From Bursaphelenchus xylophilus (taxonomy: Eukaryota; Nematoda; Chromadorea; Rhabditida; Aphelenchoididae), in the NCBI GenBank assembly GCA_904066235.2, contig CAJFCV020000002.1, positions 11,780,001 to 11,844,000 of the forward strand: a stretch of 64,000 bases of DNA, given 5' to 3'. The position numbers and the translations under genes were made by a program. Under the pieces are notes generated by a model. The model was not told the DNA's origin. It worked only from the letters and a program-made list of their open reading frames with translations, and made no database searches. Shown here in pieces: positions 1 to 64,000 of this stretch. Within the stretch, counting starts at the first letter, position 1; each line of letters starts with the position of its first letter.

Positions 1-432
1 GATTCCCAGACGTTCGCCAACTTTGAGGCCACAATTTCAACAACTCTCCACGGGATTTCCCTTCCTTCAGCGCTCTTCAACACTGTCGTCCGAACGCTTG
101 GCGCAAAATACAACCGTGAAAACGGAACGTACTCTGTGGACTGCGGGAAGTCGTTGAATTTGGTGTTGGAGATCAACGGAGCAAAGATCGAAGTGCCCTT
201 AGAAGCGTACACACTGAAGACCAAGGAGGGATGCACATTGCTGCTGAAGTCGCACGCAGAGAGCAAGCAGATCGTCCTCGGACAGGCGTACTTTATGGAA
301 CGCGGTGTTTGTTTGGACTACGACAACGACGAAATTCATTTTCATCATGACTACCCAGTCGGATACCCTATAAAAGAGGGCTTGACGCGGATCAACGGAG
401 GTTTTGCATATGTTACAAAGAGAGACATGTAA
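1..432 (+). CDS. Inactive pepsin-like protein A, C-lobe exon (5' end outside window)
   Basis: This is exon 2 of the aspartic-protease-like family, open from base 1 to the TAA at 430-432, with 143 residues visible. The pepsin C-lobe pattern is clear. The catalytic-loop position reads A-T-I-S-T-T-L-H-G-I where pepsins have A-I-V-D-T-G-T-S, so the second catalytic Asp and the following Gly are absent. The C-lobe cysteine pair is present (VDCGK and EGCTLLL), and the terminal strand GVCLDYDNDEIHFH corresponds to the last strands of pepsin. The N-lobe exon and intron lie upstream of the window. Placement in the family is sure from its paralogues; the biological role is unknown. Confidence 0.85.
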   Translation, partial: DSQTFANFEATISTTLHGISLPSALFNTVVRTLGAKYNRENGTYSVDCGKSLNLVLEINGAKIEVPLEAYTLKTKEGCTLLLKSHAESKQIVLGQAYFMERGVCLDYDNDEIHFHHDYPVGYPIKEGLTRINGGFAYVTKRDM

Positions 433-436
433 TTTA

Positions 437-592
437 TTGGTCTGTCGGGAAAAAAACGGCGGATCGTCGCGCCTCGGAATCGCCCATCATCGCTTTGCGA
501 CTGCAAGCCGCGGATTGGGATTTGGTGCGCGACAGCGGCGAGGCGAGACATTTTGATGCGACGGTTCGTCGTTATTTTTCCGACAGACTGAT
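437..592. mobile_element. MITE-1 copy
   Basis: The left end reads TTGGTCTGTCGGG and the right end CCGACAGACTGAT, so the ends are inverted repeats of the MITE-1 type. It has no coding capacity and lies right after the stop codon of gene A. Confidence 0.75.
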
Positions 593-596
593 AACA

Positions 597-1010
597 GGTG
601 CAGCAGCTCGAATTTTGATGAAACTTGGTACAAATTTAGATTAATTTTTTTATAAATACGGTTTCCAGCTTGCGTTTTGCAGGAACGACAGAGATTTTTA
701 GGGTTTTAACGTACAGTGGGGGACCTAATCCAGTGGCAAAAACGTACCATTTTGCGTTCGGGAAGCATAAAAAATGTGGCAAAATACCTCCCTCTCCAAG
801 TGAAAAAACTCAGATTTCAACTCTTTTTGTGATGAAATAGGGCGCGCCCTTCAAAACGAAGTTTTTTCACTTGGGGAGGGAAGCATTTTGCCACATTTTT
901 AATACTTCCCGGATGCAAAATGGAACGTTTTTTGCCACTGGATCAGGTCCGCCACTGTATTGCAAAGTTTAAACAAAATCTGAGCGTCGCACTTGGACGC
1001 CTTCCCTAGT
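597..1010. mobile_element. Family IV element split by a MITE-2 insertion
   Basis: Left piece about 597-711 (gatgaaacttggtacaaattt) and right piece about 960-1010 (tctgagcgtcgcacttgg) match the two ends of family IV. They are separated by MITE-2 at 714-957, which is flanked by TA on both sides. The nesting shows that MITE-2 moved after family IV was already here. Internal family IV sequence is missing. Confidence 0.6.
714..957. mobile_element. MITE-2 copy with TA target duplication
   Basis: It starts CAGTGGGGGACCTAATCC and ends GGATCAGGTCCGCCACTG, with TA at 712-713 and 958-959. The arms are long imperfect inverted repeats around an internal 'ttttttcacttgg' block. CAGTG ends with a TA target fit a non-autonomous Tc1/mariner-type element. 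Confidence 0.85.
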
Positions 1011-1053
1011 AAAAGTAGTGAGTGTCATAATGAAAGTTTCACCTTCAAATTCA

Positions 1054-2716
1054 TTAGTTAAATTCGAATTCTTCGTATTTTCTGGAGACAATACCTCCAT
1101 TAAAATTGAAGTTATTTTTACCAGAATAAACACGATCATCCTCGTTGAGTGTGGCGTCGTAGACGTGGACTTCGTTCTTCTCCTGATCGAAGCAAACGCC
1201 GTTGTTCACGTAGAACGGCAATCCCAAGACCAACGTTTTCTCGTTCGTCTTTCTAAGCTTCAAAAAACAGATTCTTCGGCCAAAAGCCTTCGTGTAGGCG
1301 TCAAAGCGCACTTCAATATTTGAATTTGCAATTTGCAATTTCAAAGGTAAATTTTTACCGCAGCTCACAACCCATTCGTTGAAACCGTTGTGGAAGTGGG
1401 CGTCCAGCGCTTTGACAATTTGGAAGAAGAGGCTTTCCGGTACAGTAATGCCATCAAAAGTTGATGTGAACGTGGCCAGAAATGTGGTTTTGACATTGTA
1501 GTTGCCAATAGAAACTGCGGAAACATTGATGTTGTAGTACTCGGGATGCGGGACCACTGGGACCCGTGCGTACAGAGATTTGGCTCCGAGATTCGGACTG
1601 AACGATCCTACTGTTACAGTGGTGATCTTTGATCTTAAAATTAACTTGAAATAAGTTTTCTCTCTGGAAATTTGATGACTAGATTAAAGATTTGATCCGA
1701 AGAGGGCATCTGGGCGAAGAGGGCATCTTTTCGGACTGGGAATTTTGAAAAAAAAATGGTAAGGGGGGACCAAGGCGAATTTTTTAACGATGACTTTTTC
1801 GTTTTGCAAAAAAAAAGATTGTAAGAGGGGACCAAAACGGATTTAAAAAATGAATATTGAATAAAAAATTTTAACGTTTTCTTCTGGGCGCAGAATTTTG
1901 TTCCAGATCCTCCTTGGTCCCCCCTTACCATAAAATTTTTTTGCAATCGAAAGAATCATTCCTAAAAAATCCGCCTTGGTCCCCCCTTACCATAAATTTT
2001 TTACAATCGAAAAAATTATTTTCAAAAAATCCGCCTTGGTCCTCCCTAACCATAAATTTTTTTTGCAATCTAAAAACTCATTCTTAAAAAATCCGCCTTG
2101 GTCCCCCCTTTACCATAATTTTTTTCTCGACGTTCACTCTTCGCCGAAATGCCCTCTTTGGATCCACCCTAGCCCGAGTTTACCTTTTGTTCTTGCTTAG
2201 CCCCACCTCCAAACAAAGTATTCTCGGATTCTTTCCGTAGATGGCGGGAACGACCGTCGACAGCTCAGAAACACGCTTCGAGAATCCCAGTCTCCCAGCA
2301 AAGGTTTCTTTGTCCACTCCGACAACGCTCACATTCCCAAAGATCTCATGCGCCACAATAAACCTTCCCTCCACCGGTCGAAGGCTGACATTCAGCCGGT
2401 CCTGGCCGACAAATCCGCTGGCCATCGAAAAGTCTTTGTTGAATTGTTCGAAATACACAGCCACTCCAATGTCCGAGAGGTTCTTGAAGCCCGACGAAGC
2501 AGTGGGATCAAACACATTCCCACGCCCAAATTCTCCCTCAAATTCGGCGGATTTGAGGATAAAACTTTCCGCAGATGTTATGTCCACCAAGAATTTGCGC
2601 GACGAGGAGTAGTTGTCGTTGAGGAATGCGTTGAGCTGGAAGTTGCTGACCACAGAGAGTGCGTCGCAGCGCGCTACTGCATAAAAGAGCAGGAAATTGT
2701 AGAAAAGTGGCAACAT
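1054..2716 (-). CDS. Inactive pepsin-like protein B
   Basis: Two exons on the minus strand, 2716-2184 and 1633-1054, join in phase 2 to about 370 residues. Exon 1 starts with a signal peptide (MLPLFYNFLLFYAVARC). The N-lobe active-site position is F-L-V-D-I-T-S-A (DTG lost, Asp kept) and the N-lobe signature AGRLGFSK is present. Exon 2 has T-F-T-S-T-F-D-G-I in place of the C-lobe DTGT loop. Family cysteines are present: ILCLEV at the N-lobe end, NNGVCFD near the C-terminus, and the C-lobe pair VVSCG and RICFL. The donor is AG|GTAAAC and the acceptor TTTTAAG. The 550-bp intron carries tandem repeats. It lies convergent to gene A. Confidence 0.85.
1739..2130. repeat. Imperfect tandem and inverted repeats in intron of gene B
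   Basis: Units of roughly 60 bp containing 'ccttggtccccccttacc' repeat at about 1911-2125 in one orientation. Two related units at about 1741-1860 are in the opposite orientation ('ggtaaggggggaccaagg'), so the array can fold back on itself. Confidence 0.8.
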
Positions 2717-3403
2717 TTTTCAGCAACAGTCGCCGAGAAAAAAACAGAAACGAAATAATATGTACAACTTCTTTTTATGTAAATAAAGAAGCTGTCAGTG
2801 AGACAAAAGGTGATTTTTTTGTTATCAATTAAATACACGACCCATTATCAGCAACTGGTTTTAAGCATATTATTTTTTCAATTTGTTGAGATCAGAAAAA
2901 CGCACATTCAACTGGAGAGGTTAGTTGTACCGTTCACAAAGTCGCTAGAGCGAGTCTTGCTACAGTGGGTCCAGTGGCAAAAACGTACCATTTTGTATTC
3001 GGGAAGTATCAGAAATGTGGCAAAATTCTTCCCTCTGTACAGGGTTTCCCCAAAAAAATGCATGTTTTTTCATGGGTCCTGACGCGAAAATTTTTAGGTC
3101 AGGCCAAAAGATTTTTGTACTACTGAAATCTCCGTGTTTTTCTGTTTTATGTTTATATCGATTAACTAACATGGTTTTTTTAAATGTCAAAAAAAATAAT
3201 GCGATTTTGTCACTATTTTTGAGCCGTTCAAGTTGTTAACGGTAAAATGACAGTGACGACGGAGGACTTTGGAAATGGAGTCCAAAATACATATGTATAT
3301 ATGTCGTAATTTTAAGAAATACATAGACGAGCATGCTTCAAAATTCTAGCTACAATGCTGCCTCAGCCTTTATTGCACTAAAAAAAATAAGAATACAACT
3401 GAA
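2717..3403. other. Intergenic gap between B and C with half a MITE-2
   Basis: A MITE-2 left arm lies at about 2962-3038 (cagtgggtccagtggc to ttcttccctc) with no right arm. The remainder is AT-rich and I see no supported gene in it. Confidence 0.6.
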
Positions 3404-3850
3404 TTACTGTCCGACGACAGTCTCAACGACAGCGGTAGCTCCATTATGAGTCTTGACGATTCCATTGATCATTACTTGAGCGTTAAAAGCAGCATCGTAG
3501 AGATGGATTTCCTCATCCTCATTATCAAAACAAGCACCGTTGTTGACTAAGAACGGAACTCCCAAGATGATGGCCTTTCTTTCCTTTCCACGTCTGATGT
3601 TGACAACGCAATCGGGTCCATCGGTCGGCTCGATAAACGCGTCAAATCGGATGTCAAATTCCGTGCCATTGATCTCGATCTTGATGGGAATTTCTTTCGC
3701 ACAATCCACAACATATCGATGCTTTACTGCGTCGAATTTTGCGCCCAGTCTCCGGACGAGGTTTGGGTAAAACGTTGGAGGGACTGTGATTCCGTTCAAT
3801 GTTGATGAAAAAGTGGCCACAAAGTTTGCTCAGGTTTTCAGGCTGTCAAT
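3404..3850 (-). pseudogene. Inactive pepsin-like fragment C (C-lobe only, broken)
   Basis: The C-lobe exon is preserved from about 3850 down to the stop at 3404. It reads A-T-F-S-S-T-L-N-G-I at the active-site loop, then VVDCAKE, DCVVNI and NNGACFDNED. The frame continues upstream through an in-frame TGA at 3829-3831 and then ends against unrelated sequence. The GD..YD start of the C-lobe and any N-lobe exon are absent, although a retroelement gag remnant begins about 700 bp further on. I infer a truncated family member. It cannot encode a secreted two-lobe protein as it stands. Confidence 0.75.
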
Positions 3851-4542
3851 GCTAATGCAGGTATCTCACCGCCTTCCACGTACCCGAGCGGCGTATCCTT
3901 TTACTAGACAATACTCAAATATCCATACCGGTTAACAATTACATTTATTATTACAAACACAACCGGCCATCTTCATCGCTTTTCCCTCTCTCCTCGATCT
4001 TCGATCGAGGCGCTAGGACTTGGGTTTAGACATGCGCGGTAACTCCGCTTCCGACTTACGTCATCAGCGTCGCTGGCCGCGACATCTTCCCCCTCCTCCT
4101 ATCGCGACGACCGCGTCGCGAGAATTGACGGCAAGGTCTGAATGAGGCTTCAAACTTCAGATCTCAATAACACATACAAAAATGAATATGATAAAGTGTA
4201 ATAATGTAAAATTAAAGCTTACTACGGTTATTACTGCCTTTTTTGAATTGCTATCGAATTGCAAACGTTTATCCCTTTAGACAAGACTATGAAAGAAAGG
4301 TAAGGAAGAAAAGTGTATATTTCTTGGTTTTTCAGGTATTATATTAATTCACGACGAGCTCAGCGAACGGATGAAGCTGCTCCGCGTTCTAAGCTTTATG
4401 ATAGTGTAATATATATATATATATATATATTTGTTGTGATAACCAAGATTGCAAGAAAGAAAGACTAGAGTTTAGAGGAATGGGAGTCCACGTAGCTCTT
4501 CTGACAGTTTTCTCATAGGACGAAAGTTAATACAGTACAAAA
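3851..4542. other. Non-coding sequence beside gag remnant, with TA microsatellite
   Basis: No open frame is convincing here. A (TA)n tract lies at about 4409-4431. The stretch 3866-4140 may be a retroelement end, but I found no matching direct repeat on the other side, so an LTR is not proven. Confidence 0.4.
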
Positions 4543-5324
4543 TTATCTATACAATACATGCTGCGACCTTTTTCGGCCACTTTCGCTTGGAGAGGCATCG
4601 ATGACGTGATTGACGGTGGGACTCGAGAAGCTGCACAAATTGCGCTGATCTTGAAAGTATGGTCGGTTCTCGCGTTGCGGATTGAACGTGTTTCGGCGCG
4701 GGTATTGCTGAGTTGGATTGGGACGCTGGTTATTTGAAAAAGTCCTGTTGTGCGCTTGCGGTCGCTCGCGGTCGTTGGGATGATTTTCCCGAAAATTGTT
4801 GTAACGCGGGTTGAAGTTCCGCGGTCCGGCGAAAGGGGCTCTTTTCCCTCGGCGATTGTGAAACGGGTTGAGGCGAGCGAGCTGCCTTTGTATATTGAAA
4901 AGGGCCTCGCGAACGAAACTGTCGGGCCCCTGCACCGCATTCACGCCATACGCCTGTATCGTCCGACCTCATTTTCCGCTATCCTTATCAATTCACCTAA
5001 CTCCGTAGCCCATCTCTTCTCAAAGAAATCCCTGCGCGCTTTTTCTTGCTTCCCAGCTATTGGGATTGCGCTAGCAATCGCATTTAAAATTTCCTCTGGC
5101 TCCTCGGCCCTGATTAGCTCCCTATCCAAATTTTTATACACCATCATGGCTTCATCAGCCAGATAGTGCGGAATCAGTTCGGCCGCCTTCTTGCGGCCGA
5201 GCTTCCTCGCATCGCACATACGAGCGTATTGCCTCAAAAACGTGGCAAACGGCCTCGGGTCGTGTCGACCGCAGAAGGGGGCCAACGGGTAGGAGGGCGC
5301 GTTAGGCTCTTTCGTTGGGGCCAT
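4543..5324 (-). pseudogene. Retrotransposon gag-like remnant, frameshifted
   Basis: Two overlapping minus-strand frames together look like a retroelement gag. The first (5324-4941) starts MAPTKEP and shows a capsid-like pattern: FCGRHDPRPFATFL, a helical middle, then FFEKRWATELGELIRIAENE. It stops in a TGA. Translation resumes in another frame (to 4543) with a long Arg/Asn/Gln/Pro-rich tail typical of gag C-termini. No zinc knuckle, protease, reverse transcriptase or integrase frame follows, so the element is dead and mostly deleted. An LTR-class (Ty3-like) origin is an inference from the gag alone. Confidence 0.6.
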
Positions 5325-6304
5325 GATATCCGATCAGAAAAAAAGTTACCTGTGCTAGGCACGTATGAAGGTAAAGAAATGATCTTCCAAATTTTAGTTT
5401 GGCCGGGAAGGTGGGCGTGGTTTGCATGGGTGGGCTCGTTTTGGTTTCGCGCTACACATTGCGTAACTTGGCGCGCTGACCCCTGGTCGCTTGACCTATA
5501 TCTTCAACTTAATGGGCCTCTTGCGCCTTTCCCGCTTTATTTTCTCTAACAAGTAAGGCTATTCTTCTTTGCGGTAATCTTTCCAGTTGTTACCCCTGTT
5601 GCCATAGCTCACAGTAATCGAAAAAAATTCAAATTTTACATCGGAACCTAGAAACAAAAATAAAATATGTACAGAAAGGTGAAGACCTAGTACTTGCTGA
5701 TCAGACAATCCTAAGTAAACCCTTTTCAAAGATGGTGGATATTACACTCCGGTTCCCTTATGACCAGGAAGTCTAGAGAGGCTTCGAAAAGGTTTAGTCA
5801 TGACGGCCACGTTTTAGGAGGTCAACTCACAATGTATTTATTACTATACACACACGCAGAAAACGGACTTGGTAAAGGGTACAGAGCCCCCACCTTTAGA
5901 GCTGCGAAAAATAAGAATAAAAATTGGGATACTGTCCCGGCCGGGGCGCAAACGTTCCTCTCTTGGGGAAATACTTATCTTAAGTATCAGGGACGACAAA
6001 AAATAACGACTTGTTCAAAAATGGTATCCAAAATGGGGGAAACCTCTCTCACGGCCTACGATTGCTACTGACTTACGTATCCAATGTGCACGATGGTACG
6101 TCGGGAGGAGGGTCGGAGCACGCGTGCTTGTCTAGTCCATTCCACACTCCATTCACTTGATATCAGTAAAATAGGAATAATAGAAATGGGGATAACGTCA
6201 TCTCGGTGGGACCTCCAGATGTAACGGGACCCTTCTGAGTCCTTTCAACAGTCTGAACTCTTCATCATTCTAGGTATTGGAACATAAATATTTATTGAGG
6301 AGAC
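5325..6304. other. Unassigned sequence upstream of gag remnant
   Basis: No supported gene. It may contain the leader or LTR of the gag element, but no duplicate of it is present in the window, so the boundary cannot be set. Confidence 0.3.
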
Positions 6305-7620
6305 TCCTCACAAGGGAATGGTTTGAACTGTCCGTGAGCTTTCAACATGAGACCTCCAAATTCTGAAAGAGCGTACAAAATTTAGTAGGAATCCGCTTTC
6401 CATTTTTGCCGAATGGTCTTGGGAGACGAGAAATATCGACAGAAAGATCCGACAAAAAATCGAGAGAGAGAGAAAAGACGAACCGAAAGGCCCAGAGAAG
6501 CGTCACCAAATAGTATAGTGGAAAAAGTTCCACGCACGAAACTTTTGGCAGAGGGAGGCCTTGGAGGTTCGAGTCCACCCGGAGCGGATATCGTCGGCTT
6601 GGATCTACGTGTCGTAAGTGTATTCGAAAGCTATGTAAAGATTCTTTTTTCATTTATTCGAGTGTTTTAAAATTCTTGTTGCAAAATTATGCTTTTTCTA
6701 TCGACCGAATGGCCTTGGGAGAAGAGTTCCAGCCGTTTTTTATCGACCAGGTTACAACATGCTTACGTTACAGTAATCTGTGAAAGTTAACTTTCAAAAA
6801 ATTGAGTACGCAATGGCCATAAAGATACATACGCAAAATTTTGGCTCATTATCCCTTTCTATGATGCCGTCAGACACAAAATTCCAAAAAAGACAAATTT
6901 ATGAAAATTTATACCTTCTAGGAAGAATTTGGGAAAAATATTTTGGGCGTTTGTTAAACACATGTCCACGGTCATTTTAAACTAAAAAACTCAAAATCGA
7001 TTTTTTTCGTAAATATGCCTTGTTGGACCACACGCTGACGCAATGACCCAAAAAATTTCTTTTGAACTTTTCTTGCAAAGCTTTAAGGAAAGGAGAAAAT
7101 TTGGCAAGATTTTCCCTGGAAACTCGAAAAATTCCGCAAGACCCATACAACCTTTCAGAACCGAGTATAAATGTCTTGCAAACACCAGTATGTCGACATC
7201 TGGCATCATCGAAAATGCAGCCAAGTTGTCAAGTCTTCTTGAAATTTCGAAAAAAATCTGTAAAACACTCGAATAAATGAAAAAAGAATCTTTACATAGC
7301 TGTCGAATACACTTTCGACACGTAGATCCAAGCCGACGATATCCGCTCCGGGTGGACTCGAACCTCCAAGGCCGCCCTCTGCCAAAAGTATTGTGCGTGG
7401 AACTTTTTCCACTACACTATTTGGTTACGCTTCTCTGAGCCTTTCCGGTTCGTCTTTTCTCTCTCGATTTTTTTGTCGGATCTTTCTGTCGATATTTCTC
7501 GTCTCCCAAGACCATTCGGCAAAAATAGAAAACGGATTCCTACTAAATTTTGTACGCTCTTTCAGAATTTGGAGGTCTCATGTTGAAAGCTCACGGACAG
7601 TTCAAACCATTCCCTTGTCA
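6305..7620. mobile_element. Inverted pair of tRNA-derived repeats (arms about 365 bp)
   Basis: Left arm about 6305-6670 and right arm about 7262-7620 are reverse complements with few differences, separated by about 590 bp. Each arm holds a tRNA-like promoter pair. The left arm has an A-box TAGTATAGTGG at 6511-6521 and a B-box GGTTCGAGTCC at 6566-6576; the right arm has the same pair reversed at 7409-7419 and 7353-7363. The A-box has the form typical of eukaryotic tRNA-Asp. There is no intact cloverleaf, so this is a SINE-like or tRNA-derived repeat rather than a tRNA gene. The spacer 6671-7261 has no supported coding. Confidence 0.6.
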
Positions 7621-7980
7621 GAGCGCGCGTCCGCACCCTGGGCCTACAATAAGCTCGATATGATATAACACGGGCTTTGGCTGGCTTTACCCCTCCGCTT
7701 GGATAACGCGCGCCAAAAGCTCCCGCGACATAAGCGTCAAAAATCATGAACCGAGTCAAATAAATGAAATTCAAAAGTAAATGCAAGTCTGATGACCTAA
7801 TCCCTGCAAAAGGTTGCAAAACTCATATTACGGGGATAAAATTTGTTTTCTCTCTTATCATCAACTCATAATCTGTTTTTGATTACTTCTAGAAGACTTA
7901 AAAGCCTATTAACCACTCCATCTTAGCTGTTGCAACATCAACCGATTGCACAATTTATTAATCTCCAAGATAAGCATAAG
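7621..7980. other. Intergenic gap before gene D
   Basis: I see no gene or recognisable repeat. This is the 3' flank of gene D. Confidence 0.4.
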
Positions 7981-9368
7981 TTACTCAAAAAATTCTGTGG
8001 TGATGAATTGTCTTGCACCGTTAGCAGTCTGAACCACACCGTTTATCGCAACGCTGTCCTCATCGTACGTAGAGTCATAAAGATGGATTTCTCCCGACTC
8101 ATAATCCAATCCAATCCCGTTGTTGATGAAGAAAGGCAGGCCGAGGACCACTTTATCAGCGGAGGCGACGCTCCGCAACTTCAACACGCACACTTTGTCC
8201 AACTGAGCGATTATGGCATCAAATCGGATGGTAATTTTAACGCCATTGATCTCCAATATGATCGGGATATTTCTGTTGCAATCTACCGTGTAATGACGAT
8301 TTTCACGGCTGTATTTTGCGCCCAATGTTCGGATGGCTTGTTGGAACACGGCGAATGGAAGGGTAATCCCATCAAGTGTTGTGGTAATGACGGCTTTGTA
8401 GTTGCGAATGTTGACAACATTGCCTATGGTGATCCTTGCAACACTCAGGCCCCAGAGGCCGTTCGGGTGTGGCAGGGAACGGACTTTGGTGCGCAGACGT
8501 TTCGGGTCATAATTGAAGTCTCCCAAGCCGATGGACGTTCTTACCGCGCTGAAAATTGAACATTTTTAAGCTAGCTGCGGATTTGAGGACGTATCAGTTT
8601 GCCGTAAGCTTTTTCCAACGACTTCGGAAAAGGCAAAAAAGTCAATGCACTTTATGAAAATATCAGTCTGTCGGGAAAATAATGAGCGATGTGTCGTTTC
8701 TCCGATCACGTCGCTGAAGTGAAAAGCAATTTGATTTTGTCCCGATACCATTGATTTTCTCGGTGACGATACGACTTTCGATGCGACAGAGTGCTCACTA
8801 CTTCCCCGGGACTGATATCTACTTCAGAGCGCCCAAGCAAACCTTACCTGCTATTGGGGCTGACTCCCACCTCCAACGACAATTTCCGAGCGCGCGGGAA
8901 TTGATTCTCCGCCAACGACCCGTTCGCAATGTTCCGTGAGAACCCGATCCTCCCGGCATTGGGATATCCGTCGGTCCCGAACACAATCTCTTCCGCTGTG
9001 ATCTTTTGAGCCACGCCGAATCTGGCGACCTCGTTGTGGAGGATGATGGTCACATTATCTTTGCCAAGGAAGCCAAGAACCGTGGAATCTTTCCCATTGT
9101 ATTCTCCAGTGTAGTTCACTTGGAAGGGCTGACTTATGTTCTCGAAAGTGTCGGAAGCCGACGGTTTGAAGACGTTGTCACGGCCGTACTTGTCCTGGAA
9201 CTCGGTGGATCGGAGGACGAAGATCTCGGAGGAAGTGAGGTCCAAGATCAACGACCGGTCAATGTCGGTGTTGTCTTGGAACTTGGCCGTAAGGCGAAAG
9301 TTAACGTTGTATCCTTGGCATACGACAGCCAGAGAGAGTGGAAGAAGATAGAAGCTGACAAAACCCAT
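7981..9368 (-). CDS. Inactive pepsin-like protein D (lacks the family's interlobe cysteines)
   Basis: Exons 9368-8848 and 8548-7981 join in phase 2 to about 362 residues. The signal peptide MGFVSFYLLPLSLAVVCQG leads into the N-lobe, with L-I-L-D-L-T-S-S at the first active site and AGRIGFSR. The C-lobe reads A-V-I-T-T-T-L-D-G-I at the second site. The C-lobe cysteine pair (TVDCNRN, KVCVLKL) is kept. The N-lobe end reads RKLSLEVGV where paralogues have LCL, and the C-terminal strand reads NNGIGLDYE where paralogues have GxCLD, so both members of the other conserved pair are missing. A TATATAAG motif lies near 9402-9409 upstream of the ATG. The 299-bp intron contains a MITE-1. Confidence 0.88.
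8661..8818. mobile_element. MITE-1 copy in intron of gene D
   Basis: It starts TATCAGTCTGTCGGGAAAAT and ends with a degenerate CCGGGACTGATA. It lies wholly inside the intron. Confidence 0.8.
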
Positions 9369-9717
9369 TGCTCCTCTGATGATATTATAGCCTTGCGATT
9401 ACAGCTTATATATTGCGGCTTATGGGTGAGGCCGAATGTTGTGGGCAGGGCGATTTCTTTGTCTTTCATCATGTTTATAGGTTTTAATATTGAGGGTTAA
9501 TCGACTCTTTGTCCTGTCCAGCAAAGCTGACGCTGATTATGTAGCTTAGTAGCGATGATTCACGAGTGCATTGGGTTAAATATTACGAGAAGGTGATCTG
9601 ATATTTGTCTTATCAGCGGGAGTTGACGTCAAGCGGAAGCTGATTGTCAATTTATCTGGTTAAAACGTTAGCAACAAGAAGTTGGGCAGGTAAACAAATA
9701 AGACATATATGTATAAA
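9369..9717. promoter_or_regulatory. Upstream region of gene D with TATA box
   Basis: On the minus strand a TATATAAG motif sits about 35-40 bp before the ATG at 9368, which implies a very short 5' leader. The rest of the stretch to 9717 is AT-rich with no supported gene. Confidence 0.5.
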
Positions 9718-9880
9718 TATCGGTCTGTCGGGAAAATAGTGTCTTTCGTCGCAACAAAATTTCGTCGAAAAAACGGTGCAGTCGCGCATGAAATTTCAAG
9801 CTGTGGCTAGCCGTTGCAAAGCGATGATGGGCGATTCCAAGGCGCAACGACCGACCACTATTTTCCCGACAGACTGATAT
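9718..9880. mobile_element. MITE-1 copy
   Basis: The ends are ATCGGTCTGTCGGGAAAAT and TTTTCCCGACAGACTGATA. It lies between divergent genes D and E. Confidence 0.8.
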
Positions 9881-9980
9881 GCAAATTCATTGAAATGCCA
9901 CTAGGCCAGGTTCAGGGTACGTCGGATTAATTCCGCGAGATATCAAAACACGACGAAATGCGATAAAAAAAATATTTTGA

Positions 9981-10129
9981 TATCAGTCTGTCGGGAAAAT
10001 AATGAGCACTCAGTCGCGTCGAAAATCGCAAAAATTCGAGAAAATGAATTGTGTCGTGACAAAATCAAATTGCTTTGCACACGCGATTGGCGCTGCGACA
10101 TTGTGCATTATTCTCCCGACAGATTGATA
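9981..10129. mobile_element. MITE-1 copy just upstream of gene E
   Basis: The ends are TATCAGTCTGTCGGG and CCCGACAGATTGATA. It finishes about 70 bp before the gene E start codon. The junction sequence matches the one before gene F, so the insertion predates the E/F duplication. Confidence 0.85.
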
Positions 10130-10201
10130 AGTCGTTTATCAGCAGCTTAGTTGAACAATTCGTCTCTTTATTTCTATTTCTTTGCTATTTACACAAAGGG
10201 T

Positions 10202-12002
10202 ATGCTGCTGAAAACCGCTATTCTTTGTTGTTTTTATTTCGTGCAAGCTTCCGGCTGCCTTGACTTTAAACTACCCGTATTCTTCGGCGATTCTGGCCGC
10301 CTCCGACGCGACTTGCTCATTGACTTGACCACGGACGAAAACTTTGTTCTGGACGCCAAGACTTTCAAGCAACGGTATGGCGACAGAAGGGTCTATGATC
10401 CCAAAGCTTCAGCTACGTTTAAGAACCGCACCAAGAGGTTCTATGACTTCTACCCGGTGTGGTTTATTCAAAACTACTCTTCAGTTCATGGCTATGTCGG
10501 CGAAGATATTGTCAGGATTCTATCGCATCCAGTGAAGGCAAAGTTCGGCGTTGTGACTAGTGTGGAGGGCGAGGGAAGCATCGAAACTTGTGATGGCCGA
10601 GGCGTCGCCGGTCGACTTGGGCTTTCCCGAGGCAATGGAACGACCAATTTGGGATCCGTATTTATGAGAGATCGGTCACAGGCGGTTCTGTGTCTGTCGG
10701 CAATTTCAGAGTAAGTCGGGTGAAGATTTTTCTTACATACTACAGATATCTGTATAGAATCCACGTCTGGGCATTTTCTGGGACTATGATTTGTCCTATG
10801 CTGTTTTTGTTATCACACTGTTTCTGTCTCCATTCGATGAGTATCGGCAGTCTGCCGGGAAAATAACGAGCGGAATGCCACTTCGCCTAACGCGTCGCTG
10901 AAGTGAAAAGCAGTTTGATTTTGCCGCGACACAATTCATTTTTCCGGCGGCGATACTTGACTCATTTAACGAGACACCAGCGTCGCTGAGACAAAAACCC
11001 CCGACGCCAAAAAATAGTTTATATCATCAGTCTGTCGGGAAAATAACGGCGGATCGTCGCGCCTCGGAATCGTCCATCATCGCTTTGCAACGGCAGCAGC
11101 AGCTGGAGATTTGGTTTGATTTTTTTTCCATAACTGTCTGAAAAAATCTAATGATCAGAAACGCGGCATAACGAAATAGTTTTTGGGCTTTTATCAGTCT
11201 GTCGGGAAAATAACGGCGCCTTGAAGTCATCGCTTTGCGACGGCGACCGCAACTGGAGATTTGGTGCGCGATAGCGGCGAGACAAGACATTTTGCTGCGA
11301 CACCTAGCCGTTATTTTCCCGACAGTCCGATTCAATACAAATCCAGCACCATCAAAAAAATGGCACGTGATGACTTCACACATGAAAAATAGATTCTGTA
11401 ATCATCTCTGGACGTTGCGGCACGCTTTTCTTACTCAATGACTAATCTCTTATCATTTTAGAAGAGCAATGATTTATATTGGGGACTTTATCTACGACAA
11501 ACACGACTTTCTCGCCAAAGTCCCAGTGGTCCCTGATCTTGACGTTCTCTGGAAGGTCAAGTTGGAAAAGTTGGAGTTCATAATTGGAGGCGCACGAACA
11601 TATGCATATCTGGAAGCCATCCTCTCCACAACTCTTCCGGGAATCTCACTACCATCGCCCGTATTTAGCGCTACAATTCGGGCTCTCGACGCGAAATATG
11701 ACCACAACAGCGGGAATTATTTTGTGGATTGTGGCAAGGAGTTCTCGCTCTCCTTCGAAGTCCAAAACGACAAGATTATTGAGGTCAAGTTGGAGGATTT
11801 TACGAAAAAAGTCGGAGATCAATGTATATTGTTGTTGAAGAGCCATTACGCAAGCAAATTCGTCGTGCTGGGACAAGTCTATTTCAAGGATCGTGGGTAT
11901 TGCTTGGATTTTAACAAGAATGAGATCCATTTTTATAACCATAAAGAACATTCTGGTGGACTACGGAAAAAAGATTATGGAAAAAGTTTGTTGATAAAAT
12001 AA
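10202..12002 (+). CDS. Inactive pepsin-like protein E
   Basis: Exons 10202-10710 and 11462-12002 join in phase 2 to 349 residues. I chose the ATG at 10202 because it starts the signal peptide MLLKTAILCCFYFVQASGC at the same place as gene F. N-lobe: L-L-I-D-L-T-T-D at the first active site, then GYVGED and AGRLGLSRG. C-lobe: starts MIYIGDFIYD, has A-I-L-S-T-T-L-P-G-I at the second site, then VDCGKEF, DQCILLL and RGYCLDF. The N-lobe end LCLSAIS supplies the partner cysteine. The 751-bp intron is filled by MITE-1 pieces. It is the closest paralogue of gene F, with the same exon 1 length. Confidence 0.9.
10845..11330. mobile_element. Cluster of MITE-1 pieces in intron of gene E
   Basis: Left-end pieces start at about 10845 (CAGTCTGCCGGGAAAAT) and 11027 (CAGTCTGTCGGGAAAAT). 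A complete copy runs from about 11193 to 11330, ending CCCGACAGTCCGAT. These insertions are absent from the shorter gene F intron. Confidence 0.75.
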
Positions 12003-12141
12003 ATGTGTATGTAAGGGAGTTTGATAAATGAATGCTATAGGTTTTCTGCCGCAATGAATGTACCTTCCTTCCAATTGAAGTGTCAGCGACAAAGAATCTG
12101 ACATTGCTCTTGATATTTTTCTTGCTGCAAAAAACTTCACA

Positions 12142-12292
12142 TATCAGTCTGTCGGGAAAATAATATGAACTCTGTCGCATCGAAAATCGCATCGCGGCCG
12201 AGAAAATTAATTGTGTCGCGACGAAATCGAATTGCTTTTCACTTCAGCGAGGCGCAGCAACATTCCGCTCATTATTTTCCCGACAGACTGAT
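12142..12292. mobile_element. MITE-1 copy downstream of gene E
   Basis: The ends are ATCAGTCTGTCGGGAAAAT and TTTTCCCGACAGACTGAT. The same junction ('ttcacatatca') occurs after gene F at 14153. Confidence 0.85.
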
Positions 12293-12367
12293 AGTATTAC
12301 ATTTGCCGTAAAATTCACCAGCTCTATACGATACTAGGGATTTCATTCCACGGCACAGAAAAATTTT

Positions 12368-12613
12368 ATCAGTCTGTCGGGAAAATAATGTGGATTTGTC
12401 GCTGCAAAGTTTCTTTGCCTTGCCGCGGCGCCAAATCCCGAGCCGATGGCGACCACTCGGCTAGTGGTGAACAAAGTGATGATGGGCGACCAAAAGCTCG
12501 ACAAAATCGCATCGCCGCTTTTAATTGTGTCGCGGCAAAGTCGAATTGCTTTTCACTTCAGCGACGCGATCGACGCAGCGACATTCGGCTCATTATTTTC
12601 CCGACAAACTGAT
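12368..12613. mobile_element. MITE-1 copy just upstream of gene F
   Basis: The ends are ATCAGTCTGTCGGGAAAAT and TTTTCCCGACAAACTGATA. At 246 bp this copy is longer inside than most, and it ends about 80 bp before the gene F ATG. Confidence 0.85.
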
Positions 12614-12695
12614 AAGTCGCTTATCAGCGGTTTCGTTGAGCGATTCCTGTTTTTGTTCCTATTCCATTGCTATTATTTTCACGAATTTGAAGAGC

Positions 12696-14043
12696 ATGCT
12701 GCTAAAAGCCTCTATTCTTTGTTGTTTTTTCTTCGTGCTAGCTTCTGGCTGCGTTGATTTCAAACTACCCGTATTCTTCGCCGATTCTGGAGGACTCCAA
12801 CGAGACTTGCTCATTGACATAGCCACTACCGAAAACTTTGTCCTGAACGCCAGGACTTTCAAGCAAAAGTATGGCGACAGAAGGGTCTATGATCCCAAAG
12901 CTTCAAAGACTTTTAAGACCAGCGACAGACGTTTTTATGGTGTCTTCCCTGTGTGGATTACTCAAAATTATTCAACAGTTTATGGCTATATCGGCGAAGA
13001 TATTGTCAGGATTCTGTCGCATCCAGTAGAAGCCAGCTTCGGCGTTGTGACTGTTGTGAAGGGTGAGGACAGCGTCAAAACTTGTGATGGCCAAGGCGCC
13101 GCCGGTCGACTTGGACTCTCAAGAGGCCGTGGAACGACCAATTTGGGATCAGTGTTTATTAAAGATCGGCAACGGGCGATCCTGTGTTTGTCGGCAATTT
13201 CAGGGTAAGTCGGGTTACGAGTTCTTACGTAGAATTCTATACTGGTTCTTTTCTATTTCGGGTTGCCGTACCCTGTATCTATCAGTCTGTCGGAAAAATA
13301 TTGAGCATTCTGTCGTATCGAAAATTGCATCGCCGCCGAGAAAATTAATTTTGTCGCGGCAAAATCAAATTGCTTTTCACTTCAGCCACGCGATCGGAGT
13401 AGCGATATCGTGCTCACTATTTTCCCGACAGACAGCTAATTTACCTTTTATTACCTCTTGAACGTTGCGGCCCGCTATTCTTACCCAATGACTAATCTTT
13501 GACTGTTTTAGAAAAGCAATGATTTATATTGGCGACTTTATCTACGACAAACAAGACCTTCTCGTCAAAGTCCCAGTGTATCCCGATTTTGACGTCCTCT
13601 GGAAAGTCCAGTTGAGAAGTCTTATAGTTGGAGAAAAAACATACGCATCTCCCCTAGCGATTCTCTCCACAACACTTCCGGGGATCTCATTACCAGAGCC
13701 TATGTTTGGCGCAGCAATTCAGGCTCTCGGCGCGGAATACGACAACAACACTAGGAATTATTTTGTGGACTGTGGCAAGAATTTCTCGCTCTTCTTCGAA
13801 GTCCAACAGGGCACGATTATTGAGGTCAAATTGGAAGAGTTTACGAAAAAACTGGAAGATCAATGTATATTGTTGTTGGAGAACCATTACATAATAAGCT
13901 TCGTGGTGCTAGGACAAGCCTATTTCGAGGATCGCGGGTATTGCTTGGATTTTGATAAGAAAGAAGTCCATTTTTATAACCATACAGAACATTCTGGCGG
14001 ACTATGGAAAAAATATAATGGAAAAAATTTGTTCATAAACTAA
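12696..14043 (+). CDS. Inactive pepsin-like protein F
   Basis: Exons 12696-13204 and 13512-14043 join in phase 2 to 346 residues. The signal peptide is MLLKASILCCFFFVLASGC. The first active-site loop reads L-L-I-D-I-A-T-T and the second A-I-L-S-T-T-L-P-G-I. Cysteine pattern: LCLSAIS, VDCGKNF, DQCILLL and RGYCLDF, plus one extra Cys before the AGRLGLSRG motif shared with E (KTCDGQG). Exon 1 is the same length as in gene E and much of the sequence is identical, so the two are recent tandem duplicates. The intron holds one MITE-1 (13280-13435). Confidence 0.9.
13280..13435. mobile_element. MITE-1 copy in intron of gene F
   Basis: The ends are ATCAGTCTGTCGGAAAAAT and TTTTCCCGACAGAC. Confidence 0.75.
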
Positions 14044-14152
14044 ATATAAGAGATTTTCGGTCGCAATGAATTTAACTCCCTTATCAAAGAAATGTTGGCA
14101 ACGGAGAGCCAGACAGTGCTCTTGACATCCTTTTTGCTGTAAAAAACTTCAC

Positions 14153-14262
14153 ATATCAATCTGTCGGTAAAATAATAAGCACTCTGTCGCATCGAAAATC
14201 GCATCGTAACCGAGAAAATGAATTGTGTCGCGACGAAATCGAATTGCTTTCCACGTCAATCC
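14153..14262. mobile_element. MITE-1 left part downstream of gene F
   Basis: It starts ATCAATCTGTCGGTAAAAT in the same flank as the copy after gene E. The right half is missing. Confidence 0.7.
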
Positions 14263-14455
14263 AAAATTACTTCCATTCTCTTCTTGATCATTCATCTTTT
14301 CCAGCGGGCGTGTGCACGTTGAAAGGAGTTGAAACCTTTGACTGGGCCGATTACTTATCATGCAAATTCTACTTTTGCATTTCGTCCGCGTTTTCGATGC
14401 TCCTTCGATCGCCCTACTTCTCTTTTATTTACATATTTTATGTTAGTGAAACAGG

Positions 14456-14740
14456 CCCCAGATTTTGATGAAACTTAGCACAAATTCAGAACAATTTTTT
14501 CAAAGATGCATACGACAATCCTAGCTCGCGCTTTGCAGAAGCAACCGAGATTTTTAGGTTGCAAGTCGGCGAAAAGTTGACACTTTCGGCACGAAAAGTT
14601 TCATACGTATTCCAACCGTAACGGGTAATGTTTCCACAAAAAAATAACTTTTTCGTACGAAACCAACAAAGTTATGGCCAAAAAGTTTTTTCTCTTTGAC
14701 TGCTCTCCGCGCTTAGCGTACTCTCTCTGCGGAATCAACC
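14456..14740. mobile_element. Family IV fragment
   Basis: It contains 'gatgaaacttagcacaaat', 'agctcgcgctttgcagaag', 'gggtaatgtttccaca' and 'ctctccgcgcttagcg', which occur in the same order in the complete copies at 52388 and 61990. The outer ends are missing. Confidence 0.7.
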
Positions 14741-14867
14741 CATCTTGTCTCAAAAACAAGTTTTTGAATTTTTGGTGATTCTCAAAAACAACTTTGCAAA
14801 GTTGCTAGCCGTTTATTTGACTTTAAAACAAATCCAGATTAACCAAATTTTTTGAATACGCTTGGCT

Positions 14868-15964
14868 TTACCATATTCTTTTATTGGCGGAAAGGGCGTT
14901 CAGATCGTCCTCGTCGCGCGCTGTTGCATCAAAGAAGTGAACTTCGTTGGCGTCATAGTCCAAACAAACTCCATTGGAAAAGAAGAATGGAGCTCCAAGT
15001 GCGATGCTCTCCTCAGTCTTCCTTAACTTCAACAGACAGCGATTTTCGCCTAGATTTTTTGTGTAGGCATCGTATCTTATTGGAATGGTAGCGTTGTTCA
15101 CTCCGACGTTAATTGGAATATCTTGACTGCAGGCAGCAACAAATCCTCCAACGGATTCATCGAAATGACCGTCGGTGGCCATAATTACTTTGTCGAAGAG
15201 TCCCGTGGGTAAAGAAATTGCATCGAGAGTGGTGGAAAGAGTGGCTTCAGGGACCTCGGTGATATGGAACTTGCCAACATCGATGCGATTGACATTGAAT
15301 GTCCAGAGTCCTCCGGGATTGGGAGGAGACGGAGCAATTGTTCGTAAAAGGCTTGGGCGGTAGGCAGGACCACCCATGGTGATGACAGGGAAAGTTCCTC
15401 TGAAAGAACAGATTACATATTAAAATGGCGAATGTAAACTTACTCATCCAACAGCAAAACCGCCACGTACAAACACAAAATTCGTTGAAGGCGATCTTCC
15501 CGAGCAAACATAGCATCTCTAATTGCTGCCCCAGGCGCTCTGGAGAACCCAATTCTTCCAGCGTTCGGAAGGGTGTCAAAGACGCTTGGGTCATCATTTC
15601 CAGTGATTCTCTGCGCAACGCCAAAGCTCACATTTACCACACTGCCCAAGGCATATAATTCATCTTGGAAAATGAAGCCAGAAACTTCAGAAGCCCCCGG
15701 ATTATACTCCTCTGAATATTGGTATCTGAATTCTTGCGTAGTGTTGAGCTTAGTGGTAGAGTTGTTCAGATTAAAAGCGTTGTTCTTTCCGTGCGACGAG
15801 AACTTGTCGTAGTCGAGGACAAAAGAATGGGTCGAGGTCAGGTCGACAATCATCTTTCGGAACGTCATATTCTCATCCGAAAAAATGGTGCCGATCCGGA
15901 AATAGTCCACAAACGCATTGCATGTTGAGAGACATAGCAAGAGCACAAGGAACCTCATGATCAA
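14868..15964 (-). CDS. Inactive pepsin-like protein G
   Basis: Exons 15964-15444 and 15399-14868 join in phase 2 to about 350 residues. The intron is only 44 bp, with no transposon, and shows the ancestral gene structure. The signal peptide MIMRFLVLLLCLSTCNA is followed by M-I-V-D-L-T-S-T at the first active site and AGRIGFSR. The second site reads A-T-L-S-T-T-L-D-A-I. Cysteines: ILCLYV, FVAACSQ, NRCLLKL and SNGVCLDYD. The N-lobe has several N-x-S/T sites. A TATAAAA box lies 26-32 bp before the ATG. It lies convergent to gene F. Confidence 0.9.
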
Positions 15965-15989
15965 CTATCAATTTTTTTGTTTCCCTGCC

Positions 15990-15996
15990 TTTTATA
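15990..15996 (-). promoter_or_regulatory. TATA box of gene G
   Basis: TATAAAA on the minus strand, ending 26 bp before the ATG, which implies a leader of only a few bases. Confidence 0.55.
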
Positions 15997-16019
15997 CGGC
16001 GATAAATATGGTGAAAAAA

Positions 16020-17113
16020 CATGATATTTTATGCTTTATCTCTCAGATTCTTATAGTTTACTCATAACTAAATTTTTTATCAGTATGTGAAGATAAATTT
16101 TGCTCAAAATTTACATTACTCATTGAAATACCTATAAAATTAGGAGACTTTGAACACATGATCCGGCAGTCGCACCCATGTTTATTTCGACTTAAAATTG
16201 GAAAGCGAGTTTGAATCGTAGTAATCGCAGCCTTGCCAAAGGACAAACTGAAAACAGGTTGTTCAAAATCGACCGTGTTTTTCAGGTTGTAGAGGAAGGA
16301 ATAGCCAAAACAATTAGAAAAAGGCTATGCAGAAACGACCAATTTTTAGTCGAAAGCTGAAAAAATGTAACAGTGTTTTGCGAACTTTAGCATGAAAAGT
16401 TTCATACGTTTTTTTACCGAAAAGGGTAATCTTTCCACAAAAAAAACAATTTTTTTCCGCACAGAACTGGCAAAAGATGGCCAAAAAGTGGTTTCTCTCT
16501 GACCTCTCTCCGCATTTTTCGTGCTCTCTCGCAGGGACCGTTGAAAATCTCGCCTGCCCCTTGAAAGCGCATGCTGAAATTTTGAGGAATTGATATGTGG
16601 CCTATGTTCAAAGTATGTGCAAAGTTTAAAAAAAATGTGAGCGTCGGATTTGGAGTAATCATCTTTTCTTTTCAATAACATTATGACGTGATTTAATAAA
16701 CCATATCGTACTGATAAGCACACACAGCGCTTGTTGGCTAAACTTTATATTTTACGCACGAGAAAAAGGGTGCAACGGTTTGCTCAATTCACAAATTTCT
16801 TTTCTTGTCTTGTCTTGTAAGGTGTCTTGGAAGTGAATCAACCTTCAATAAATGACCTTATGAATTGTTATCGGACTAACAAACAGGCTATAACACTTGA
16901 CGGTTAAGCTTTATATTCTGTACATTTTTAGCGCAAGAAAAAGGGTGCGACATTTCAGCCTCTGTACTTCCAGGACCGAATTTGCCGTCTGTTTTAAATA
17001 GATTTTAATATTATACTATAAAATAGGACAAACCTGAAAGCAGAAAAACCGTAATGACTAGAAACAAAAAGGTCTTTAAATAGAGGCCGCTAAAATATAA
17101 TGTTTAACAGAAA
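16020..17113. other. Gap between divergent genes G and H with a family IV fragment
   Basis: About 16370-16650 matches family IV ('gggtaatctttccaca', 'tgtgagcgtcgg') in degraded form. The rest holds the divergent upstream regions of G and H. No gene is supported. Confidence 0.5.
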
Positions 17114-18412
17114 ATGGGATCATTTCTGAATTTAATAATTCTCTCTATCTTAGCATGCAGCTGCCATGGTAAACTCCTCAGCTTTTTGATGAACGCTAAG
17201 CTGAGCGATGCCTACGATGGATACCGCCGATTTTTGGTTGACATCTCCACCGGCGACAGCTTTGTCTTGGATGCTAGTGTCTTCAACGAAACTTATAGAG
17301 AATGGAATACCTTTGATCCTGCGACGTCCAGTTCTTTCCAGAATTTAACTGCTGAGTTTTCGCAAACTTATGTTGGTGATTTGAATGTCAACTCATCTTC
17401 GGTTGCCGGATATCTAGCCTATGATTCACTTGAGGTAATTGGAACCGAAATGAATGCAACGTTTGGAATTGTCAAAAGAATTGATGGAAATTCCCCACCA
17501 ACAGTGACGTATCTAGGAGAACAAGTTGCAGGACGGATCGGATTTTCCAGGCTGGGAAATACCACCACAAATATTCATAAGCGTCTGCTAGAGGGACATG
17601 AGAACAAAGCGCTTTGCTTGGCTATGTACGACGAGGGGGAGTAAGTGTCTTAAATAATGTGAGCTCTCATCTATCTATAAAAACCTCTAGTTTTTATGAT
17701 CAAAAAACAAAAAAAAATCAGTCTGTCGGAAAAATAATGAGCACAATGTCACATCGAAAATTGCATCGCCGCCGAAAAAATGAATTGTGCCGCCCGAAAG
17801 TCGAGTTGATTTTCTTCAGCGACGCGATCGGCACAGCGACATTCCGCTCATTGTTTTCCCCACAGACTGAGAACTTTACAACCAAGAGTGTGTTTCAGAA
17901 TCACGAAACCTCAAGTCAGTCTCGGCCGCTTCTCAGGTCCTCAGAAGGCGCTGCGAACCACGGTCAAAGCCCTTCCGAGAGCCGACGGACTTTGGGCGGT
18001 CAACGTGACCAGTGTTAAAATGGATAAATACAGGATCAGCCGCTCCCATGAGATTGTCTTCAGCACGACATTTGACGGCATCGGCTTCAAGTCCGACCAT
18101 TTCAAACGACTTCTTTGGCTGCTGGACGCTGAATACGACCGTCCAAATGGCCGATTTTATACAAGCTGCGGTCAAAACTTGACGATTGAGTTTCTAATCA
18201 ACGAAGCGGCGATTCCGCTCAAATTCAGCGACTACACGGAGAAGATCGCGGAGGACAAATGTGTCATCAAAGTGAGGCATTTGTATGAAGCTACAATTAT
18301 ACTGGGTGCTCCAATCTACCGAAAAAATGGAGTGTGTTTTGACTTTGAGAAGGACGAAGTCAGCTTCTACGACATGCAAGACGATCCTGATTCAGATGTC
18401 GGAATTGTCTAG
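17114..18412 (+). CDS. Inactive pepsin-like protein H
   Basis: Exons 17114-17640 and 17899-18412 join in phase 2 to 346 residues. The signal peptide is MGSFLNLIILSILACSCHG. The first active-site loop is F-L-V-D-I-S-T-G and the N-lobe signature AGRIGFSR. The C-lobe loop is I-V-F-S-T-T-F-D-G-I-G-F-K, the least pepsin-like of the set after the loop. Cysteines: ALCLAM, YTSCGQN, DKCVIKV and NGVCFDF. Several N-linked glycosylation motifs (N-E-T, N-L-T, N-S-S, N-A-T) occur in the N-lobe. The 258-bp intron is mostly one MITE-1. Confidence 0.9.
17718..17871. mobile_element. MITE-1 copy in intron of gene H
   Basis: The ends are ATCAGTCTGTCGGAAAAAT and TTTTCCCCACAGACTGA. Confidence 0.8.
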
Positions 18413-18595
18413 AAACAGTGTTCTGATTTGGAAAATAAAAGCTTGGTGTAAATTTTTACAAATCAATTTCGCCCTTCAAATAATGCTATTTTCCTCTGTA
18501 GTCTTCAGCTTTGATTACTTTTCGTGAGATAGCAAAGATTTCTCTAGCTTTCTCGTCGATTTCCGGTCCCAGTCCTTTTCCGAGGGCGATATTGG

Positions 18596-18853
18596 TTGGG
18601 TTCGAAAATTTTTTATTTTCTCCGGCTTCTCGCTAGTGTGCCTTGTGAGTTGAAAAGGTGCACCTATTGCCTTTTCCGTTCGCTTTCCGATCACATTAAA
18701 GATATGCGCTTCGAAAACCACACCCATCTCAAAACCGAGTTGGCCAACTTTTTCCGATCAAAACCCGCCGAGTTCTGCGAGCACGGAATAATGGTGTTGC
18801 ATGAGCGTTGGCAGTATGTCGCTGAACATGACGGTGCATACTATCCCTATTGA
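18596..18853 (+). pseudogene. Mariner transposase C-terminal remnant
   Basis: The frame ends in a pattern typical of mariner transposases: C-L-F-R-S-L-S-D-H, then RFEN, LANFFRSKPAEFCEHGI and HERWQYVAEHDG, then a stop at 18851-18853. In intact mariners this follows the last catalytic Asp block (SDYHLFRSL-like). Here the D-Y is replaced and nothing of the DDD catalytic core or the DNA-binding domain lies upstream. Only about the last 70 residues remain, so the copy cannot be active. It sits between genes H and I. Confidence 0.75.
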
Positions 18854-18973
18854 TTGTCGCTTACCTTTAGGAAAAAATAAAGTTTTGTTAGAAAAAATCT
18901 GGAAAAACTTTTGAATCAACCATATATATATATTTATTTATATTAGAGGTCAAAAATAAGGTTTACATGAAAC

Positions 18974-19574
18974 TCATTTAGGCAAGAAAAGTGCAAATGT
19001 CAGCAAACAGGTTATCAAGAAACTGCTGCTTGCAATCTTCATGCCGCTGTTCGTGTGAGGAACCTCGTAAAAATGAATTTCATCGGACTCGTAGTTCAGA
19101 CAAATGCCGTTGTTGGTAAAGAACGGCGCTCCAAGCAATAGTCGATTCCATTGACTTACATCAAGCTTTAGCCGACATTTTGTTTCAGTTAGCTTATCTG
19201 TATAAGCTCCAAACTCAATTACAATTTCGGACTTCCCGATCGCTAATTTTATGTCGATATTCAGCGCACAGTCCACAACCCACTCCCGAAGGTCTTGGTC
19301 GTATTTTGGCTTGAGTTTTTTAAGGAGGTGCTCGTACGGGCCACCAGGAAGTCCAATGACATCAACGGTCGTTGCAAGTATAGCACCATAACTGTCGTTG
19401 AAATTAACTCCGTCAATTGACACGCCGTCCACCGGCGCGATCCATAGACCCTCGAACGGAAATTCTGGCTTGATTGCAGGAACTTTGGTTTTGAAGCTGG
19501 TTTTGTTGTAGATGTAGTCGCCGATGCGGACGGTTGTTGAGTTATGCCTAAAATTATTTAATATATATAATAAT

Positions 19575-19634
<60 letters not shown>

Positions 19635-20234
19635 TATAAAGGTCCATAAAGTGCGTGGAGTTTTCAATTCGACCGCCGCAATGTAAGCTGTTTTTCAACG
19701 GCTGCTTCATACTTACGTCTTATTTGCAGTTGCCTCCAAACATACCACAGGCAAATGACTGTCGCGGAGGATGGTATCTCGAACGCTGGTCTTTGGATCT
19801 TTCGTATTTGATAATCCAATTCGTCCAGCAAAGGTTTGGTTCAGAAAGCTCAGGTTCGGCTCACTATTGTCGTAACGCTGAACCACGCCGAAAGTGGTTT
19901 GAAATTCTTTTCCCAAACCCGAAATTCGGTCTTCTCCAAGATATCCGTGAACCATCGACATCGTTTTTGGAAACATATCAATGTAAGCATTAACAAAATA
20001 GGTGGTTTTGTTTTTAAACGTGCTGGAAGCTGCGGGGTTGAAGACATTTTGAGGTCCAAATTTGTTTAGGAATTCAGCAGATTCCAGAACGAATGTTTCA
20101 GGCGTAGACAAGTCAACCAGCATTCTTCGAGGGAGAGTTGCATTGTCGGGAAAAATGAGATCAACACTGAAAGTGCCTGCAAAACCATTACAAGCATGGA
20201 GCGAGAGAAGAATACAGATGCTTTGAAAGAGCAT
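18974..20234 (-). CDS. Inactive pepsin-like protein I with hydrophobic C-terminal tail
   Basis: Exons 20234-19717 and 19547-18974 join in phase 2 to about 363 residues. The signal peptide is MLFQSICILLSLHACNG. The first active-site loop reads M-L-V-D-L-S-T-P and the signature AGRIGLSN. The second loop reads A-I-L-A-T-T-V-D-V-I. Cysteines: VVCLEA, VVDCALN, TKCRLKL and NGICLNYE. Unlike its paralogues it ends with a small-residue stretch followed by a hydrophobic run (FLITCLLTFALFLPK), which could be a GPI-attachment signal or a membrane tail. The 169-bp intron holds a long AT repeat. It lies convergent to gene H. Confidence 0.88.
19557..19640. repeat. (AT)n microsatellite in intron of gene I
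   Basis: About 84 bp of almost pure AT dinucleotides directly downstream of the splice acceptor region. Confidence 0.95.
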
Positions 20235-20568
20235 AGCGAATTTGATTTGCCATTAAATTTGTTACTGATATTTGTATTTGTAGCGGTAAATTAGTGAGTC
20301 ATCCATTCTCCGAACACCGTGTTTTTGCGCTCGAAAAAACTGTTTTGCTAAAACACTGGTTCAATATAAAAAGGTTCTAACCTTTTTCTGTTACAGTAAA
20401 GAATTTAACGATTCATGGTTTTTTTGTCGATGATTCTTCTTTTTCTGATAACCAATACTGCAAAAAGTGACTAACATCTCTAAGGCTACTATTCATAGTC
20501 ATCACCATGCTTGCTTCCACGGCCCACAAAAAAATTGATAGCTGACATACAAAGTTAAGAAAGCCGAT

Positions 20569-20713
20569 ATCAGTCTGTCGGGAAAATAATTAACACATTT
20601 TCGCTGGGTCGATCCCGTCACTGAAGTGAAAAGCAATTCAATTTTGTGCCGACACGATTCATTTTATCGGCGACGATGCGGTCTGTGCCCATTATTTTCC
20701 CGACAGGTTGATA
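20569..20713. mobile_element. MITE-1 copy upstream of gene J
   Basis: The ends are TATCAGTCTGTCGGGAAAAT and TTTTCCCGACAGGTTGATA. Confidence 0.85.
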
Positions 20714-20907
20714 AAGAAAAGTTTCTGCAGTGATTTCTGCTACATTGCGAAAAAAACAAAAGTGCAATTTCCCCTCTGCAATTTTTCCACCGTGCAATGG
20801 CTCCTTTTGGGGTGTCGTTTGTATCCTGATTTTTTTGCAGGGTTAGCCAAAAGGCGTTTTTTCCATGACCGTTGTCCGCGCTCCGCCTACTGCCTCGATC
20901 GCAAAAC

Positions 20908-20914
20908 TATATAA
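20908..20914 (+). promoter_or_regulatory. TATA box of gene J
   Basis: TATATAA (cgcaaaactatataagttg) ends 34 bp before the ATG at 20949. Confidence 0.5.
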
Positions 20915-20948
20915 GTTGTTAAAGAGGAAGATGACAATATAAACGTCT

Positions 20949-22582
20949 ATGATGATTTTTATTCTAGCAATTGCCTTGCTCTTGCCGACCAGTCAAGGAT
21001 ACGTCAACGACTTTTCCCTTCCCGCCAACTTCAACGACGATCCCGGCCTGGAAAGACGTCTTCTCCTGGACATCAACACTGGCGAAACTTTTGTTCTCAA
21101 CGCTAAAGAATTTCTTGGTCAATATGGGCCTGAACAAGTCTTTGATCCAGCAAAATCCAAGAGCTTCACCAACCTGACGGAACCGTTTCGCCAAGCGTAT
21201 TCCCCCTTGCTCAACTCGAACATCTCAGTTGTTGGTGGGTATGTTGGAAGGGACAAGTTCCAGCTATTTCTTCGGCAGCTGGACGAAAAACTTGCCGTAG
21301 TTACGACGTTCACTGGTGCAGCGCCTACGGAAAGTTTTACAAGTCCGCCGTACGCTGGAAGAGTGGGGTTCTCGAAGGCGAAGGATCCAAAAACAAATAT
21401 TCGAGATGCACTGTTGGCCAACCTTACCGCAAGATTACTCTGTCTGCATGTTGGTGTCAACGCGGATGAAAGGTAAGTTCACAGCGGAGTTGGACGATTT
21501 GGGAAAAAGACGATTGGGGAAATCAAAAAGTATTATTTTTCTTCGATGCAAATGTCGAAATTAGGATAACCGAGCGTGCTGATTTCGAAAACGGCATTCA
21601 TTTTTTTGATTGTTACTTTTTTCCTTAAGTAGTACTGTAAAGTAGTACTTTTTTTAATTTTTTTCACAAATACTCGATTTAGGGGTTTTCGATGGTGCTG
21701 ATTTCGAAAATCGTGTTAACTTTTCCTCTAGTACTATATAGTACTATCCCATACTATGTAGTACGAGTTGAAAATATGGCTTTTGACGTTAATGGTGTTG
21801 TTTTGATGCTTAGCACTCTTCAAAAACACGTTTTAAAGACTTGGTGATATTTAATACTTCCTGATACTGTATAGTACGAGGTTGAAATTTGGTTGTTCTG
21901 GTGCCTAATACTGCTATTTGTTAGAGAAGGGAGGTATTTTGCAACAATTTGGTTCCTTCCTGGATGCAAAATGGGACGTTTTTTGCCACTGGATCAGGTC
22001 CCTCACTGTAAAACACTTTTCAGCATAAAAACGACTCTGATTTCCATTGGCAGCCACTCGTATAACGAGAAAAACTTCCGAACAAAGATCAACGCTTCGA
22101 CCAGCGTGTATTGGAGATTTGATGTGCCCGCAGTCCTCTTCGACGGCAATAAATATAGCGCTGACTTTGATGCCATTCTCACCACAACGAAAGATGTGAT
22201 CGTCGTCCAGAACACGCTTTATTCTCGACTCCTCCGCAAACTTGGCGCCAAGCTTGATCCAAAACGCAAGCAATACGTCGTGGAATGCGGACAGAATTAC
22301 GACATCAAGCTGTTAATTGGAGGAGCCGAGATTCCCATTCAATTCGGCGCTTATACCGAGAGGACTCAGGGGAATGAGTGCCGTCTGAAGGTCGAAGGCA
22401 GCTTACGCAACCAGCTGATTCTGGGAGCGCCCTTCTTTACAAACAACGGGATTTGTTTGGACTACGATAATAACTCAATTGATTTCTATGACTCGACCTT
22501 GCACGATGAGCTTGAGTTGGTCAGCGGAATCAGCGAAAATAATGGGACGTTCAAGTCGGTTGTGGTTGAAAACCTGAAGTGA
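20949..22582 (+). CDS. Inactive pepsin-like protein J
   Basis: Exons 20949-21472 and 22024-22582 join in phase 2 to about 360 residues. The signal peptide is MMIFILAIALLLPTSQG. The first active-site loop reads L-L-L-D-I-N-T-G and the signature AGRVGFSK. The second loop reads A-I-L-T-T-T-K-D-V-I. Cysteines: LLCLHV, VVECGQN, NECRLKV and NNGICLDYD. It shares the N-lobe end (KDPKT) and GAPFFTNNGIC with gene I, so I and J are close relatives. The 551-bp intron contains family III sequence and half a MITE-2 that ends 15 bp before the splice acceptor. Confidence 0.9.
21488..21890. mobile_element. Family III sequence in intron of gene J
   Basis: It contains 'cgattggggaaatcaaaaag', 'cttcgatgcaaatgtcg', 'gtgctgatttcgaaaa' twice and 'tagtactgtaaagtagtac'. 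These are all shared with the elements at 39667, 40857 and 42290. Confidence 0.75.
21921..22008. mobile_element. MITE-2 right arm in intron of gene J
   Basis: It runs from 'agaagggaggtattttgc' to 'ggatcaggtccctcactg'. The left arm is absent. Exon 2's acceptor follows at once. Confidence 0.75.
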
Positions 22583-22698
22583 AGCAGCCTATATAATGTC
22601 AGCTAGCCGCTTTGCGAGCAATTGTCAACGATATATGGCCTATAACTTTGCTCAATAAAGGAAATATCACTTGTATAAAGTATTTAATCTTGCATCAT

Positions 22699-23206
22699 AC
22701 AGGGTGGTTCAGACGAAGCTTCCACCTTTATTTCAAGTATTTCTCCGCCAATAGTGCACCAATTTCTATAAAATTTATATCAAATTGAAGCTGAGGTGCC
22801 CCATTTTGTGTCCACCAAGTATGACAGGCCGAAGTTCACGGAGCCTCCCGTAGTGACCTTTGACATTTTCATCCCAAATTTTTAGAGCCCGAAATCGGTG
22901 AAATTTACAACAAGGACGAGCGGCGGCCAAAAACATTTGCCATTGTTTGTTGCACTGGTATATATGTAGTTTGGAGGGTTGGAAAGAGAGGGAGGTCTAA
23001 GCGGCTAACGAGGGAGGTCAGTTTTTTCGCAGATCGATCCTTTTGACCTAGCGGGCGTGGAAGGCCTCAGGCAGTAAGAAGTAACGAGTGTTAGAGAGCT
23101 ATTACACAGGAGGGCTCCAATTGGCCCCAGCCCTCACCAGAGCAGCGGATATGACGCACCGCACAGATGCAAACTGCTCAAAAAGTTTCGAGTAGCCCGC
23201 CCTGTA
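22699..23206. mobile_element. Element with TACAGGG ends
   Basis: The left end is TACAGGGTGGTT and the right end, read in reverse, TACAGGGCGGGCT, with TA at both sides. The interior has no open frame of note. The ends fit a Tc1/mariner-type non-autonomous element. Confidence 0.5.
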
Positions 23207-23245
23207 TAACAAACACAAAAAACGAGCTTAAGATTGGTGCAGAGT

Positions 23246-23441
23246 ACTAGTCCGTCCGGAAAGTCGCCGGACGGAAATCGGCGACATGCACTCTGCGAAA
23301 CCGAAAGTTCACTTTGCACTGTGCAATTTTTGGCTTTTTGCACTGTGCAATAAGCTTTTTCGAGCTGTCGCTCGCACCCTGAGTTTTTTCTCACAGTGCA
23401 TGTCGCCGATTTCCGTCCGGCGACTTTCCGGAAGGACTAGT
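23246..23441. mobile_element. TIR element (196 bp, arms about 47 bp)
   Basis: The arms read ACTAGTCCGTCCGGAAAGTC at the left and its near-exact reverse complement at the right, continuing through 'cggcgacatgcact'. The centre carries two 'gcactgtgcaa' motifs. No other copy is in the window. Confidence 0.8.
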
Positions 23442-23503
23442 AAAAAAAAAACTCTTCTTGATGACTATAGCAAAATTTATTTTCGAATATCAAACACACA
23501 AGT

Positions 23504-25761
23504 CTAGTAAAATTTCGGTCTTTCCTCTCGTTTTCCGCCCACATACGAGTAGACCACGTATTCTTCGTCGCCGACTTGATAGGACTGCGCGCGGCTTCGG
23601 TTGGCCGGCACTCTTTCCAGCTCTTTTCGACAGGACCGAGGCTCGGCTTCGCGATTGTAGCGGGAGTCGGAGAACTGTCTTCTCGATGAAAATGGCGCGA
23701 TTGACGGTTGCGTTGAAGGGTTCGTGGGTCGGCGAGTTTGGCGGCTCAATGATGGATTCGTGGACGAGTTCAGCGACGAGTTCACAAATCGGTTATTTGC
23801 TGGGAATGGGGCGAATGCAATTGGAGATGCTCGTCTCGAGTTACCATAGCCCGAAGGGAACTCGTCAAGGGTGGAATGAGGGCGACGGATCCGAGGCTTC
23901 GGAAATGGATTCATAGATGGAGATGGTGCTAAAAAAGTGTTTTTAACGTCATGAAAATGCTTCAGAATAATGCAAAATGCAAAAAATGGACAAAAATTAT
24001 CTTCCAGCGGACTCAAAAAAAAATTTTTTTGACGAGCTGCGCCCTAGGATTGACTAAATTTTTGGAAACTAAATTTAAAAAGATAGAAATTCCCCTTTTA
24101 TAAAAGAAAACGAAATGTAAAAAATCGGTAAAGAAATTCGGCTCATTTCAAAGATATTTTTCCCGAGCTGCGCCCTTGCTCTGACTAAAATTTTGTTTTT
24201 TTTGGCGAAAAATCCAAAAAATATACCTTGAAATCTTCCCGGACTTGGAAGAAACTCCGTTGATTCACATAGTTGTGGCCTTTCAAATCCATCCGGATAC
24301 CCGCTTAACCCTCCAAAATTGGGCTCCGAATTGAACGAATTCGGCCGACACGCCGTTCTGGCCGGCCGATTACTTTTCATATATTCGTTGAGTCGCTCAA
24401 TCACCGCCAATAAATTACCTGAAAATTAGAGATGGCGGCAAAAAACATCCCACTTACGACCATTCGGATGCAGATGGCGAAGCTGACCCAGAGCCCGCAC
24501 TTGATATTCGATCTTCATTTGCATGCCTTTGGCGGCCTCATAGTCCTCGTCCTCCGGCATGGCGACAATTGTGCGCTGAAATTTCGGCAATTTTTGTTGT
24601 GATGGTTATATTTCAATATGAAAAATGGGTAAATTCCAGTGAGAGGAAGACTTGACTCAAAATTACAAAAATGTGTCAAGTCTTTCTCTGCCGAGAAAAT
24701 GGACTGAAAACCTTGAAAATTGAAATTTTTTAAGGCTTGAAATTTGTGAATAGAAAAAAAATTATCAACCGGTCGATCTTTATAAAAAAAATAATATGAT
24801 TTTGGTCAAAGTTTTCAAAAAAATCAACTCACACTAAACCGAACTCCAGCCCTTCCCTCCGGGCCGTCCGCCGGGAACAGCACCTCATTCCCCACGAAAC
24901 AAGGGACCAGCACCCTCTTCTGCACAATCCGCTGATAGATCTGATTCTCCTCAAAGACTCTCCGCAACGACGAACACGCCACAATGCATCCTCCAAACCG
25001 CCTCGCATTCGCCGCCAACACACGGCTCAGCTCATTGTATTTCTCCTGGCCCTGGCCTTGAGTGAACTGCACCAATCCGATTCGTATCAGGTCGTTGAGG
25101 AGTTGAAAGTCGTCCGTCTTGTCCGCATAGCGTCGAAAGCAGTTCGGGAAAAAGACTTTCACATCGTGGCCGCGCAGAATGAAGTACCATAGGGTGATGA
25201 CGCAGCCGCGTACGCTGAGAACTCCCTTTTTTCCGGCCGCTTCGCCATAGCTACAAATAAAAAAATTGAAAAATTTTAAAAATATTTAAAAAAAATGAAT
25301 TAAGAATCAAAATTTCAAATTTTTATAAAAAAATTGAAAATCGAAATTTCTAAAAAAAAATTTCATTTTTTTCAATTTTTAATCAAAAATCGGTCGTTTT
25401 CAAAAATTCAAAAAAAATTCAAGCTTTGGCCAAAAAAGTCCTCCTAGTGTCTTAAACTCAAAAAAATCAACTTACGAATATCCCACCTCAACACCATTGA
25501 TGTAGATCGGTCTCAGCATCAAATCACGACTTCTCTCCTTCGGATATTCGGACTCATCGCCGATCACCGACGGGTTTCGGGGAAACGCTCGTTCCAACTT
25601 CTTGTGGAGTGGAACCCCATCGTCCGGCCCGCTTGTACGACTATTGGCCAGTTCATTTTCATTCGCAATAGCTCTTAGCTCCTCAAGGAAGTCCATCGGA
25701 AGCACACCGAAAATAGGGAGCAGGTTCTTGGATGGGGACGTATAATATATTATTGGCGGAC
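23504..25761 (-). CDS. Regnase-like NYN-domain protein, catalytic residues mostly lost (5' end not found)
   Basis: Exons 25761-25476, 25250-24833, 24575-24458, 24418-24227 and 23928-23504 keep frame over about 478 residues. The first exon must be upstream, as no ATG-bearing start is convincing. Exons 1-2 match the Zc3h12/Regnase NYN ribonuclease fold: RPIYINGVEVGYSYG, then RGCVITLWYFILRGHDVKVF, and FVGNEVLFPADGPEGR near the end. In active Regnase the first block is IDGSNVA with an essential Asp; here it is I-N-G-V-E-V. The later acidic blocks (DDRF, SND) read Y-N-E-L and ACSSL, while one T-D-D remains. I see no CCCH zinc finger. The C-terminal 200 residues are Ser/Arg/Pro-rich and probably disordered. 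A regulatory or RNA-binding role is inference. Confidence 0.75.
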
Positions 25762-25872
25762 CTGAAGGTAAAAATGCTGTGAAATAAAAAAATATCGTGG
25801 CTAGTATGATGGTGGAAGAGCTCTTCGAGTTTTAAGAATGATTTTGAATTCAAAACTTGCAATTGTTGGGTA

Positions 25873-26175
25873 GAGAAAGACTTGACCCAAAATGTCAAAA
25901 AGTAAGTCAAGTCTTTCCTTCAATCAAAAAAAAATTCTACCAGACAAAAAAAGAGGCGATATGCTTTCATAACCTCAAAAATTTCAATTTTCACCGCGGG
26001 AAAGAGTTGACTCAAAATTCCTCAAATTGTGTCAAGTCTTTCCATCGATCAAAAAAAATTTCTACCAGACCAAAAAAAGAGGCAAAATGCTTTCATGACT
26101 TCAAAAATTTCAATTTTCACCGCGAGAAAGACTTGACTCAAAATTCCCAAAATTGCGTCAAGTCTTTCCCCCGAA
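25873..26175. repeat. Three tandem units of about 124 bp, each with a hairpin
   Basis: Each unit begins with 'gaaagacttgac' or a close variant and, about 20 bp later, carries the reverse complement 'gtcaagtctttcc', followed by 'ttctaccagac' and 'caaaaatttcaattttcaccg'. A fourth, isolated hairpin of the same type is in the NYN gene intron at about 24643-24687. Confidence 0.8.
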
Positions 26176-26583
26176 GACTAAGATGTCGAAAATGCCAAAA
26201 AACAGTTAAAATACGAAATGCACGATTGAGATGAATATCTGGAAAACTACGTTTACCCCAGAACTCACTGTTATAAAAGTTTTTGATGGTTGTAGTTGTC
26301 AGCTTCGCGACCAACCGCACCACAGCCACCGTAATCGTCCGCACGAGGTAAGCAGAATTTTGCAAATGAATCAAAGAGTCGAAAAATTTCAACTCCCATC
26401 AAAAATTTGCATAATTTTTTCAATTCTCACGTTTTTTCAATTTTTCCAAAAATTTGCATAATTCGGTCATTCAAGGCAAAAACGGGGGATAATTCGGTCG
26501 ATCTGCTCATTCGGTTGTCTTCGTCGGTCCAGTTAGGTCGGCTGCTCCTCCTTCTTCCACTGACTTTCGCTGATTTCTCAAGC
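26176..26583. other. Upstream region of small membrane-protein gene
   Basis: AT-rich with no supported gene. It may include the missing first exon of the NYN gene on the minus strand. Confidence 0.35.
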
Positions 26584-27133
26584 ATGCAGGTAAGTCTGGG
26601 GATTTGACTTGGTTTGTTAGGGGTTTTGGGAAATATCTGCTTTGTCTAGAGATTTTTTTGGGACTTTTGGTGGTTTCTTATTTTTGAATAGTCCGGGTTT
26701 TATTTTTGAAGAAGATCTATGTCTATTTTTTGGAAGGTTTTAGTCATTTTTTTAAGTTACAATTTTCCTGAAGAGAAAATCTGGGTAAATGAAGTATTTT
26801 TAGACTATTCCTGGGCATTTTAATGGTAAAAGCAGGTTATAGCGCCCTTGGAGATACTGTATTTATCATTAAAAAGCTGTTTTTTGGATTTCGTAGGGGA
26901 CAGAAAGTCATCTTTTTTTTATGTTTCCCTCTTTTCCTCCATTTTTTCTCAATTTTCTTTCTAATTTTAAATTTTTTCAGTCCGAACTCGTTTTCACCGC
27001 CCTCACCTACACCGCGATGTCCCTGGCCACCCTGGGCTACGTCGCATTGGGCTGTGGAGGCAAGAAGAAGGCCGACGCCCCTGGTCCCTCCGCTGCTGCT
27101 CCTGCGCCAGCGGAAGGCGATGCTCCCGCTTAA
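26584..27133 (+). CDS. Small one-pass membrane protein (52 residues)
   Basis: Exon 1 is just ATG CAG (26584-26589) before GTAAGT, and exon 2 is 26981-27133 after TTTTTTCAG. The frame is continuous. The protein has a hydrophobic segment (LVFTALTYTAMSLATLGYVA), then C-G-G-K-K-K, then an Ala/Pro/Gly-rich tail. Codon use in exon 2 is GC-rich compared with the flanks, as expected for a well-expressed gene. I do not recognise the family. A short membrane-anchored protein with a cytosolic basic stop-transfer is the most that can be said. An AATAAA follows about 15 bp after the stop. Confidence 0.7.
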
Positions 27134-28100
27134 ACTTACTTTTGCTACGAATAAATTGTGATGAATTGAATTTTTTGGGATGTTGATTTGTATTTTTGGG
27201 GATTTTGAGTAAATTGGAGACAAAAAAACCCGGAAATGGTATTAGTGTTTGATTATGGTGGAAATGCGTGTTTTAGGTCAGGACCAAGCTATGAAGCTTT
27301 GATTTTCACCATTTATTTTTCAAAACACAATGAAGGCACAGTTTTGTAAGGATCCTCTTTAGAGGTTCCCATTTTCATATTATAGTATCGATAGGTAGTT
27401 GCTAATAATCCATTGTTGTGACTGGGGTTAAAATGATACTGGAAGCCGGTCAAACGACCGTCGTAGACATTTCCGTAGGCCTGAAAACATGGTTTAAAAT
27501 ATTTTTTGGATTACCAAGGCTTTATGTTTTTTTCTTTTTTTATCTACTTTATTTTTTTCCAGTATTACCTTAGGGCATTTTTTAAGTATGGCATTTTTAT
27601 CACTAAATCGGAACATTTTTGATTTTTCGTTTCTTTTTTTGAATGAAAATAGTAATGTTTGCAAATTGCCTTAGGGCGTTTTGCTGATTGGAACTTATAT
27701 CTCATCCAACAGCGCCCCTGTAACTTAAAAATTTCATTTTTGCGACCCCCCAAGTCTATGAAGCAACCTTACTTGTACCAAAAAAGGGGTCCGGTTTGCA
27801 TAGCTGAATTTGTGACCAGACCCTTCGAAAACGTAGACGGCTTGTTCATTATGGAATTGACGAATCTCACTGTGACGATCGACCATATCAACCAGACTGA
27901 GCTCTTCCAAAAACTCATCATATCCAATGAGCTCTCTGTTGCATTCCTAAAAAAATTTGGCAGCCTTTTCAGTGGGGACCTGATCCGGTGGCAAAAAAAG
28001 TATCATTTTCCATCAAGGAAAGAAGCAAAATGTCGCATAATTCTTCCCTCTTTTGTGAGAGAAGGGGCGCGCCCTTCAAGACGGATTTTTTTTTAATTAA

Positions 28101-30552
28101 GAGCGAAGGAATAAGAATTTTTTCTCGAGCTCGAGAATGTTTGCTGGATTCGCTACCAATTTCAAAAAGTAGCGGAAACCTCAAATCGCAACCTCCAAAA
28201 AAGGCGTCGGAAGCAAATCGGCCATTTTGCGACGGCGCAAAATTGGGAGGTAGCAAATCGGCCATTTTGCGACGGCGCAAAATTGGGAGGTAGCAAATCC
28301 ATGGATTTGCGACGTCCCAAAATAAGCCCCGCCCCCTCAGTTTTTCAGCCATCACGTTTGGCTTTTTGACGAAAAAACACCGTTTAGGGTGCAAAATTTA
28401 GCTTACAAATCGGACATTTACGATACTATGAAAGAAAAAAGGTCCCTCGACTCGTTAAAGCATTTATTGGAAAATAACGTACATTTTATGAAGAATATAT
28501 TTTATTTTTTCCACGATTTTGTCCAAATATGGCCGGAGAGTCAATGGATGGGGCTGAAGAACATTTGTTTTTCCACAATATTGTCCAGATATGGCCCAAG
28601 AGTCAATGACTGGGGTGGCAGAACATGGTCGAATATGGATCTTCCTGGAAATCAAAAGCAATATAACATTTCCTTCTCATTTTTAGAAAAAAAGACCTTC
28701 ATACTTACCTCATAGTGCATGTGTCTAATCCTAGCATCGAAATGGGCATAGTCTTGGGCAAAAATACGGCCGATGGGAGTGAAATTGATTCCAGGTAACA
28801 ATTTCAATCTCTAAATTACCTAAAAACAAAGTAATAATACTTAAATCAAACCTTACTTCCTTTGGCAACTACCACACGGCTTTTCCTTTGTCCGATTTCG
28901 ATGTTTCTGCCTCCTGAAAAAGATTTATTAGACTCTTGCGATGAATAATGTAGAAAAAATTAGAAATCTCGTCCAAAATCAAAAAATAATAAAAAAAACA
29001 CCTTACCATGGAGTCAAAAAGCCTTGTTCCCCGCCAATTTCGTCCCCGATGGGTATGGCGATCACCTTGAGTCGGGTTATCTTCTAATTCAGCTTCTCTG
29101 CATCTATTTGGCCAATTCAACAAAAGGAAAAAGAATTATGTTTTTCGCGGCCCGTGAAAACGAAATGCCACGCAGTCCGAGAACGTTTTTTAGGTCCAAT
29201 TTTCGTGGGATTTCTGTTCATTCGATCCGAATTGAAGGCAACCGAGGGCCGAATTCCGGGTTGGACAATTACGTAAGCTTTATTCTTGGTATGTTGTTGT
29301 TTTAGTTGAATAACAAGGATTTCCTCGGTCTTATCAAAAGAGTCTGCCGTCTTTTGGACAGTCGAACCTTTTGAAAAGCTGTTGAGGCCGATTGCAAGGC
29401 CGAATTTCAATGTTTGGACGTAGTTTATGTAAGACTTGCTCTTTTTTATTATTTTTTTAGTAATAACGACAAGGATCAGGATGTTATGGTTTTATCAGTA
29501 AGATATGGTCCGAGCGGGATGCGTCAAATTGGAGATGTGTCTTGGTCAAACTTGAAAAGAATGGAGTGCGGGAAGATCGATGCATCGACGAGTCGTTTGG
29601 AAAAGTCGTTGAAGGCAGAATTGTCTATTGCACCCGGCGCAGAAGGCCATATGTTGGAGACCACATGAGGATAGTTATCTAATATGTGCACGAATTGGTT
29701 TCTGCCAAGAATTGGGTCTACATCGTGGGTCTACAAGATAGTAAGAAACATTTTTATTTTATTTTGTTGCTTTAGGAGAAGAATGACCGGCCCCATCAAA
29801 CGCCGCGGCTACGTCTGTCTTAGCCGTTCAACCCCGCACAGCAGGTCCCAGGAACTCCCCAGCAGATCCAGGACCTCCCCGGCAGTTCCAGGGCCATGTC
29901 TCCACACAGACTTGCAGTATTGTCCATAACACCGTGATTTCAATGCCGTATTCTCTGTTGTTTCATCCCTGGCCATATCATATTTAATAGAGATGTTGTT
30001 AGTCTTTCTATTGGCCTTATGTTAAGCTTTATTATTGTTTAACTGTGTGTTCCCAAGAGGCATTTTTATTTATTTAGTTGTGAATTGGTAGCAAGAATTA
30101 TTTTATACCGATTTAAATGTAAAATATCTCTATTTCCTCTCTTACGCCTTGTTATTTTTTGGATTATTTGTTTTAATAAATTGTTATTGTCAAGAAAAAT
30201 GTATGGGAGTTGTGAATAGTGCTTTATACACTCGAAATATATTCAAAACGGCAAACCGGAGCGCTAGAAAAAAAAATTTCCGCCGGAGTGGGCGGAGTCA
30301 ATTTGGGAGGTCGCAAATCCACGGATTTGCTACCTCCCAATTCCGTGCCGTCGCAAAAACGCCGTTTTGCTACCTTCTCTCTCGCGGAGGAAGCGAAAAC
30401 GCCGATTCGCGACAGATTTTTTCGGAGGTCGCGAAAAGAAGGATTCGCTACCGAGACCACGTCGCAAATAGATCATTTCGCTACTTTTTGAAATTGGTAG
30501 CGAATCCAGCAAACATTCTCGAGCTCGAGAAAAAATTCTTATTCCTTCGCTC
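28101..30552. mobile_element. TTAA-flanked element with 74-bp terminal inverted repeats
   Basis: TTAA occurs at 28097-28100 and 30553-30556. Between them the two ends are exact or near-exact inverted repeats of about 74 bp, beginning GAGCGAAGGAATAAG and containing the palindrome CTCGAGCTCGAG. Subterminal zones are rich in 'ttgcgac'/'gtcgcaaa', including two perfect adjacent 40-bp copies at about 28207-28286. A TTAA target is typical of piggyBac-type elements, but the ends do not start with CCC and no transposase is seen. The 1.9-kb interior has minus-strand coding-like frames with stops. Confidence 0.6.
29010..29738 (-). pseudogene. Coding-like minus-strand frame with in-frame stops
   Basis: After a good acceptor (ATCTTGTAG, about 29739) one frame runs through protein-like sequence. 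It starts with THDVDPILGRNQF, includes KRLVDASIFPHSILFKF and continues past KFGLAIGLNSFSKGS. It has TGA codons near 29526, 29475 and 29115 and a TAG near 29080. The plus strand of the same stretch has three consensus GT..AG segments of 32-35 bp but no open frame across them. I do not recognise the protein. Confidence 0.35.
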
Positions 30553-30643
30553 TTAATTGCAGAGGGAGGCATTTTGCGCCACATTTTTTGATACTTCCCG
30601 GATGTAAAATGATACTTTTTTGCCACTGGATCAGCCCGCCACT

Positions 30644-30804
30644 GTATATTGTCTGTTGAGAAAATAATGAGCGCAGTCTCGCATCGCCGATCGTGTTGCT
30701 CGATTGAAAAGCAAATTGATTTTTCCGCGACACAATTCATTTTCTCGGCGGCGATGCGATTTTCGATGCGACAGAGTACTCATTATTTCCCCGACAGGCT
30801 GATA
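30644..30804. mobile_element. MITE-1 copy
   Basis: The ends are TTGTCTGTTGAGAAAAT and ATTTCCCCGACAGGCTGATA. It directly abuts the right end of the split MITE-2. Confidence 0.7.
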
Positions 30805-30816
30805 TATTATAGTATA

Positions 30817-31063
30817 CAGTGTCGGATCTTATCCAGTGGCAAAAAAGGTACCATTAGGCATACGGAAAGTATCAAAAATGTGGCAAAATGCTTCCTCTCC
30901 GATTATAAAGCTCCGTTTTGAAGGGCGCGCTCACAAAAAGAGCGGGCGCGATTTTGAAATCAGAGTTTTTTCACTTGGAGAGGGAGGTATTCTGCTACAT
31001 TTTTTGATGCTTCCCGAATGCAAAATGATACGTTTTTTTGCCACTGGATCAGGTCCGCCACTG
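30817..31063. mobile_element. MITE-2 copy with TA target
   Basis: It starts CAGTGTCGGATCTTATCC and ends GGATCAGGTCCGCCACTG, flanked by TA at 30815-30816 and 31064-31065. It lies just 3' (minus strand) of the exon ending at 31081. Confidence 0.8.
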
Positions 31064-31247
31064 TAAACTTTGATACTTACAATAACTTCCCCATGGCCAT
31101 CAAGCTTTGCGAAATACGCCGAGTTATTGAAGACCAAAGCAATCGTATCCCTGTCCAACTTCACATGTAATTTCTTAGTTTTGGCGTTTTGATACCAGAA
31201 AGAGGAGGATGTTTCGACTGTCTGCAAAGAATGGGTTAATTTCTCTA

Positions 31248-31482
31248 CAGTGGGGGACCTGATCCAGTGGCAAAAAACGTACCATTTTGCATCCAGGAAG
31301 GATAAAAAACGTGGCAAAATACCTCCCTCTCCAAGTAAAAAAACTACGATTTTAAAAGCGCACCCACTCTTTTGTGAAGGAAAAGTTTTTTTCACTTGGA
31401 GAGGGAAGCATTTTTCCACGCTTTTGATACTTCCCGTATGCATAATGGTACGTTTTTTGCTACTGGATCAAGGTCCCCACTG
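31248..31482. mobile_element. MITE-2 copy inside a coding exon, TA target
   Basis: TA at 31246-31247 and 31483-31484 flanks CAGTGGGGGACCTGATCC and its inverse. Element plus one TA is 237 bp, a multiple of three. The minus-strand frame is open through it except one TGA. Confidence 0.8.
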
Positions 31483-31741
31483 TATGCGAGCTAGACAAGG
31501 CTCTGATCCGACATTTTTGGAGCCACAAATAAGGCTCACATTTTCCCCATTTTTTTCCTTTGTTATGTTGACAATCCCATCCACACAATATTGAGTGAAA
31601 TTTGGCGTATACGGCTTCGAACTGTTGAAGCGCTCTCTGTTTTGAGGTGTCGTGTCGTTACCTGAAAAAAAACGCTCAAATTTTCTAAATTTTGAACGCA
31701 GCTTGGGCATAGACCACAAATCAATTCTTAAAATCCTTTGC

Positions 31742-32092
31742 CCACATTTTCGGATGGCAGCCGACATATTCAACGATCTTTGTTGCCGAGAGAGTATGCA
31801 AAAGCGGAGTGCGGTCAGATATAAAAACACGTTTTTGCCGTGCCAGTTTCGCATTGATAAAATAGATCTTTTGTGGAAACATTACCCTCTATGGTAGAAA
31901 TAGGCGTGAAACTTTTTCGTGCCAAAATTGTCAAACAAATGGCTGATTCTTTCCAACTTTTGACATAAAAATCTCGGTCGTTTTTGCAAATCGCAAGCTT
32001 GGACTCTCGCATACGGCTTAAAAAATATTTTTTAAATTTGTGCCAAATTTCATTAAAATCCGACCGTCGCGCTTGGCCTACTTTTCCCTGTC
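31742..32092. mobile_element. Family IV fragment in intron 1 of the damaged gene
   Basis: It contains 'atattcaacgatcttt', 'tgtggaaacattaccctc', 'aaaatctcggtcg' and 'atttgtgccaaatttc' in family IV order. The far end is degraded. Confidence 0.65.
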
Positions 32093-32808
32093 AGTTATTT
32101 TTTCGTGAATAATTTTTCTATGTGTCCTTGCAAAAAAAATTTAACAATTGCTAAGAGCCAAGCCTAGGGAATTTCCAAAAAATGACTATTTTTTGATAAT
32201 ACACATTTTCCCAAAGTTACTTACTATTGCTAATCGCATAATAACAAGTTCCAATAACCGCTGTCAACATCAGCAACACAGCGCCTCCTTGCAACGACCT
32301 CATCAGCCAAATATTTCTCGATCCAACCGGTTCATCGTCCGAGATTGACCCGACTTCCTCCGATTCTGACGGTGTTGGAGACGCAAATTTGACGCTGGTT
32401 CGCTTGAACGCCACTGAGTTTCGTTTCTTCTGCTGCTGGGATGCCCTCCGGGGCGCTTGGTCGCCATTCTCGTCGGGGGTCTCAAATGTAATCGTCATGT
32501 TTACAATTGAGATTTTAGTCGTAAAGTTAAGGAAGCTATGAGCTTCGAAATCAAATCAGCAAGAGAAGTGAGCAAAATTTGAGGTGTGTAAAACAAACGA
32601 AGCGCTTTTTCTTATCAGTCCGAGCAGTTATGGCTCATAAAAACAGCGAGGAATTAGCCTACCTATAACAAACTCAATGTGTTAAAAAGGTCACGGATGA
32701 GAGCAAAGAAACAATTTTGACAAGAGAACAGGCAAGAGGAGGAGAGCCTGTCAGCGAATGGAATAACGATGTCGAAAAAAAGGTGAATTTCGAGACAGTT
32801 TCTATATA

Positions 32809-32873
32809 CATCAGTCTGTCGGGAAAATAATGTGGATTTGTCGCAGAAACATGTCTCTTCTCAGTCGCGGTGG
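32809..32873. mobile_element. MITE-1 left fragment
   Basis: It starts ATCAGTCTGTCGGGAAAAT and matches the inside of the copy at 12368. The right half is missing. Confidence 0.7.
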
Positions 32874-32904
32874 GGAAACTACATATTGTAAGTACCAAAG
32901 TTTA

Positions 32905-33404
32905 CAATGGCGGACCTGGTCCAGTGGCATAAAACGTACATATGTATTTTTCATCCGGGAAGTAAAAAAATGTAGCAAAGTACCTCCCTCTCCAAGTGAA
33001 AAAATTCCTTTTTGTAGGGCGCGCCTTCCCTCACAAAAATGGCGGGCGCGCTTTTAAAATCGGAGTTTTTTCACTTGGAGAGGGAGGTATTTTGCCACAC
33101 TTTTGGCCGATAAAAATGCGACAATTTTCGGCACGAAAAATTTCACACCTATTACTGCCACAGAGGGTAATGTTTCCACAAAACGTAATTTTTTTCTGCA
33201 TCCGGAAAAATCAAAAATGTGGCAAAATACTTCCCTCTCCAAGTGAGAAAACTTCGATTTCAAAAGCGCTTTTTTGTGAGGGAAAGGGCGAGTTTTTCAA
33301 AACGGAGGTTTTTATTTAGAGAGGGAGGCATTTTGCTACATTTTTTGACAATTCCCGAATGCAAAATTGTACGTTTTTTGCTACTGGATCATTTTCGACA
33401 CTGT
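32905..33404. mobile_element. MITE-2 pieces with family IV insert
   Basis: Left piece (ggacctggtccagtggc to gtattttgccac) and right piece (ggcaaaatacttccctc to acactgta) surround a stretch with 'gagggtaatgtttccac', a family IV block. The nesting order is not fully clear. Confidence 0.55.
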
Positions 33405-33784
33405 ATGTACAAGAATTTTCTCGTGAACCGAACTTCGTTGTTCATCTTGCTACGCCGAAATTAAAGAAGTGCTGTTGACCTCCGATACTGCTTTAATCAC
33501 CAAGCAGGATTAAATCGTATTTATTGCACTTTCCAGACCCACGCGGCATTTGCTGTTTCAACGTTTGCTTGACGCCCCCTAGGCCGCTTGGAGGAGCCGA
33601 AAATACTTGTCAAAGAGGGTAAAATGCCTTGAGAAAGATTTAGTTTACACTTTCATTTTTTGTCCAATTTGGAGTAACATGGGAAATTGCGCAATTTTTC
33701 ATTTGCCCCTCAACTGATCGGTCGATTCCTGGTTTCAAGGTGAGTTTTTGGTAATCTCGTGTATTTGCCATCGCCTTTTTAGTG

Positions 33785-34519
33785 ATGGCCCCATCCAAGA
33801 CCTCCAGCAAGTCCTCCAGAGCCGCTCCGAAGGCCGCCAAACCCGCTGCTCCGCCGAAGAAGGAGGCCAAAGGACGAGAAGGACCTGGATTGATGAGTCA
33901 GATGGCGGCTACGGCCGCTGGCGCTGCGGTTGGGTCGGCTGTTGGACATGCCGTTGGGCATTCGTTGGTCGGCGGGAGCAAAGGTAAGAAAAATCCTTTA
34001 AATGGCCTAAAATGTTTAGGCCATTTTTCTAGGTGATCCTAGCGGTCAGAATTACCCACTAAGATTATTATAGCTAGATCAAGAAAATTGGTCGGATTTG
34101 ATCAAAATTAGAATTTTTGGCCGAGTCTTTTTTTGTCGTTTAATTATACAGGATGCGCCAAAAAATGGACAAATTTTTTGGCTTTGGGATAAGGTATTTG
34201 GGGACACGTTTCGGTCCAATAAATAGCGATGTGCAAGCAATATATTCACGATAAAGATTGAGTTATAATTTTATTGCAACTTTTTTTTTCGGGGGTTCAA
34301 GTTGTGCATGTTCCGATCGTATATAATTCTCGAAAGTGTGAATTTTGGAAAGTTATCCCCTTTTCAGGTTCCGCTTCGGATTCCCCGAACACCTCTAAGA
34401 AGCCTTGCGATTCCGAATGGCAGCAGTACGTGGAATGTGTGGAGCGAGACAAGGACCCTCAACTTTGTAAACAATTGCTTGAACTGTTCACTGACTGCCG
34501 CAGAACTGCTGGAAAATAA
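33785..34519 (+). CDS. har-1: CHCHD2/CHCHD10-like mitochondrial protein
   Basis: Exons 33785-33983 and 34368-34519 join in phase 1 to 116 residues. A basic Ala/Pro/Lys-rich N-terminus suits mitochondrial import. It is followed by the conserved hydrophobic helix [20 protein letters not shown], with [10 protein letters not shown] next. Exon 2 encodes the CHCH domain with twin CX9C: C-(9)-C in DSEWQQYVE and C-(9)-C in [14 protein letters not shown]2/CHCHD10 family proteins oxidise via Mia40 in the intermembrane space and are linked to respiration and MICOS. The C. elegans member is har-1, and the symbol is given by homology. The region just before ATG (cgcctttttagtg) looks like a splice or trans-splice acceptor. 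It is a little shorter than the human proteins. Confidence 0.88.
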
Positions 34520-34675
34520 ATCTTTCTGCCTTTTTGGACCTTTTTTTAATTTTAGACAGTTTTCAACATTCGAAATTGAAAGATAATTGTAAAATAATTA
34601 TTTTTTGTCATTCTTCTACATTCCTATTACGTTTCTAGCAGCAAAATTCATTTCAGAATCAGCAAAAAAAAATTT

Positions 34676-34748
34676 GCCGCCAGCAGGGGTCGAACCTGCG
34701 ACCTTGGGCTTATTAGACCCACGCTCTAACCGACTGAGCTATGGCGGC
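34676..34748 (-). tRNA. tRNA-Ile (anticodon AAU)
   Basis: The 73-nt reverse-complement sequence folds as a cloverleaf: acceptor GCCGCCA with TGGCGGC, D arm AGCTCAGTCGGTTAGAGC, anticodon stem TGGGT/GCCCA with loop CTAATAA (anticodon AAT), and T arm GCAGG-TTCGACC-CCTGC. There is no intron. It ends 157 bp after the CHCHD gene on the opposite strand. Confidence 0.95.
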
Positions 34749-34854
34749 ACACACGCAAGGCCTCTTCCGTTCTCTTTTTCTTCAAAGAGAGGAGAAAAGA
34801 ATTGGAAAGGGACGATATGAGTGGTTTTTATTCATTTTCCTGTTATAAAATACA

Positions 34855-35190
34855 TTACATCTGGGCAATCCCAGTAAATTGTTGTTCTATCTCATGCAGA
34901 ATTTGCCGCTGCGCCTTCCTCCATTTGATTCGGCGGTTTTGGAACCACACTTTGACCTGTAAATAAGATTTTTAGGTTAAATTTCGGAGGAAAAAATTTT
35001 AAATTTTTGTTAAAAGTAAGGAAATGCCTACCTGAGCTTCGTTGAGTCCCAAGGAGTGGGCAAAGTCTATTCTGGCTTGGCCCACAAGGTATTGTTGTAC
35101 TTGAAATCGCTCTTCCAAAGCTTCTAGTTGGGCCGGAGTGAAGGAGGTTCGTTGCCGAGGCGGCTTGGAGTTTCGACTTGACTTTGAATT
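34855..35190 (-). CDS. Homeobox protein, C-terminal exons (EMX/VAX/NOT-like)
   Basis: Exons 35190-35032 and 34956-34855 join in phase 0. The homeodomain runs from PRQRTSFTPAQLEALEERF through YLVGQARIDFAHSLGLNEAQ to VKVWFQNRRIKWRKAQRQ. Position 50 is Gln. The 'Y-x-V-G-x-x-R...A-x-S-L-x-L' pattern resembles EMX, VAX and NOT classes, but I cannot choose one. The intron splits the domain just before V-K-V-W in helix 3. The protein ends only about 17 residues after the domain. Upstream exons are not visible: 35191-35860 is AT-rich repeats and then hsp-70 starts on the other strand, so the 86 residues seen may be most of a short protein or a truncated gene. Confidence 0.8.
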
Positions 35191-35339
35191 CTTAAAGGTT
35201 GGAAATAAGTGGTAAAAATTTATTTTGATAAATCATCCACTCTAGATCATAGTTTAGCAAAAAAATTAAAGCAAAAACATTTTTTTTAATTGGCGCTACA
35301 GCGTTTCGGGTCAGGGACAACTCGGGTCAACTACATTTC

Positions 35340-35860
35340 GGTCAACGATACCGTTTCATATTTTCGCTTCGGGACTTGAGAAAAAGGATTTTTTGTTAAA
35401 TTTGAACAAATTTTTTAAATGTTTTCGCTTCGGGCCTTGGGAAAAAGGACTTTTTGAGGATTTGAACAAATTTTTGAAATTTTTTCGCTTCGGACTACCC
35501 CTAAATCAACTATTTATCTAAAAAAATCTAAAAATAACATTCGTATCTTATGTAAAATAAAATTGTGACATTCAGAACGATTCTCCACAAAAATTCCTTT
35601 TCCCAAGTTCCGAAGTGAGAACATTTCAAATTTTTTTCAATTATTCACAAAAAATCTTTTTTCCCAGTCCCGAAACGAAAACATTTCCAAATTTTGTTTA
35701 TTTTTTTTTAAATTTTACAAAAAAAATGATTTTTCTTTGTCCCGAAGCAAAAACCTTTCAAATTTTGTTCAAATTTTCCAAAAAAAAAAAATTATTTTTC
35801 TTTGTCCCGAAGCAAAAACATTGCAATTTTTTTCAATTATTCACAAAAAATCTTTTTTTT
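35340..35860. repeat. Degenerate repeats on both strands
   Basis: Units with 'ttttcgcttcgggac...gaaaaagga' (35355-35500) and the reverse form 'ttttcccagtcccgaaacgaaaac' (35600-35850) repeat several times. A related piece lies at about 38591-38640. Confidence 0.7.
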
Positions 35861-35864
35861 CAAA

Positions 35865-35965
35865 GTGCACAGTTCGCCCAAGTGCACTGTTCAAAAATTT
35901 CTAGTGCACTGTTCGCTCAGGTGCACAATCCCCGGGTGCACTGTTTGAGTCACGTGCACTGTTCG
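35865..35965. repeat. Six GTGCAC(T)GTTC motifs upstream of hsp-70
   Basis: GTGCAC starts at 35865, 35882, 35904, 35921, 35936 and 35954. Four are followed exactly by TGTT and the first by AGTTC. Spacing is 15-22 bp. They lie 170-270 bp before the TATA box. Confidence 0.8.
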
Positions 35966-36020
35966 GACACAACCCGGGAAACGAACGCCGAGAGATCTCT
36001 CTAGAGAACTCGAAAGCGCC

Positions 36021-36035
36021 CGAAATTTCAGGAAA
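36021..36035 (+). promoter_or_regulatory. Heat-shock element of hsp-70
   Basis: cGAAatTTCagGAAa has three perfect alternating nGAAn units, the consensus binding site for trimeric HSF. It is 100 bp upstream of the TATA box. Confidence 0.85.
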
Positions 36036-36134
36036 AAAGGGTGAATTGAGAGACAAGAGAGGGGGCAGAGAGAAAAGAGCATCGCGAAAAGTCCGGCGAA
36101 GCCGCGAAAAGACGGGAAGAAATGGGAGAAAGGG

Positions 36135-36142
36135 TATATAAA
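36135..36142 (+). promoter_or_regulatory. TATA box of hsp-70
   Basis: TATATAAA, 88 bp before the ATG at 36231. Confidence 0.8.
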
Positions 36143-36230
36143 GGGAGCGAAAGGGCCTTCCCATTCAGATTCGAAAGAAAATTGTATTTATAAACTACTG
36201 TAACGCTACTCTACTGTTACTATTATTATA

Positions 36231-38150
36231 ATGGCTTCGTGCAAAGCTATTGGAATTGACCTTGGTACCACCTACTCTTGTGTTGGTGTGTATCAACATG
36301 GTAAAGTCGAGATCATTGCCAACGACCAGGGCAACAAGACCACCCCGAGCTACGTCGCCTTCACTGACACGGAACGTCTTATTGGCGAAGCTGCGAAGGA
36401 CCAAGCGGCCAGAAACCCTGAGAACACAGTCTTTGACGCCAAAAGGCTGATTGGCCGCAAATTCGATGATCCTACCGTGCAGAAGGACATGAAACATTGG
36501 CCTTTCAAAGTGCTGGAGAGAGGAAACAAGCCTGTCATTGAAGTGGAATTCAAAGGAGAAAAGAAGCAGTTCAGACCAGAAGAAATATCGTCCATGGTGC
36601 TGATCAAGATGAAGGAAACGGCCGAGGCATATCTTGGCCACAAAGTGACTGATGCCGTGGTTACGGTACCCGCCTACTTCAATGATGGACAACGACAGGC
36701 GACGAAAGATGCTGGTGCTATCGCTGGCCTCAATGTCCTCCGAATCATCAACGAACCCACAGCTGCGGCCCTTGCTTATGGGTTGGACAAGAAGATGAGC
36801 AAGGAACAGAACGTCCTCATCTTTGACCTTGGTGGCGGAACGTTCGATGTCTCCGTTCTGAGCATCGCCGACCAACTCTTCGAAGTCTTGTCAACGGCTG
36901 GTAATACTCATCTTGGTGGAGAGGACTTTGACGACCGTCTCATGCAACACTTTGTCCAAGAGTTCAAGAGGAAACATGGCCGGGACATCAAGAACAACGC
37001 CCGAGCAGTTCGTCGTCTAAGGACTGCTTGCGAACGTGCCAAGAGAACTCTCTCTTCATCTACCGAAGCCGTTGTTGAAGTGGACTCGTTGTTCGATGGA
37101 ATTGATTTCAACTCCAGGATCTCTCGTGCCCGCTTCGAAGAACTCTGCGCCGACCTCTTCAGATCTACCTTGGAACCAGTTGAGCAAGCCCTGAGGGATG
37201 CAAAACTCGGAAAGTCTGACATCCACGAAGTCGTACTAGTCGGTGGTTCTACCAGGATTCCAAAGATTCAGAAGCTTCTGAAGGACTTCTTTTCTGGCAA
37301 GGACCTGAATGGATCCATTAACCCCGATGAGGCCGTCGCGTATGGAGCAGCCGTCCAAGCCGCTGTCCTGAGCGGAGTCAAGGACGAATCCGTAAAAGAC
37401 GTTCTTCTGGTCGATGTAACTCCATTGTCTCTTGGCATTGAGACAGCTGGTGGTGTGATGACGAAGATCGTTGAACGAAACACCAGGATCCCGACAAAAG
37501 CATCCCAGACATTCTCCACTTATTCAGACAACCAACCTGGAGTCTCCATCCAAGTCTACGAAGGAGAGCGTGCAATGACCAAGGACAACAACAGATTGGG
37601 CACATTCGACCTCATGGGAATTCCTCCAGCTCCAAGAGGTGTTCCTCAGATCGAGGTCTCATTTGAGATTGACGCCAATGGAATCTTGAATGTCAGTGCG
37701 TTGGAGAAGAGTTCGGGAAAAACGAATAAGATCCAGATCAAGAACGAGAAGGGCCGTCTCTCACAAAGCGAGATCCAGAGAATGTTAGATGAAGCCAAGC
37801 AATACGAGGAAGAAGATCGCCGTCAGCGAGACCGAGTAGACGCCCGCAACCGTCTGGAGGCCTACCTCTTCCAAGTGAAGCAATCCTTGGATGAACATGG
37901 CGATCGTCTGGCTCCAGAAGACAAACAAATGGCCAAGGAAACTTGTGATCGTATTCTGCAATGGGTGGAGAACAACCAGACGGCAGAGAAGGAAGAGTAC
38001 GAAGATCAGATGAAGGAAGCTCAGAACATTTGCACCAAGATCCTCTCCAAACTCCATCAACAACCTCAAGGCGGCGCCAGCACTTGTGGCCAACAAAGTG
38101 GAGGATTCGGTGGCCAAGCCAGTGGTCCCACTGTTGAAGAAGTCGACTAA
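36231..38150 (+). CDS. hsp-70: Cytosolic heat-shock protein 70 (639 residues, intronless)
   Basis: A single open frame carries the full Hsp70 layout. It has an ATPase domain with [14 protein letters not shown] near the start, [12 protein letters not shown] (about residues 199-210) and [10 protein letters not shown] (about 338-347). A linker [19 protein letters not shown] (about 388-406), a substrate-binding domain, a helical lid and the C-terminal EEVD that binds TPR co-chaperones in cytosolic Hsp70s follow. There is no signal peptide and no KDEL. The lack of introns, the upstream heat-shock element and TATA box point to a stress-inducible gene: intronless hsp-70 escapes the splicing block during heat shock. 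Codon use is much more GC-rich than the flanks. AATAAA motifs lie near 38280. The symbol is by homology. Confidence 0.97.
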
Positions 38151-38289
38151 ACAATGATCTCGTCATATCAGAAGTTTTGCAATATTTTATTAGTTGTATA
38201 ATATTATTGTATAGTATTTAGAAAAACCTTTGTTGTGCAAAAATTGTATAAAATTGTTATCATATATGTATATATTCAAATAAATAAAT

Positions 38290-39008
38290 TATAAGTTATA
38301 TACATCTTGAGTTTGGATTTTTACTTGAGTGGATTTTTTCTAATGTGATAAAGGTGTTTATTCAGGAAATAATGTAGTGGGAGTTGGTATAACTTTAGGG
38401 TCGTATAAGGGGAACAAATATCCGATAAGGGACATGTCATATCATTTTCGATATTAGAGGTTTCGCGGGACATTTGCAGTCACATAAGATCAGCCTCTGG
38501 ATAGGAAAGCGTTGTATAGGATTACCAAGTAATGTGCTTCGTCATTATCCTAACAAGGAAAGTACTTCTATGGGGCTTGGAGTAACAGGTACCAAAAAGT
38601 TCTTTTTTCCCAGTCCCGAAGCGAAAATATTAAACGGTATTTTGACCCAAAGTGTCGTTGACCCGACCTGCGCGCTCCAAAATGTCGGGACGCGAAAAAA
38701 ATTCATCTTTTTTGAGGATCGGCAGAGATCATCATCTTTTTTGCAACTTTGAGCTTGAAAAGGTTATATATAAATTGTCAAAATTAGAATCGAAGAGTCA
38801 ATTTTTTTATCAAAAAATCAATTTTTTCCATTAGAGAAACCCTGAAAGTTATGGACATTTTTTGTATGACCAACTCCTCATTCCCCGTGATCTCTCCCAA
38901 AAAACGTATCAATTCCTACGCCGCCAAAATTTTCAGGAATTGCGAAGTACCGTACAAAGATTACACAGAAAAATTTTGAACAAAATTCAGCTGTAAATCA
39001 CTTACATT
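38290..39008. other. Intergenic gap after hsp-70
   Basis: AT-rich, with one short piece of the 35.3-kb repeat (38591-38640) and 'gttgacccgacc' motifs shared with 45195-45225. No gene is supported. Confidence 0.5.
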
Positions 39009-39487
39009 TTGACTCATTTTCCCGGCGGTTGTCGAGTAACGGACCACACAAGAGTGTGGTTACCTTTTCCGTCATTTATTCGTCGACCTCTTTCCGATTC
39101 TATGACAAGTTTTTCTCCACTGCTCTCATTAAATCTTCAGCCTCTTTTCGAGCCCCGTTTCTATAAGCTCAAGACATTTGGAAAAGCTATTGGGATGTCA
39201 TTAGGTTTCAAGGTGACAAATTCCGGAGCGCAAGGTGTGAACTTTCAATTGGGGAAATTTTCGAGGTGAGATAGCGACAAATCTGTCAATTTTTTTAAGT
39301 TTTTTCACAGTCTTTATGCACATGCCACGTATTAACATCTCAAAATTTTAGTTCTCACTTTCCAAGCAGATCCGAGGTATTCAACGATAGTTTTGCAAGA
39401 GGGTACGTAGAATTTGGAGGGTCTGTCAGACAGAAAATCGTTTTAGGCTGTAACATTCCAATTTTTGCTTACAATTACGAAAAGTGA
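39009..39487 (+). CDS. Possible two-exon gene of unknown function
   Basis: Frame 39009-39265 ends at a GTGAGA donor, and 39352-39487 follows a TTTTAG acceptor. The phase-2 join keeps an open frame to a TGA, giving about 130 residues. The second exon ends in VRQKIVLGCNIPIFAYNYEK. Neither part matches a family I know, the start is a guess, and the first 30 codons look poor. It could be the tail of a larger or decayed gene. Confidence 0.35.
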
Positions 39488-39666
39488 ACTTCTGTAGCGA
39501 AATTTTACTCTACGCCCCATATTGCAAAAGGCCTGCCATTGCAAAGTGTCGATTTCAATTTTTTGGACAGAATTTCGAACTCAAAATTCCATGAGCCTTA
39601 CAAAAATACAAATTCAATTTGCAACAACATCTTATCAACATCTGAAAATTGCACGTTGAATAAGGA

Positions 39667-40094
39667 ACTTGGACGATTGGGGAAACCGAAAAGTATTATT
39701 TTTCTTCGATGCAAGTGTGAAATTATGATAATCGAGGGTGCTGATTTCGAAAATGACATTCATTTTTTTTTTGATCTTTACTTTTTTCCTTAAGTAGTAC
39801 TGTAAAGTAGTAATTTTTTTAATTTTTTCATGAAAACTCGATTTAGGGGTTTTTGATGGCTTTCAAATCAGAAAAAAATAAGATTTTCGAAATCAGCACC
39901 ATTGAAAACCCCTAAATCGAGTATTTATGGAAAAACTTCAAAAAAAATACTACTTTACAGTACTTCTTAAGGAAAAAAGTAAAAAAAAAATGAATGTGAT
40001 TTTTGAAATCAGCACCCTCGATTATCCTAGTTTCGACACTTGCCTCGAAGAAAAATAATACTTTTCATTTTCCCCAATTGTCCAACTCCGGTTC
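39667..40094. mobile_element. Family III palindromic element
   Basis: The arms 39667-39850 and 39890-40094 are inverted repeats carrying 'cgattggggaaaccg', 'cttcgatgcaagtgt' and 'gtgctgatttcgaaaa'. The element stops about 60 bp before the stop codon of the next minus-strand gene, so it lies in or near its 3' UTR. Confidence 0.75.
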
Positions 40095-40151
40095 AATAAA
40101 TTTCAAGATTTTTTTCCAGGACATAGTTTATCATGTTTATCATAAAATGTA

Positions 40152-40766
40152 TTATTCCCACAAACTTTCTAAGATCTCACCGAAGTCGTTGAATAGATCG
40201 GGCAAAAGATCTCGGCATTCCAGCCCATACAGGCATCCCATTTTCCTCTCGTACTCTGCAATACTCGCAATCTTTTCATCATCAAACACAATTCCGCCTG
40301 CTCCCGTACGATTGTCTCTTTCAAATGGAGAACAACTTCGGTGTGCGGGGAATCCTTCTCGAACAAAACTGATCATCTTGAACACCTTGGAGCTGTCCCC
40401 ATTTCTGATATATTTCTCGTCATTTCGCTCGCAAGTTGGACATCTGACGACGAGTTCGGCTGCTCGAACATACTTCCGACCTTGAGCAAACAAAATTTTG
40501 GGATTTGCCATTGGGACCTGGAAAAAATCTTATGCCAAATTTCAGATCTCTATCACTTTTTAGAAGACATTTACAACAAAATTTTCAAAACTAAAATCTA
40601 AATTCTTAAAATTCAAAAAAAAAACCAAACTTTCAAATAATCTTACATAATGTTGGCGAGTTTTGTCACTCGAAACATCCAACGTTTTCTGACCAAAAGT
40701 TCCCGGACATCCTATGGAAACCTTCTTCTCGTTGTTACAATAAATCGAGGTGTCGTCGCAATTTTG
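40152..40766 (-). CDS. Unknown cysteine-containing protein, last two exons
   Basis: Exons 40766-40647 and 40517-40152 join in phase 0 with good splice sites, giving 161 residues to the TAA. The first exon has C-D-D, Y-C-N-N and I-G-C-P-G-T-F-G. The second has V-R-C-P-T-C-E-R-N, HRSCSPF and a C-terminal MGCLYGLECRDLLPD. The Cys pattern suggests a secreted or disulfide-rich protein, but the upstream exon that would carry a signal peptide is not seen: 40.8-43.2 kb is transposons. I do not recognise the family. Confidence 0.6.
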
Positions 40767-40856
40767 CTGAAAACGTAAAAGTAAAACAAATACTTAAAAA
40801 AATTCGTGTTAATTTTAGTCAAGATGAATTCCGTCACACTCTGAAAAAAATACAGA

Positions 40857-42240
40857 GTTGGACGATTCGGAAAAAAGACGATTGGGAAAAAAACGATTGG
40901 GAAAAAAGACGATTGGGGAAACCGAAAAGTATTATTTTTCTTCGATACAAGTGTCGAAATTAGGATAATCGAGGGCGCTGATTTCAAAAATGACATTCAT
41001 TTTTTTTTGATAGTCACTTCGTTCCGTGAGTAGTACAGGGTGGGCCACTAAAACCTTCCGTCCTCTTTTTTTAGATTTCTCCGCGGAGACTCCGCCGATT
41101 TTCATGAAATTTAGGGTTTTCTGGAGCTGAGATGCGCCATTTTCAACAGGTTGAATTTGAAAAAAAAAATATCCTGAATTGACCTTTGTATGCCTTTCCA
41201 AAGTTTTTGAAAATTATTTTCGAGCCGAAACCGCTAAAACTTAGGAAATTTTTGGAATGATTTTGAAAACTCGGTCATTTTTTCGGGGTTTTGGGTGAAA
41301 TCTTACTTGGTTTGCCTCATATATTTGCAAAATACTGTTGTAAAAACTAATCTTTTTAACAATTTGATTATTAATATTTCTATCTGATTTCGACGTGTCC
41401 ACCTCCTTTTGCAGCACGAACTTGTAGGGGCTTTGAAAGTTAAGAACAGCTCGCAATTGCCCGTGAGCATGGTTTAACTTCAATCGAGCCTGGCTCCAAG
41501 CCTCAATGCGCCAAGCCATGGCTTGTAGCCTTAATGTGGACTTTTTCACTCTTGTTGAAAAAAAAATTTTTTCTTCTACATTCATACCCTAACGGTAATA
41601 CAGACAACACTTTTTTTGCTTTTAACTTGCTTTAAACAAAGTCTAGAGAAAGCGTACGGAACTTTTTACTCCACAATTTTACCAAAAAAAGCCAGAAATT
41701 TTCCAAGTCCGAGAAAGGAAATTGAAAATCATTCCAAAAATTTTCAAAGTTTTAGCGGTTTCGGCTCGAAAATAATTTTCAAAAACTTCGGGAAGGCATA
41801 GTAAAGTAAATTCAGAATGTTTTTTCCTGAAATTCAATCGGTTGAAAATGGCGAATCTCAGCTCCAGAAAAACCTAAATTTCATGAAAATCGGCGGAGTC
41901 TCCGCGGAGAAATCTAAAAAAAGAGGACGGAAGGTTTTAGTGGCCCACCCTGTACTGTAAAGTAGTAATTTTTTGAATTTTTTCACAAATACTCGATTTG
42001 GGGGTTTTCGACCTTGCTGATTTCAATATTTCAAAAATCTTATTCATTTTTTCTGATTTTAAAGCAGCACCCCGAAATCAAGTATTTGTGACAAAAATTC
42101 AAAAAATTACTACTTTACTGTACTACTAAAGGAAAAAAGTAAAGATCAAAAAAATGAATGTCATTTTCGAAATCAGCACCCTCGATTATCTTAATTTCGA
42201 CACTTGCATCGAAAAAAATAACACTTTTCCCAATCGTACT
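40857..42240. mobile_element. Family III element split by a 917-bp insertion
   Basis: The left part is 40857-41035 and the right part 41953-42240. The parts are separated exactly at a TA within the family III motif 'agtagtactgtaaagtag'. Both parts carry the family III motifs in inverted order. Confidence 0.8.
41036..41952. mobile_element. 917-bp element with long inverted repeats and TA target
   Basis: It starts CAGGGTGGGCCACTAAAACC and ends with the exact inverse. The arms continue for about 200-230 bp (ccgcggagactccgccg, ccgctaaaacttt). TA is present on both sides (41034-41035, 41953-41954). No transposase frame is in the 460-bp middle. The ends fit a non-autonomous Tc1/mariner-type element. 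Confidence 0.85.
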
Positions 42241-42289
42241 TTTAACCAAACATCCCAGTTCTAAAAAATGATTTGTCGCTGCAAAAAAA

Positions 42290-43145
42290 TGGGAATCGCG
42301 GGGAATCCTTCGATTGCGACCCCGCTCGATTGCGACCTCGCATCGATTGCGACCCCGCATCGATTGCGACCCAAAATGGGGTAAAGCGACCCCGGGATGA
42401 AAATTCTTTGATTCTTTTCGGGAAAAACTTGCTTTAGGGGTTTTCGAGGGTGCTGATTTCGAAAATGATGTTCATTTTTCCTCTAGTATTACATAGTACT
42501 GTCTGATACTATATAGTACGAAGTGAAAATATCGCTTTTGACGTTAAATACTCGATTTAGGGGTTTTCGAGGGTGCTGATTTCGAAAATGATGTTCATTT
42601 TTCCTCTAGTACTACATAGTACTGATATAGTACGAAGTCAAAATATGGCTTTTGACGTTAATGGTGTTGGTTTGATGCCTAGTACTCTTCAAAAACACGT
42701 TTTAAAGACTTGGTGCTATATAGTACTGTCTGATACTATATAGTACGAAGTCAAAATATGGCTTTTGACGTTAATGGTGTTGGTTTGATGCTTAGTACTC
42801 TTCAAAAACACGTTTTAAAGACTTGGTGCTATATAGTACTATCTGATACTATGTAGTACGAGGTGTAAAGTTGGCCTTTAGGCGTTAGTGGTGTTGTTCT
42901 GGTGCTTAGTACACTTATTTTTACTTCGTACTATATAGTATCAGACAGTACTATGTAATACTAGAGGAAAAATGAACATCATTTTCGAAATCAGCACCCT
43001 CGGAAACCCCTAAAGCAAGTTTTTCCCGAAAAGAATCAAAGAATTTTCATCCCGGGGTCGCTTTACCCCATTTTGGGTCGCAATCGATGCGGGGTCGCAA
43101 TCGATGCGAGGTCGCAATCCGTGCGGGGTCGCAATCGATGGAATT
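42290..43145. repeat. Large palindrome with internal tandem units
   Basis: The arms are about 42290-42525 and 42920-43145 and are inverted. Outer parts carry repeats of 'gattgcgaccccgc'/'gcggggtcgcaatc'; inner parts carry 'gtgctgatttcgaaaatg' and 'ctagtattacatagtactg'. The middle holds two to three direct units of about 118 bp with 'gacgttaatggtgttggt' and 'atatagtactgtctgatac'. Confidence 0.8.
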
Positions 43146-43327
43146 CGAATCGCGGCGACGTAAGGCAAAAAATCCAAAATGCACTGTGCAAAATGGTGCT
43201 TCACGTCAATCCAAAATACAAAAAAAAATTTCCCGCCCCTTTTTGGTGATTCGTTCAAAACGAAATGTCACTATCCGATAAAAAGCATTTTCTTATCTTT
43301 CTTCTTCCTTTTCGAGAAAAAGCAATT

Positions 43328-43360
43328 ATCAGTCTGTCGGGAGAATAACGGCGGATCATC
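43328..43360. mobile_element. MITE-1 left-end fragment touching a stop codon
   Basis: ATCAGTCTGTCGGGAGAAT followed by 'cggcggatcat', ending at the base next to the TAA (43361-43363, minus strand) of the neighbouring gene. Confidence 0.65.
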
Positions 43361-43984
43361 TTAAACTTCCCAAAAACCCACAATATCCAAAATTGGTGGG
43401 CAATCTTCCATGAAGGCCAACTTTTCATTCCCTTCGAAGTCCATCAGCTGCCTTTTTCGCCACATATCCGCCTTCATGTCGCAATGATGGTTGCAGCTGT
43501 CCATGTTCAGCTCGGTAAAGCCCATATAGCTGCAGAGTGCGTACAATGTGGGCTCTTGGCTCTTTCGATATTCGAAGATTTTGTCTTCCCGTTCAAGTCG
43601 AACAATGTGGTGACTGTAGTATTCATGCCTACGAAAAATTAAAAAGAACGCCGTGGAAACGATCAGAAGGACCGCAGTCTGAAAAGAAACGCAAATTAAG
43701 AAGTTTGACTTGAAGAAAAATCAACAAAACGGCAAAAAATTTTTAAAAAATTAAAAAAATCGAACTTTTGCTTGCTACAATGTAAATTAATCCCTATTTC
43801 GCGGCGAAAACTCAAGTAAACTCACCAAGATACTCGTGGTTATCTTGCAAGTCCTTCTTTTGAACAATTTCCTTGCGATTGTGAAGGCTTTTCTCCTGCA
43901 TTTCTCATTTCCTATCCCAAATTTTAATTTCATACTTTTTCGACCGACCGGTAGCCAAGAAAAGTAATGAAAATCGAAGTTCAT
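43361..43984 (-). CDS. One-pass membrane protein of unknown function (158 residues)
   Basis: Exons 43984-43826 and 43678-43361 join in phase 0. The N-terminal part is very basic (NEKCRRKAFTIARKLFKRR). It is followed by a membrane segment spanning the exon junction (TTSIL then TAVLLIVSTAFFLIF) and an extracellular or lumenal part of about 85 residues with six Cys (LCSYMGF, DSCNHHCDMK, EDCPPIL). The basic side before the segment predicts N-in, C-out topology. The start at 43984 is the first ATG; MKLKFG further on is an alternative. I do not recognise the family. Confidence 0.7.
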
Positions 43985-44200
43985 CCAATTTCTGTTTCAA
44001 CTTCAAAAAAAATTTTTTTAATTTTTTTAAAATTTTACAAAAATTATATTACTCAAGGCAAAATCACTCCGAAAAACACTCTTAAAATTTAATTTAATTT
44101 CCAAATTACCGTCTATACACCAAAATATATTATGAATCTCTGTTTTAGCGTCGAAAAATACAAAAATACGGGGAAATTTCCTGGAATATGCGAGTTTTTG

Positions 44201-45501
44201 TCATTGCTGGCCTTCTTTGTCCTCTTCCCTGCTCAATTCTTCGAGTCGTTGGACGAGAGATCCGGCGAATGCCTCCTTGTATCCGTCTGAGATCGTTGTC
44301 AACAAAGCGGAAAGCGTTTCGTAGGTGTCCTTGGGGAAGTCGCCAATCTCCCCCGAGGGCTCGTTATGGTTGGTCGAGCAGATTCTCCAGCCGCGCACAC
44401 TCAGCTCGATGGTCGCGGTTTTGCCTGGAAATGGGGTTTAGAATGGTTTAAAGGCAAGTTCAAGGTGAAAAAACGCGTCCCGACTTTTCGGGTCGACATA
44501 TTTCAAGTCTCCGCCAAGCGTCCACCGACCATCCAACTGCTTTTCCAGGCCTCGTACGAACTTTCTACGACCTTTTTTTTGGGTGTCCACCTGCCCTACG
44601 CCTACAGTGGGGGACCTGATCCAGTGGCAAAAAACGTACCATTTCGCATCCGGGAATTACCAAAAATGTGGCAAAACACCTCCTTCTCCAAGTGAAAAAA
44701 CTCAGATTTCAAAAGCCCGTCCGCTATTTTTGTGTGGAAAAAAGGGCGCGTTCTTAAAAAAGGAAGTTTTTTCACTTGGAGAGGGGAGCATTTTGCCACA
44801 TTTTTGATGCTTCCCGGATATAAAATGTTACGTTTTTTGCCACTGGGTCAGGTCCCCCACTGCATGGCGTAGGGCAGGTGGATACCCAAAAAAAGGTTGC
44901 AGGAAGTGCCTACGAGGTCTGGCAAAGCCGGTGGATGGTCGGCGGAGACTTGGCGAAGACCTGAAATATGTCCACTTTTTCTAAGATTAGCTATTACTAG
45001 TGTTAACTTTCTTTTTCTCCAAAATTTGCGGCAAAAAATGAAGATCCGTAACTTTCGTCTTGATATACATGTAAAATACCTAAAAATAGGTGATAAGCTA
45101 TCCCAGGACCCGGTCAATCTTATTATTTCTACGAACTAAGCCTTCTCCTAGCCTCTCCCATGCATACAACAACGAACCGACACGATTCATAGAATCGTTG
45201 ACCCGAACTGTCGCTGACCCGAAAAGTCATCACGCCAAAAAAATTATTTACCTTCTTTAGTGATGAGATTGGCATAAAACAGCTCTGGACCTTGTTCAAG
45301 CTTCGTAGACTTCTCAAACTCGCTGACAAAGGGTCGAACTTCATCTACAGCGAAGTCCAACTCATCGGCTAGCGATTTAGAAGACGGGCTGAAAAGAAAA
45401 TCGCATTAAAATTTGATGTCAAAAAAATTTTTTTGGCGTTTTGAGGTAAAATCGAATAAAAGCGTAACATTTTCTTACCCTGAGCCAATATAACCGGACA
45501 T
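44201..45501 (-). CDS. GSK3-beta interaction protein (GSKIP) homologue
   Basis: Exons 45501-45479, 45388-45252 and 44424-44201 join in phases 2 and 1 to 127 residues. It starts MSGYIGSG and has SLADELDFAVDEVRPFV, then ITKEGKTATIELSVRGWRIC, and ends with YETLSALLTTISDGYKEAF and LVQRLEEL. This matches the GSKIP fold (DUF727), including the C-terminal amphipathic helix (L-x-x-L-L...YREAF...LLQRLE in vertebrates) that binds GSK3-beta. Length is close to the 139 residues of the human protein. The PKA-anchoring N-terminal extension of vertebrates is not obvious. The 827-bp second intron carries nested transposons. Confidence 0.88.
44490..44970. mobile_element. Palindromic element in GSKIP intron, host of a MITE-2
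   Basis: 'gacatatttcaagtctccgcc' at the left and its inverse near 44940-44970, and 'gtccacctgccctacgcc' with its inverse, surround the MITE-2 at 44605-44862. The MITE-2 jumped into the centre of an older palindrome. Confidence 0.7.
44605..44862. mobile_element. MITE-2 copy
   Basis: CAGTGGGGGACCTGATCC to GGGTCAGGTCCCCCACTG. TA precedes it; the right flank is CA, a mutated target copy. Confidence 0.85.
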
Positions 45502-46786
45502 CCTTCTTTCGATGAGATCACAACAAAGTGAGGTACGCTGAAATACTGTTTTTTTGACGGAAATAACATTGCTCATCACGATAACAAAAAAGTTCCAAAC
45601 AAAAACAGAAGTTTCATCCGAAAAAAAAATTATTTTCGAAACACGAAAATAAGGTAAACACCATTGCCGCCCGAAATTTTTTGTGGGAAAGAAGCCAAAC
45701 CCACGTATCAAAAGCGAAATCAAAGAGCGAAAAAACACTCGAAACAGTTATCAACGCCCTTTTCGAAGAGGAATCTGACAACCTTCAAAGGTTCTGACCA
45801 AAAACGGGGGAGGACGTCGATCAGATTATGTGATTGCCCTTGAACGATAAGACCCCGTTGTTGATTTCGAACTGCAACCTGACGTCACGTGGAGCTCACT
45901 CCTACCTAAAACTCAAAATGACAGGAAAACCACTTACTTTTTATCTAAATTAATATCTGTTGCCGGAAATTGATAAGAGAACCATAGTTTTCGATCAATC
46001 TGCGGTCGCGGAAAGATGCAGCTAGACGAAATATTACAAAGCAAATTGTTTTCACCCAAAAATCCATCAATTCTCTCGCAAAGTTTTATAAAGAACATCA
46101 ATAACAGTTCAGATCGAGTCCCTTTTTGAAGGATAAGGTCATTCTTCCCATAACTTTTGAATTATTCATTCCTGTCGCTGTTTAATGCCTTAATTAGGTA
46201 GTAGTGAACGTAGCAAACGAGTAATTTACACGTAACCAAGAGGAAGGATAATAATTTTCATAATATTTATTAGATCAACAAGAATAAGTTTAATGAAGGC
46301 AAAACAAAGTAGAACCCATTAGATTGTTGAAGCAATTATTAAGTAATGAGAGCAGAAGGCTTGACCAAGCTTTTGGCTTTGGAACCGAAGCAAAGGCTGC
46401 AGATACGATTATATTACTTTAGCCTACTACAATATAGGTAAAGTCAAACAAAACTCAATCCCCATGCCCGAATTCCCGTATAGCCTAGTCATGTGGAGCA
46501 AAAACAAATCAATTCAGGTTGATTTGACCTTAACATTGCGTTACTTTTGGCACAATCTTACAGTAGATAAGCATTTCGAAGACCTGAACAGTTTTTGTTG
46601 GAAAATGGCAAATTTCGTTTACAAAATACAAGATATGCACTTAGACAGTGTGGACCCAGAGTGAACTTGAGGCGAAGACCAAGAACAACATATTTACAGG
46701 TAATTTACAGTCGTGGCAATGTGTTGAAGAAAGGCCTAAACTTGAGAAACCAAGAAAACGAAAAACCTGAAAGTTACCAAGGTAAA
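45502..46786. other. Intergenic region between GSKIP and polo-like kinase
   Basis: I see no gene, RNA or strong repeat. The stretch is AT-rich. The 3' UTR of the kinase would lie just below 46787. Confidence 0.5.
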
Positions 46787-49700
46787 TTAACATTTGGTGG
46801 AGTGTCTAGCCAGAGAGAAGCGCTCCATCACTTGTTGAACTGTATCGAGCACCATGGGGACCCAGTTGGGCGAAAGTGGAGGCGGTTGGATTGGAGAAAG
46901 GGACTTCTCCACTACTCCGAAGGAAAATACACCATTGGGAGAGACGGTGTTGAGGAAGACTTGATCATTCTCACGTTGAAGGACGACTTTCAGCCGGAAC
47001 GAGGTGAAATTGATCTGAAAACAAGGAGAAATATTATTTTTGACAAAAAAATTATAACAAAAACAAAGTGAAACAGAATGCCAAAGAGCCAATATTTTTT
47101 GCCAATTTCCCGTAAAATCTTGTTATTCGAAAAATAAACTGCGAAAACGAAGAAAACGAATTGCTCACCTGAATTGCCTCGTCGGAAAGGACGAAAACCA
47201 CCGAGTCGTTGAGTTTGATTATGTCCGTAACGTAGGTATCTCGACATAATGGAACCGCATCAACCGATCTTGGTTCCATCAATGGGACGGCGGAATTCAG
47301 CTCCGTGTCCATGTATTTCTTGACGTATCGGAGTGATCGGATCTTCGCTTCCATTGACTGGCTGAGTGTGTCGTCTTTGCTGATTATGCTCGCGGATTTG
47401 TGGGACTTTAAGGGGTGATATACGGAGATCTCGGCGTCACTGTAAGGAGAGGGTAAATTAATGTATAAAACTTGGTCTGAATTTTGGATTTTGAGTATTT
47501 TAGGGCATTTAGAGAATTTGCAAGCTGTTTGCGATAATTTTTGTTGATAGCGATTGCTTTCACTAGCTTTCCAATATATTTTTTGATTAAAAATTTCCTC
47601 TAGACCTACTACAACATAATTTTTCGGATTTTTAAAATTTTTCCTTACATTGTGGTGAGAACCGAGTCGTCATTGAACAAGACGGACCTCACTCCATTCC
47701 TCATCATGATTCCGAACCCAAACTTGTTCGTATAATCCACCCATTTGGCAACATAATTATGCGGCAACGGGCGATCGCTCGGAATTACCGTTAATCCCCC
47801 CTGCTCCTCCCACGCCTCTGTCAAACAACTGCAGTACAAGGCCATTGTGACGAGTTGTGAGTCGGCGAAAGAGCGTTGCGGACTTGCCGGCTCGATCCCG
47901 TTGTTGTTGACGTCGTACATCGACTGACAGCGATTGATGTTTCGGGGATTCGGAGTGATCGGTGGGGAATGTTCGGAATGTGAGGACCCGTTGGAATGGG
48001 ATGGGGAAGAATCGTAGAGTTGGTCAATTTGATGGAGATTGGTGAGGGAATTGCGACGAAACATTTGGAGGACTGGGTGTTCGTTCATCTCTCGCATACT
48101 CATTCGATGCATTGGGTTGACTAGGAGAACTCTGAAACAAGAATATATTTTTCTAATCACAAGGAAGTTTTTGGGAAATTTTTGATTAAAAAATGAGGCG
48201 CCTATTCAGGAATTGGGACGATTGGGGAAAACGAAAATTGTTATTTTTCTTCGATGCAAGGTCGAAATTAGGAGCATTGAAGGTGTTGATTTCGAAAATG
48301 ACATTCATTTTTTAATAGTTACTTTTTTCCGTAAGTAGTATTGTAAAGTAGTAATTTTTTAAATCTTTTCAAGTGAGAATCAAAAAAAATGAATGTCATT
48401 TTCGAAATCAGCACCATCGATTAACCTAATCTCGACACTTGCATCGAAGAAAAGTATTACTTTTGGGTTTCCCCAATCGTCGAACTTTTAGTATTTTCAT
48501 AACAGTCTGTCGGGAAAATAATGAGCGATGTCGCTGCGCCAATGGTGTCGCTGAAGTGAAAAAACAATTTGATTTTGCCGTGACACAATTCATTTTCTCG
48601 GCAACGATGCGATTTTCCATGCGAAAGAGCGCCCATTATTTTCCCGACAGACTGATCAAGCCTATTGACATTTTGTCGCAGTCCTGCACCGTGCACAAAA
48701 AGCCATGATTTTGCACCGTGCATTTCGCCTTTTTCTTCGATTTCGCTCTGTGCATTTGAACTATCGCCGCGACCTGAATTTTTTTCACCTTTGTCGCAGC
48801 GTCGGCGCCAGGAATTTGCACAGTGCAAACGGCTGTTTTTGAGGTTTGCACTGTGCGAAAAGAGAAGATGCACGGTGCATAAGCGACAAGCCTGGGAAAA
48901 AGTTCAAAATGCACTGTTCGAAAGAGAAAAATTGTCCAGTCACTTTATGAAAATACTAACATTTGACATAATTTACACATAAAAAATTGGTGACATTGTT
49001 TTGGATTTTTTTTTATATTTTTTTTGATATTTTTATAATAAAATTGATTATGATGAATTCCCTTGTTTACCCGTATCGCTTACTTGTCAATGAAATCTCT
49101 CGCTCTTCTGGATCCGCCGAAATTCCTGGGATATCCGTAATCCCCCCGACAGATCCTCGAATAAGTTCCCTTTATCGACGAGGTCTGGAATGGGGTCTGT
49201 CCACATAGCATGAAATAAAACGTGCATCCCAGCGCCCAATAATCTGAGGCGTACGTATGTCCTTTGTACAAAACAGTCTCTGGCGCTACGTAATTTGGGG
49301 TGCCACAGACGGAAGCGCGACGGCGAGCGTCTTCGGCGGTACAGGCCAGCCCAAAGTCGGCCAGTTTCACGGTTCTGGCATGGTTCGTCAGTAAGACATT
49401 TCCTGGCTTGATGTCACGATGGAGCACGTCGTGGACTGAATGGATGTAATCTAGAGCACTGAGAAGTTGTTTCAGGTAGCGAGCGGCATCTGGCTCAGGG
49501 AGAGAGCATTCTGAAAGTTTTGCTGTTAGCGATGGAATTGAGAGTTTTGGTGAAAAAATGAAAAATTTTGGCCAAACAGTGATAAATTCAGACATGGCTA
49601 GAGGGCCGGGATTTTGGAATTTTCGGGCCCATCCCTCATCAAAATCGGCTCGGCCATTTTCGAAATTTTCAAAGAACGGCCCGTAGTGACCTATGGCCCG

Positions 49701-50787
49701 GCCTTGAGGATTTTCAGGCCCGGTCACTAAAAAATTTTTTTGAATAATTTTGAGTGAGATTTTTCCCGCCATTTTAATTTTTTCCGTGGAGGGGAGGGCA
49801 TAAAATTTGCAATCTCGAGCTTGAAGCCCAGCCAAGAAACTTAGGTAAAGCCGCAAGCCCGTCCCAGAAGCGGTCGGCCCGGCCCATTCCGAAATTTCCA
49901 AAGCCCGGTCCGGCCTCTGCCATCTCTGGATAAATTAAATCTATTGATCCTTCCTTACTTGGCTGCTGCTCCACAAAGTCGCTCAAGTTCCCGTTCGGAC
50001 AGTACTCCAACAACATGCAGGTGTCCCCCTCGTCCGAAGTGAACGCAGCCAGCATTGAGACTAGATTTGGATGACGATATTCGTCCGAAAGTCTGCCATG
50101 AACCACGATTTCATTCCAGATCTTGGAAAATCGAATGTCATGTTCGTGCTGGTTTCGTTGAGCAAATTTTTTGATGGCAAAGAATTGAGTATCGACGGAT
50201 GTGTGGAATCGAGTGCTGGCCAAGTAGCAGGTGGCGAAGGAGCCCTGGAAAAGATATTCTTGTTTATAAGGGAAGTGCTCCAAGTGCGACGCTGACACTT
50301 TGATGAAAGTTGGCACAAATTTAGAATACTTTTTTCTATGGCATAAGCAAGACTCCTAGGTCACGGTTTGCAGAAATGACGGAGATTTTTAGGTCGATAG
50401 TTGACAAAAAATGCGAAAGTTTTTAGCGAATTTCGGGACAAAAAATTTCATATCGCTTTCTGCTGTAGAGGATAATGTTTTCACAAAAAATCAATTTTTT
50501 CCGCACGAAAATAGCGAAGTTATGGCCAAAAATTATTTTTTCTCTCTGACCGCTCTCGGCACTTCGTGTACTCTCTCGGCGAGGATGTAATAAATATTGA
50601 TAAAAGCCGCATAGATTTTGATGAAACGCTGAAGATATTCTCGATCAAGAGTTCTCACCTTTCCGAGCCGCTTGATCACCTCGTATGACACTCCATTCTG
50701 ACCATCCACAATATTCCGGGGTGACATTGGAGATGTCACAATAGGTTTGGAGATTGTTACGTTATCACTGAGTTTGAGGTCATATGG
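46787..50787 (-). CDS. Polo-like kinase (first exon not found)
   Basis: Exons 50787-50659, 50244-49959, 49510-49084, 48131-47649, 47439-47169 and 47014-46787 keep frame over 607 residues. Kinase domain: glycine loop LGKGSFATCY across exons 1-2, FAIKKF (ATP lysine), LHRDIKPGNVLL, ADFGLACTA, T-loop RASVCGTPNYVAPE and SDYWALGC. Polo-box domain: KWVDYTNKFGFGI (Trp that packs against phosphopeptide in PLK1), LRYVKKYM, and LNDSVVFVLSDEAIQINF as second box. Length matches PLK1 (603). The activating T210 position is Ser. The linker (48131 exon) is Ser/Asn/Pro-rich. PLKs drive mitotic entry and centrosome maturation. A short first exon with the ATG must lie above 50787. Confidence 0.9.
48215..48490. 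mobile_element. Family III copy in kinase intron
   Basis: The arms carry 'cgattggggaaaacg' and its inverse 'gtttccccaatcgtcg' with 'gttgatttcgaaaatgac' inside. Confidence 0.75.
48502..48930. mobile_element. MITE-1 copy followed by GTGCA-rich repeat in kinase intron
   Basis: MITE-1 is 48502-48656 (CAGTCTGTCGGGAAAAT to TTTTCCCGACAGACTGAT). From 48680 to 48920 there are repeated 'gcaccgtgca' and 'gcactgtgc' motifs in both orientations, similar to the centre of the 23246 element. Confidence 0.7.
50265..50600. mobile_element. Family IV left part in kinase intron 1
   Basis: It begins 'gggaagtgctccaagtgcg' 20 bp upstream (minus strand) of the exon 2 acceptor and runs through 'gataatgttttcacaaa' and 'ctctcggcacttcg'. 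Confidence 0.75.
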
Positions 50788-52387
50788 CTGCAAGAGTCGA
50801 GAAAATTAGAGCTCAACGGTAAACACGATGAATCAAGGGGCTTATCAAGATCTTACACGGTCTTCAAGGGCGCGAAAAATAAAAAAAAATAATGAAAAAT
50901 TGGTGAAGATGTAAAAATAAAAAAATGAAAAAATAGGCTTGAATATGAGTAAAAAGTTTAAATGACAAAATTTTCAGTACAAAAGCATGAATTGTTTTTC
51001 TTAAAATACGAAAAATATTATTAGAAAAGAAAGAATTTTGAGAAAAATCCCAAATTTTATCCAAAAATATCTTGAAATCCGTTAAAATAAAGTCAAAACA
51101 TAAGGATTTGGGACGCTTTTTGAAAGTCATCCCTTTGATCTTATCTTATAGTCCGTTTATTTTTTAGTTTTTGGCTGCAAGTCGGCCTAAACAAAACGAA
51201 AAAGAAAGAGAATCGTTTTTTCGCCGATTTTTTTGATTTTTTTTTCAAAAAACGTAGAAAAATATCGAATAAATCTTGTTACAGTAACCTTTTGTATTGT
51301 TTGAAAAAGAAGAAAGCGAGCTTATTTTGCCATGTTTTGCATGCTAAACCAATAAAATTTGAATTTTTTCCTTCTCCTTTCCCATTACATTGCCTTTCGT
51401 CCAGATGGTCATTCCACAAAAACCCCGCAGGCAATTCGCCTGACTCATCGTCCAAAACATAATTTGCAGGGCCAGAAAAAGCGAAAGAAAGAAATGATTA
51501 TGTTCCCGTATTGTACAAACATTATCATATTAACAGTGATGACACACAAAGCCGCGTTGAGTCAGCGTGTTTGAGGAGCGTTTCAAGTCGATAATGTCAT
51601 CGGAGAATGGGCAAAATGGGGTCAAGCCAGGTCGGAGAAGCCATAAAAATCGTAAAAAGTTTGGTTTAATTGAGTTGAACGGAATGCCAGAAAATCAGGG
51701 TTTCGTGGTGGGGCCTAATGTACTTTGAATTTTATGGGCAAAAGATATTGGAAAATGTGAGAAATAAAAAATATACGAATTTTTTTGTAATTTCTAACTT
51801 TTTTTGGGTCTTTTACAAGTCAATTTTCTCAAATTTTTCCAAAAATTACAACTTTTTTCTTGTTTTTCGCAAAAAACTTGCCTAGTCCTCAAAGGCCCAG
51901 AAAGCTTTTGAATGCCCCTTAAATTAAAAGCCCTTCCTCTCAACTAATCCTCAAAAAAACCTTCTTTTCCAAAGCCCTGTCTGATGACAAAACAAATAAG
52001 GAAATTGTCCGCACTTGTCTCCCCCTGACTTCCGGTTCTTGGCCATCTGCATTTGAATTTTTTGTGACCAAAAATAAATGGCCTGCAAATGTCTTCCGAT
52101 CCGGTTGAAGGCCGTCTTCTACGGATTTAAATTTGTTTAACCACGAAAAAATCTTTGGTTCTAAAGTCTTGAAAAAAGAAAAGAAAGGACGAAATGAGGG
52201 GAGATGGCCGGAAAAAACAGTTTTTGTCAGGATCGCTGTGCATTTTGAGTCGGAAAGATGTATTTTTTGATGAGAGATTGTGCTCAGAAAGCGGAATAGA
52301 ATGGCTATTTTCAATTTAAAAATCTCAAAAAAATTGTTGATTTTTAGGCGATTTTTAAGCTAAAAATTTTGATGTTTCTGCTAACAA
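50788..52387. other. AT-rich stretch upstream of kinase
   Basis: No supported gene. It must contain the kinase's first exon and promoter, but I could not place them. Confidence 0.35.
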
Positions 52388-52830
52388 GGGAAGTACCCCA
52401 AGTGCGACGCTCAGATTTGCTTTAGATTTTGCACACACTTCGGGCATAACCTAAATATCAATTCCTGAAAGTTTTAGCTCGCGCTTTGCAGGCGCGGCCG
52501 AGATATTGAACGATCTTTGCCGCCGAGAGATTACGGTAAACGTGGAGAGCGGTCAGAGAGAAAAACACTTTTTGGCCATAACTTCGCTGGTTTCGCGCGG
52601 GAAAGATTGATTTTTTGTGGAAACATTATTCTTCACGGTAGAAATAGGTATGAAACTTTTCGTGCCAAAATTCGGCAAAAAATGTCAAATTTTCGCCAAC
52701 TTTCGATCTAAAAATCTCGGTTGTTTCTGCAAAGCGCGAGCTAGGATTATCGCAAATATTTTAGAAAAAAAAAATCTAAATTTGTGCCAACTTTCATCAA
52801 AATCTGAGCGTCGCACTTGGGGTACTTCCC
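52388..52830. mobile_element. Family IV complete copy (443 bp)
   Basis: The ends GGGAAGTACCCCAAGTGCG and its exact inverse are followed inward by 'acgctcagatttg' and 'caaatttgtgccaac'-type arms, with 'agctcgcgctttgcag' in both orientations and a central 'gtggaaacattattc'. It has no open frame. The flanks are 'taaca' and 'tgtaa'. Confidence 0.85.
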
Positions 52831-52999
52831 CTGTAAGAATCTTACAAATTCCTGATAAAAATTCTTGCCCTGCTTTTGTCCCTAGCTCCCTCAACATCCA
52901 TTATAAAAAGTTTAGTAACCATTACTATACGGCCTTTACTCTAAAACCCACTTTTTGCAACTAAAAGTCAAAACAAAACCTTTCGCGTACAACAGCCGG

Positions 53000-53550
53000 C
53001 TAACGCGTTAACTTATACAAAAAAAAGCAATTCTCGTGGAAACAAAAGCCGAAGACTAAAGCGAATTTTGGGGATGCGATCCAGCCGGCGAAGAAGCCGA
53101 ACCGGAAAAAGCCCGAAAGGCATCGACGGATGATTGAACGGAACGGTCCGAACGGTGGCTTATGAACCGGCGAATAACTCCGGGAAATCATTTGTTTCTG
53201 CTGCGGAGAGAGAAAGTTTTTTTGGGGGGAGAAAAGGGAATTTAAATTGTTTAGGGGATTAGAGAGTACTGGAACTTTTGCAGTAAAAAATATGACGATT
53301 TTGAGGATCACTCGAAAATATTGCAAGATCACATCAAAGAGACAAAAAAATTCTGGTCTTCCTCCAGAAGAAGCAAAATAAATAGAGTGCCAAGTGTTTT
53401 GGCATCCAAAAACCCCAGCCAGGATGCGACTCACAGAATGAAAATTTCCAAAATCAGTAAGTTAGGCAAGAAATTTTACCTTACAATTAGCCAACCGGGC
53501 CGTTCTTTAAAAATTTTACAAGTCCGGCCCGGCCCGAATTGTATGCTGAC
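53000..53550. other. GC-richer block, possible exon
   Basis: 53041-53175 is GC-rich against AT-rich flanks. On the plus strand a Lys/Arg/Pro-rich frame ends in a stop at about 53174. There are no clear splice sites, so no gene is called. Confidence 0.25.
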
Positions 53551-53673
53551 AGACCTGATCCAGTGGCAAATCGAGTTTTTTCACTTGGAGAGGGAAACAT
53601 TTTGCCACATTTTTGATACTTCCCGGATGCAAAATGGTACGTTTTTTGCCACTGGATCGGGTCCGTCACTGCA
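53551..53673. mobile_element. MITE-2 copy with internal deletion
   Basis: 'acctgatccagtggcaaa' joins directly to 'gagttttttcacttggag' and ends 'ggatcgggtccgtcactg'. Most of the left arm is gone. Confidence 0.75.
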
Positions 53674-54598
53674 TTTAAAAAAGAGTAAAAAATGAGAAAA
53701 ATGGCAAGCTTTCAGATTTATGAAGTGCAACTAAAATCACGTATGACATATACACCTTTCATAGAAAGCTCGTGTTTTCCAAAGTTCATCAAGGTTTTTA
53801 TGCCAAAGCTCGAAGAAAATTTCATTTCTTGTTTTGATTTTTTGGATAAAAAATTCCAATTTTCTTGCTGTATGCAGTGTAAAATTTCTACAAAAAAATC
53901 AAGTTTTCCCACTAAAAACTCGCAAGAATTTGAGCGGAAAACGTTTCTTCGCTGACCAACTCTCCTCATTTTACAGGCTCTCTCGAAAAAGCTTCTATGG
54001 AAAAGAATTTTCTCTTGGTCGCATACATACATACAAAGCAGCAAGAATACTAGTAGCTCTCGCTCTTTAATAGCCGCTCAGTAACAACCCTTTCCAAGCC
54101 AAGGCCGTCGCTCCACGAGGAGCCCCCCAAAAAAACCAGCCCCATTTCCCACAACAGCGCCACAGCAGCCCCAACAGGGCCCCCCAATAAAACGGCGATA
54201 ACATTCTGAATCCTTGAAATTATAATAAAACGCGAAGACGGGGTGAGTGGGAGAGGGTGAGCATAATGGCAGCGGAATGGCCTTGAAATTGGGAGGGGGC
54301 GAGCGGTCGCGCGCCCACCACCGCTACTCGGTGATACCCTGCAAAGGAGTAAGATTTATTGGGAATTGAACTACTTTCCAGCCCCGGAGATCTGCCTCGA
54401 GAAGTTGATTATGGGAACGGGGTCGGGCGGAGAGGCTGCAAATTGGATGAGCTGAAAGTGCAACACAGCTTGTGCGAATGTGTCAAAAATCATCAAAAAA
54501 TCGTTTTTCGTAGAAATATGATTTGTTTTTTGGAGACCTAATTCACCGTGGAATTGAGAGGGACACGACGCTCAGAGCTTAAAATTTGGTACAAAATA

Positions 54599-54847
54599 CA
54601 GCGGGGGACCTGATCCAGTGGCAAAAAATTTACCATTTTGCATCCGGGAAGTATCAAAAATGTGGCAAAATGCTTCCGTCTCCAAGTGAAAAACTTCGTT
54701 TTGAACGACGCGCCTTTGTCCTCACAAAAATAGCGGGCGCGCTTTGGAAATCTGAGTTTTTTTCACTTGGAGGTATATTGCCACATTTTTTGATGCTTCC
54801 TGGATGCAAAATGGTACGTTTTTGCCACTGGATCAGGCCCGCCACTG
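54599..54847. mobile_element. MITE-2 copy with TA target
   Basis: CAGCGGGGGACCTGATCC to GGATCAGGCCCGCCACTG, with TA at 54597-54598 and 54848-54849. Confidence 0.85.
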
Positions 54848-55984
54848 TAAGTCTAGAACTTTTTAAGGCCCACTAGAAGCTTTTTACTGGTGCTTTGCAA
54901 AAAAAAACTGTTTCTCGGGACACAAAAATCTTTGGTCAAAGAAAAAAATTTGTTTTCTCAGGCCGTCTCTCCTCGTTTCCCACAATCTCTCGGCTGCAAA
55001 GATCGTTGAATATCTCGGCTTTCCTCTCAAAGCAAAAGATAATTTTTTTAGAGATCAAAGTAGAGTCATAACAAATCATTTTGTCATAATTTGGAGCTAT
55101 TTCATGTTTTGCCTTACAAAGATTTCATCGTCGTTTTGTCCCACCTTGACCCATATGATAATTGAAAAAAATGCAAAAGTCCTTGAGATTTTGCGTGTTA
55201 TTAGAAAAGGAAATTACAAATGGTTTAAGATTGGCCTTGAAAAAGTCAAAACTTCGCCTTGAAAAAAGTCATAAAATTCGGCAAAGGGTCAAAGGAAAAA
55301 AACAAATTTAAATCAACCAAAAATAGCCTCAAATAAGACCTTTTACTGTATAATTGGGACAAAATACGAAGTCTTTATAACGTTTCTTAGCATTAAAAAC
55401 ATGCTAGGACTTAAAAATCGTCCCAATCTCGCACAAGAAATCCAAAAACCCACAAAAATTGCCCATTTCCCGGCCAAGTAACGTGTTCCTCAACATTCGC
55501 AGTCATTATCCCGTCCATGAAACCGAATTCAGCCCGCAGGAAACATGAGAAAAATACTGCTAAACATTGCTCAAAGTCCTAATTCCAAGGCTTTCCTCCC
55601 ATTCGGACCGCCGCACTTTTCTTTTCCCCCCTTCGCTCAAATCAAATGCCCCTTCTCTGCGTCTTTCGCACTCTCTCCGCCGCGCACACACTCTCGTGGT
55701 CCACTCCTCGAGAGTCTTGGGGGCGAATAATAAGGGAATAATACGACAAGTCGGGGTCATGTCCTTGTGCGGAATTTGCATAGGGCATTTTTGGGGGCGA
55801 GGGGAAGGTGAGTCGCGCACCTTGGAAACAACAAGCAAGTGGTGAATAGTTAATGGAAAAAATTGCGGTCAATTATGTATTTTAGTCTTGGCTGAATACT
55901 ATTAATCGTGAAGAGCATCAAAACATTAGCTAGTCAAAAATCTGCAGAGCAAATTGGCCACAATCAACAGATTTATAAAGCATT
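54848..55984. other. Non-coding stretch
   Basis: A degraded family IV piece lies at about 54890-55025. The rest is AT-rich, with a C-rich block at 55590-55710 but no supported gene. Confidence 0.4.
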
Positions 55985-56009
55985 GTTTCAAATATGCAGA
56001 AAGTGCTTA

Positions 56010-56350
56010 CATGGGAAGTACCCCAAGTTCGACGCTCAGATTTTAGTGAAACTTGGCACAAATTTGGAATCTTTTTTTAAAAATATATGCGAGAATCCTA
56101 GCTCGCGCTTTGCAGAAACAATCGAGATTTTTAGATCGAAATTAGGCGAAAATTTGAGACTTTTTGCCGAATTTCGGCACCAAAAATTTCATGTCTATTC
56201 CTACCATAGAATGTAATTTTTCCACAAAAAATTAATTTTTTCCGCTGGAAACTATTATAGCAAAGTTATGATCAAAAAAGTGTTTTTCTCTCTGACCGCT
56301 CTCCGAGTTTCGCGTACTCTCTCGACGGCAAAGCCCGTTTAATATCTCGG
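56010..56350. mobile_element. Family IV left part
   Basis: It begins 'gggaagtaccccaagttcg' and includes 'gaaacttggcacaaattt', 'agctcgcgctttgcagaa' and 'ctctccgagtttcgcg'. The right end is missing. Confidence 0.75.
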
Positions 56351-57015
56351 TCCGGGCAAAATTTTATATCAAGAACTTTTTTCTTCAAAAACATATTTAA
56401 ATTTGTCTTTTCAAAAATTGCCACTTTTCCCAAAAAAACTTCATAAAATTTGACCCAAAAATCTCGACAAATTTGTCCCGAAAATCCCAAATTTGATTCA
56501 AAACATGCAAAGCGCAAACTAAATTTCGGAAAAAATTGTAAAATGAACTTTAAAATTACGTCAAGTTTCATCAAAATCTTCTTTTTGTATTCCATAAATT
56601 TCGTTGACCTTGCATTTCCCACTCGACCAAAAGTTTCAAATTTCCCGAAACCCAATAAAAATCTCTGACCTCAAGCCAAAAACGAGTCATAAAATACTCT
56701 AAACAGTGCGCTGGAACCGAAATTACCCTTTTCAAACGGCGCTTCAGCCGTTATCATCACGGGCCATCTTCAATTTCCGAGCCCATGTTTATCAGTGAAG
56801 CGGAGTCAGCGGGTAAGAAACGGGGAAAAAGTAAAGTGTTTACAAGCTCAGGAGACAACAAAATTTATAAAAATTGCTATACATGGCTGTGAACTTGTGA
56901 AATTTTACTGTATTGGAAACGTAAAAAAGATGAGAAAAATCAAATTCCCTACCCGAAAATCAGAGTTAATCAATTTTCTCGCGATAATTTCCAAGGCCTT
57001 TTTGTAAAAACACAG

Positions 57016-59336
57016 TCATTTTTTCCCGTTCAAACCTCTTTTTTGTTTCACTTTTTTCTCACGGTAAAACGTCACGACGAAAAAACCGTCTGGCACGACC
57101 CGACCCATCTTCCCGCGGGATGATTTCTTATAACAATACGCGCCTTTGATCTGTCTTGTGGGGGTTGAATTACCAATCTTGAGTGGCCTTTCGATTGGGA
57201 TATAAAAAAATACTTTGTAAACTTTGAAAAAATTGACCAACGATTTTAAAAATTTGCTCAGATTTTGATGAAAAACTGGATGAATTAGGTGTAAAATTTT
57301 GTGATGACTATAAATATCTCGGCTGATTAGGCACAGAATTGAGCACAGTTTATCGCTAGAATCTCAAAGACAATCGGAATTGCAAAAAATGGAAGCAATG
57401 TGAGCCAAAGCGCGAAAATACGAAAAATTCACCTAATTTTGCGTATTTCGAGCTCATTCCAACGCCCTTTACGGATCATCGAGTCTTTTGGTAACGAGCT
57501 CGATTGGTCATAAAGGGAAGGAAAAGGAACCTGTTTTGACCTTAGAACTTTGAAGCTTCCCTGCATGGTCAAAAAATCTTGGATGCAATAAATTTTACTG
57601 CATATTTATTAGGTCGTCCACAAAGTTCGTTCGTTTTTTCATTGCTTTGTTTTAGAAGGATGGTTTGTTCTTTGGCAATTGATATATTTATTTGATACAG
57701 CTTTTTCTCCTCTACAAAACTGGCTGTATCAAATAGGTATATACCCTTTGTCAAACAACAAACAATCCTCGTAAAACGAAGCAATGAAAAAACGAACGAA
57801 CTTTCTGGACGACCTAAAACATATTTTGAAAGACCGTAAAAACATCGTATTCGTATTTTCGAATATTCTACCGCCCGTATTCGAAAATATTCTCCATTCG
57901 TCTCTATTTGTAAACCCATCAAACCCCTATCAAAAACCAATAGTTTGGACGGTCATTCGGAAATTACCCTCTATCGGCTCGTCTCGGCTCGACCCTCCCT
58001 TTCTCTCTCCGCCGCCAAAGGTCCCGGTCAAATATTGTGCAGCGGAAGGCTCCGAGGGAAACCTGAGATCACGCGCAAAGTGCAGGGAAAGTTCAATTGG
58101 AATGAACTTACAATAGAGAATTTTTTTAATTAGATGAAGTGACCAAACATGGGGTTATTGTAATTTTTACGACCTCAATGAAGTGATGACAATTTTGGAT
58201 GAAAATCGAAGCTTAGATCAGCTAGAATCAGGAGCTACAGGATATTTTTGAACTGTTTGTTATTGTAAGACCGCCGCAAATTGTTTTACAAAGGCTCTTC
58301 CATTTTTTGCAGCGCCAAAAAAAAGCTTTAAAATGACCGGTCAAAAGATTTTACGGCCCCGCATATGGCGGAAATACGATCATGCTGTAAATGGGCAGAT
58401 CGAATAACCAATATATTAATAGCTTTATGAAGGGCCCTTGACCACGCCATAACATGATATTCGACTCCAAATTTTTTGAATAATCGCAAAAATACATTTA
58501 AAATAATTTTGGAAAAACGGACCTCAAGGATTATCCCAGAAAAATGTTAGAAACCAAAAATCTTTTATTCCAGATACTCTCTTTTTTTATATATCCAAAC
58601 ACTGACCTTACCAGCTGACGGTAAAGTGCAGCACAAAGCCTTTAGACTGTGTGACAGTGCCAGTCGGCAAGTGCACGTGGACTTTGAGAAAGGACAGAGA
58701 ATCGGGGCAAAAGGACCTGCAAGATTTATGGAGTGCGGCCTCGAGGAGGGCAGATATAGGGGGTGATTCAATGTTTTGACTTCTTTTGCTCATCTTGGGG
58801 CCAAGTTTAAAAACAAAAGTCCTTAGGGTGTTTTTCCCATCTTGAGGCCAAGTTTGAAAACAAAAGTCCTTTGGTCAGTAATCCTTTTAAAAACATGTGA
58901 GTTGCTCGGTTTTAGGGGTTCAAAAACCGTCAGGACTTTTTGATCAGAAATTGCAAAAAAAGAATTTTTTTTATAATTTTTCGGATATAAAGTTAAGGCG
59001 AATGGACCAGTAAAATCACAAAGATATAAAAAATTTCCACCTACGTTTTTTTCTTCAAACATCCATTCGTTTTTATGTAACACTCAAAACAAACCTTCAA
59101 GAAAAAAGGATGAAAACTGATTCCTGCTCTTACGTAATCGCTTTCGCAAAAGGTGCAAAAAATAATAAAACACGCAATAAATGTGATGTTGCTGCATCCA
59201 TTGTGAAGATGCTCTTTCGGATGCCCAATAAACTTGAATTTCTTCTGCTTGATTTTATGGGGAAGCGCATTGCCGACTGGCAATGTACAATATTGTAATT
59301 GCAGAAGAGAATCAGAGCAATTACCAGGGAAATCAT
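57016..59336. other. Scattered coding-like blocks, strand unresolved
   Basis: There are short GC-richer blocks at 57030-57200, 57950-58120, 58610-58770 and 59050-59336. Each has an open frame with possible splice sites: minus-strand SFCPDSLSFLKVHVHLP ending at GTAAGG near 58613, plus-strand GPGQILCSGRLRGKPEITRK near 58030, and minus-strand signal-peptide-like MISLVIALILFCN at 59336. I could not join them into one gene on either strand. Confidence 0.3.
57612..57814. mobile_element. Mariner-type MITE (203 bp)
   Basis: GGTCGTCCACAAAGTTCGTT and its near-exact inverse (aacgaactttctggacgacc) form arms of about 45 bp flanked by TA (57610-57611, 57815-57816). It contains no transposase. Confidence 0.8.
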
Positions 59337-61675
59337 GAAAAAATTAGCAAGCTAACTATTTTTGAAAAAACGTCAAGTATTTTATAACCACTGTAAAATT
59401 CCCCGCTACCTTTTCGTAAGCTTCAAAAAATTTGAAAGGTCAAAAATTCCCAGAAATTTGAAGAGAACCCTCGAGTGACCCATAACGGGAAAAGGGTTAC
59501 AGGAAGGAAGAGTTGAACATCCATCCCCCGTTTATTTGCCGATTATGTAAACAGATAGAAGAAGTTTGCAGGGAAAGGTGAGGAAGGCGAAGGCGTTCCG
59601 GCTTAAAGGCGAGAAATGAGGATATTCAAAATTTCCGATTTAATTTTCATCCCATTAAGGCGTATAGGCTAGCTCGGTATTCAAAGTTTTCAATTCGGGG
59701 GTCGCTACAGATGAACAGTCAGGCTAATAAAGCCGAGGATGCTTGGACTTTTTTAGGCTATCACGGTATTACATAAGTTTAGTCTTGCTTAGGCTTAGCC
59801 TTGCTTAGGCTTAGGCTTAGCCCTGCCTAGGATCATCCTTTCTTATTCTCGGGCTTTTTTAGGCTTAGCCTTGCTTAGGCTTAGTCTTGCTTAGGCCTAG
59901 CTTTTTGCTTCGGCTTAGTGGGGCTTTCCGAGTTCAGCCCCCCAGGAAACAATGAGGGGGTTTGTACTGGGTCATGGGGGTCTGAACTAGACTGGGGGGT
60001 TTGTACTACCTTAGCCCCGGCTTAGTCTTGCTTAGGCTTAACCTTTCTTATTCTCAGGCTTGTTCAGGCTTGAAGGCTTTGTTTTCTCGCCTGCCTACAC
60101 AGTAGCTTCCAAGTGGGTATCCGCAAAATGGTTGCCCGCAAAAGTAAAGGCAACTCAGAAAGTCATAACCAAAATTTCTTGGCGGATATCTCAAGAAAAT
60201 TCAGTTAAAAATTTCGGCTTTATACGCCAGCCGTAACCAAAAAGTTTTATGAATCGTTAAAGCGCTTAAAGAAACACTGTAAATTTAAAAAGCAATTCGA
60301 ACATCACACCCCGAGCAATTCCCTATTCAGTAGCCATCCTAAACTCCCTTATCCGCCCACAACTTCAAAGCACGCCGCATGAAGGATCAAAGAACCAGGA
60401 AAAAGTGGAAAATCAGCCCCAAAAACAATGATTAATGACAACCCGCAGGCGTGAAAATACGACTAATGCTGAATATCAATCAGAAAAACTCGTATTCATG
60501 AATAAAATGCGGGCTTAATGTTCGTCACGTTAATAGGAAAAACGAGGGAAATTGGGAGGGTTATCGAGCGGCGGAAATGATTTCTTATTTCCGTTGGGTA
60601 AAGGGCTTGTTTCAGGTGTTCTACACGAACGCATGATATGATCATTGGCGCTACAGCGGTACTTTTTCAACGCTTATGATCTTAAAGATACTCGAAGAAC
60701 GTGAAAAGCAAAAAACCGGCTCTCACAACCCCCCACAAACAACCAATCTTTTGGCTAGTAGAACACGACTACGATCGCTCTCAAAACAAAAATATCTTTT
60801 TTGTGACTAAAAACTTCCGGAAAGTAAACAAGCAGATCAATTCCGAGGGAGCTGCAACGCAACATTAGCCGCGTTTTTTACTCGTAACGACGAAGAGTGA
60901 CCGGCTCCGAAGAAGAACACGGAAACGAAGGGACTTAAGCCCTCAGGGTCGTAGTTTCGAATTCGAATTGTGGCTATTTGAACTTGCGGGGGAGTTTAAT
61001 TAGGTTGTTTTGAGGTTTCAGCAAAATTCAAGTTTTCGTGGTGGGACCAAATGTCTTGTTTTGAAAATTGGAGATGGCGCATTTTATTGAATTAAAAAGT
61101 GTGGAAGCAAATAATTTTCCAAAAAAAATAATTTTTTCAATGTTTTCATGGTCACCCCTAAGGCTATAAGGCATTTTAAGATTTTAAAATTTGCAGATTT
61201 CCCAAAAACTGAAAGCCAATCTTTAACGGCGCGAAATCGACTCCCCACCGGCTTTAAATCCAAGACCCGATATTCATGACCACCTGTAATCGTCCAGACT
61301 TCCTTATAGCCTACAAAGTTTTTGTCGCCGCCATTCAAAAAAGCACCGATCTGCGCTGCGTGAGATTAGGGCGAGCGGCTTTTATTTATTTCGCCTTGTT
61401 TTTCGAATAGGAATAGGATTTCGTTTATGGATCGAAAAGCCCTGAGCTGCATGGGGCGCTCAGAGGTTTTGTGAGGGAAGAAAGAAAGGAAAATCTGACC
61501 AACCTTTTATCACTTTATTCGCCAAACTCGTATACAAACACTATGCAACTTGTAAATTTTACAAGCAAAGACCCAATTTTTTGGAAATTTAAACCTCGAC
61601 AATAACAGTATTGACCCTTCCGCGCTCCCATAAAACCCTCCACAACGCTTTGAAGTCGGGTTGTAGCGCCCCGCT
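59337..61675. other. Non-coding stretch with TTAGGC-like array
   Basis: Apart from the array at 59752-60075 I see no gene or structured repeat. A minus-strand frame at 61084-61338 reads somewhat like protein but has no splice context. Confidence 0.4.
59752..60075. repeat. Degenerate interstitial TTAGGC array
   Basis: Runs such as 'ttgcttaggcttaggcttag', 'ttaggcttagccttgcttag' and 'cttaggcctag' contain many TTAGGC hexamers mixed with TTAGCC and TTGC spacers, in two blocks (59752-59925 and 60010-60075) split by a G-rich insert. TTAGGC is the nematode telomere unit. Confidence 0.7.
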
Positions 61676-63264
61676 TCACGGATGATAATTGACTGGATTC
61701 GGGTTGATGGACGGGATTCCCGCTGCGATCAGTTTGCGGACGAATTCATTCAGCAGGCTGTGCTTGAAGTCGGCGGGCGCGTGGGAGGGCAGGTTCAGGT
61801 CGGCACACCAGTAGATCCGCAGCTTGGTGTAGTTGGCACCCGCATTTTTGAGGCGATACCCGACGAAGTGGACGTTGGCTCGGATGACCTGAGGGGATGG
61901 TGGGGCGTCCGGATGAGTGGTGCTGGTGCCCGCAACCAACGCCTCTGTTTCCGAGCGTTTCACCTGCAAAAAACACAGTTCACTGGCAAGGGAAGTGCCC
62001 CAAGTGCGACGCTCAGATTTTGATGACACTTGGCACAAATTTAGAACAATTTTTTTTTAGAATAAATGCGTAAATTCTAGATCCCGCTTGCAGAAACAAC
62101 CGAGATTTTTAGATCAAAAGTCGGCGAAAATTTGAGACTTTCTGCCAAATCTCGGCACGAAAAGTTTCATGCCTATTTCTACCGTAAAGGGTAATGTTTC
62201 CACAAAAAATAGATTCTTTGCAAGAAATTGGCAAAGTTATGGCCAAAAAGTGTTTTTCTCTTTGACCGCTCTCTACGTTTAGTGTGCTCTCGCGGCGGAA
62301 AAAATCGTTCAATATCTCGGCGGCGCTTGCAAAGCGCGAGCTAAAACTTTCACGAATTGATATTTAATCTATTCCTGACGTGTGTGCAAAATTTAAAGAA
62401 GATCTGAGCGTCACACTTGGGACACTTCCCTTGTGAGTAGAAATCAGCAAAAAAAATCCGATTTTTCACCGCAACTTTGATGGTCTCTAAATACTACAAA
62501 ATGCCAAAAAAAGTAAACTTACTTTATAAATAATTACAGAATCTCGGGCTGGAAGAAAGCCACGATGTTTGAAGACCGTATGAACTATAAATACATCATC
62601 GCCAATCTGCTGTAAGACTTTTTGCTGCTCGATCTGGTCGTCCCATTGTTTTCGCAGGCCTTTGAATGGGACCATTTTGTCGAATAATTTATCTACAGTA
62701 ACCTGAAATTGTTTTTTAATTTTGGTATAAAAAGTTTCATATCTATTTCTACTATAGAGGGTAATGTTTCCACAAAAAATTAATTTTTTCCGCAGGAAAC
62801 TAGCAAAGTTATGACCAAGTAGTGTTTTTCTCTGTGACCGCTCTCCGCGCTTCGCGTACTTTCTCGAAAAAAGATCGTTAAATATCTCGACTGTCGCCGT
62901 AAAGCGCAAGTTAAAATTTTCAGGCCCGATATACATATGACTTATGCATGACATGTCTAAAAAATTTCGAGAAAATGTGAATAAAATTAAAGAAATTTTC
63001 AAAAAAATCTTTGCGTCCTACTTGTTCAAACTTAATAGTATTAATTTTGCTTACTTTTAAAATTGTATTCATTTTGAGCATGTTCTCCTTGGCGCCTTCG
63101 AAGTCCGTCGGCGGTCCGGAGAAGATCTTGACCTCTTCCGTATGCGATGGCGAGCTAAAGTCATGATGGGGGAATCTCGAAAGTTTGTCCCGGGCATACT
63201 TCTCAACTATCTCTAGCGCACCAGAAGCCTGCTGAAGATATTCGGCTTCTGTTGGAAATGACAT
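61676..63264 (-). CDS. START-domain lipid-transfer protein
   Basis: Exons 63264-63055, 62702-62523 and 61963-61676 all join in phase 0, giving 225 residues. The START pattern is clear: LFDKMVPFKGLRKQWDDQI, then VLQQIGDDVFIVHTVFK, R-D-S-V-I-I-Y-K, RANVHFVGYRL, then the lumen-proximal strand LRIYWCADLNLPSHAPADF and a C-terminal helix LLNEFVRKLIAAGI that closes the pocket. The protein is a stand-alone START domain with no signal peptide or membrane anchor, like STARD2- or STARD4-type cytosolic carriers, binding a sterol, phospholipid or similar ligand. The ligand cannot be told from sequence by eye. Both introns carry family IV sequence. Confidence 0.88.
61990..62430. mobile_element. Family IV complete copy (441 bp) in START-gene intron
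   Basis: The ends are GGGAAGTGCCCCAAGTGCG and its inverse. Internal order is the same as in the 52388 copy. It fills most of intron 2, starting 26 bp downstream of the exon. Confidence 0.85.
62720..62920. mobile_element. Family IV inner fragment in START-gene intron 1
   Basis: 'gggtaatgtttccacaaaa' to 'ctctccgcgcttcgcg' and 'atatctcgactgtcgcc' match the centre of family IV. Confidence 0.7.
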
Positions 63265-64000
63265 CTGAAATTTTACTTTTTTTACTTTAAAACATTAAAA
63301 ATCGGAAAAATAATGAATGGCAAATCGATCTAAAAAAACACTCAATGTATCAGTTAGTTTCCCTCGGGGAGAAAATAATCGAAAGGGCGATCAAACAAAT
63401 AACAAACGAGTCAACAAGCGGGAAGCGAACTCCCAGTATAATAAATGAACAAAACGTGACAAAGTTTAAAGTAACTTGGAAAAGGAAGGTTCTTGGCAAG
63501 AGCGAAAGAGCGGACTAATAAATTTTGGACGCGTTCAGGTGAAAAGAGGATATGTATATGTAATCCATTGGCTTGTTAGGGGCGAAAAAATGCGTTCGCA
63601 GAAGTTTCGCTTGGCTGTTGAGGTCAGTTTTATTGGACGTGACATTTTTTGGATAGCAGAGAAGACTTGGCCATTGGAAGAGAGAAAAAAAGTGAAAAAA
63701 TATGGCATTTAGAGCTAAAAGTTGTTGGCCAAAAACACCCCGCTCTTAACTCATTTTAGTGCCTTGCAAAGATCGTCAAAAACAAACTCCAACAACAACT
63801 AGTCTATATGCAAAAGTGCAATTCTTGTCGAGTGTATATAATCCAGAACTTAAAAACAAAGCTCAGCGGGAACCACACATTCCCTCTTCTCATGGAAAAA
63901 AAATTATACATGCGAATGCCCCGCTTTCCGTGATAACAAAAAAGCCCAAGTAACCACGAAAAGACCCGCGAAACACGAGGGAAACAAATGTGCTGCAGAG
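63265..64000. other. Upstream region of START gene
   Basis: No gene is supported. It probably contains the promoter of the START gene and the edge of the next locus. Confidence 0.4.

What the first reader, a model, noticed from the sequence alone, without database searches (positions are those of the whole stretch)
1..22582. Ten-copy cluster of secreted, catalytically dead pepsin-like proteins
Ten tandem and mixed-strand copies share the pepsin bilobal pattern, signal peptides in all eight complete genes, and length (346-370). Every copy with a visible C-lobe has [STA]-[TS]-T where the catalytic DTG should be (9 S/T, 1 A among ten), and all eight N-lobes read D-x-[TSNA] instead of DTG. Loss is universal yet frames, signal peptides and cysteines are kept, so the proteins are selected for something other than proteolysis. 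Known precedents for inactive pepsin homologues are the ruminant pregnancy-associated glycoproteins and cockroach Bla g 2. A large nematode cluster with a uniform replaced motif would be new to me. Binding of a ligand, host factor or protease inhibitor is inference.
Basis: partly seen in the sequence, partly recalled or inferred. Interest (0 to 1): 0.88.

Follow-up and report, generated by a model that had tools for sequence, protein, structure and literature searches.

The report
Secreted non-cutting pepsin-like protein family
A nematode genome carries a large family of secreted proteins that look like the stomach enzyme pepsin but have lost part of its cutting centre, so they probably bind other molecules instead of digesting them; dead pepsin relatives are known elsewhere, so this is a new variant of a known kind.

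Summary
Window 1-22582 has ten copies of a pepsin-like (Pfam Asp) gene: eight complete two-exon genes (346-370 aa, hydrophobic signal-like N-termini, one phase-2 intron) and two C-lobe fragments (copies 1, 3). All ten C-lobes lack the catalytic Asp (S6, T3, A1). The family is genome-wide: 32 modelled genes, one clade against four intact paralogues. N-lobe Asp is kept in 31 of 31 that cover it; the C-lobe position is S23 T4 D2 A1 M1 H1; both active-site glycines are gone in 32 of 32. A Cys pair, one per lobe and absent from four intact paralogues, is present in 30 and lost as a pair in one (window copy 4): probably an inter-lobe disulfide. No propeptide is seen. pN<pS in all 496 pairs. The genome fits Bursaphelenchus xylophilus, whose 2011 genome paper counts 73 aspartic peptidases, 39 with all catalytic residues; so dead ones were in print as a number. 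The Asp/Ser centre matches plant xylanase inhibitor (TAXI-I), EDGP and basic 7S globulin. Best reading: secreted, non-proteolytic binding proteins; ligand unknown.

The parts
1..432 (+). copy 1, C-lobe exon (its open frame starts upstream of the window); no N-lobe found upstream
   Evidence: C-lobe HMM E 2.3e-52; N-lobe HMM best E 1.2 over 11775000-11781854 of the contig; motif STT
1054..2716 (-). copy 2, exons 2716-2184 and 1633-1054, 370 aa; acceptor choice uncertain; motifs DIT / TST
3404..3829 (-). copy 3, C-lobe remnant, no N-lobe hit, in-frame TGA in its match; motif SST
7981..9368 (-). copy 4, exons 9368-8848 and 8548-7981, 362 aa; motifs DLT / TTT; lacks both Cys of the proposed inter-lobe pair
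10202..12002 (+). copy 5, exons 10202-10710 and 11462-12002, 349 aa; motifs DLT / STT
12696..14043 (+). copy 6, exons 12696-13204 and 13512-14043, 346 aa; 73% identical to copy 5; motifs DIA / STT
14868..15958 (-). copy 7, exons 15958-15444 and 15399-14868, 348 aa, 44-nt intron; motifs DLT / STT; its two lobes were folded separately
17114..18412 (+). copy 8, exons 17114-17640 and 17899-18412, 346 aa; motifs DIS / STT
18974..20234 (-). copy 9, exons 20234-19717 and 19547-18974, 363 aa; motifs DLS / ATT; hydrophobic C-terminus
20949..22582 (+). copy 10, exons 20949-21472 and 22024-22582, 360 aa; motifs DIN / TTT

Best explanation
A family of secreted pepsin-fold proteins derived from an A1-type aspartic protease, most of which no longer cut peptides. 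Each complete gene codes for a signal-like N-terminus followed almost at once by the mature fold, without a visible propeptide, and for two lobes in two exons. The N-lobe Asp (D32 equivalent) stays, the C-lobe Asp (D215 equivalent) is Ser or Thr in most members, and both glycines of the active-site loops are gone. The lobes are probably tied by an extra disulfide between the end of the N-lobe and the last C-lobe strand. The scaffold probably serves to bind, block or display rather than cleave, with partners that differ between paralogues. Shown here: fold class, missing residues, genome-wide family, constraint. Inferred: no proteolysis, secretion, the disulfide, binding as function.
Against: No assay, transcript, peptide or ortholog was seen. 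Three genes keep both Asps (DTT/DTA, DSF/DTA, DTI/DTT), so not all members need be dead; two further C-lobe-only hits also have D. dN/dS of 0.53 is only moderate constraint; other pairs are near synonymous saturation. Two of ten window copies are fragments, and one of the 32 has a split C-lobe frame. The N-lobe model is weak (pLDDT 66). The lobes could not be folded together, so the disulfide is not tested in space. Only four intact paralogues were in the tree, so monophyly against all aspartic genes of the genome is untested.
Confidence: 0.72

Rival explanations
1. Plant-TAXI/EDGP-like use: the proteins inhibit or bind cell-wall glycoside hydrolases (of plant, fungus or the worm itself) with loops on a dead pepsin scaffold. 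A narrower form of the best explanation.
For: Same motif pattern: xylanase inhibitor LDVAGP / LSTRLP, basic 7S globulin VDLNGN / ISTSTP, EDGP VDLGGR / ISTINP (PMC11313796 table, passage) against VDLTST / LSTTLD here. The genome encodes 11 GH45 genes by my exon count.
Against: By sequence the family is nearest Candida, chymosin, rhizopuspepsin and gastricsin types; no plant inhibitor is among the 60 rows shown of 80. An Asp-to-Ser step may recur without shared function; gamma-conglutin shares the fold but lacks the GH11 and GH12 inhibition (PMC7583008 abstract start).
Confidence: 0.15
2. Peptide binder or decoy, as proposed for PAGs and Bla g 2: the cleft still holds peptides or host protease inhibitors without cutting and so soaks them up. 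Also a narrower form of the best explanation.
For: Flap Tyr kept (Y29 F2 A1 of 32) and the C-lobe Thr216 equivalent kept as T27/S5; peptide-binding roles have been postulated for inactive pepsin homologues (PMC3116508 passage).
Against: Both loop glycines are gone in 32 of 32 and the flap carries about five extra residues against Sapp2, so a pepsin-like grip on peptides is not assured. No ligand is known.
Confidence: 0.25
3. Decaying duplicates without function, caught midway.
For: Copies 1 and 3 are fragments; C5:11961742- has a split C-lobe frame; in B. xylophilus frameshift variants are over-represented in aspartic-type endopeptidases in two strains (PMC4619224 passages).
Against: Divergence is deep (median 25% identity), yet 32 genes keep splice sites, Cys pairs and the N-lobe Asp with few exceptions; pN<pS in 496 of 496 pairs.
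Confidence: 0.06
4. Some members still cleave by a changed centre: those that keep both Asps, or the gene with His in place of the C-lobe Asp (a mirror image of plasmodial HAP, where the N-lobe Asp is His).
For: Two of 32 keep Asp (DTA); C4:3730642+ keeps DTT while its 61%-identical sister C4:3726854- has His.
Against: The glycines are lost in these too; PMC11313796 argues that activity needs the C-domain Asp (passage); none of these genes lies in the window.
Confidence: 0.05

Closest known systems
Plant xylanase inhibitor (1T6G, TAXI-I by recall), EDGP, basic 7S globulin
   Same: Pepsin fold; N-lobe Asp kept with the next residue Leu or Val; C-lobe Asp to Ser in an [IL]-S-T context (PMC11313796 passages)
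   Different: Not among the 60 of 80 PDB rows shown for this profile; the plant proteins' many disulfides (recalled) are not seen here; here at least 33 two-lobe genes in one nematode
Ruminant pregnancy-associated glycoproteins (PAGs)
   Same: Large family of secreted glycosylated pepsin homologues, some thought inactive (PMC6221303 passages; PMC2682831 listing only)
   Different: In the passages most BuPAG isoforms keep both protease motifs (BuPAG 8, 9 and 15 keep only one) and BuPAG 7 keeps Asp32 and Asp215; here 30 of 32 lack the C-lobe Asp and 32 of 32 both glycines
Bla g 2 (cockroach)
   Different: Its own active-site changes and gene number are recalled, not compared here
Intact aspartic proteases of the same genome (C4:3311k, 3313k, 3318k; C2:801k)
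   Same: Same Pfam family; an intron within about a codon of the same place
   Different: DTG plus D[ST]G; intron phase 0 by the donors listed, not 2; other cysteines; 13-23% identity to the family
Aspartic proteinases without a propart in Phytophthora, fungi and marine bacteria
   Same: Signal peptide followed directly by the mature enzyme region in Phytophthora PxAP8/9 (PMC3116508 passage)
   Different: That paper treats most of them as likely active, so a missing propeptide alone does not show inactivity

Membership tests
Pfam Asp / MEROPS A1 homologue (fold level) | Significant match to the A1 profile and pepsin fold | tested here: met
Catalytic A1 peptidase | D-[ST]-G in both lobes | tested here: not met
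   0 of 32 genes has the glycine in either lobe; C-lobe Asp absent in 30 of 32 (S23 T4 A1 M1 H1), present in 2
Catalytic A1 peptidase | Propeptide between signal peptide and mature enzyme | tested here: not met
   In the eight window genes the N-lobe Asp is residue 39-45 from the start Met, counted on the sequences, leaving no room for signal plus propeptide; an unseen upstream exon is not excluded, and proparts are also missing in some other aspartic proteinases
PAG | Both catalytic Asps kept (as in most isoforms of the passages read) | tested here: not met
   C-lobe Asp absent in 8 of 8 window genes; comparison
PAG | Trophoblast expression in even-toed mammals | not testable with these tools
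   genome with nematode traits (with PMC3164644)
Plant TAXI/EDGP type | N-lobe Asp kept, C-lobe Asp to Ser | tested here: met
   D/S in 22 of 32, D/T in 4 more
Plant TAXI/EDGP type | Sequence membership of the plant group | tested here: inconclusive
   not among 60 shown of 80 PDB matches; absent from the 50 VIA rows of each lobe
Plant TAXI/EDGP type | Inhibits glycoside hydrolases | not testable with these tools
   no assay
Bla g 2 type | Its own active-site changes and metal site (recalled) | not tested
   C-lobe fold similarity only

The most novel reading that the evidence does not exclude
A nematode has independently built a repertoire of at least 33 secreted, disulfide-locked dead pepsins with the Asp/Ser centre of plant TAXI/EDGP-type inhibitors, and uses them as diversified binders or decoys at the interface with plant, fungus or gut contents: convergent evolution of a pepsin-fold inhibitor family in a worm. 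The family would have lost the active-site glycines first and the C-lobe Asp later, since a subclade still keeps the Asp without the glycine.
Probability: 0.2. Interest if true: 0.75.

Novelty: new variant of a known kind. Interest (0 to 1): 0.5.

Why it matters
Surveys of this worm's secretome count aspartic peptidases (31 in one, PMC3689755 passage) and discuss them as digestive enzymes (PMC8144518 passage). If a large share cannot cut, those counts mislead. A series of genes in one genome with Asp, His, Met, Ala, Thr or Ser at the same place would also let the loss of catalysis, and the gain of another use, be followed step by step.

Tried and rejected
Shifted alignment: rejected; intact paralogues and solved enzymes put DTG/DSG in the same columns.

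Frame or splicing artefact: rejected for the eight window genes; all splice at one phase-2 site. The first genome-wide script looked at phase-2 donors only, so 'all phase 2' was built in; one search allowed any phase and still ranked a phase-2 donor first in 32 of 32 (tied in the two C5 genes whose donors I re-picked by hand).

Retropepsin-like homodimer of N-lobes: considered; the N-lobe Gly is lost in 32 of 32 and a C-lobe is present, so not pursued.

Horizontal transfer from plants: not supported; nearest solved sequences are Candida, chymosin, rhizopuspepsin and gastricsin types; plant inhibitors are absent from the 60 of 80 rows shown and from the 50 VIA rows of each lobe, which excludes nothing. 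The secretome paper reads its A1A tree as showing horizontal transfer as a main driver of that family (PMC3689755 passage); I did not test this for these genes.

Shared intron with intact paralogues as proof of descent: not claimed; nearby position but phase 0 against phase 2.

Literature: searches. Judged by the titles and abstract starts listed, none is about a dead aspartic-protease family in nematodes; lists were capped (10 of 13, 10 of 24 and 15 of 82 papers), and only open-licence papers are held. A paper on B. xylophilus aspartic peptidases (Cardoso 2019, cited in PMC8144518) was not seen. Supplementary files could not be read, so whether window genes were found in secretomes is unknown.

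Cys165 neighbours: the intact paralogues' residue at that column was T in the first alignment and W in the second; no Cys in either.

misread minus-strand loci and is superseded. Rows not counted in the 32: window copies 1 and 3; C1:10987469+ (an N-lobe piece alone); C4:3729223/3730642+ (DTI / DTT); C4:8848963- (C-lobe Ala by eye); C2:3999719+ (S); C4:12608841- (S); C4:8235964- (S); C6:8829049+ (D); C1:1324003- (D); C2:11239875- (N). Genome searches give lower bounds.

Full report
What is there. The first 22.6 kb of the window hold ten copies of one gene type. Eight are complete: exon 1 codes for a signal-like N-terminus and the N-lobe, exon 2 for the C-lobe, with one intron of 44-751 nt at a shared phase-2 site and consensus ends. 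Protein lengths are 346-370 aa. Copy 1 has no N-lobe within 4.85 kb upstream; copy 3 is a C-lobe remnant with an in-frame stop in its match. Gene models rest on consensus splice sites; no transcripts were available.

Fold. Pfam Asp (PF00026) matches all eight spliced proteins, and no other family does at E 0.01. A profile of the eight finds 53 distinct solved sequences at E 0.001, all named as aspartic proteases or their zymogens: Candida Sapp2 1.1e-10, chymosin 4.9e-10, pepsin 2.8e-5. The C-lobe of copy 7, modelled from ten window sequences, has pLDDT 80 and matches chymosin, gastricsin, plasmepsins and also Bla g 2. The N-lobe model is weaker (pLDDT 66) but its listed matches are likewise pepsin-family enzymes, such as renin, BACE1 and plasmepsins.

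Active site. The eight N-lobes read D-[IL]-[TSAN] and the C-lobes [STA]-[TS]-T. Alignment to solved enzymes and to intact paralogues of the same genome places these on D32-T-G and D215-T-G (pepsin numbering recalled). So the first Asp is kept and the second lost.

The family across the genome. Single-protein searches of the genome and HMMs made from the window exons give 32 genes with both lobes, eight of them in the window, on six contigs. A phase-2 donor scores first in 32 of 32 when any phase is allowed, tied in two. A 33rd gene, C4:3729223-3731205, has a split N-lobe. Among the 32 the N-lobe Asp is present in 31, the exception being a truncated N-lobe model; the C-lobe position is S23, T4, D2, A1, M1, H1; neither glycine survives in any. 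Eight intact DTG/DSG C-lobes in the same scan serve as controls. The N-lobe Asp is among the seven most conserved of 306 well-filled columns, while the C-lobe position ranks 36th.

Cysteines. The C-lobe pair of the intact paralogues (266/297 in copy 9 numbering) is kept in 30 genes and lost as a pair in one. A second pair, 165 at the end of the N-lobe and 322 in the last C-lobe strand, is present in 30 and lost as a pair in one gene, window copy 4; in each case the remaining gene is the same incomplete model. Four intact paralogues have no Cys at 165 or 322. I infer a disulfide between the lobes; that these strands are neighbours in pepsin is recalled, and the lobes could not be folded together.

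Evolution. In a maximum-likelihood tree the 32 form one side of a branch (100/100) against four intact paralogues; the eight window genes group with C2:11168158- and C3:9692605+ (95/99). The two genes that keep the C-lobe Asp group with the Met and His genes (99/98). The 33rd gene, 61% identical to the His gene in its C-lobe, keeps Asp as DTT. So loss of glycine seems to come before loss of Asp, with the Asp lost or regained at least twice (one search counts two changes); the root is weakly placed. pN is below pS in 496 of 496 pairs, though most pairs are near saturation; the one recent pair, copies 5 and 6, gives dN/dS 0.53 (0.38-0.74). This is real but moderate constraint.

Organism. The assembly has 78,253,340 bases; 17 GH45 exons count to 11 genes. 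The B. xylophilus genome paper gives 11 GH45 genes and says GH45 is limited to Bursaphelenchus and Aphelenchoides among nematodes (PMC3164644, passages). I take it as B. xylophilus; no name was given. That paper's Table 5 lists 73 aspartic peptidases, 39 with all catalytic residues (C. elegans 24 and 20). The gap of 34 is close to the 30 genes here without the C-lobe Asp, though gene identity was not checked. The 2013 secretome paper reports 31 secreted aspartic peptidases; the word 'inactive' occurs 0 times in it (PMC3689755, passages).

Comparison. PMC11313796 (passages) lists xylanase inhibitor LDVAGP/LSTRLP, basic 7S globulin VDLNGN/ISTSTP and EDGP VDLGGR/ISTINP, inactive through the C-domain change. 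The nematode family shows the same D/S swap in 22 of 32 but by sequence is not seen near them, so I read it as convergence. PAGs in the passages read mostly keep both motifs (PMC6221303). A missing propart alone is not unique (PMC3116508). Works-like and membership are kept apart in the table.

Mechanism. Shown: pepsin fold class, hydrophobic signal-like starts, missing catalytic residues, constraint. Inferred: no proteolysis, an inter-lobe disulfide, and a binding role. I cannot name the ligand. The plant parallel points to glycoside hydrolases, the PAG/Bla g 2 parallel to peptides; neither is tested.

Noticed in passing
window, 27 sites from 438 to 48654: A 19-base repeat, CAGTCTGTCGGGAAAATAA, occurs 27 times with up to 3 mismatches (0.03 expected); 20 of the 27 fall into ten inverted pairs spanning 135-242 bases, in introns and between genes; 22 of 27 lie in the first 21 kb. 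It looks like a small non-autonomous transposon concentrated in the cluster.
   Followed up: partly
window 6307-7621: Nested inverted repeats (arms of 153 nt at 98% and 204 nt at 92%) between copy 3 and copy 4, on the side where copy 3's N-lobe would be expected.
   Followed up: no
window 4527-5324: Minus-strand frames that look retroelement-like by eye; no Pfam match for the three frames scanned.
   Followed up: partly
G000 C4:3726854- and C4:3730642+: Sister genes 61% identical in the C-lobe, one with His and one with Asp at the C-lobe catalytic position: a mirror of plasmodial HAP, which has His in the N-lobe.
   Followed up: partly
window 18974-19100: Copy 9 ends in a hydrophobic stretch that could be an anchor signal, unlike the other copies by eye.
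   Followed up: no
window 36195-38150: Hsp70 gene in one open frame (Pfam E 1.7e-257), with an antisense open frame of 226 aa.
   Followed up: no
window 49080-50316: Minus-strand protein kinase exons.
   Followed up: no
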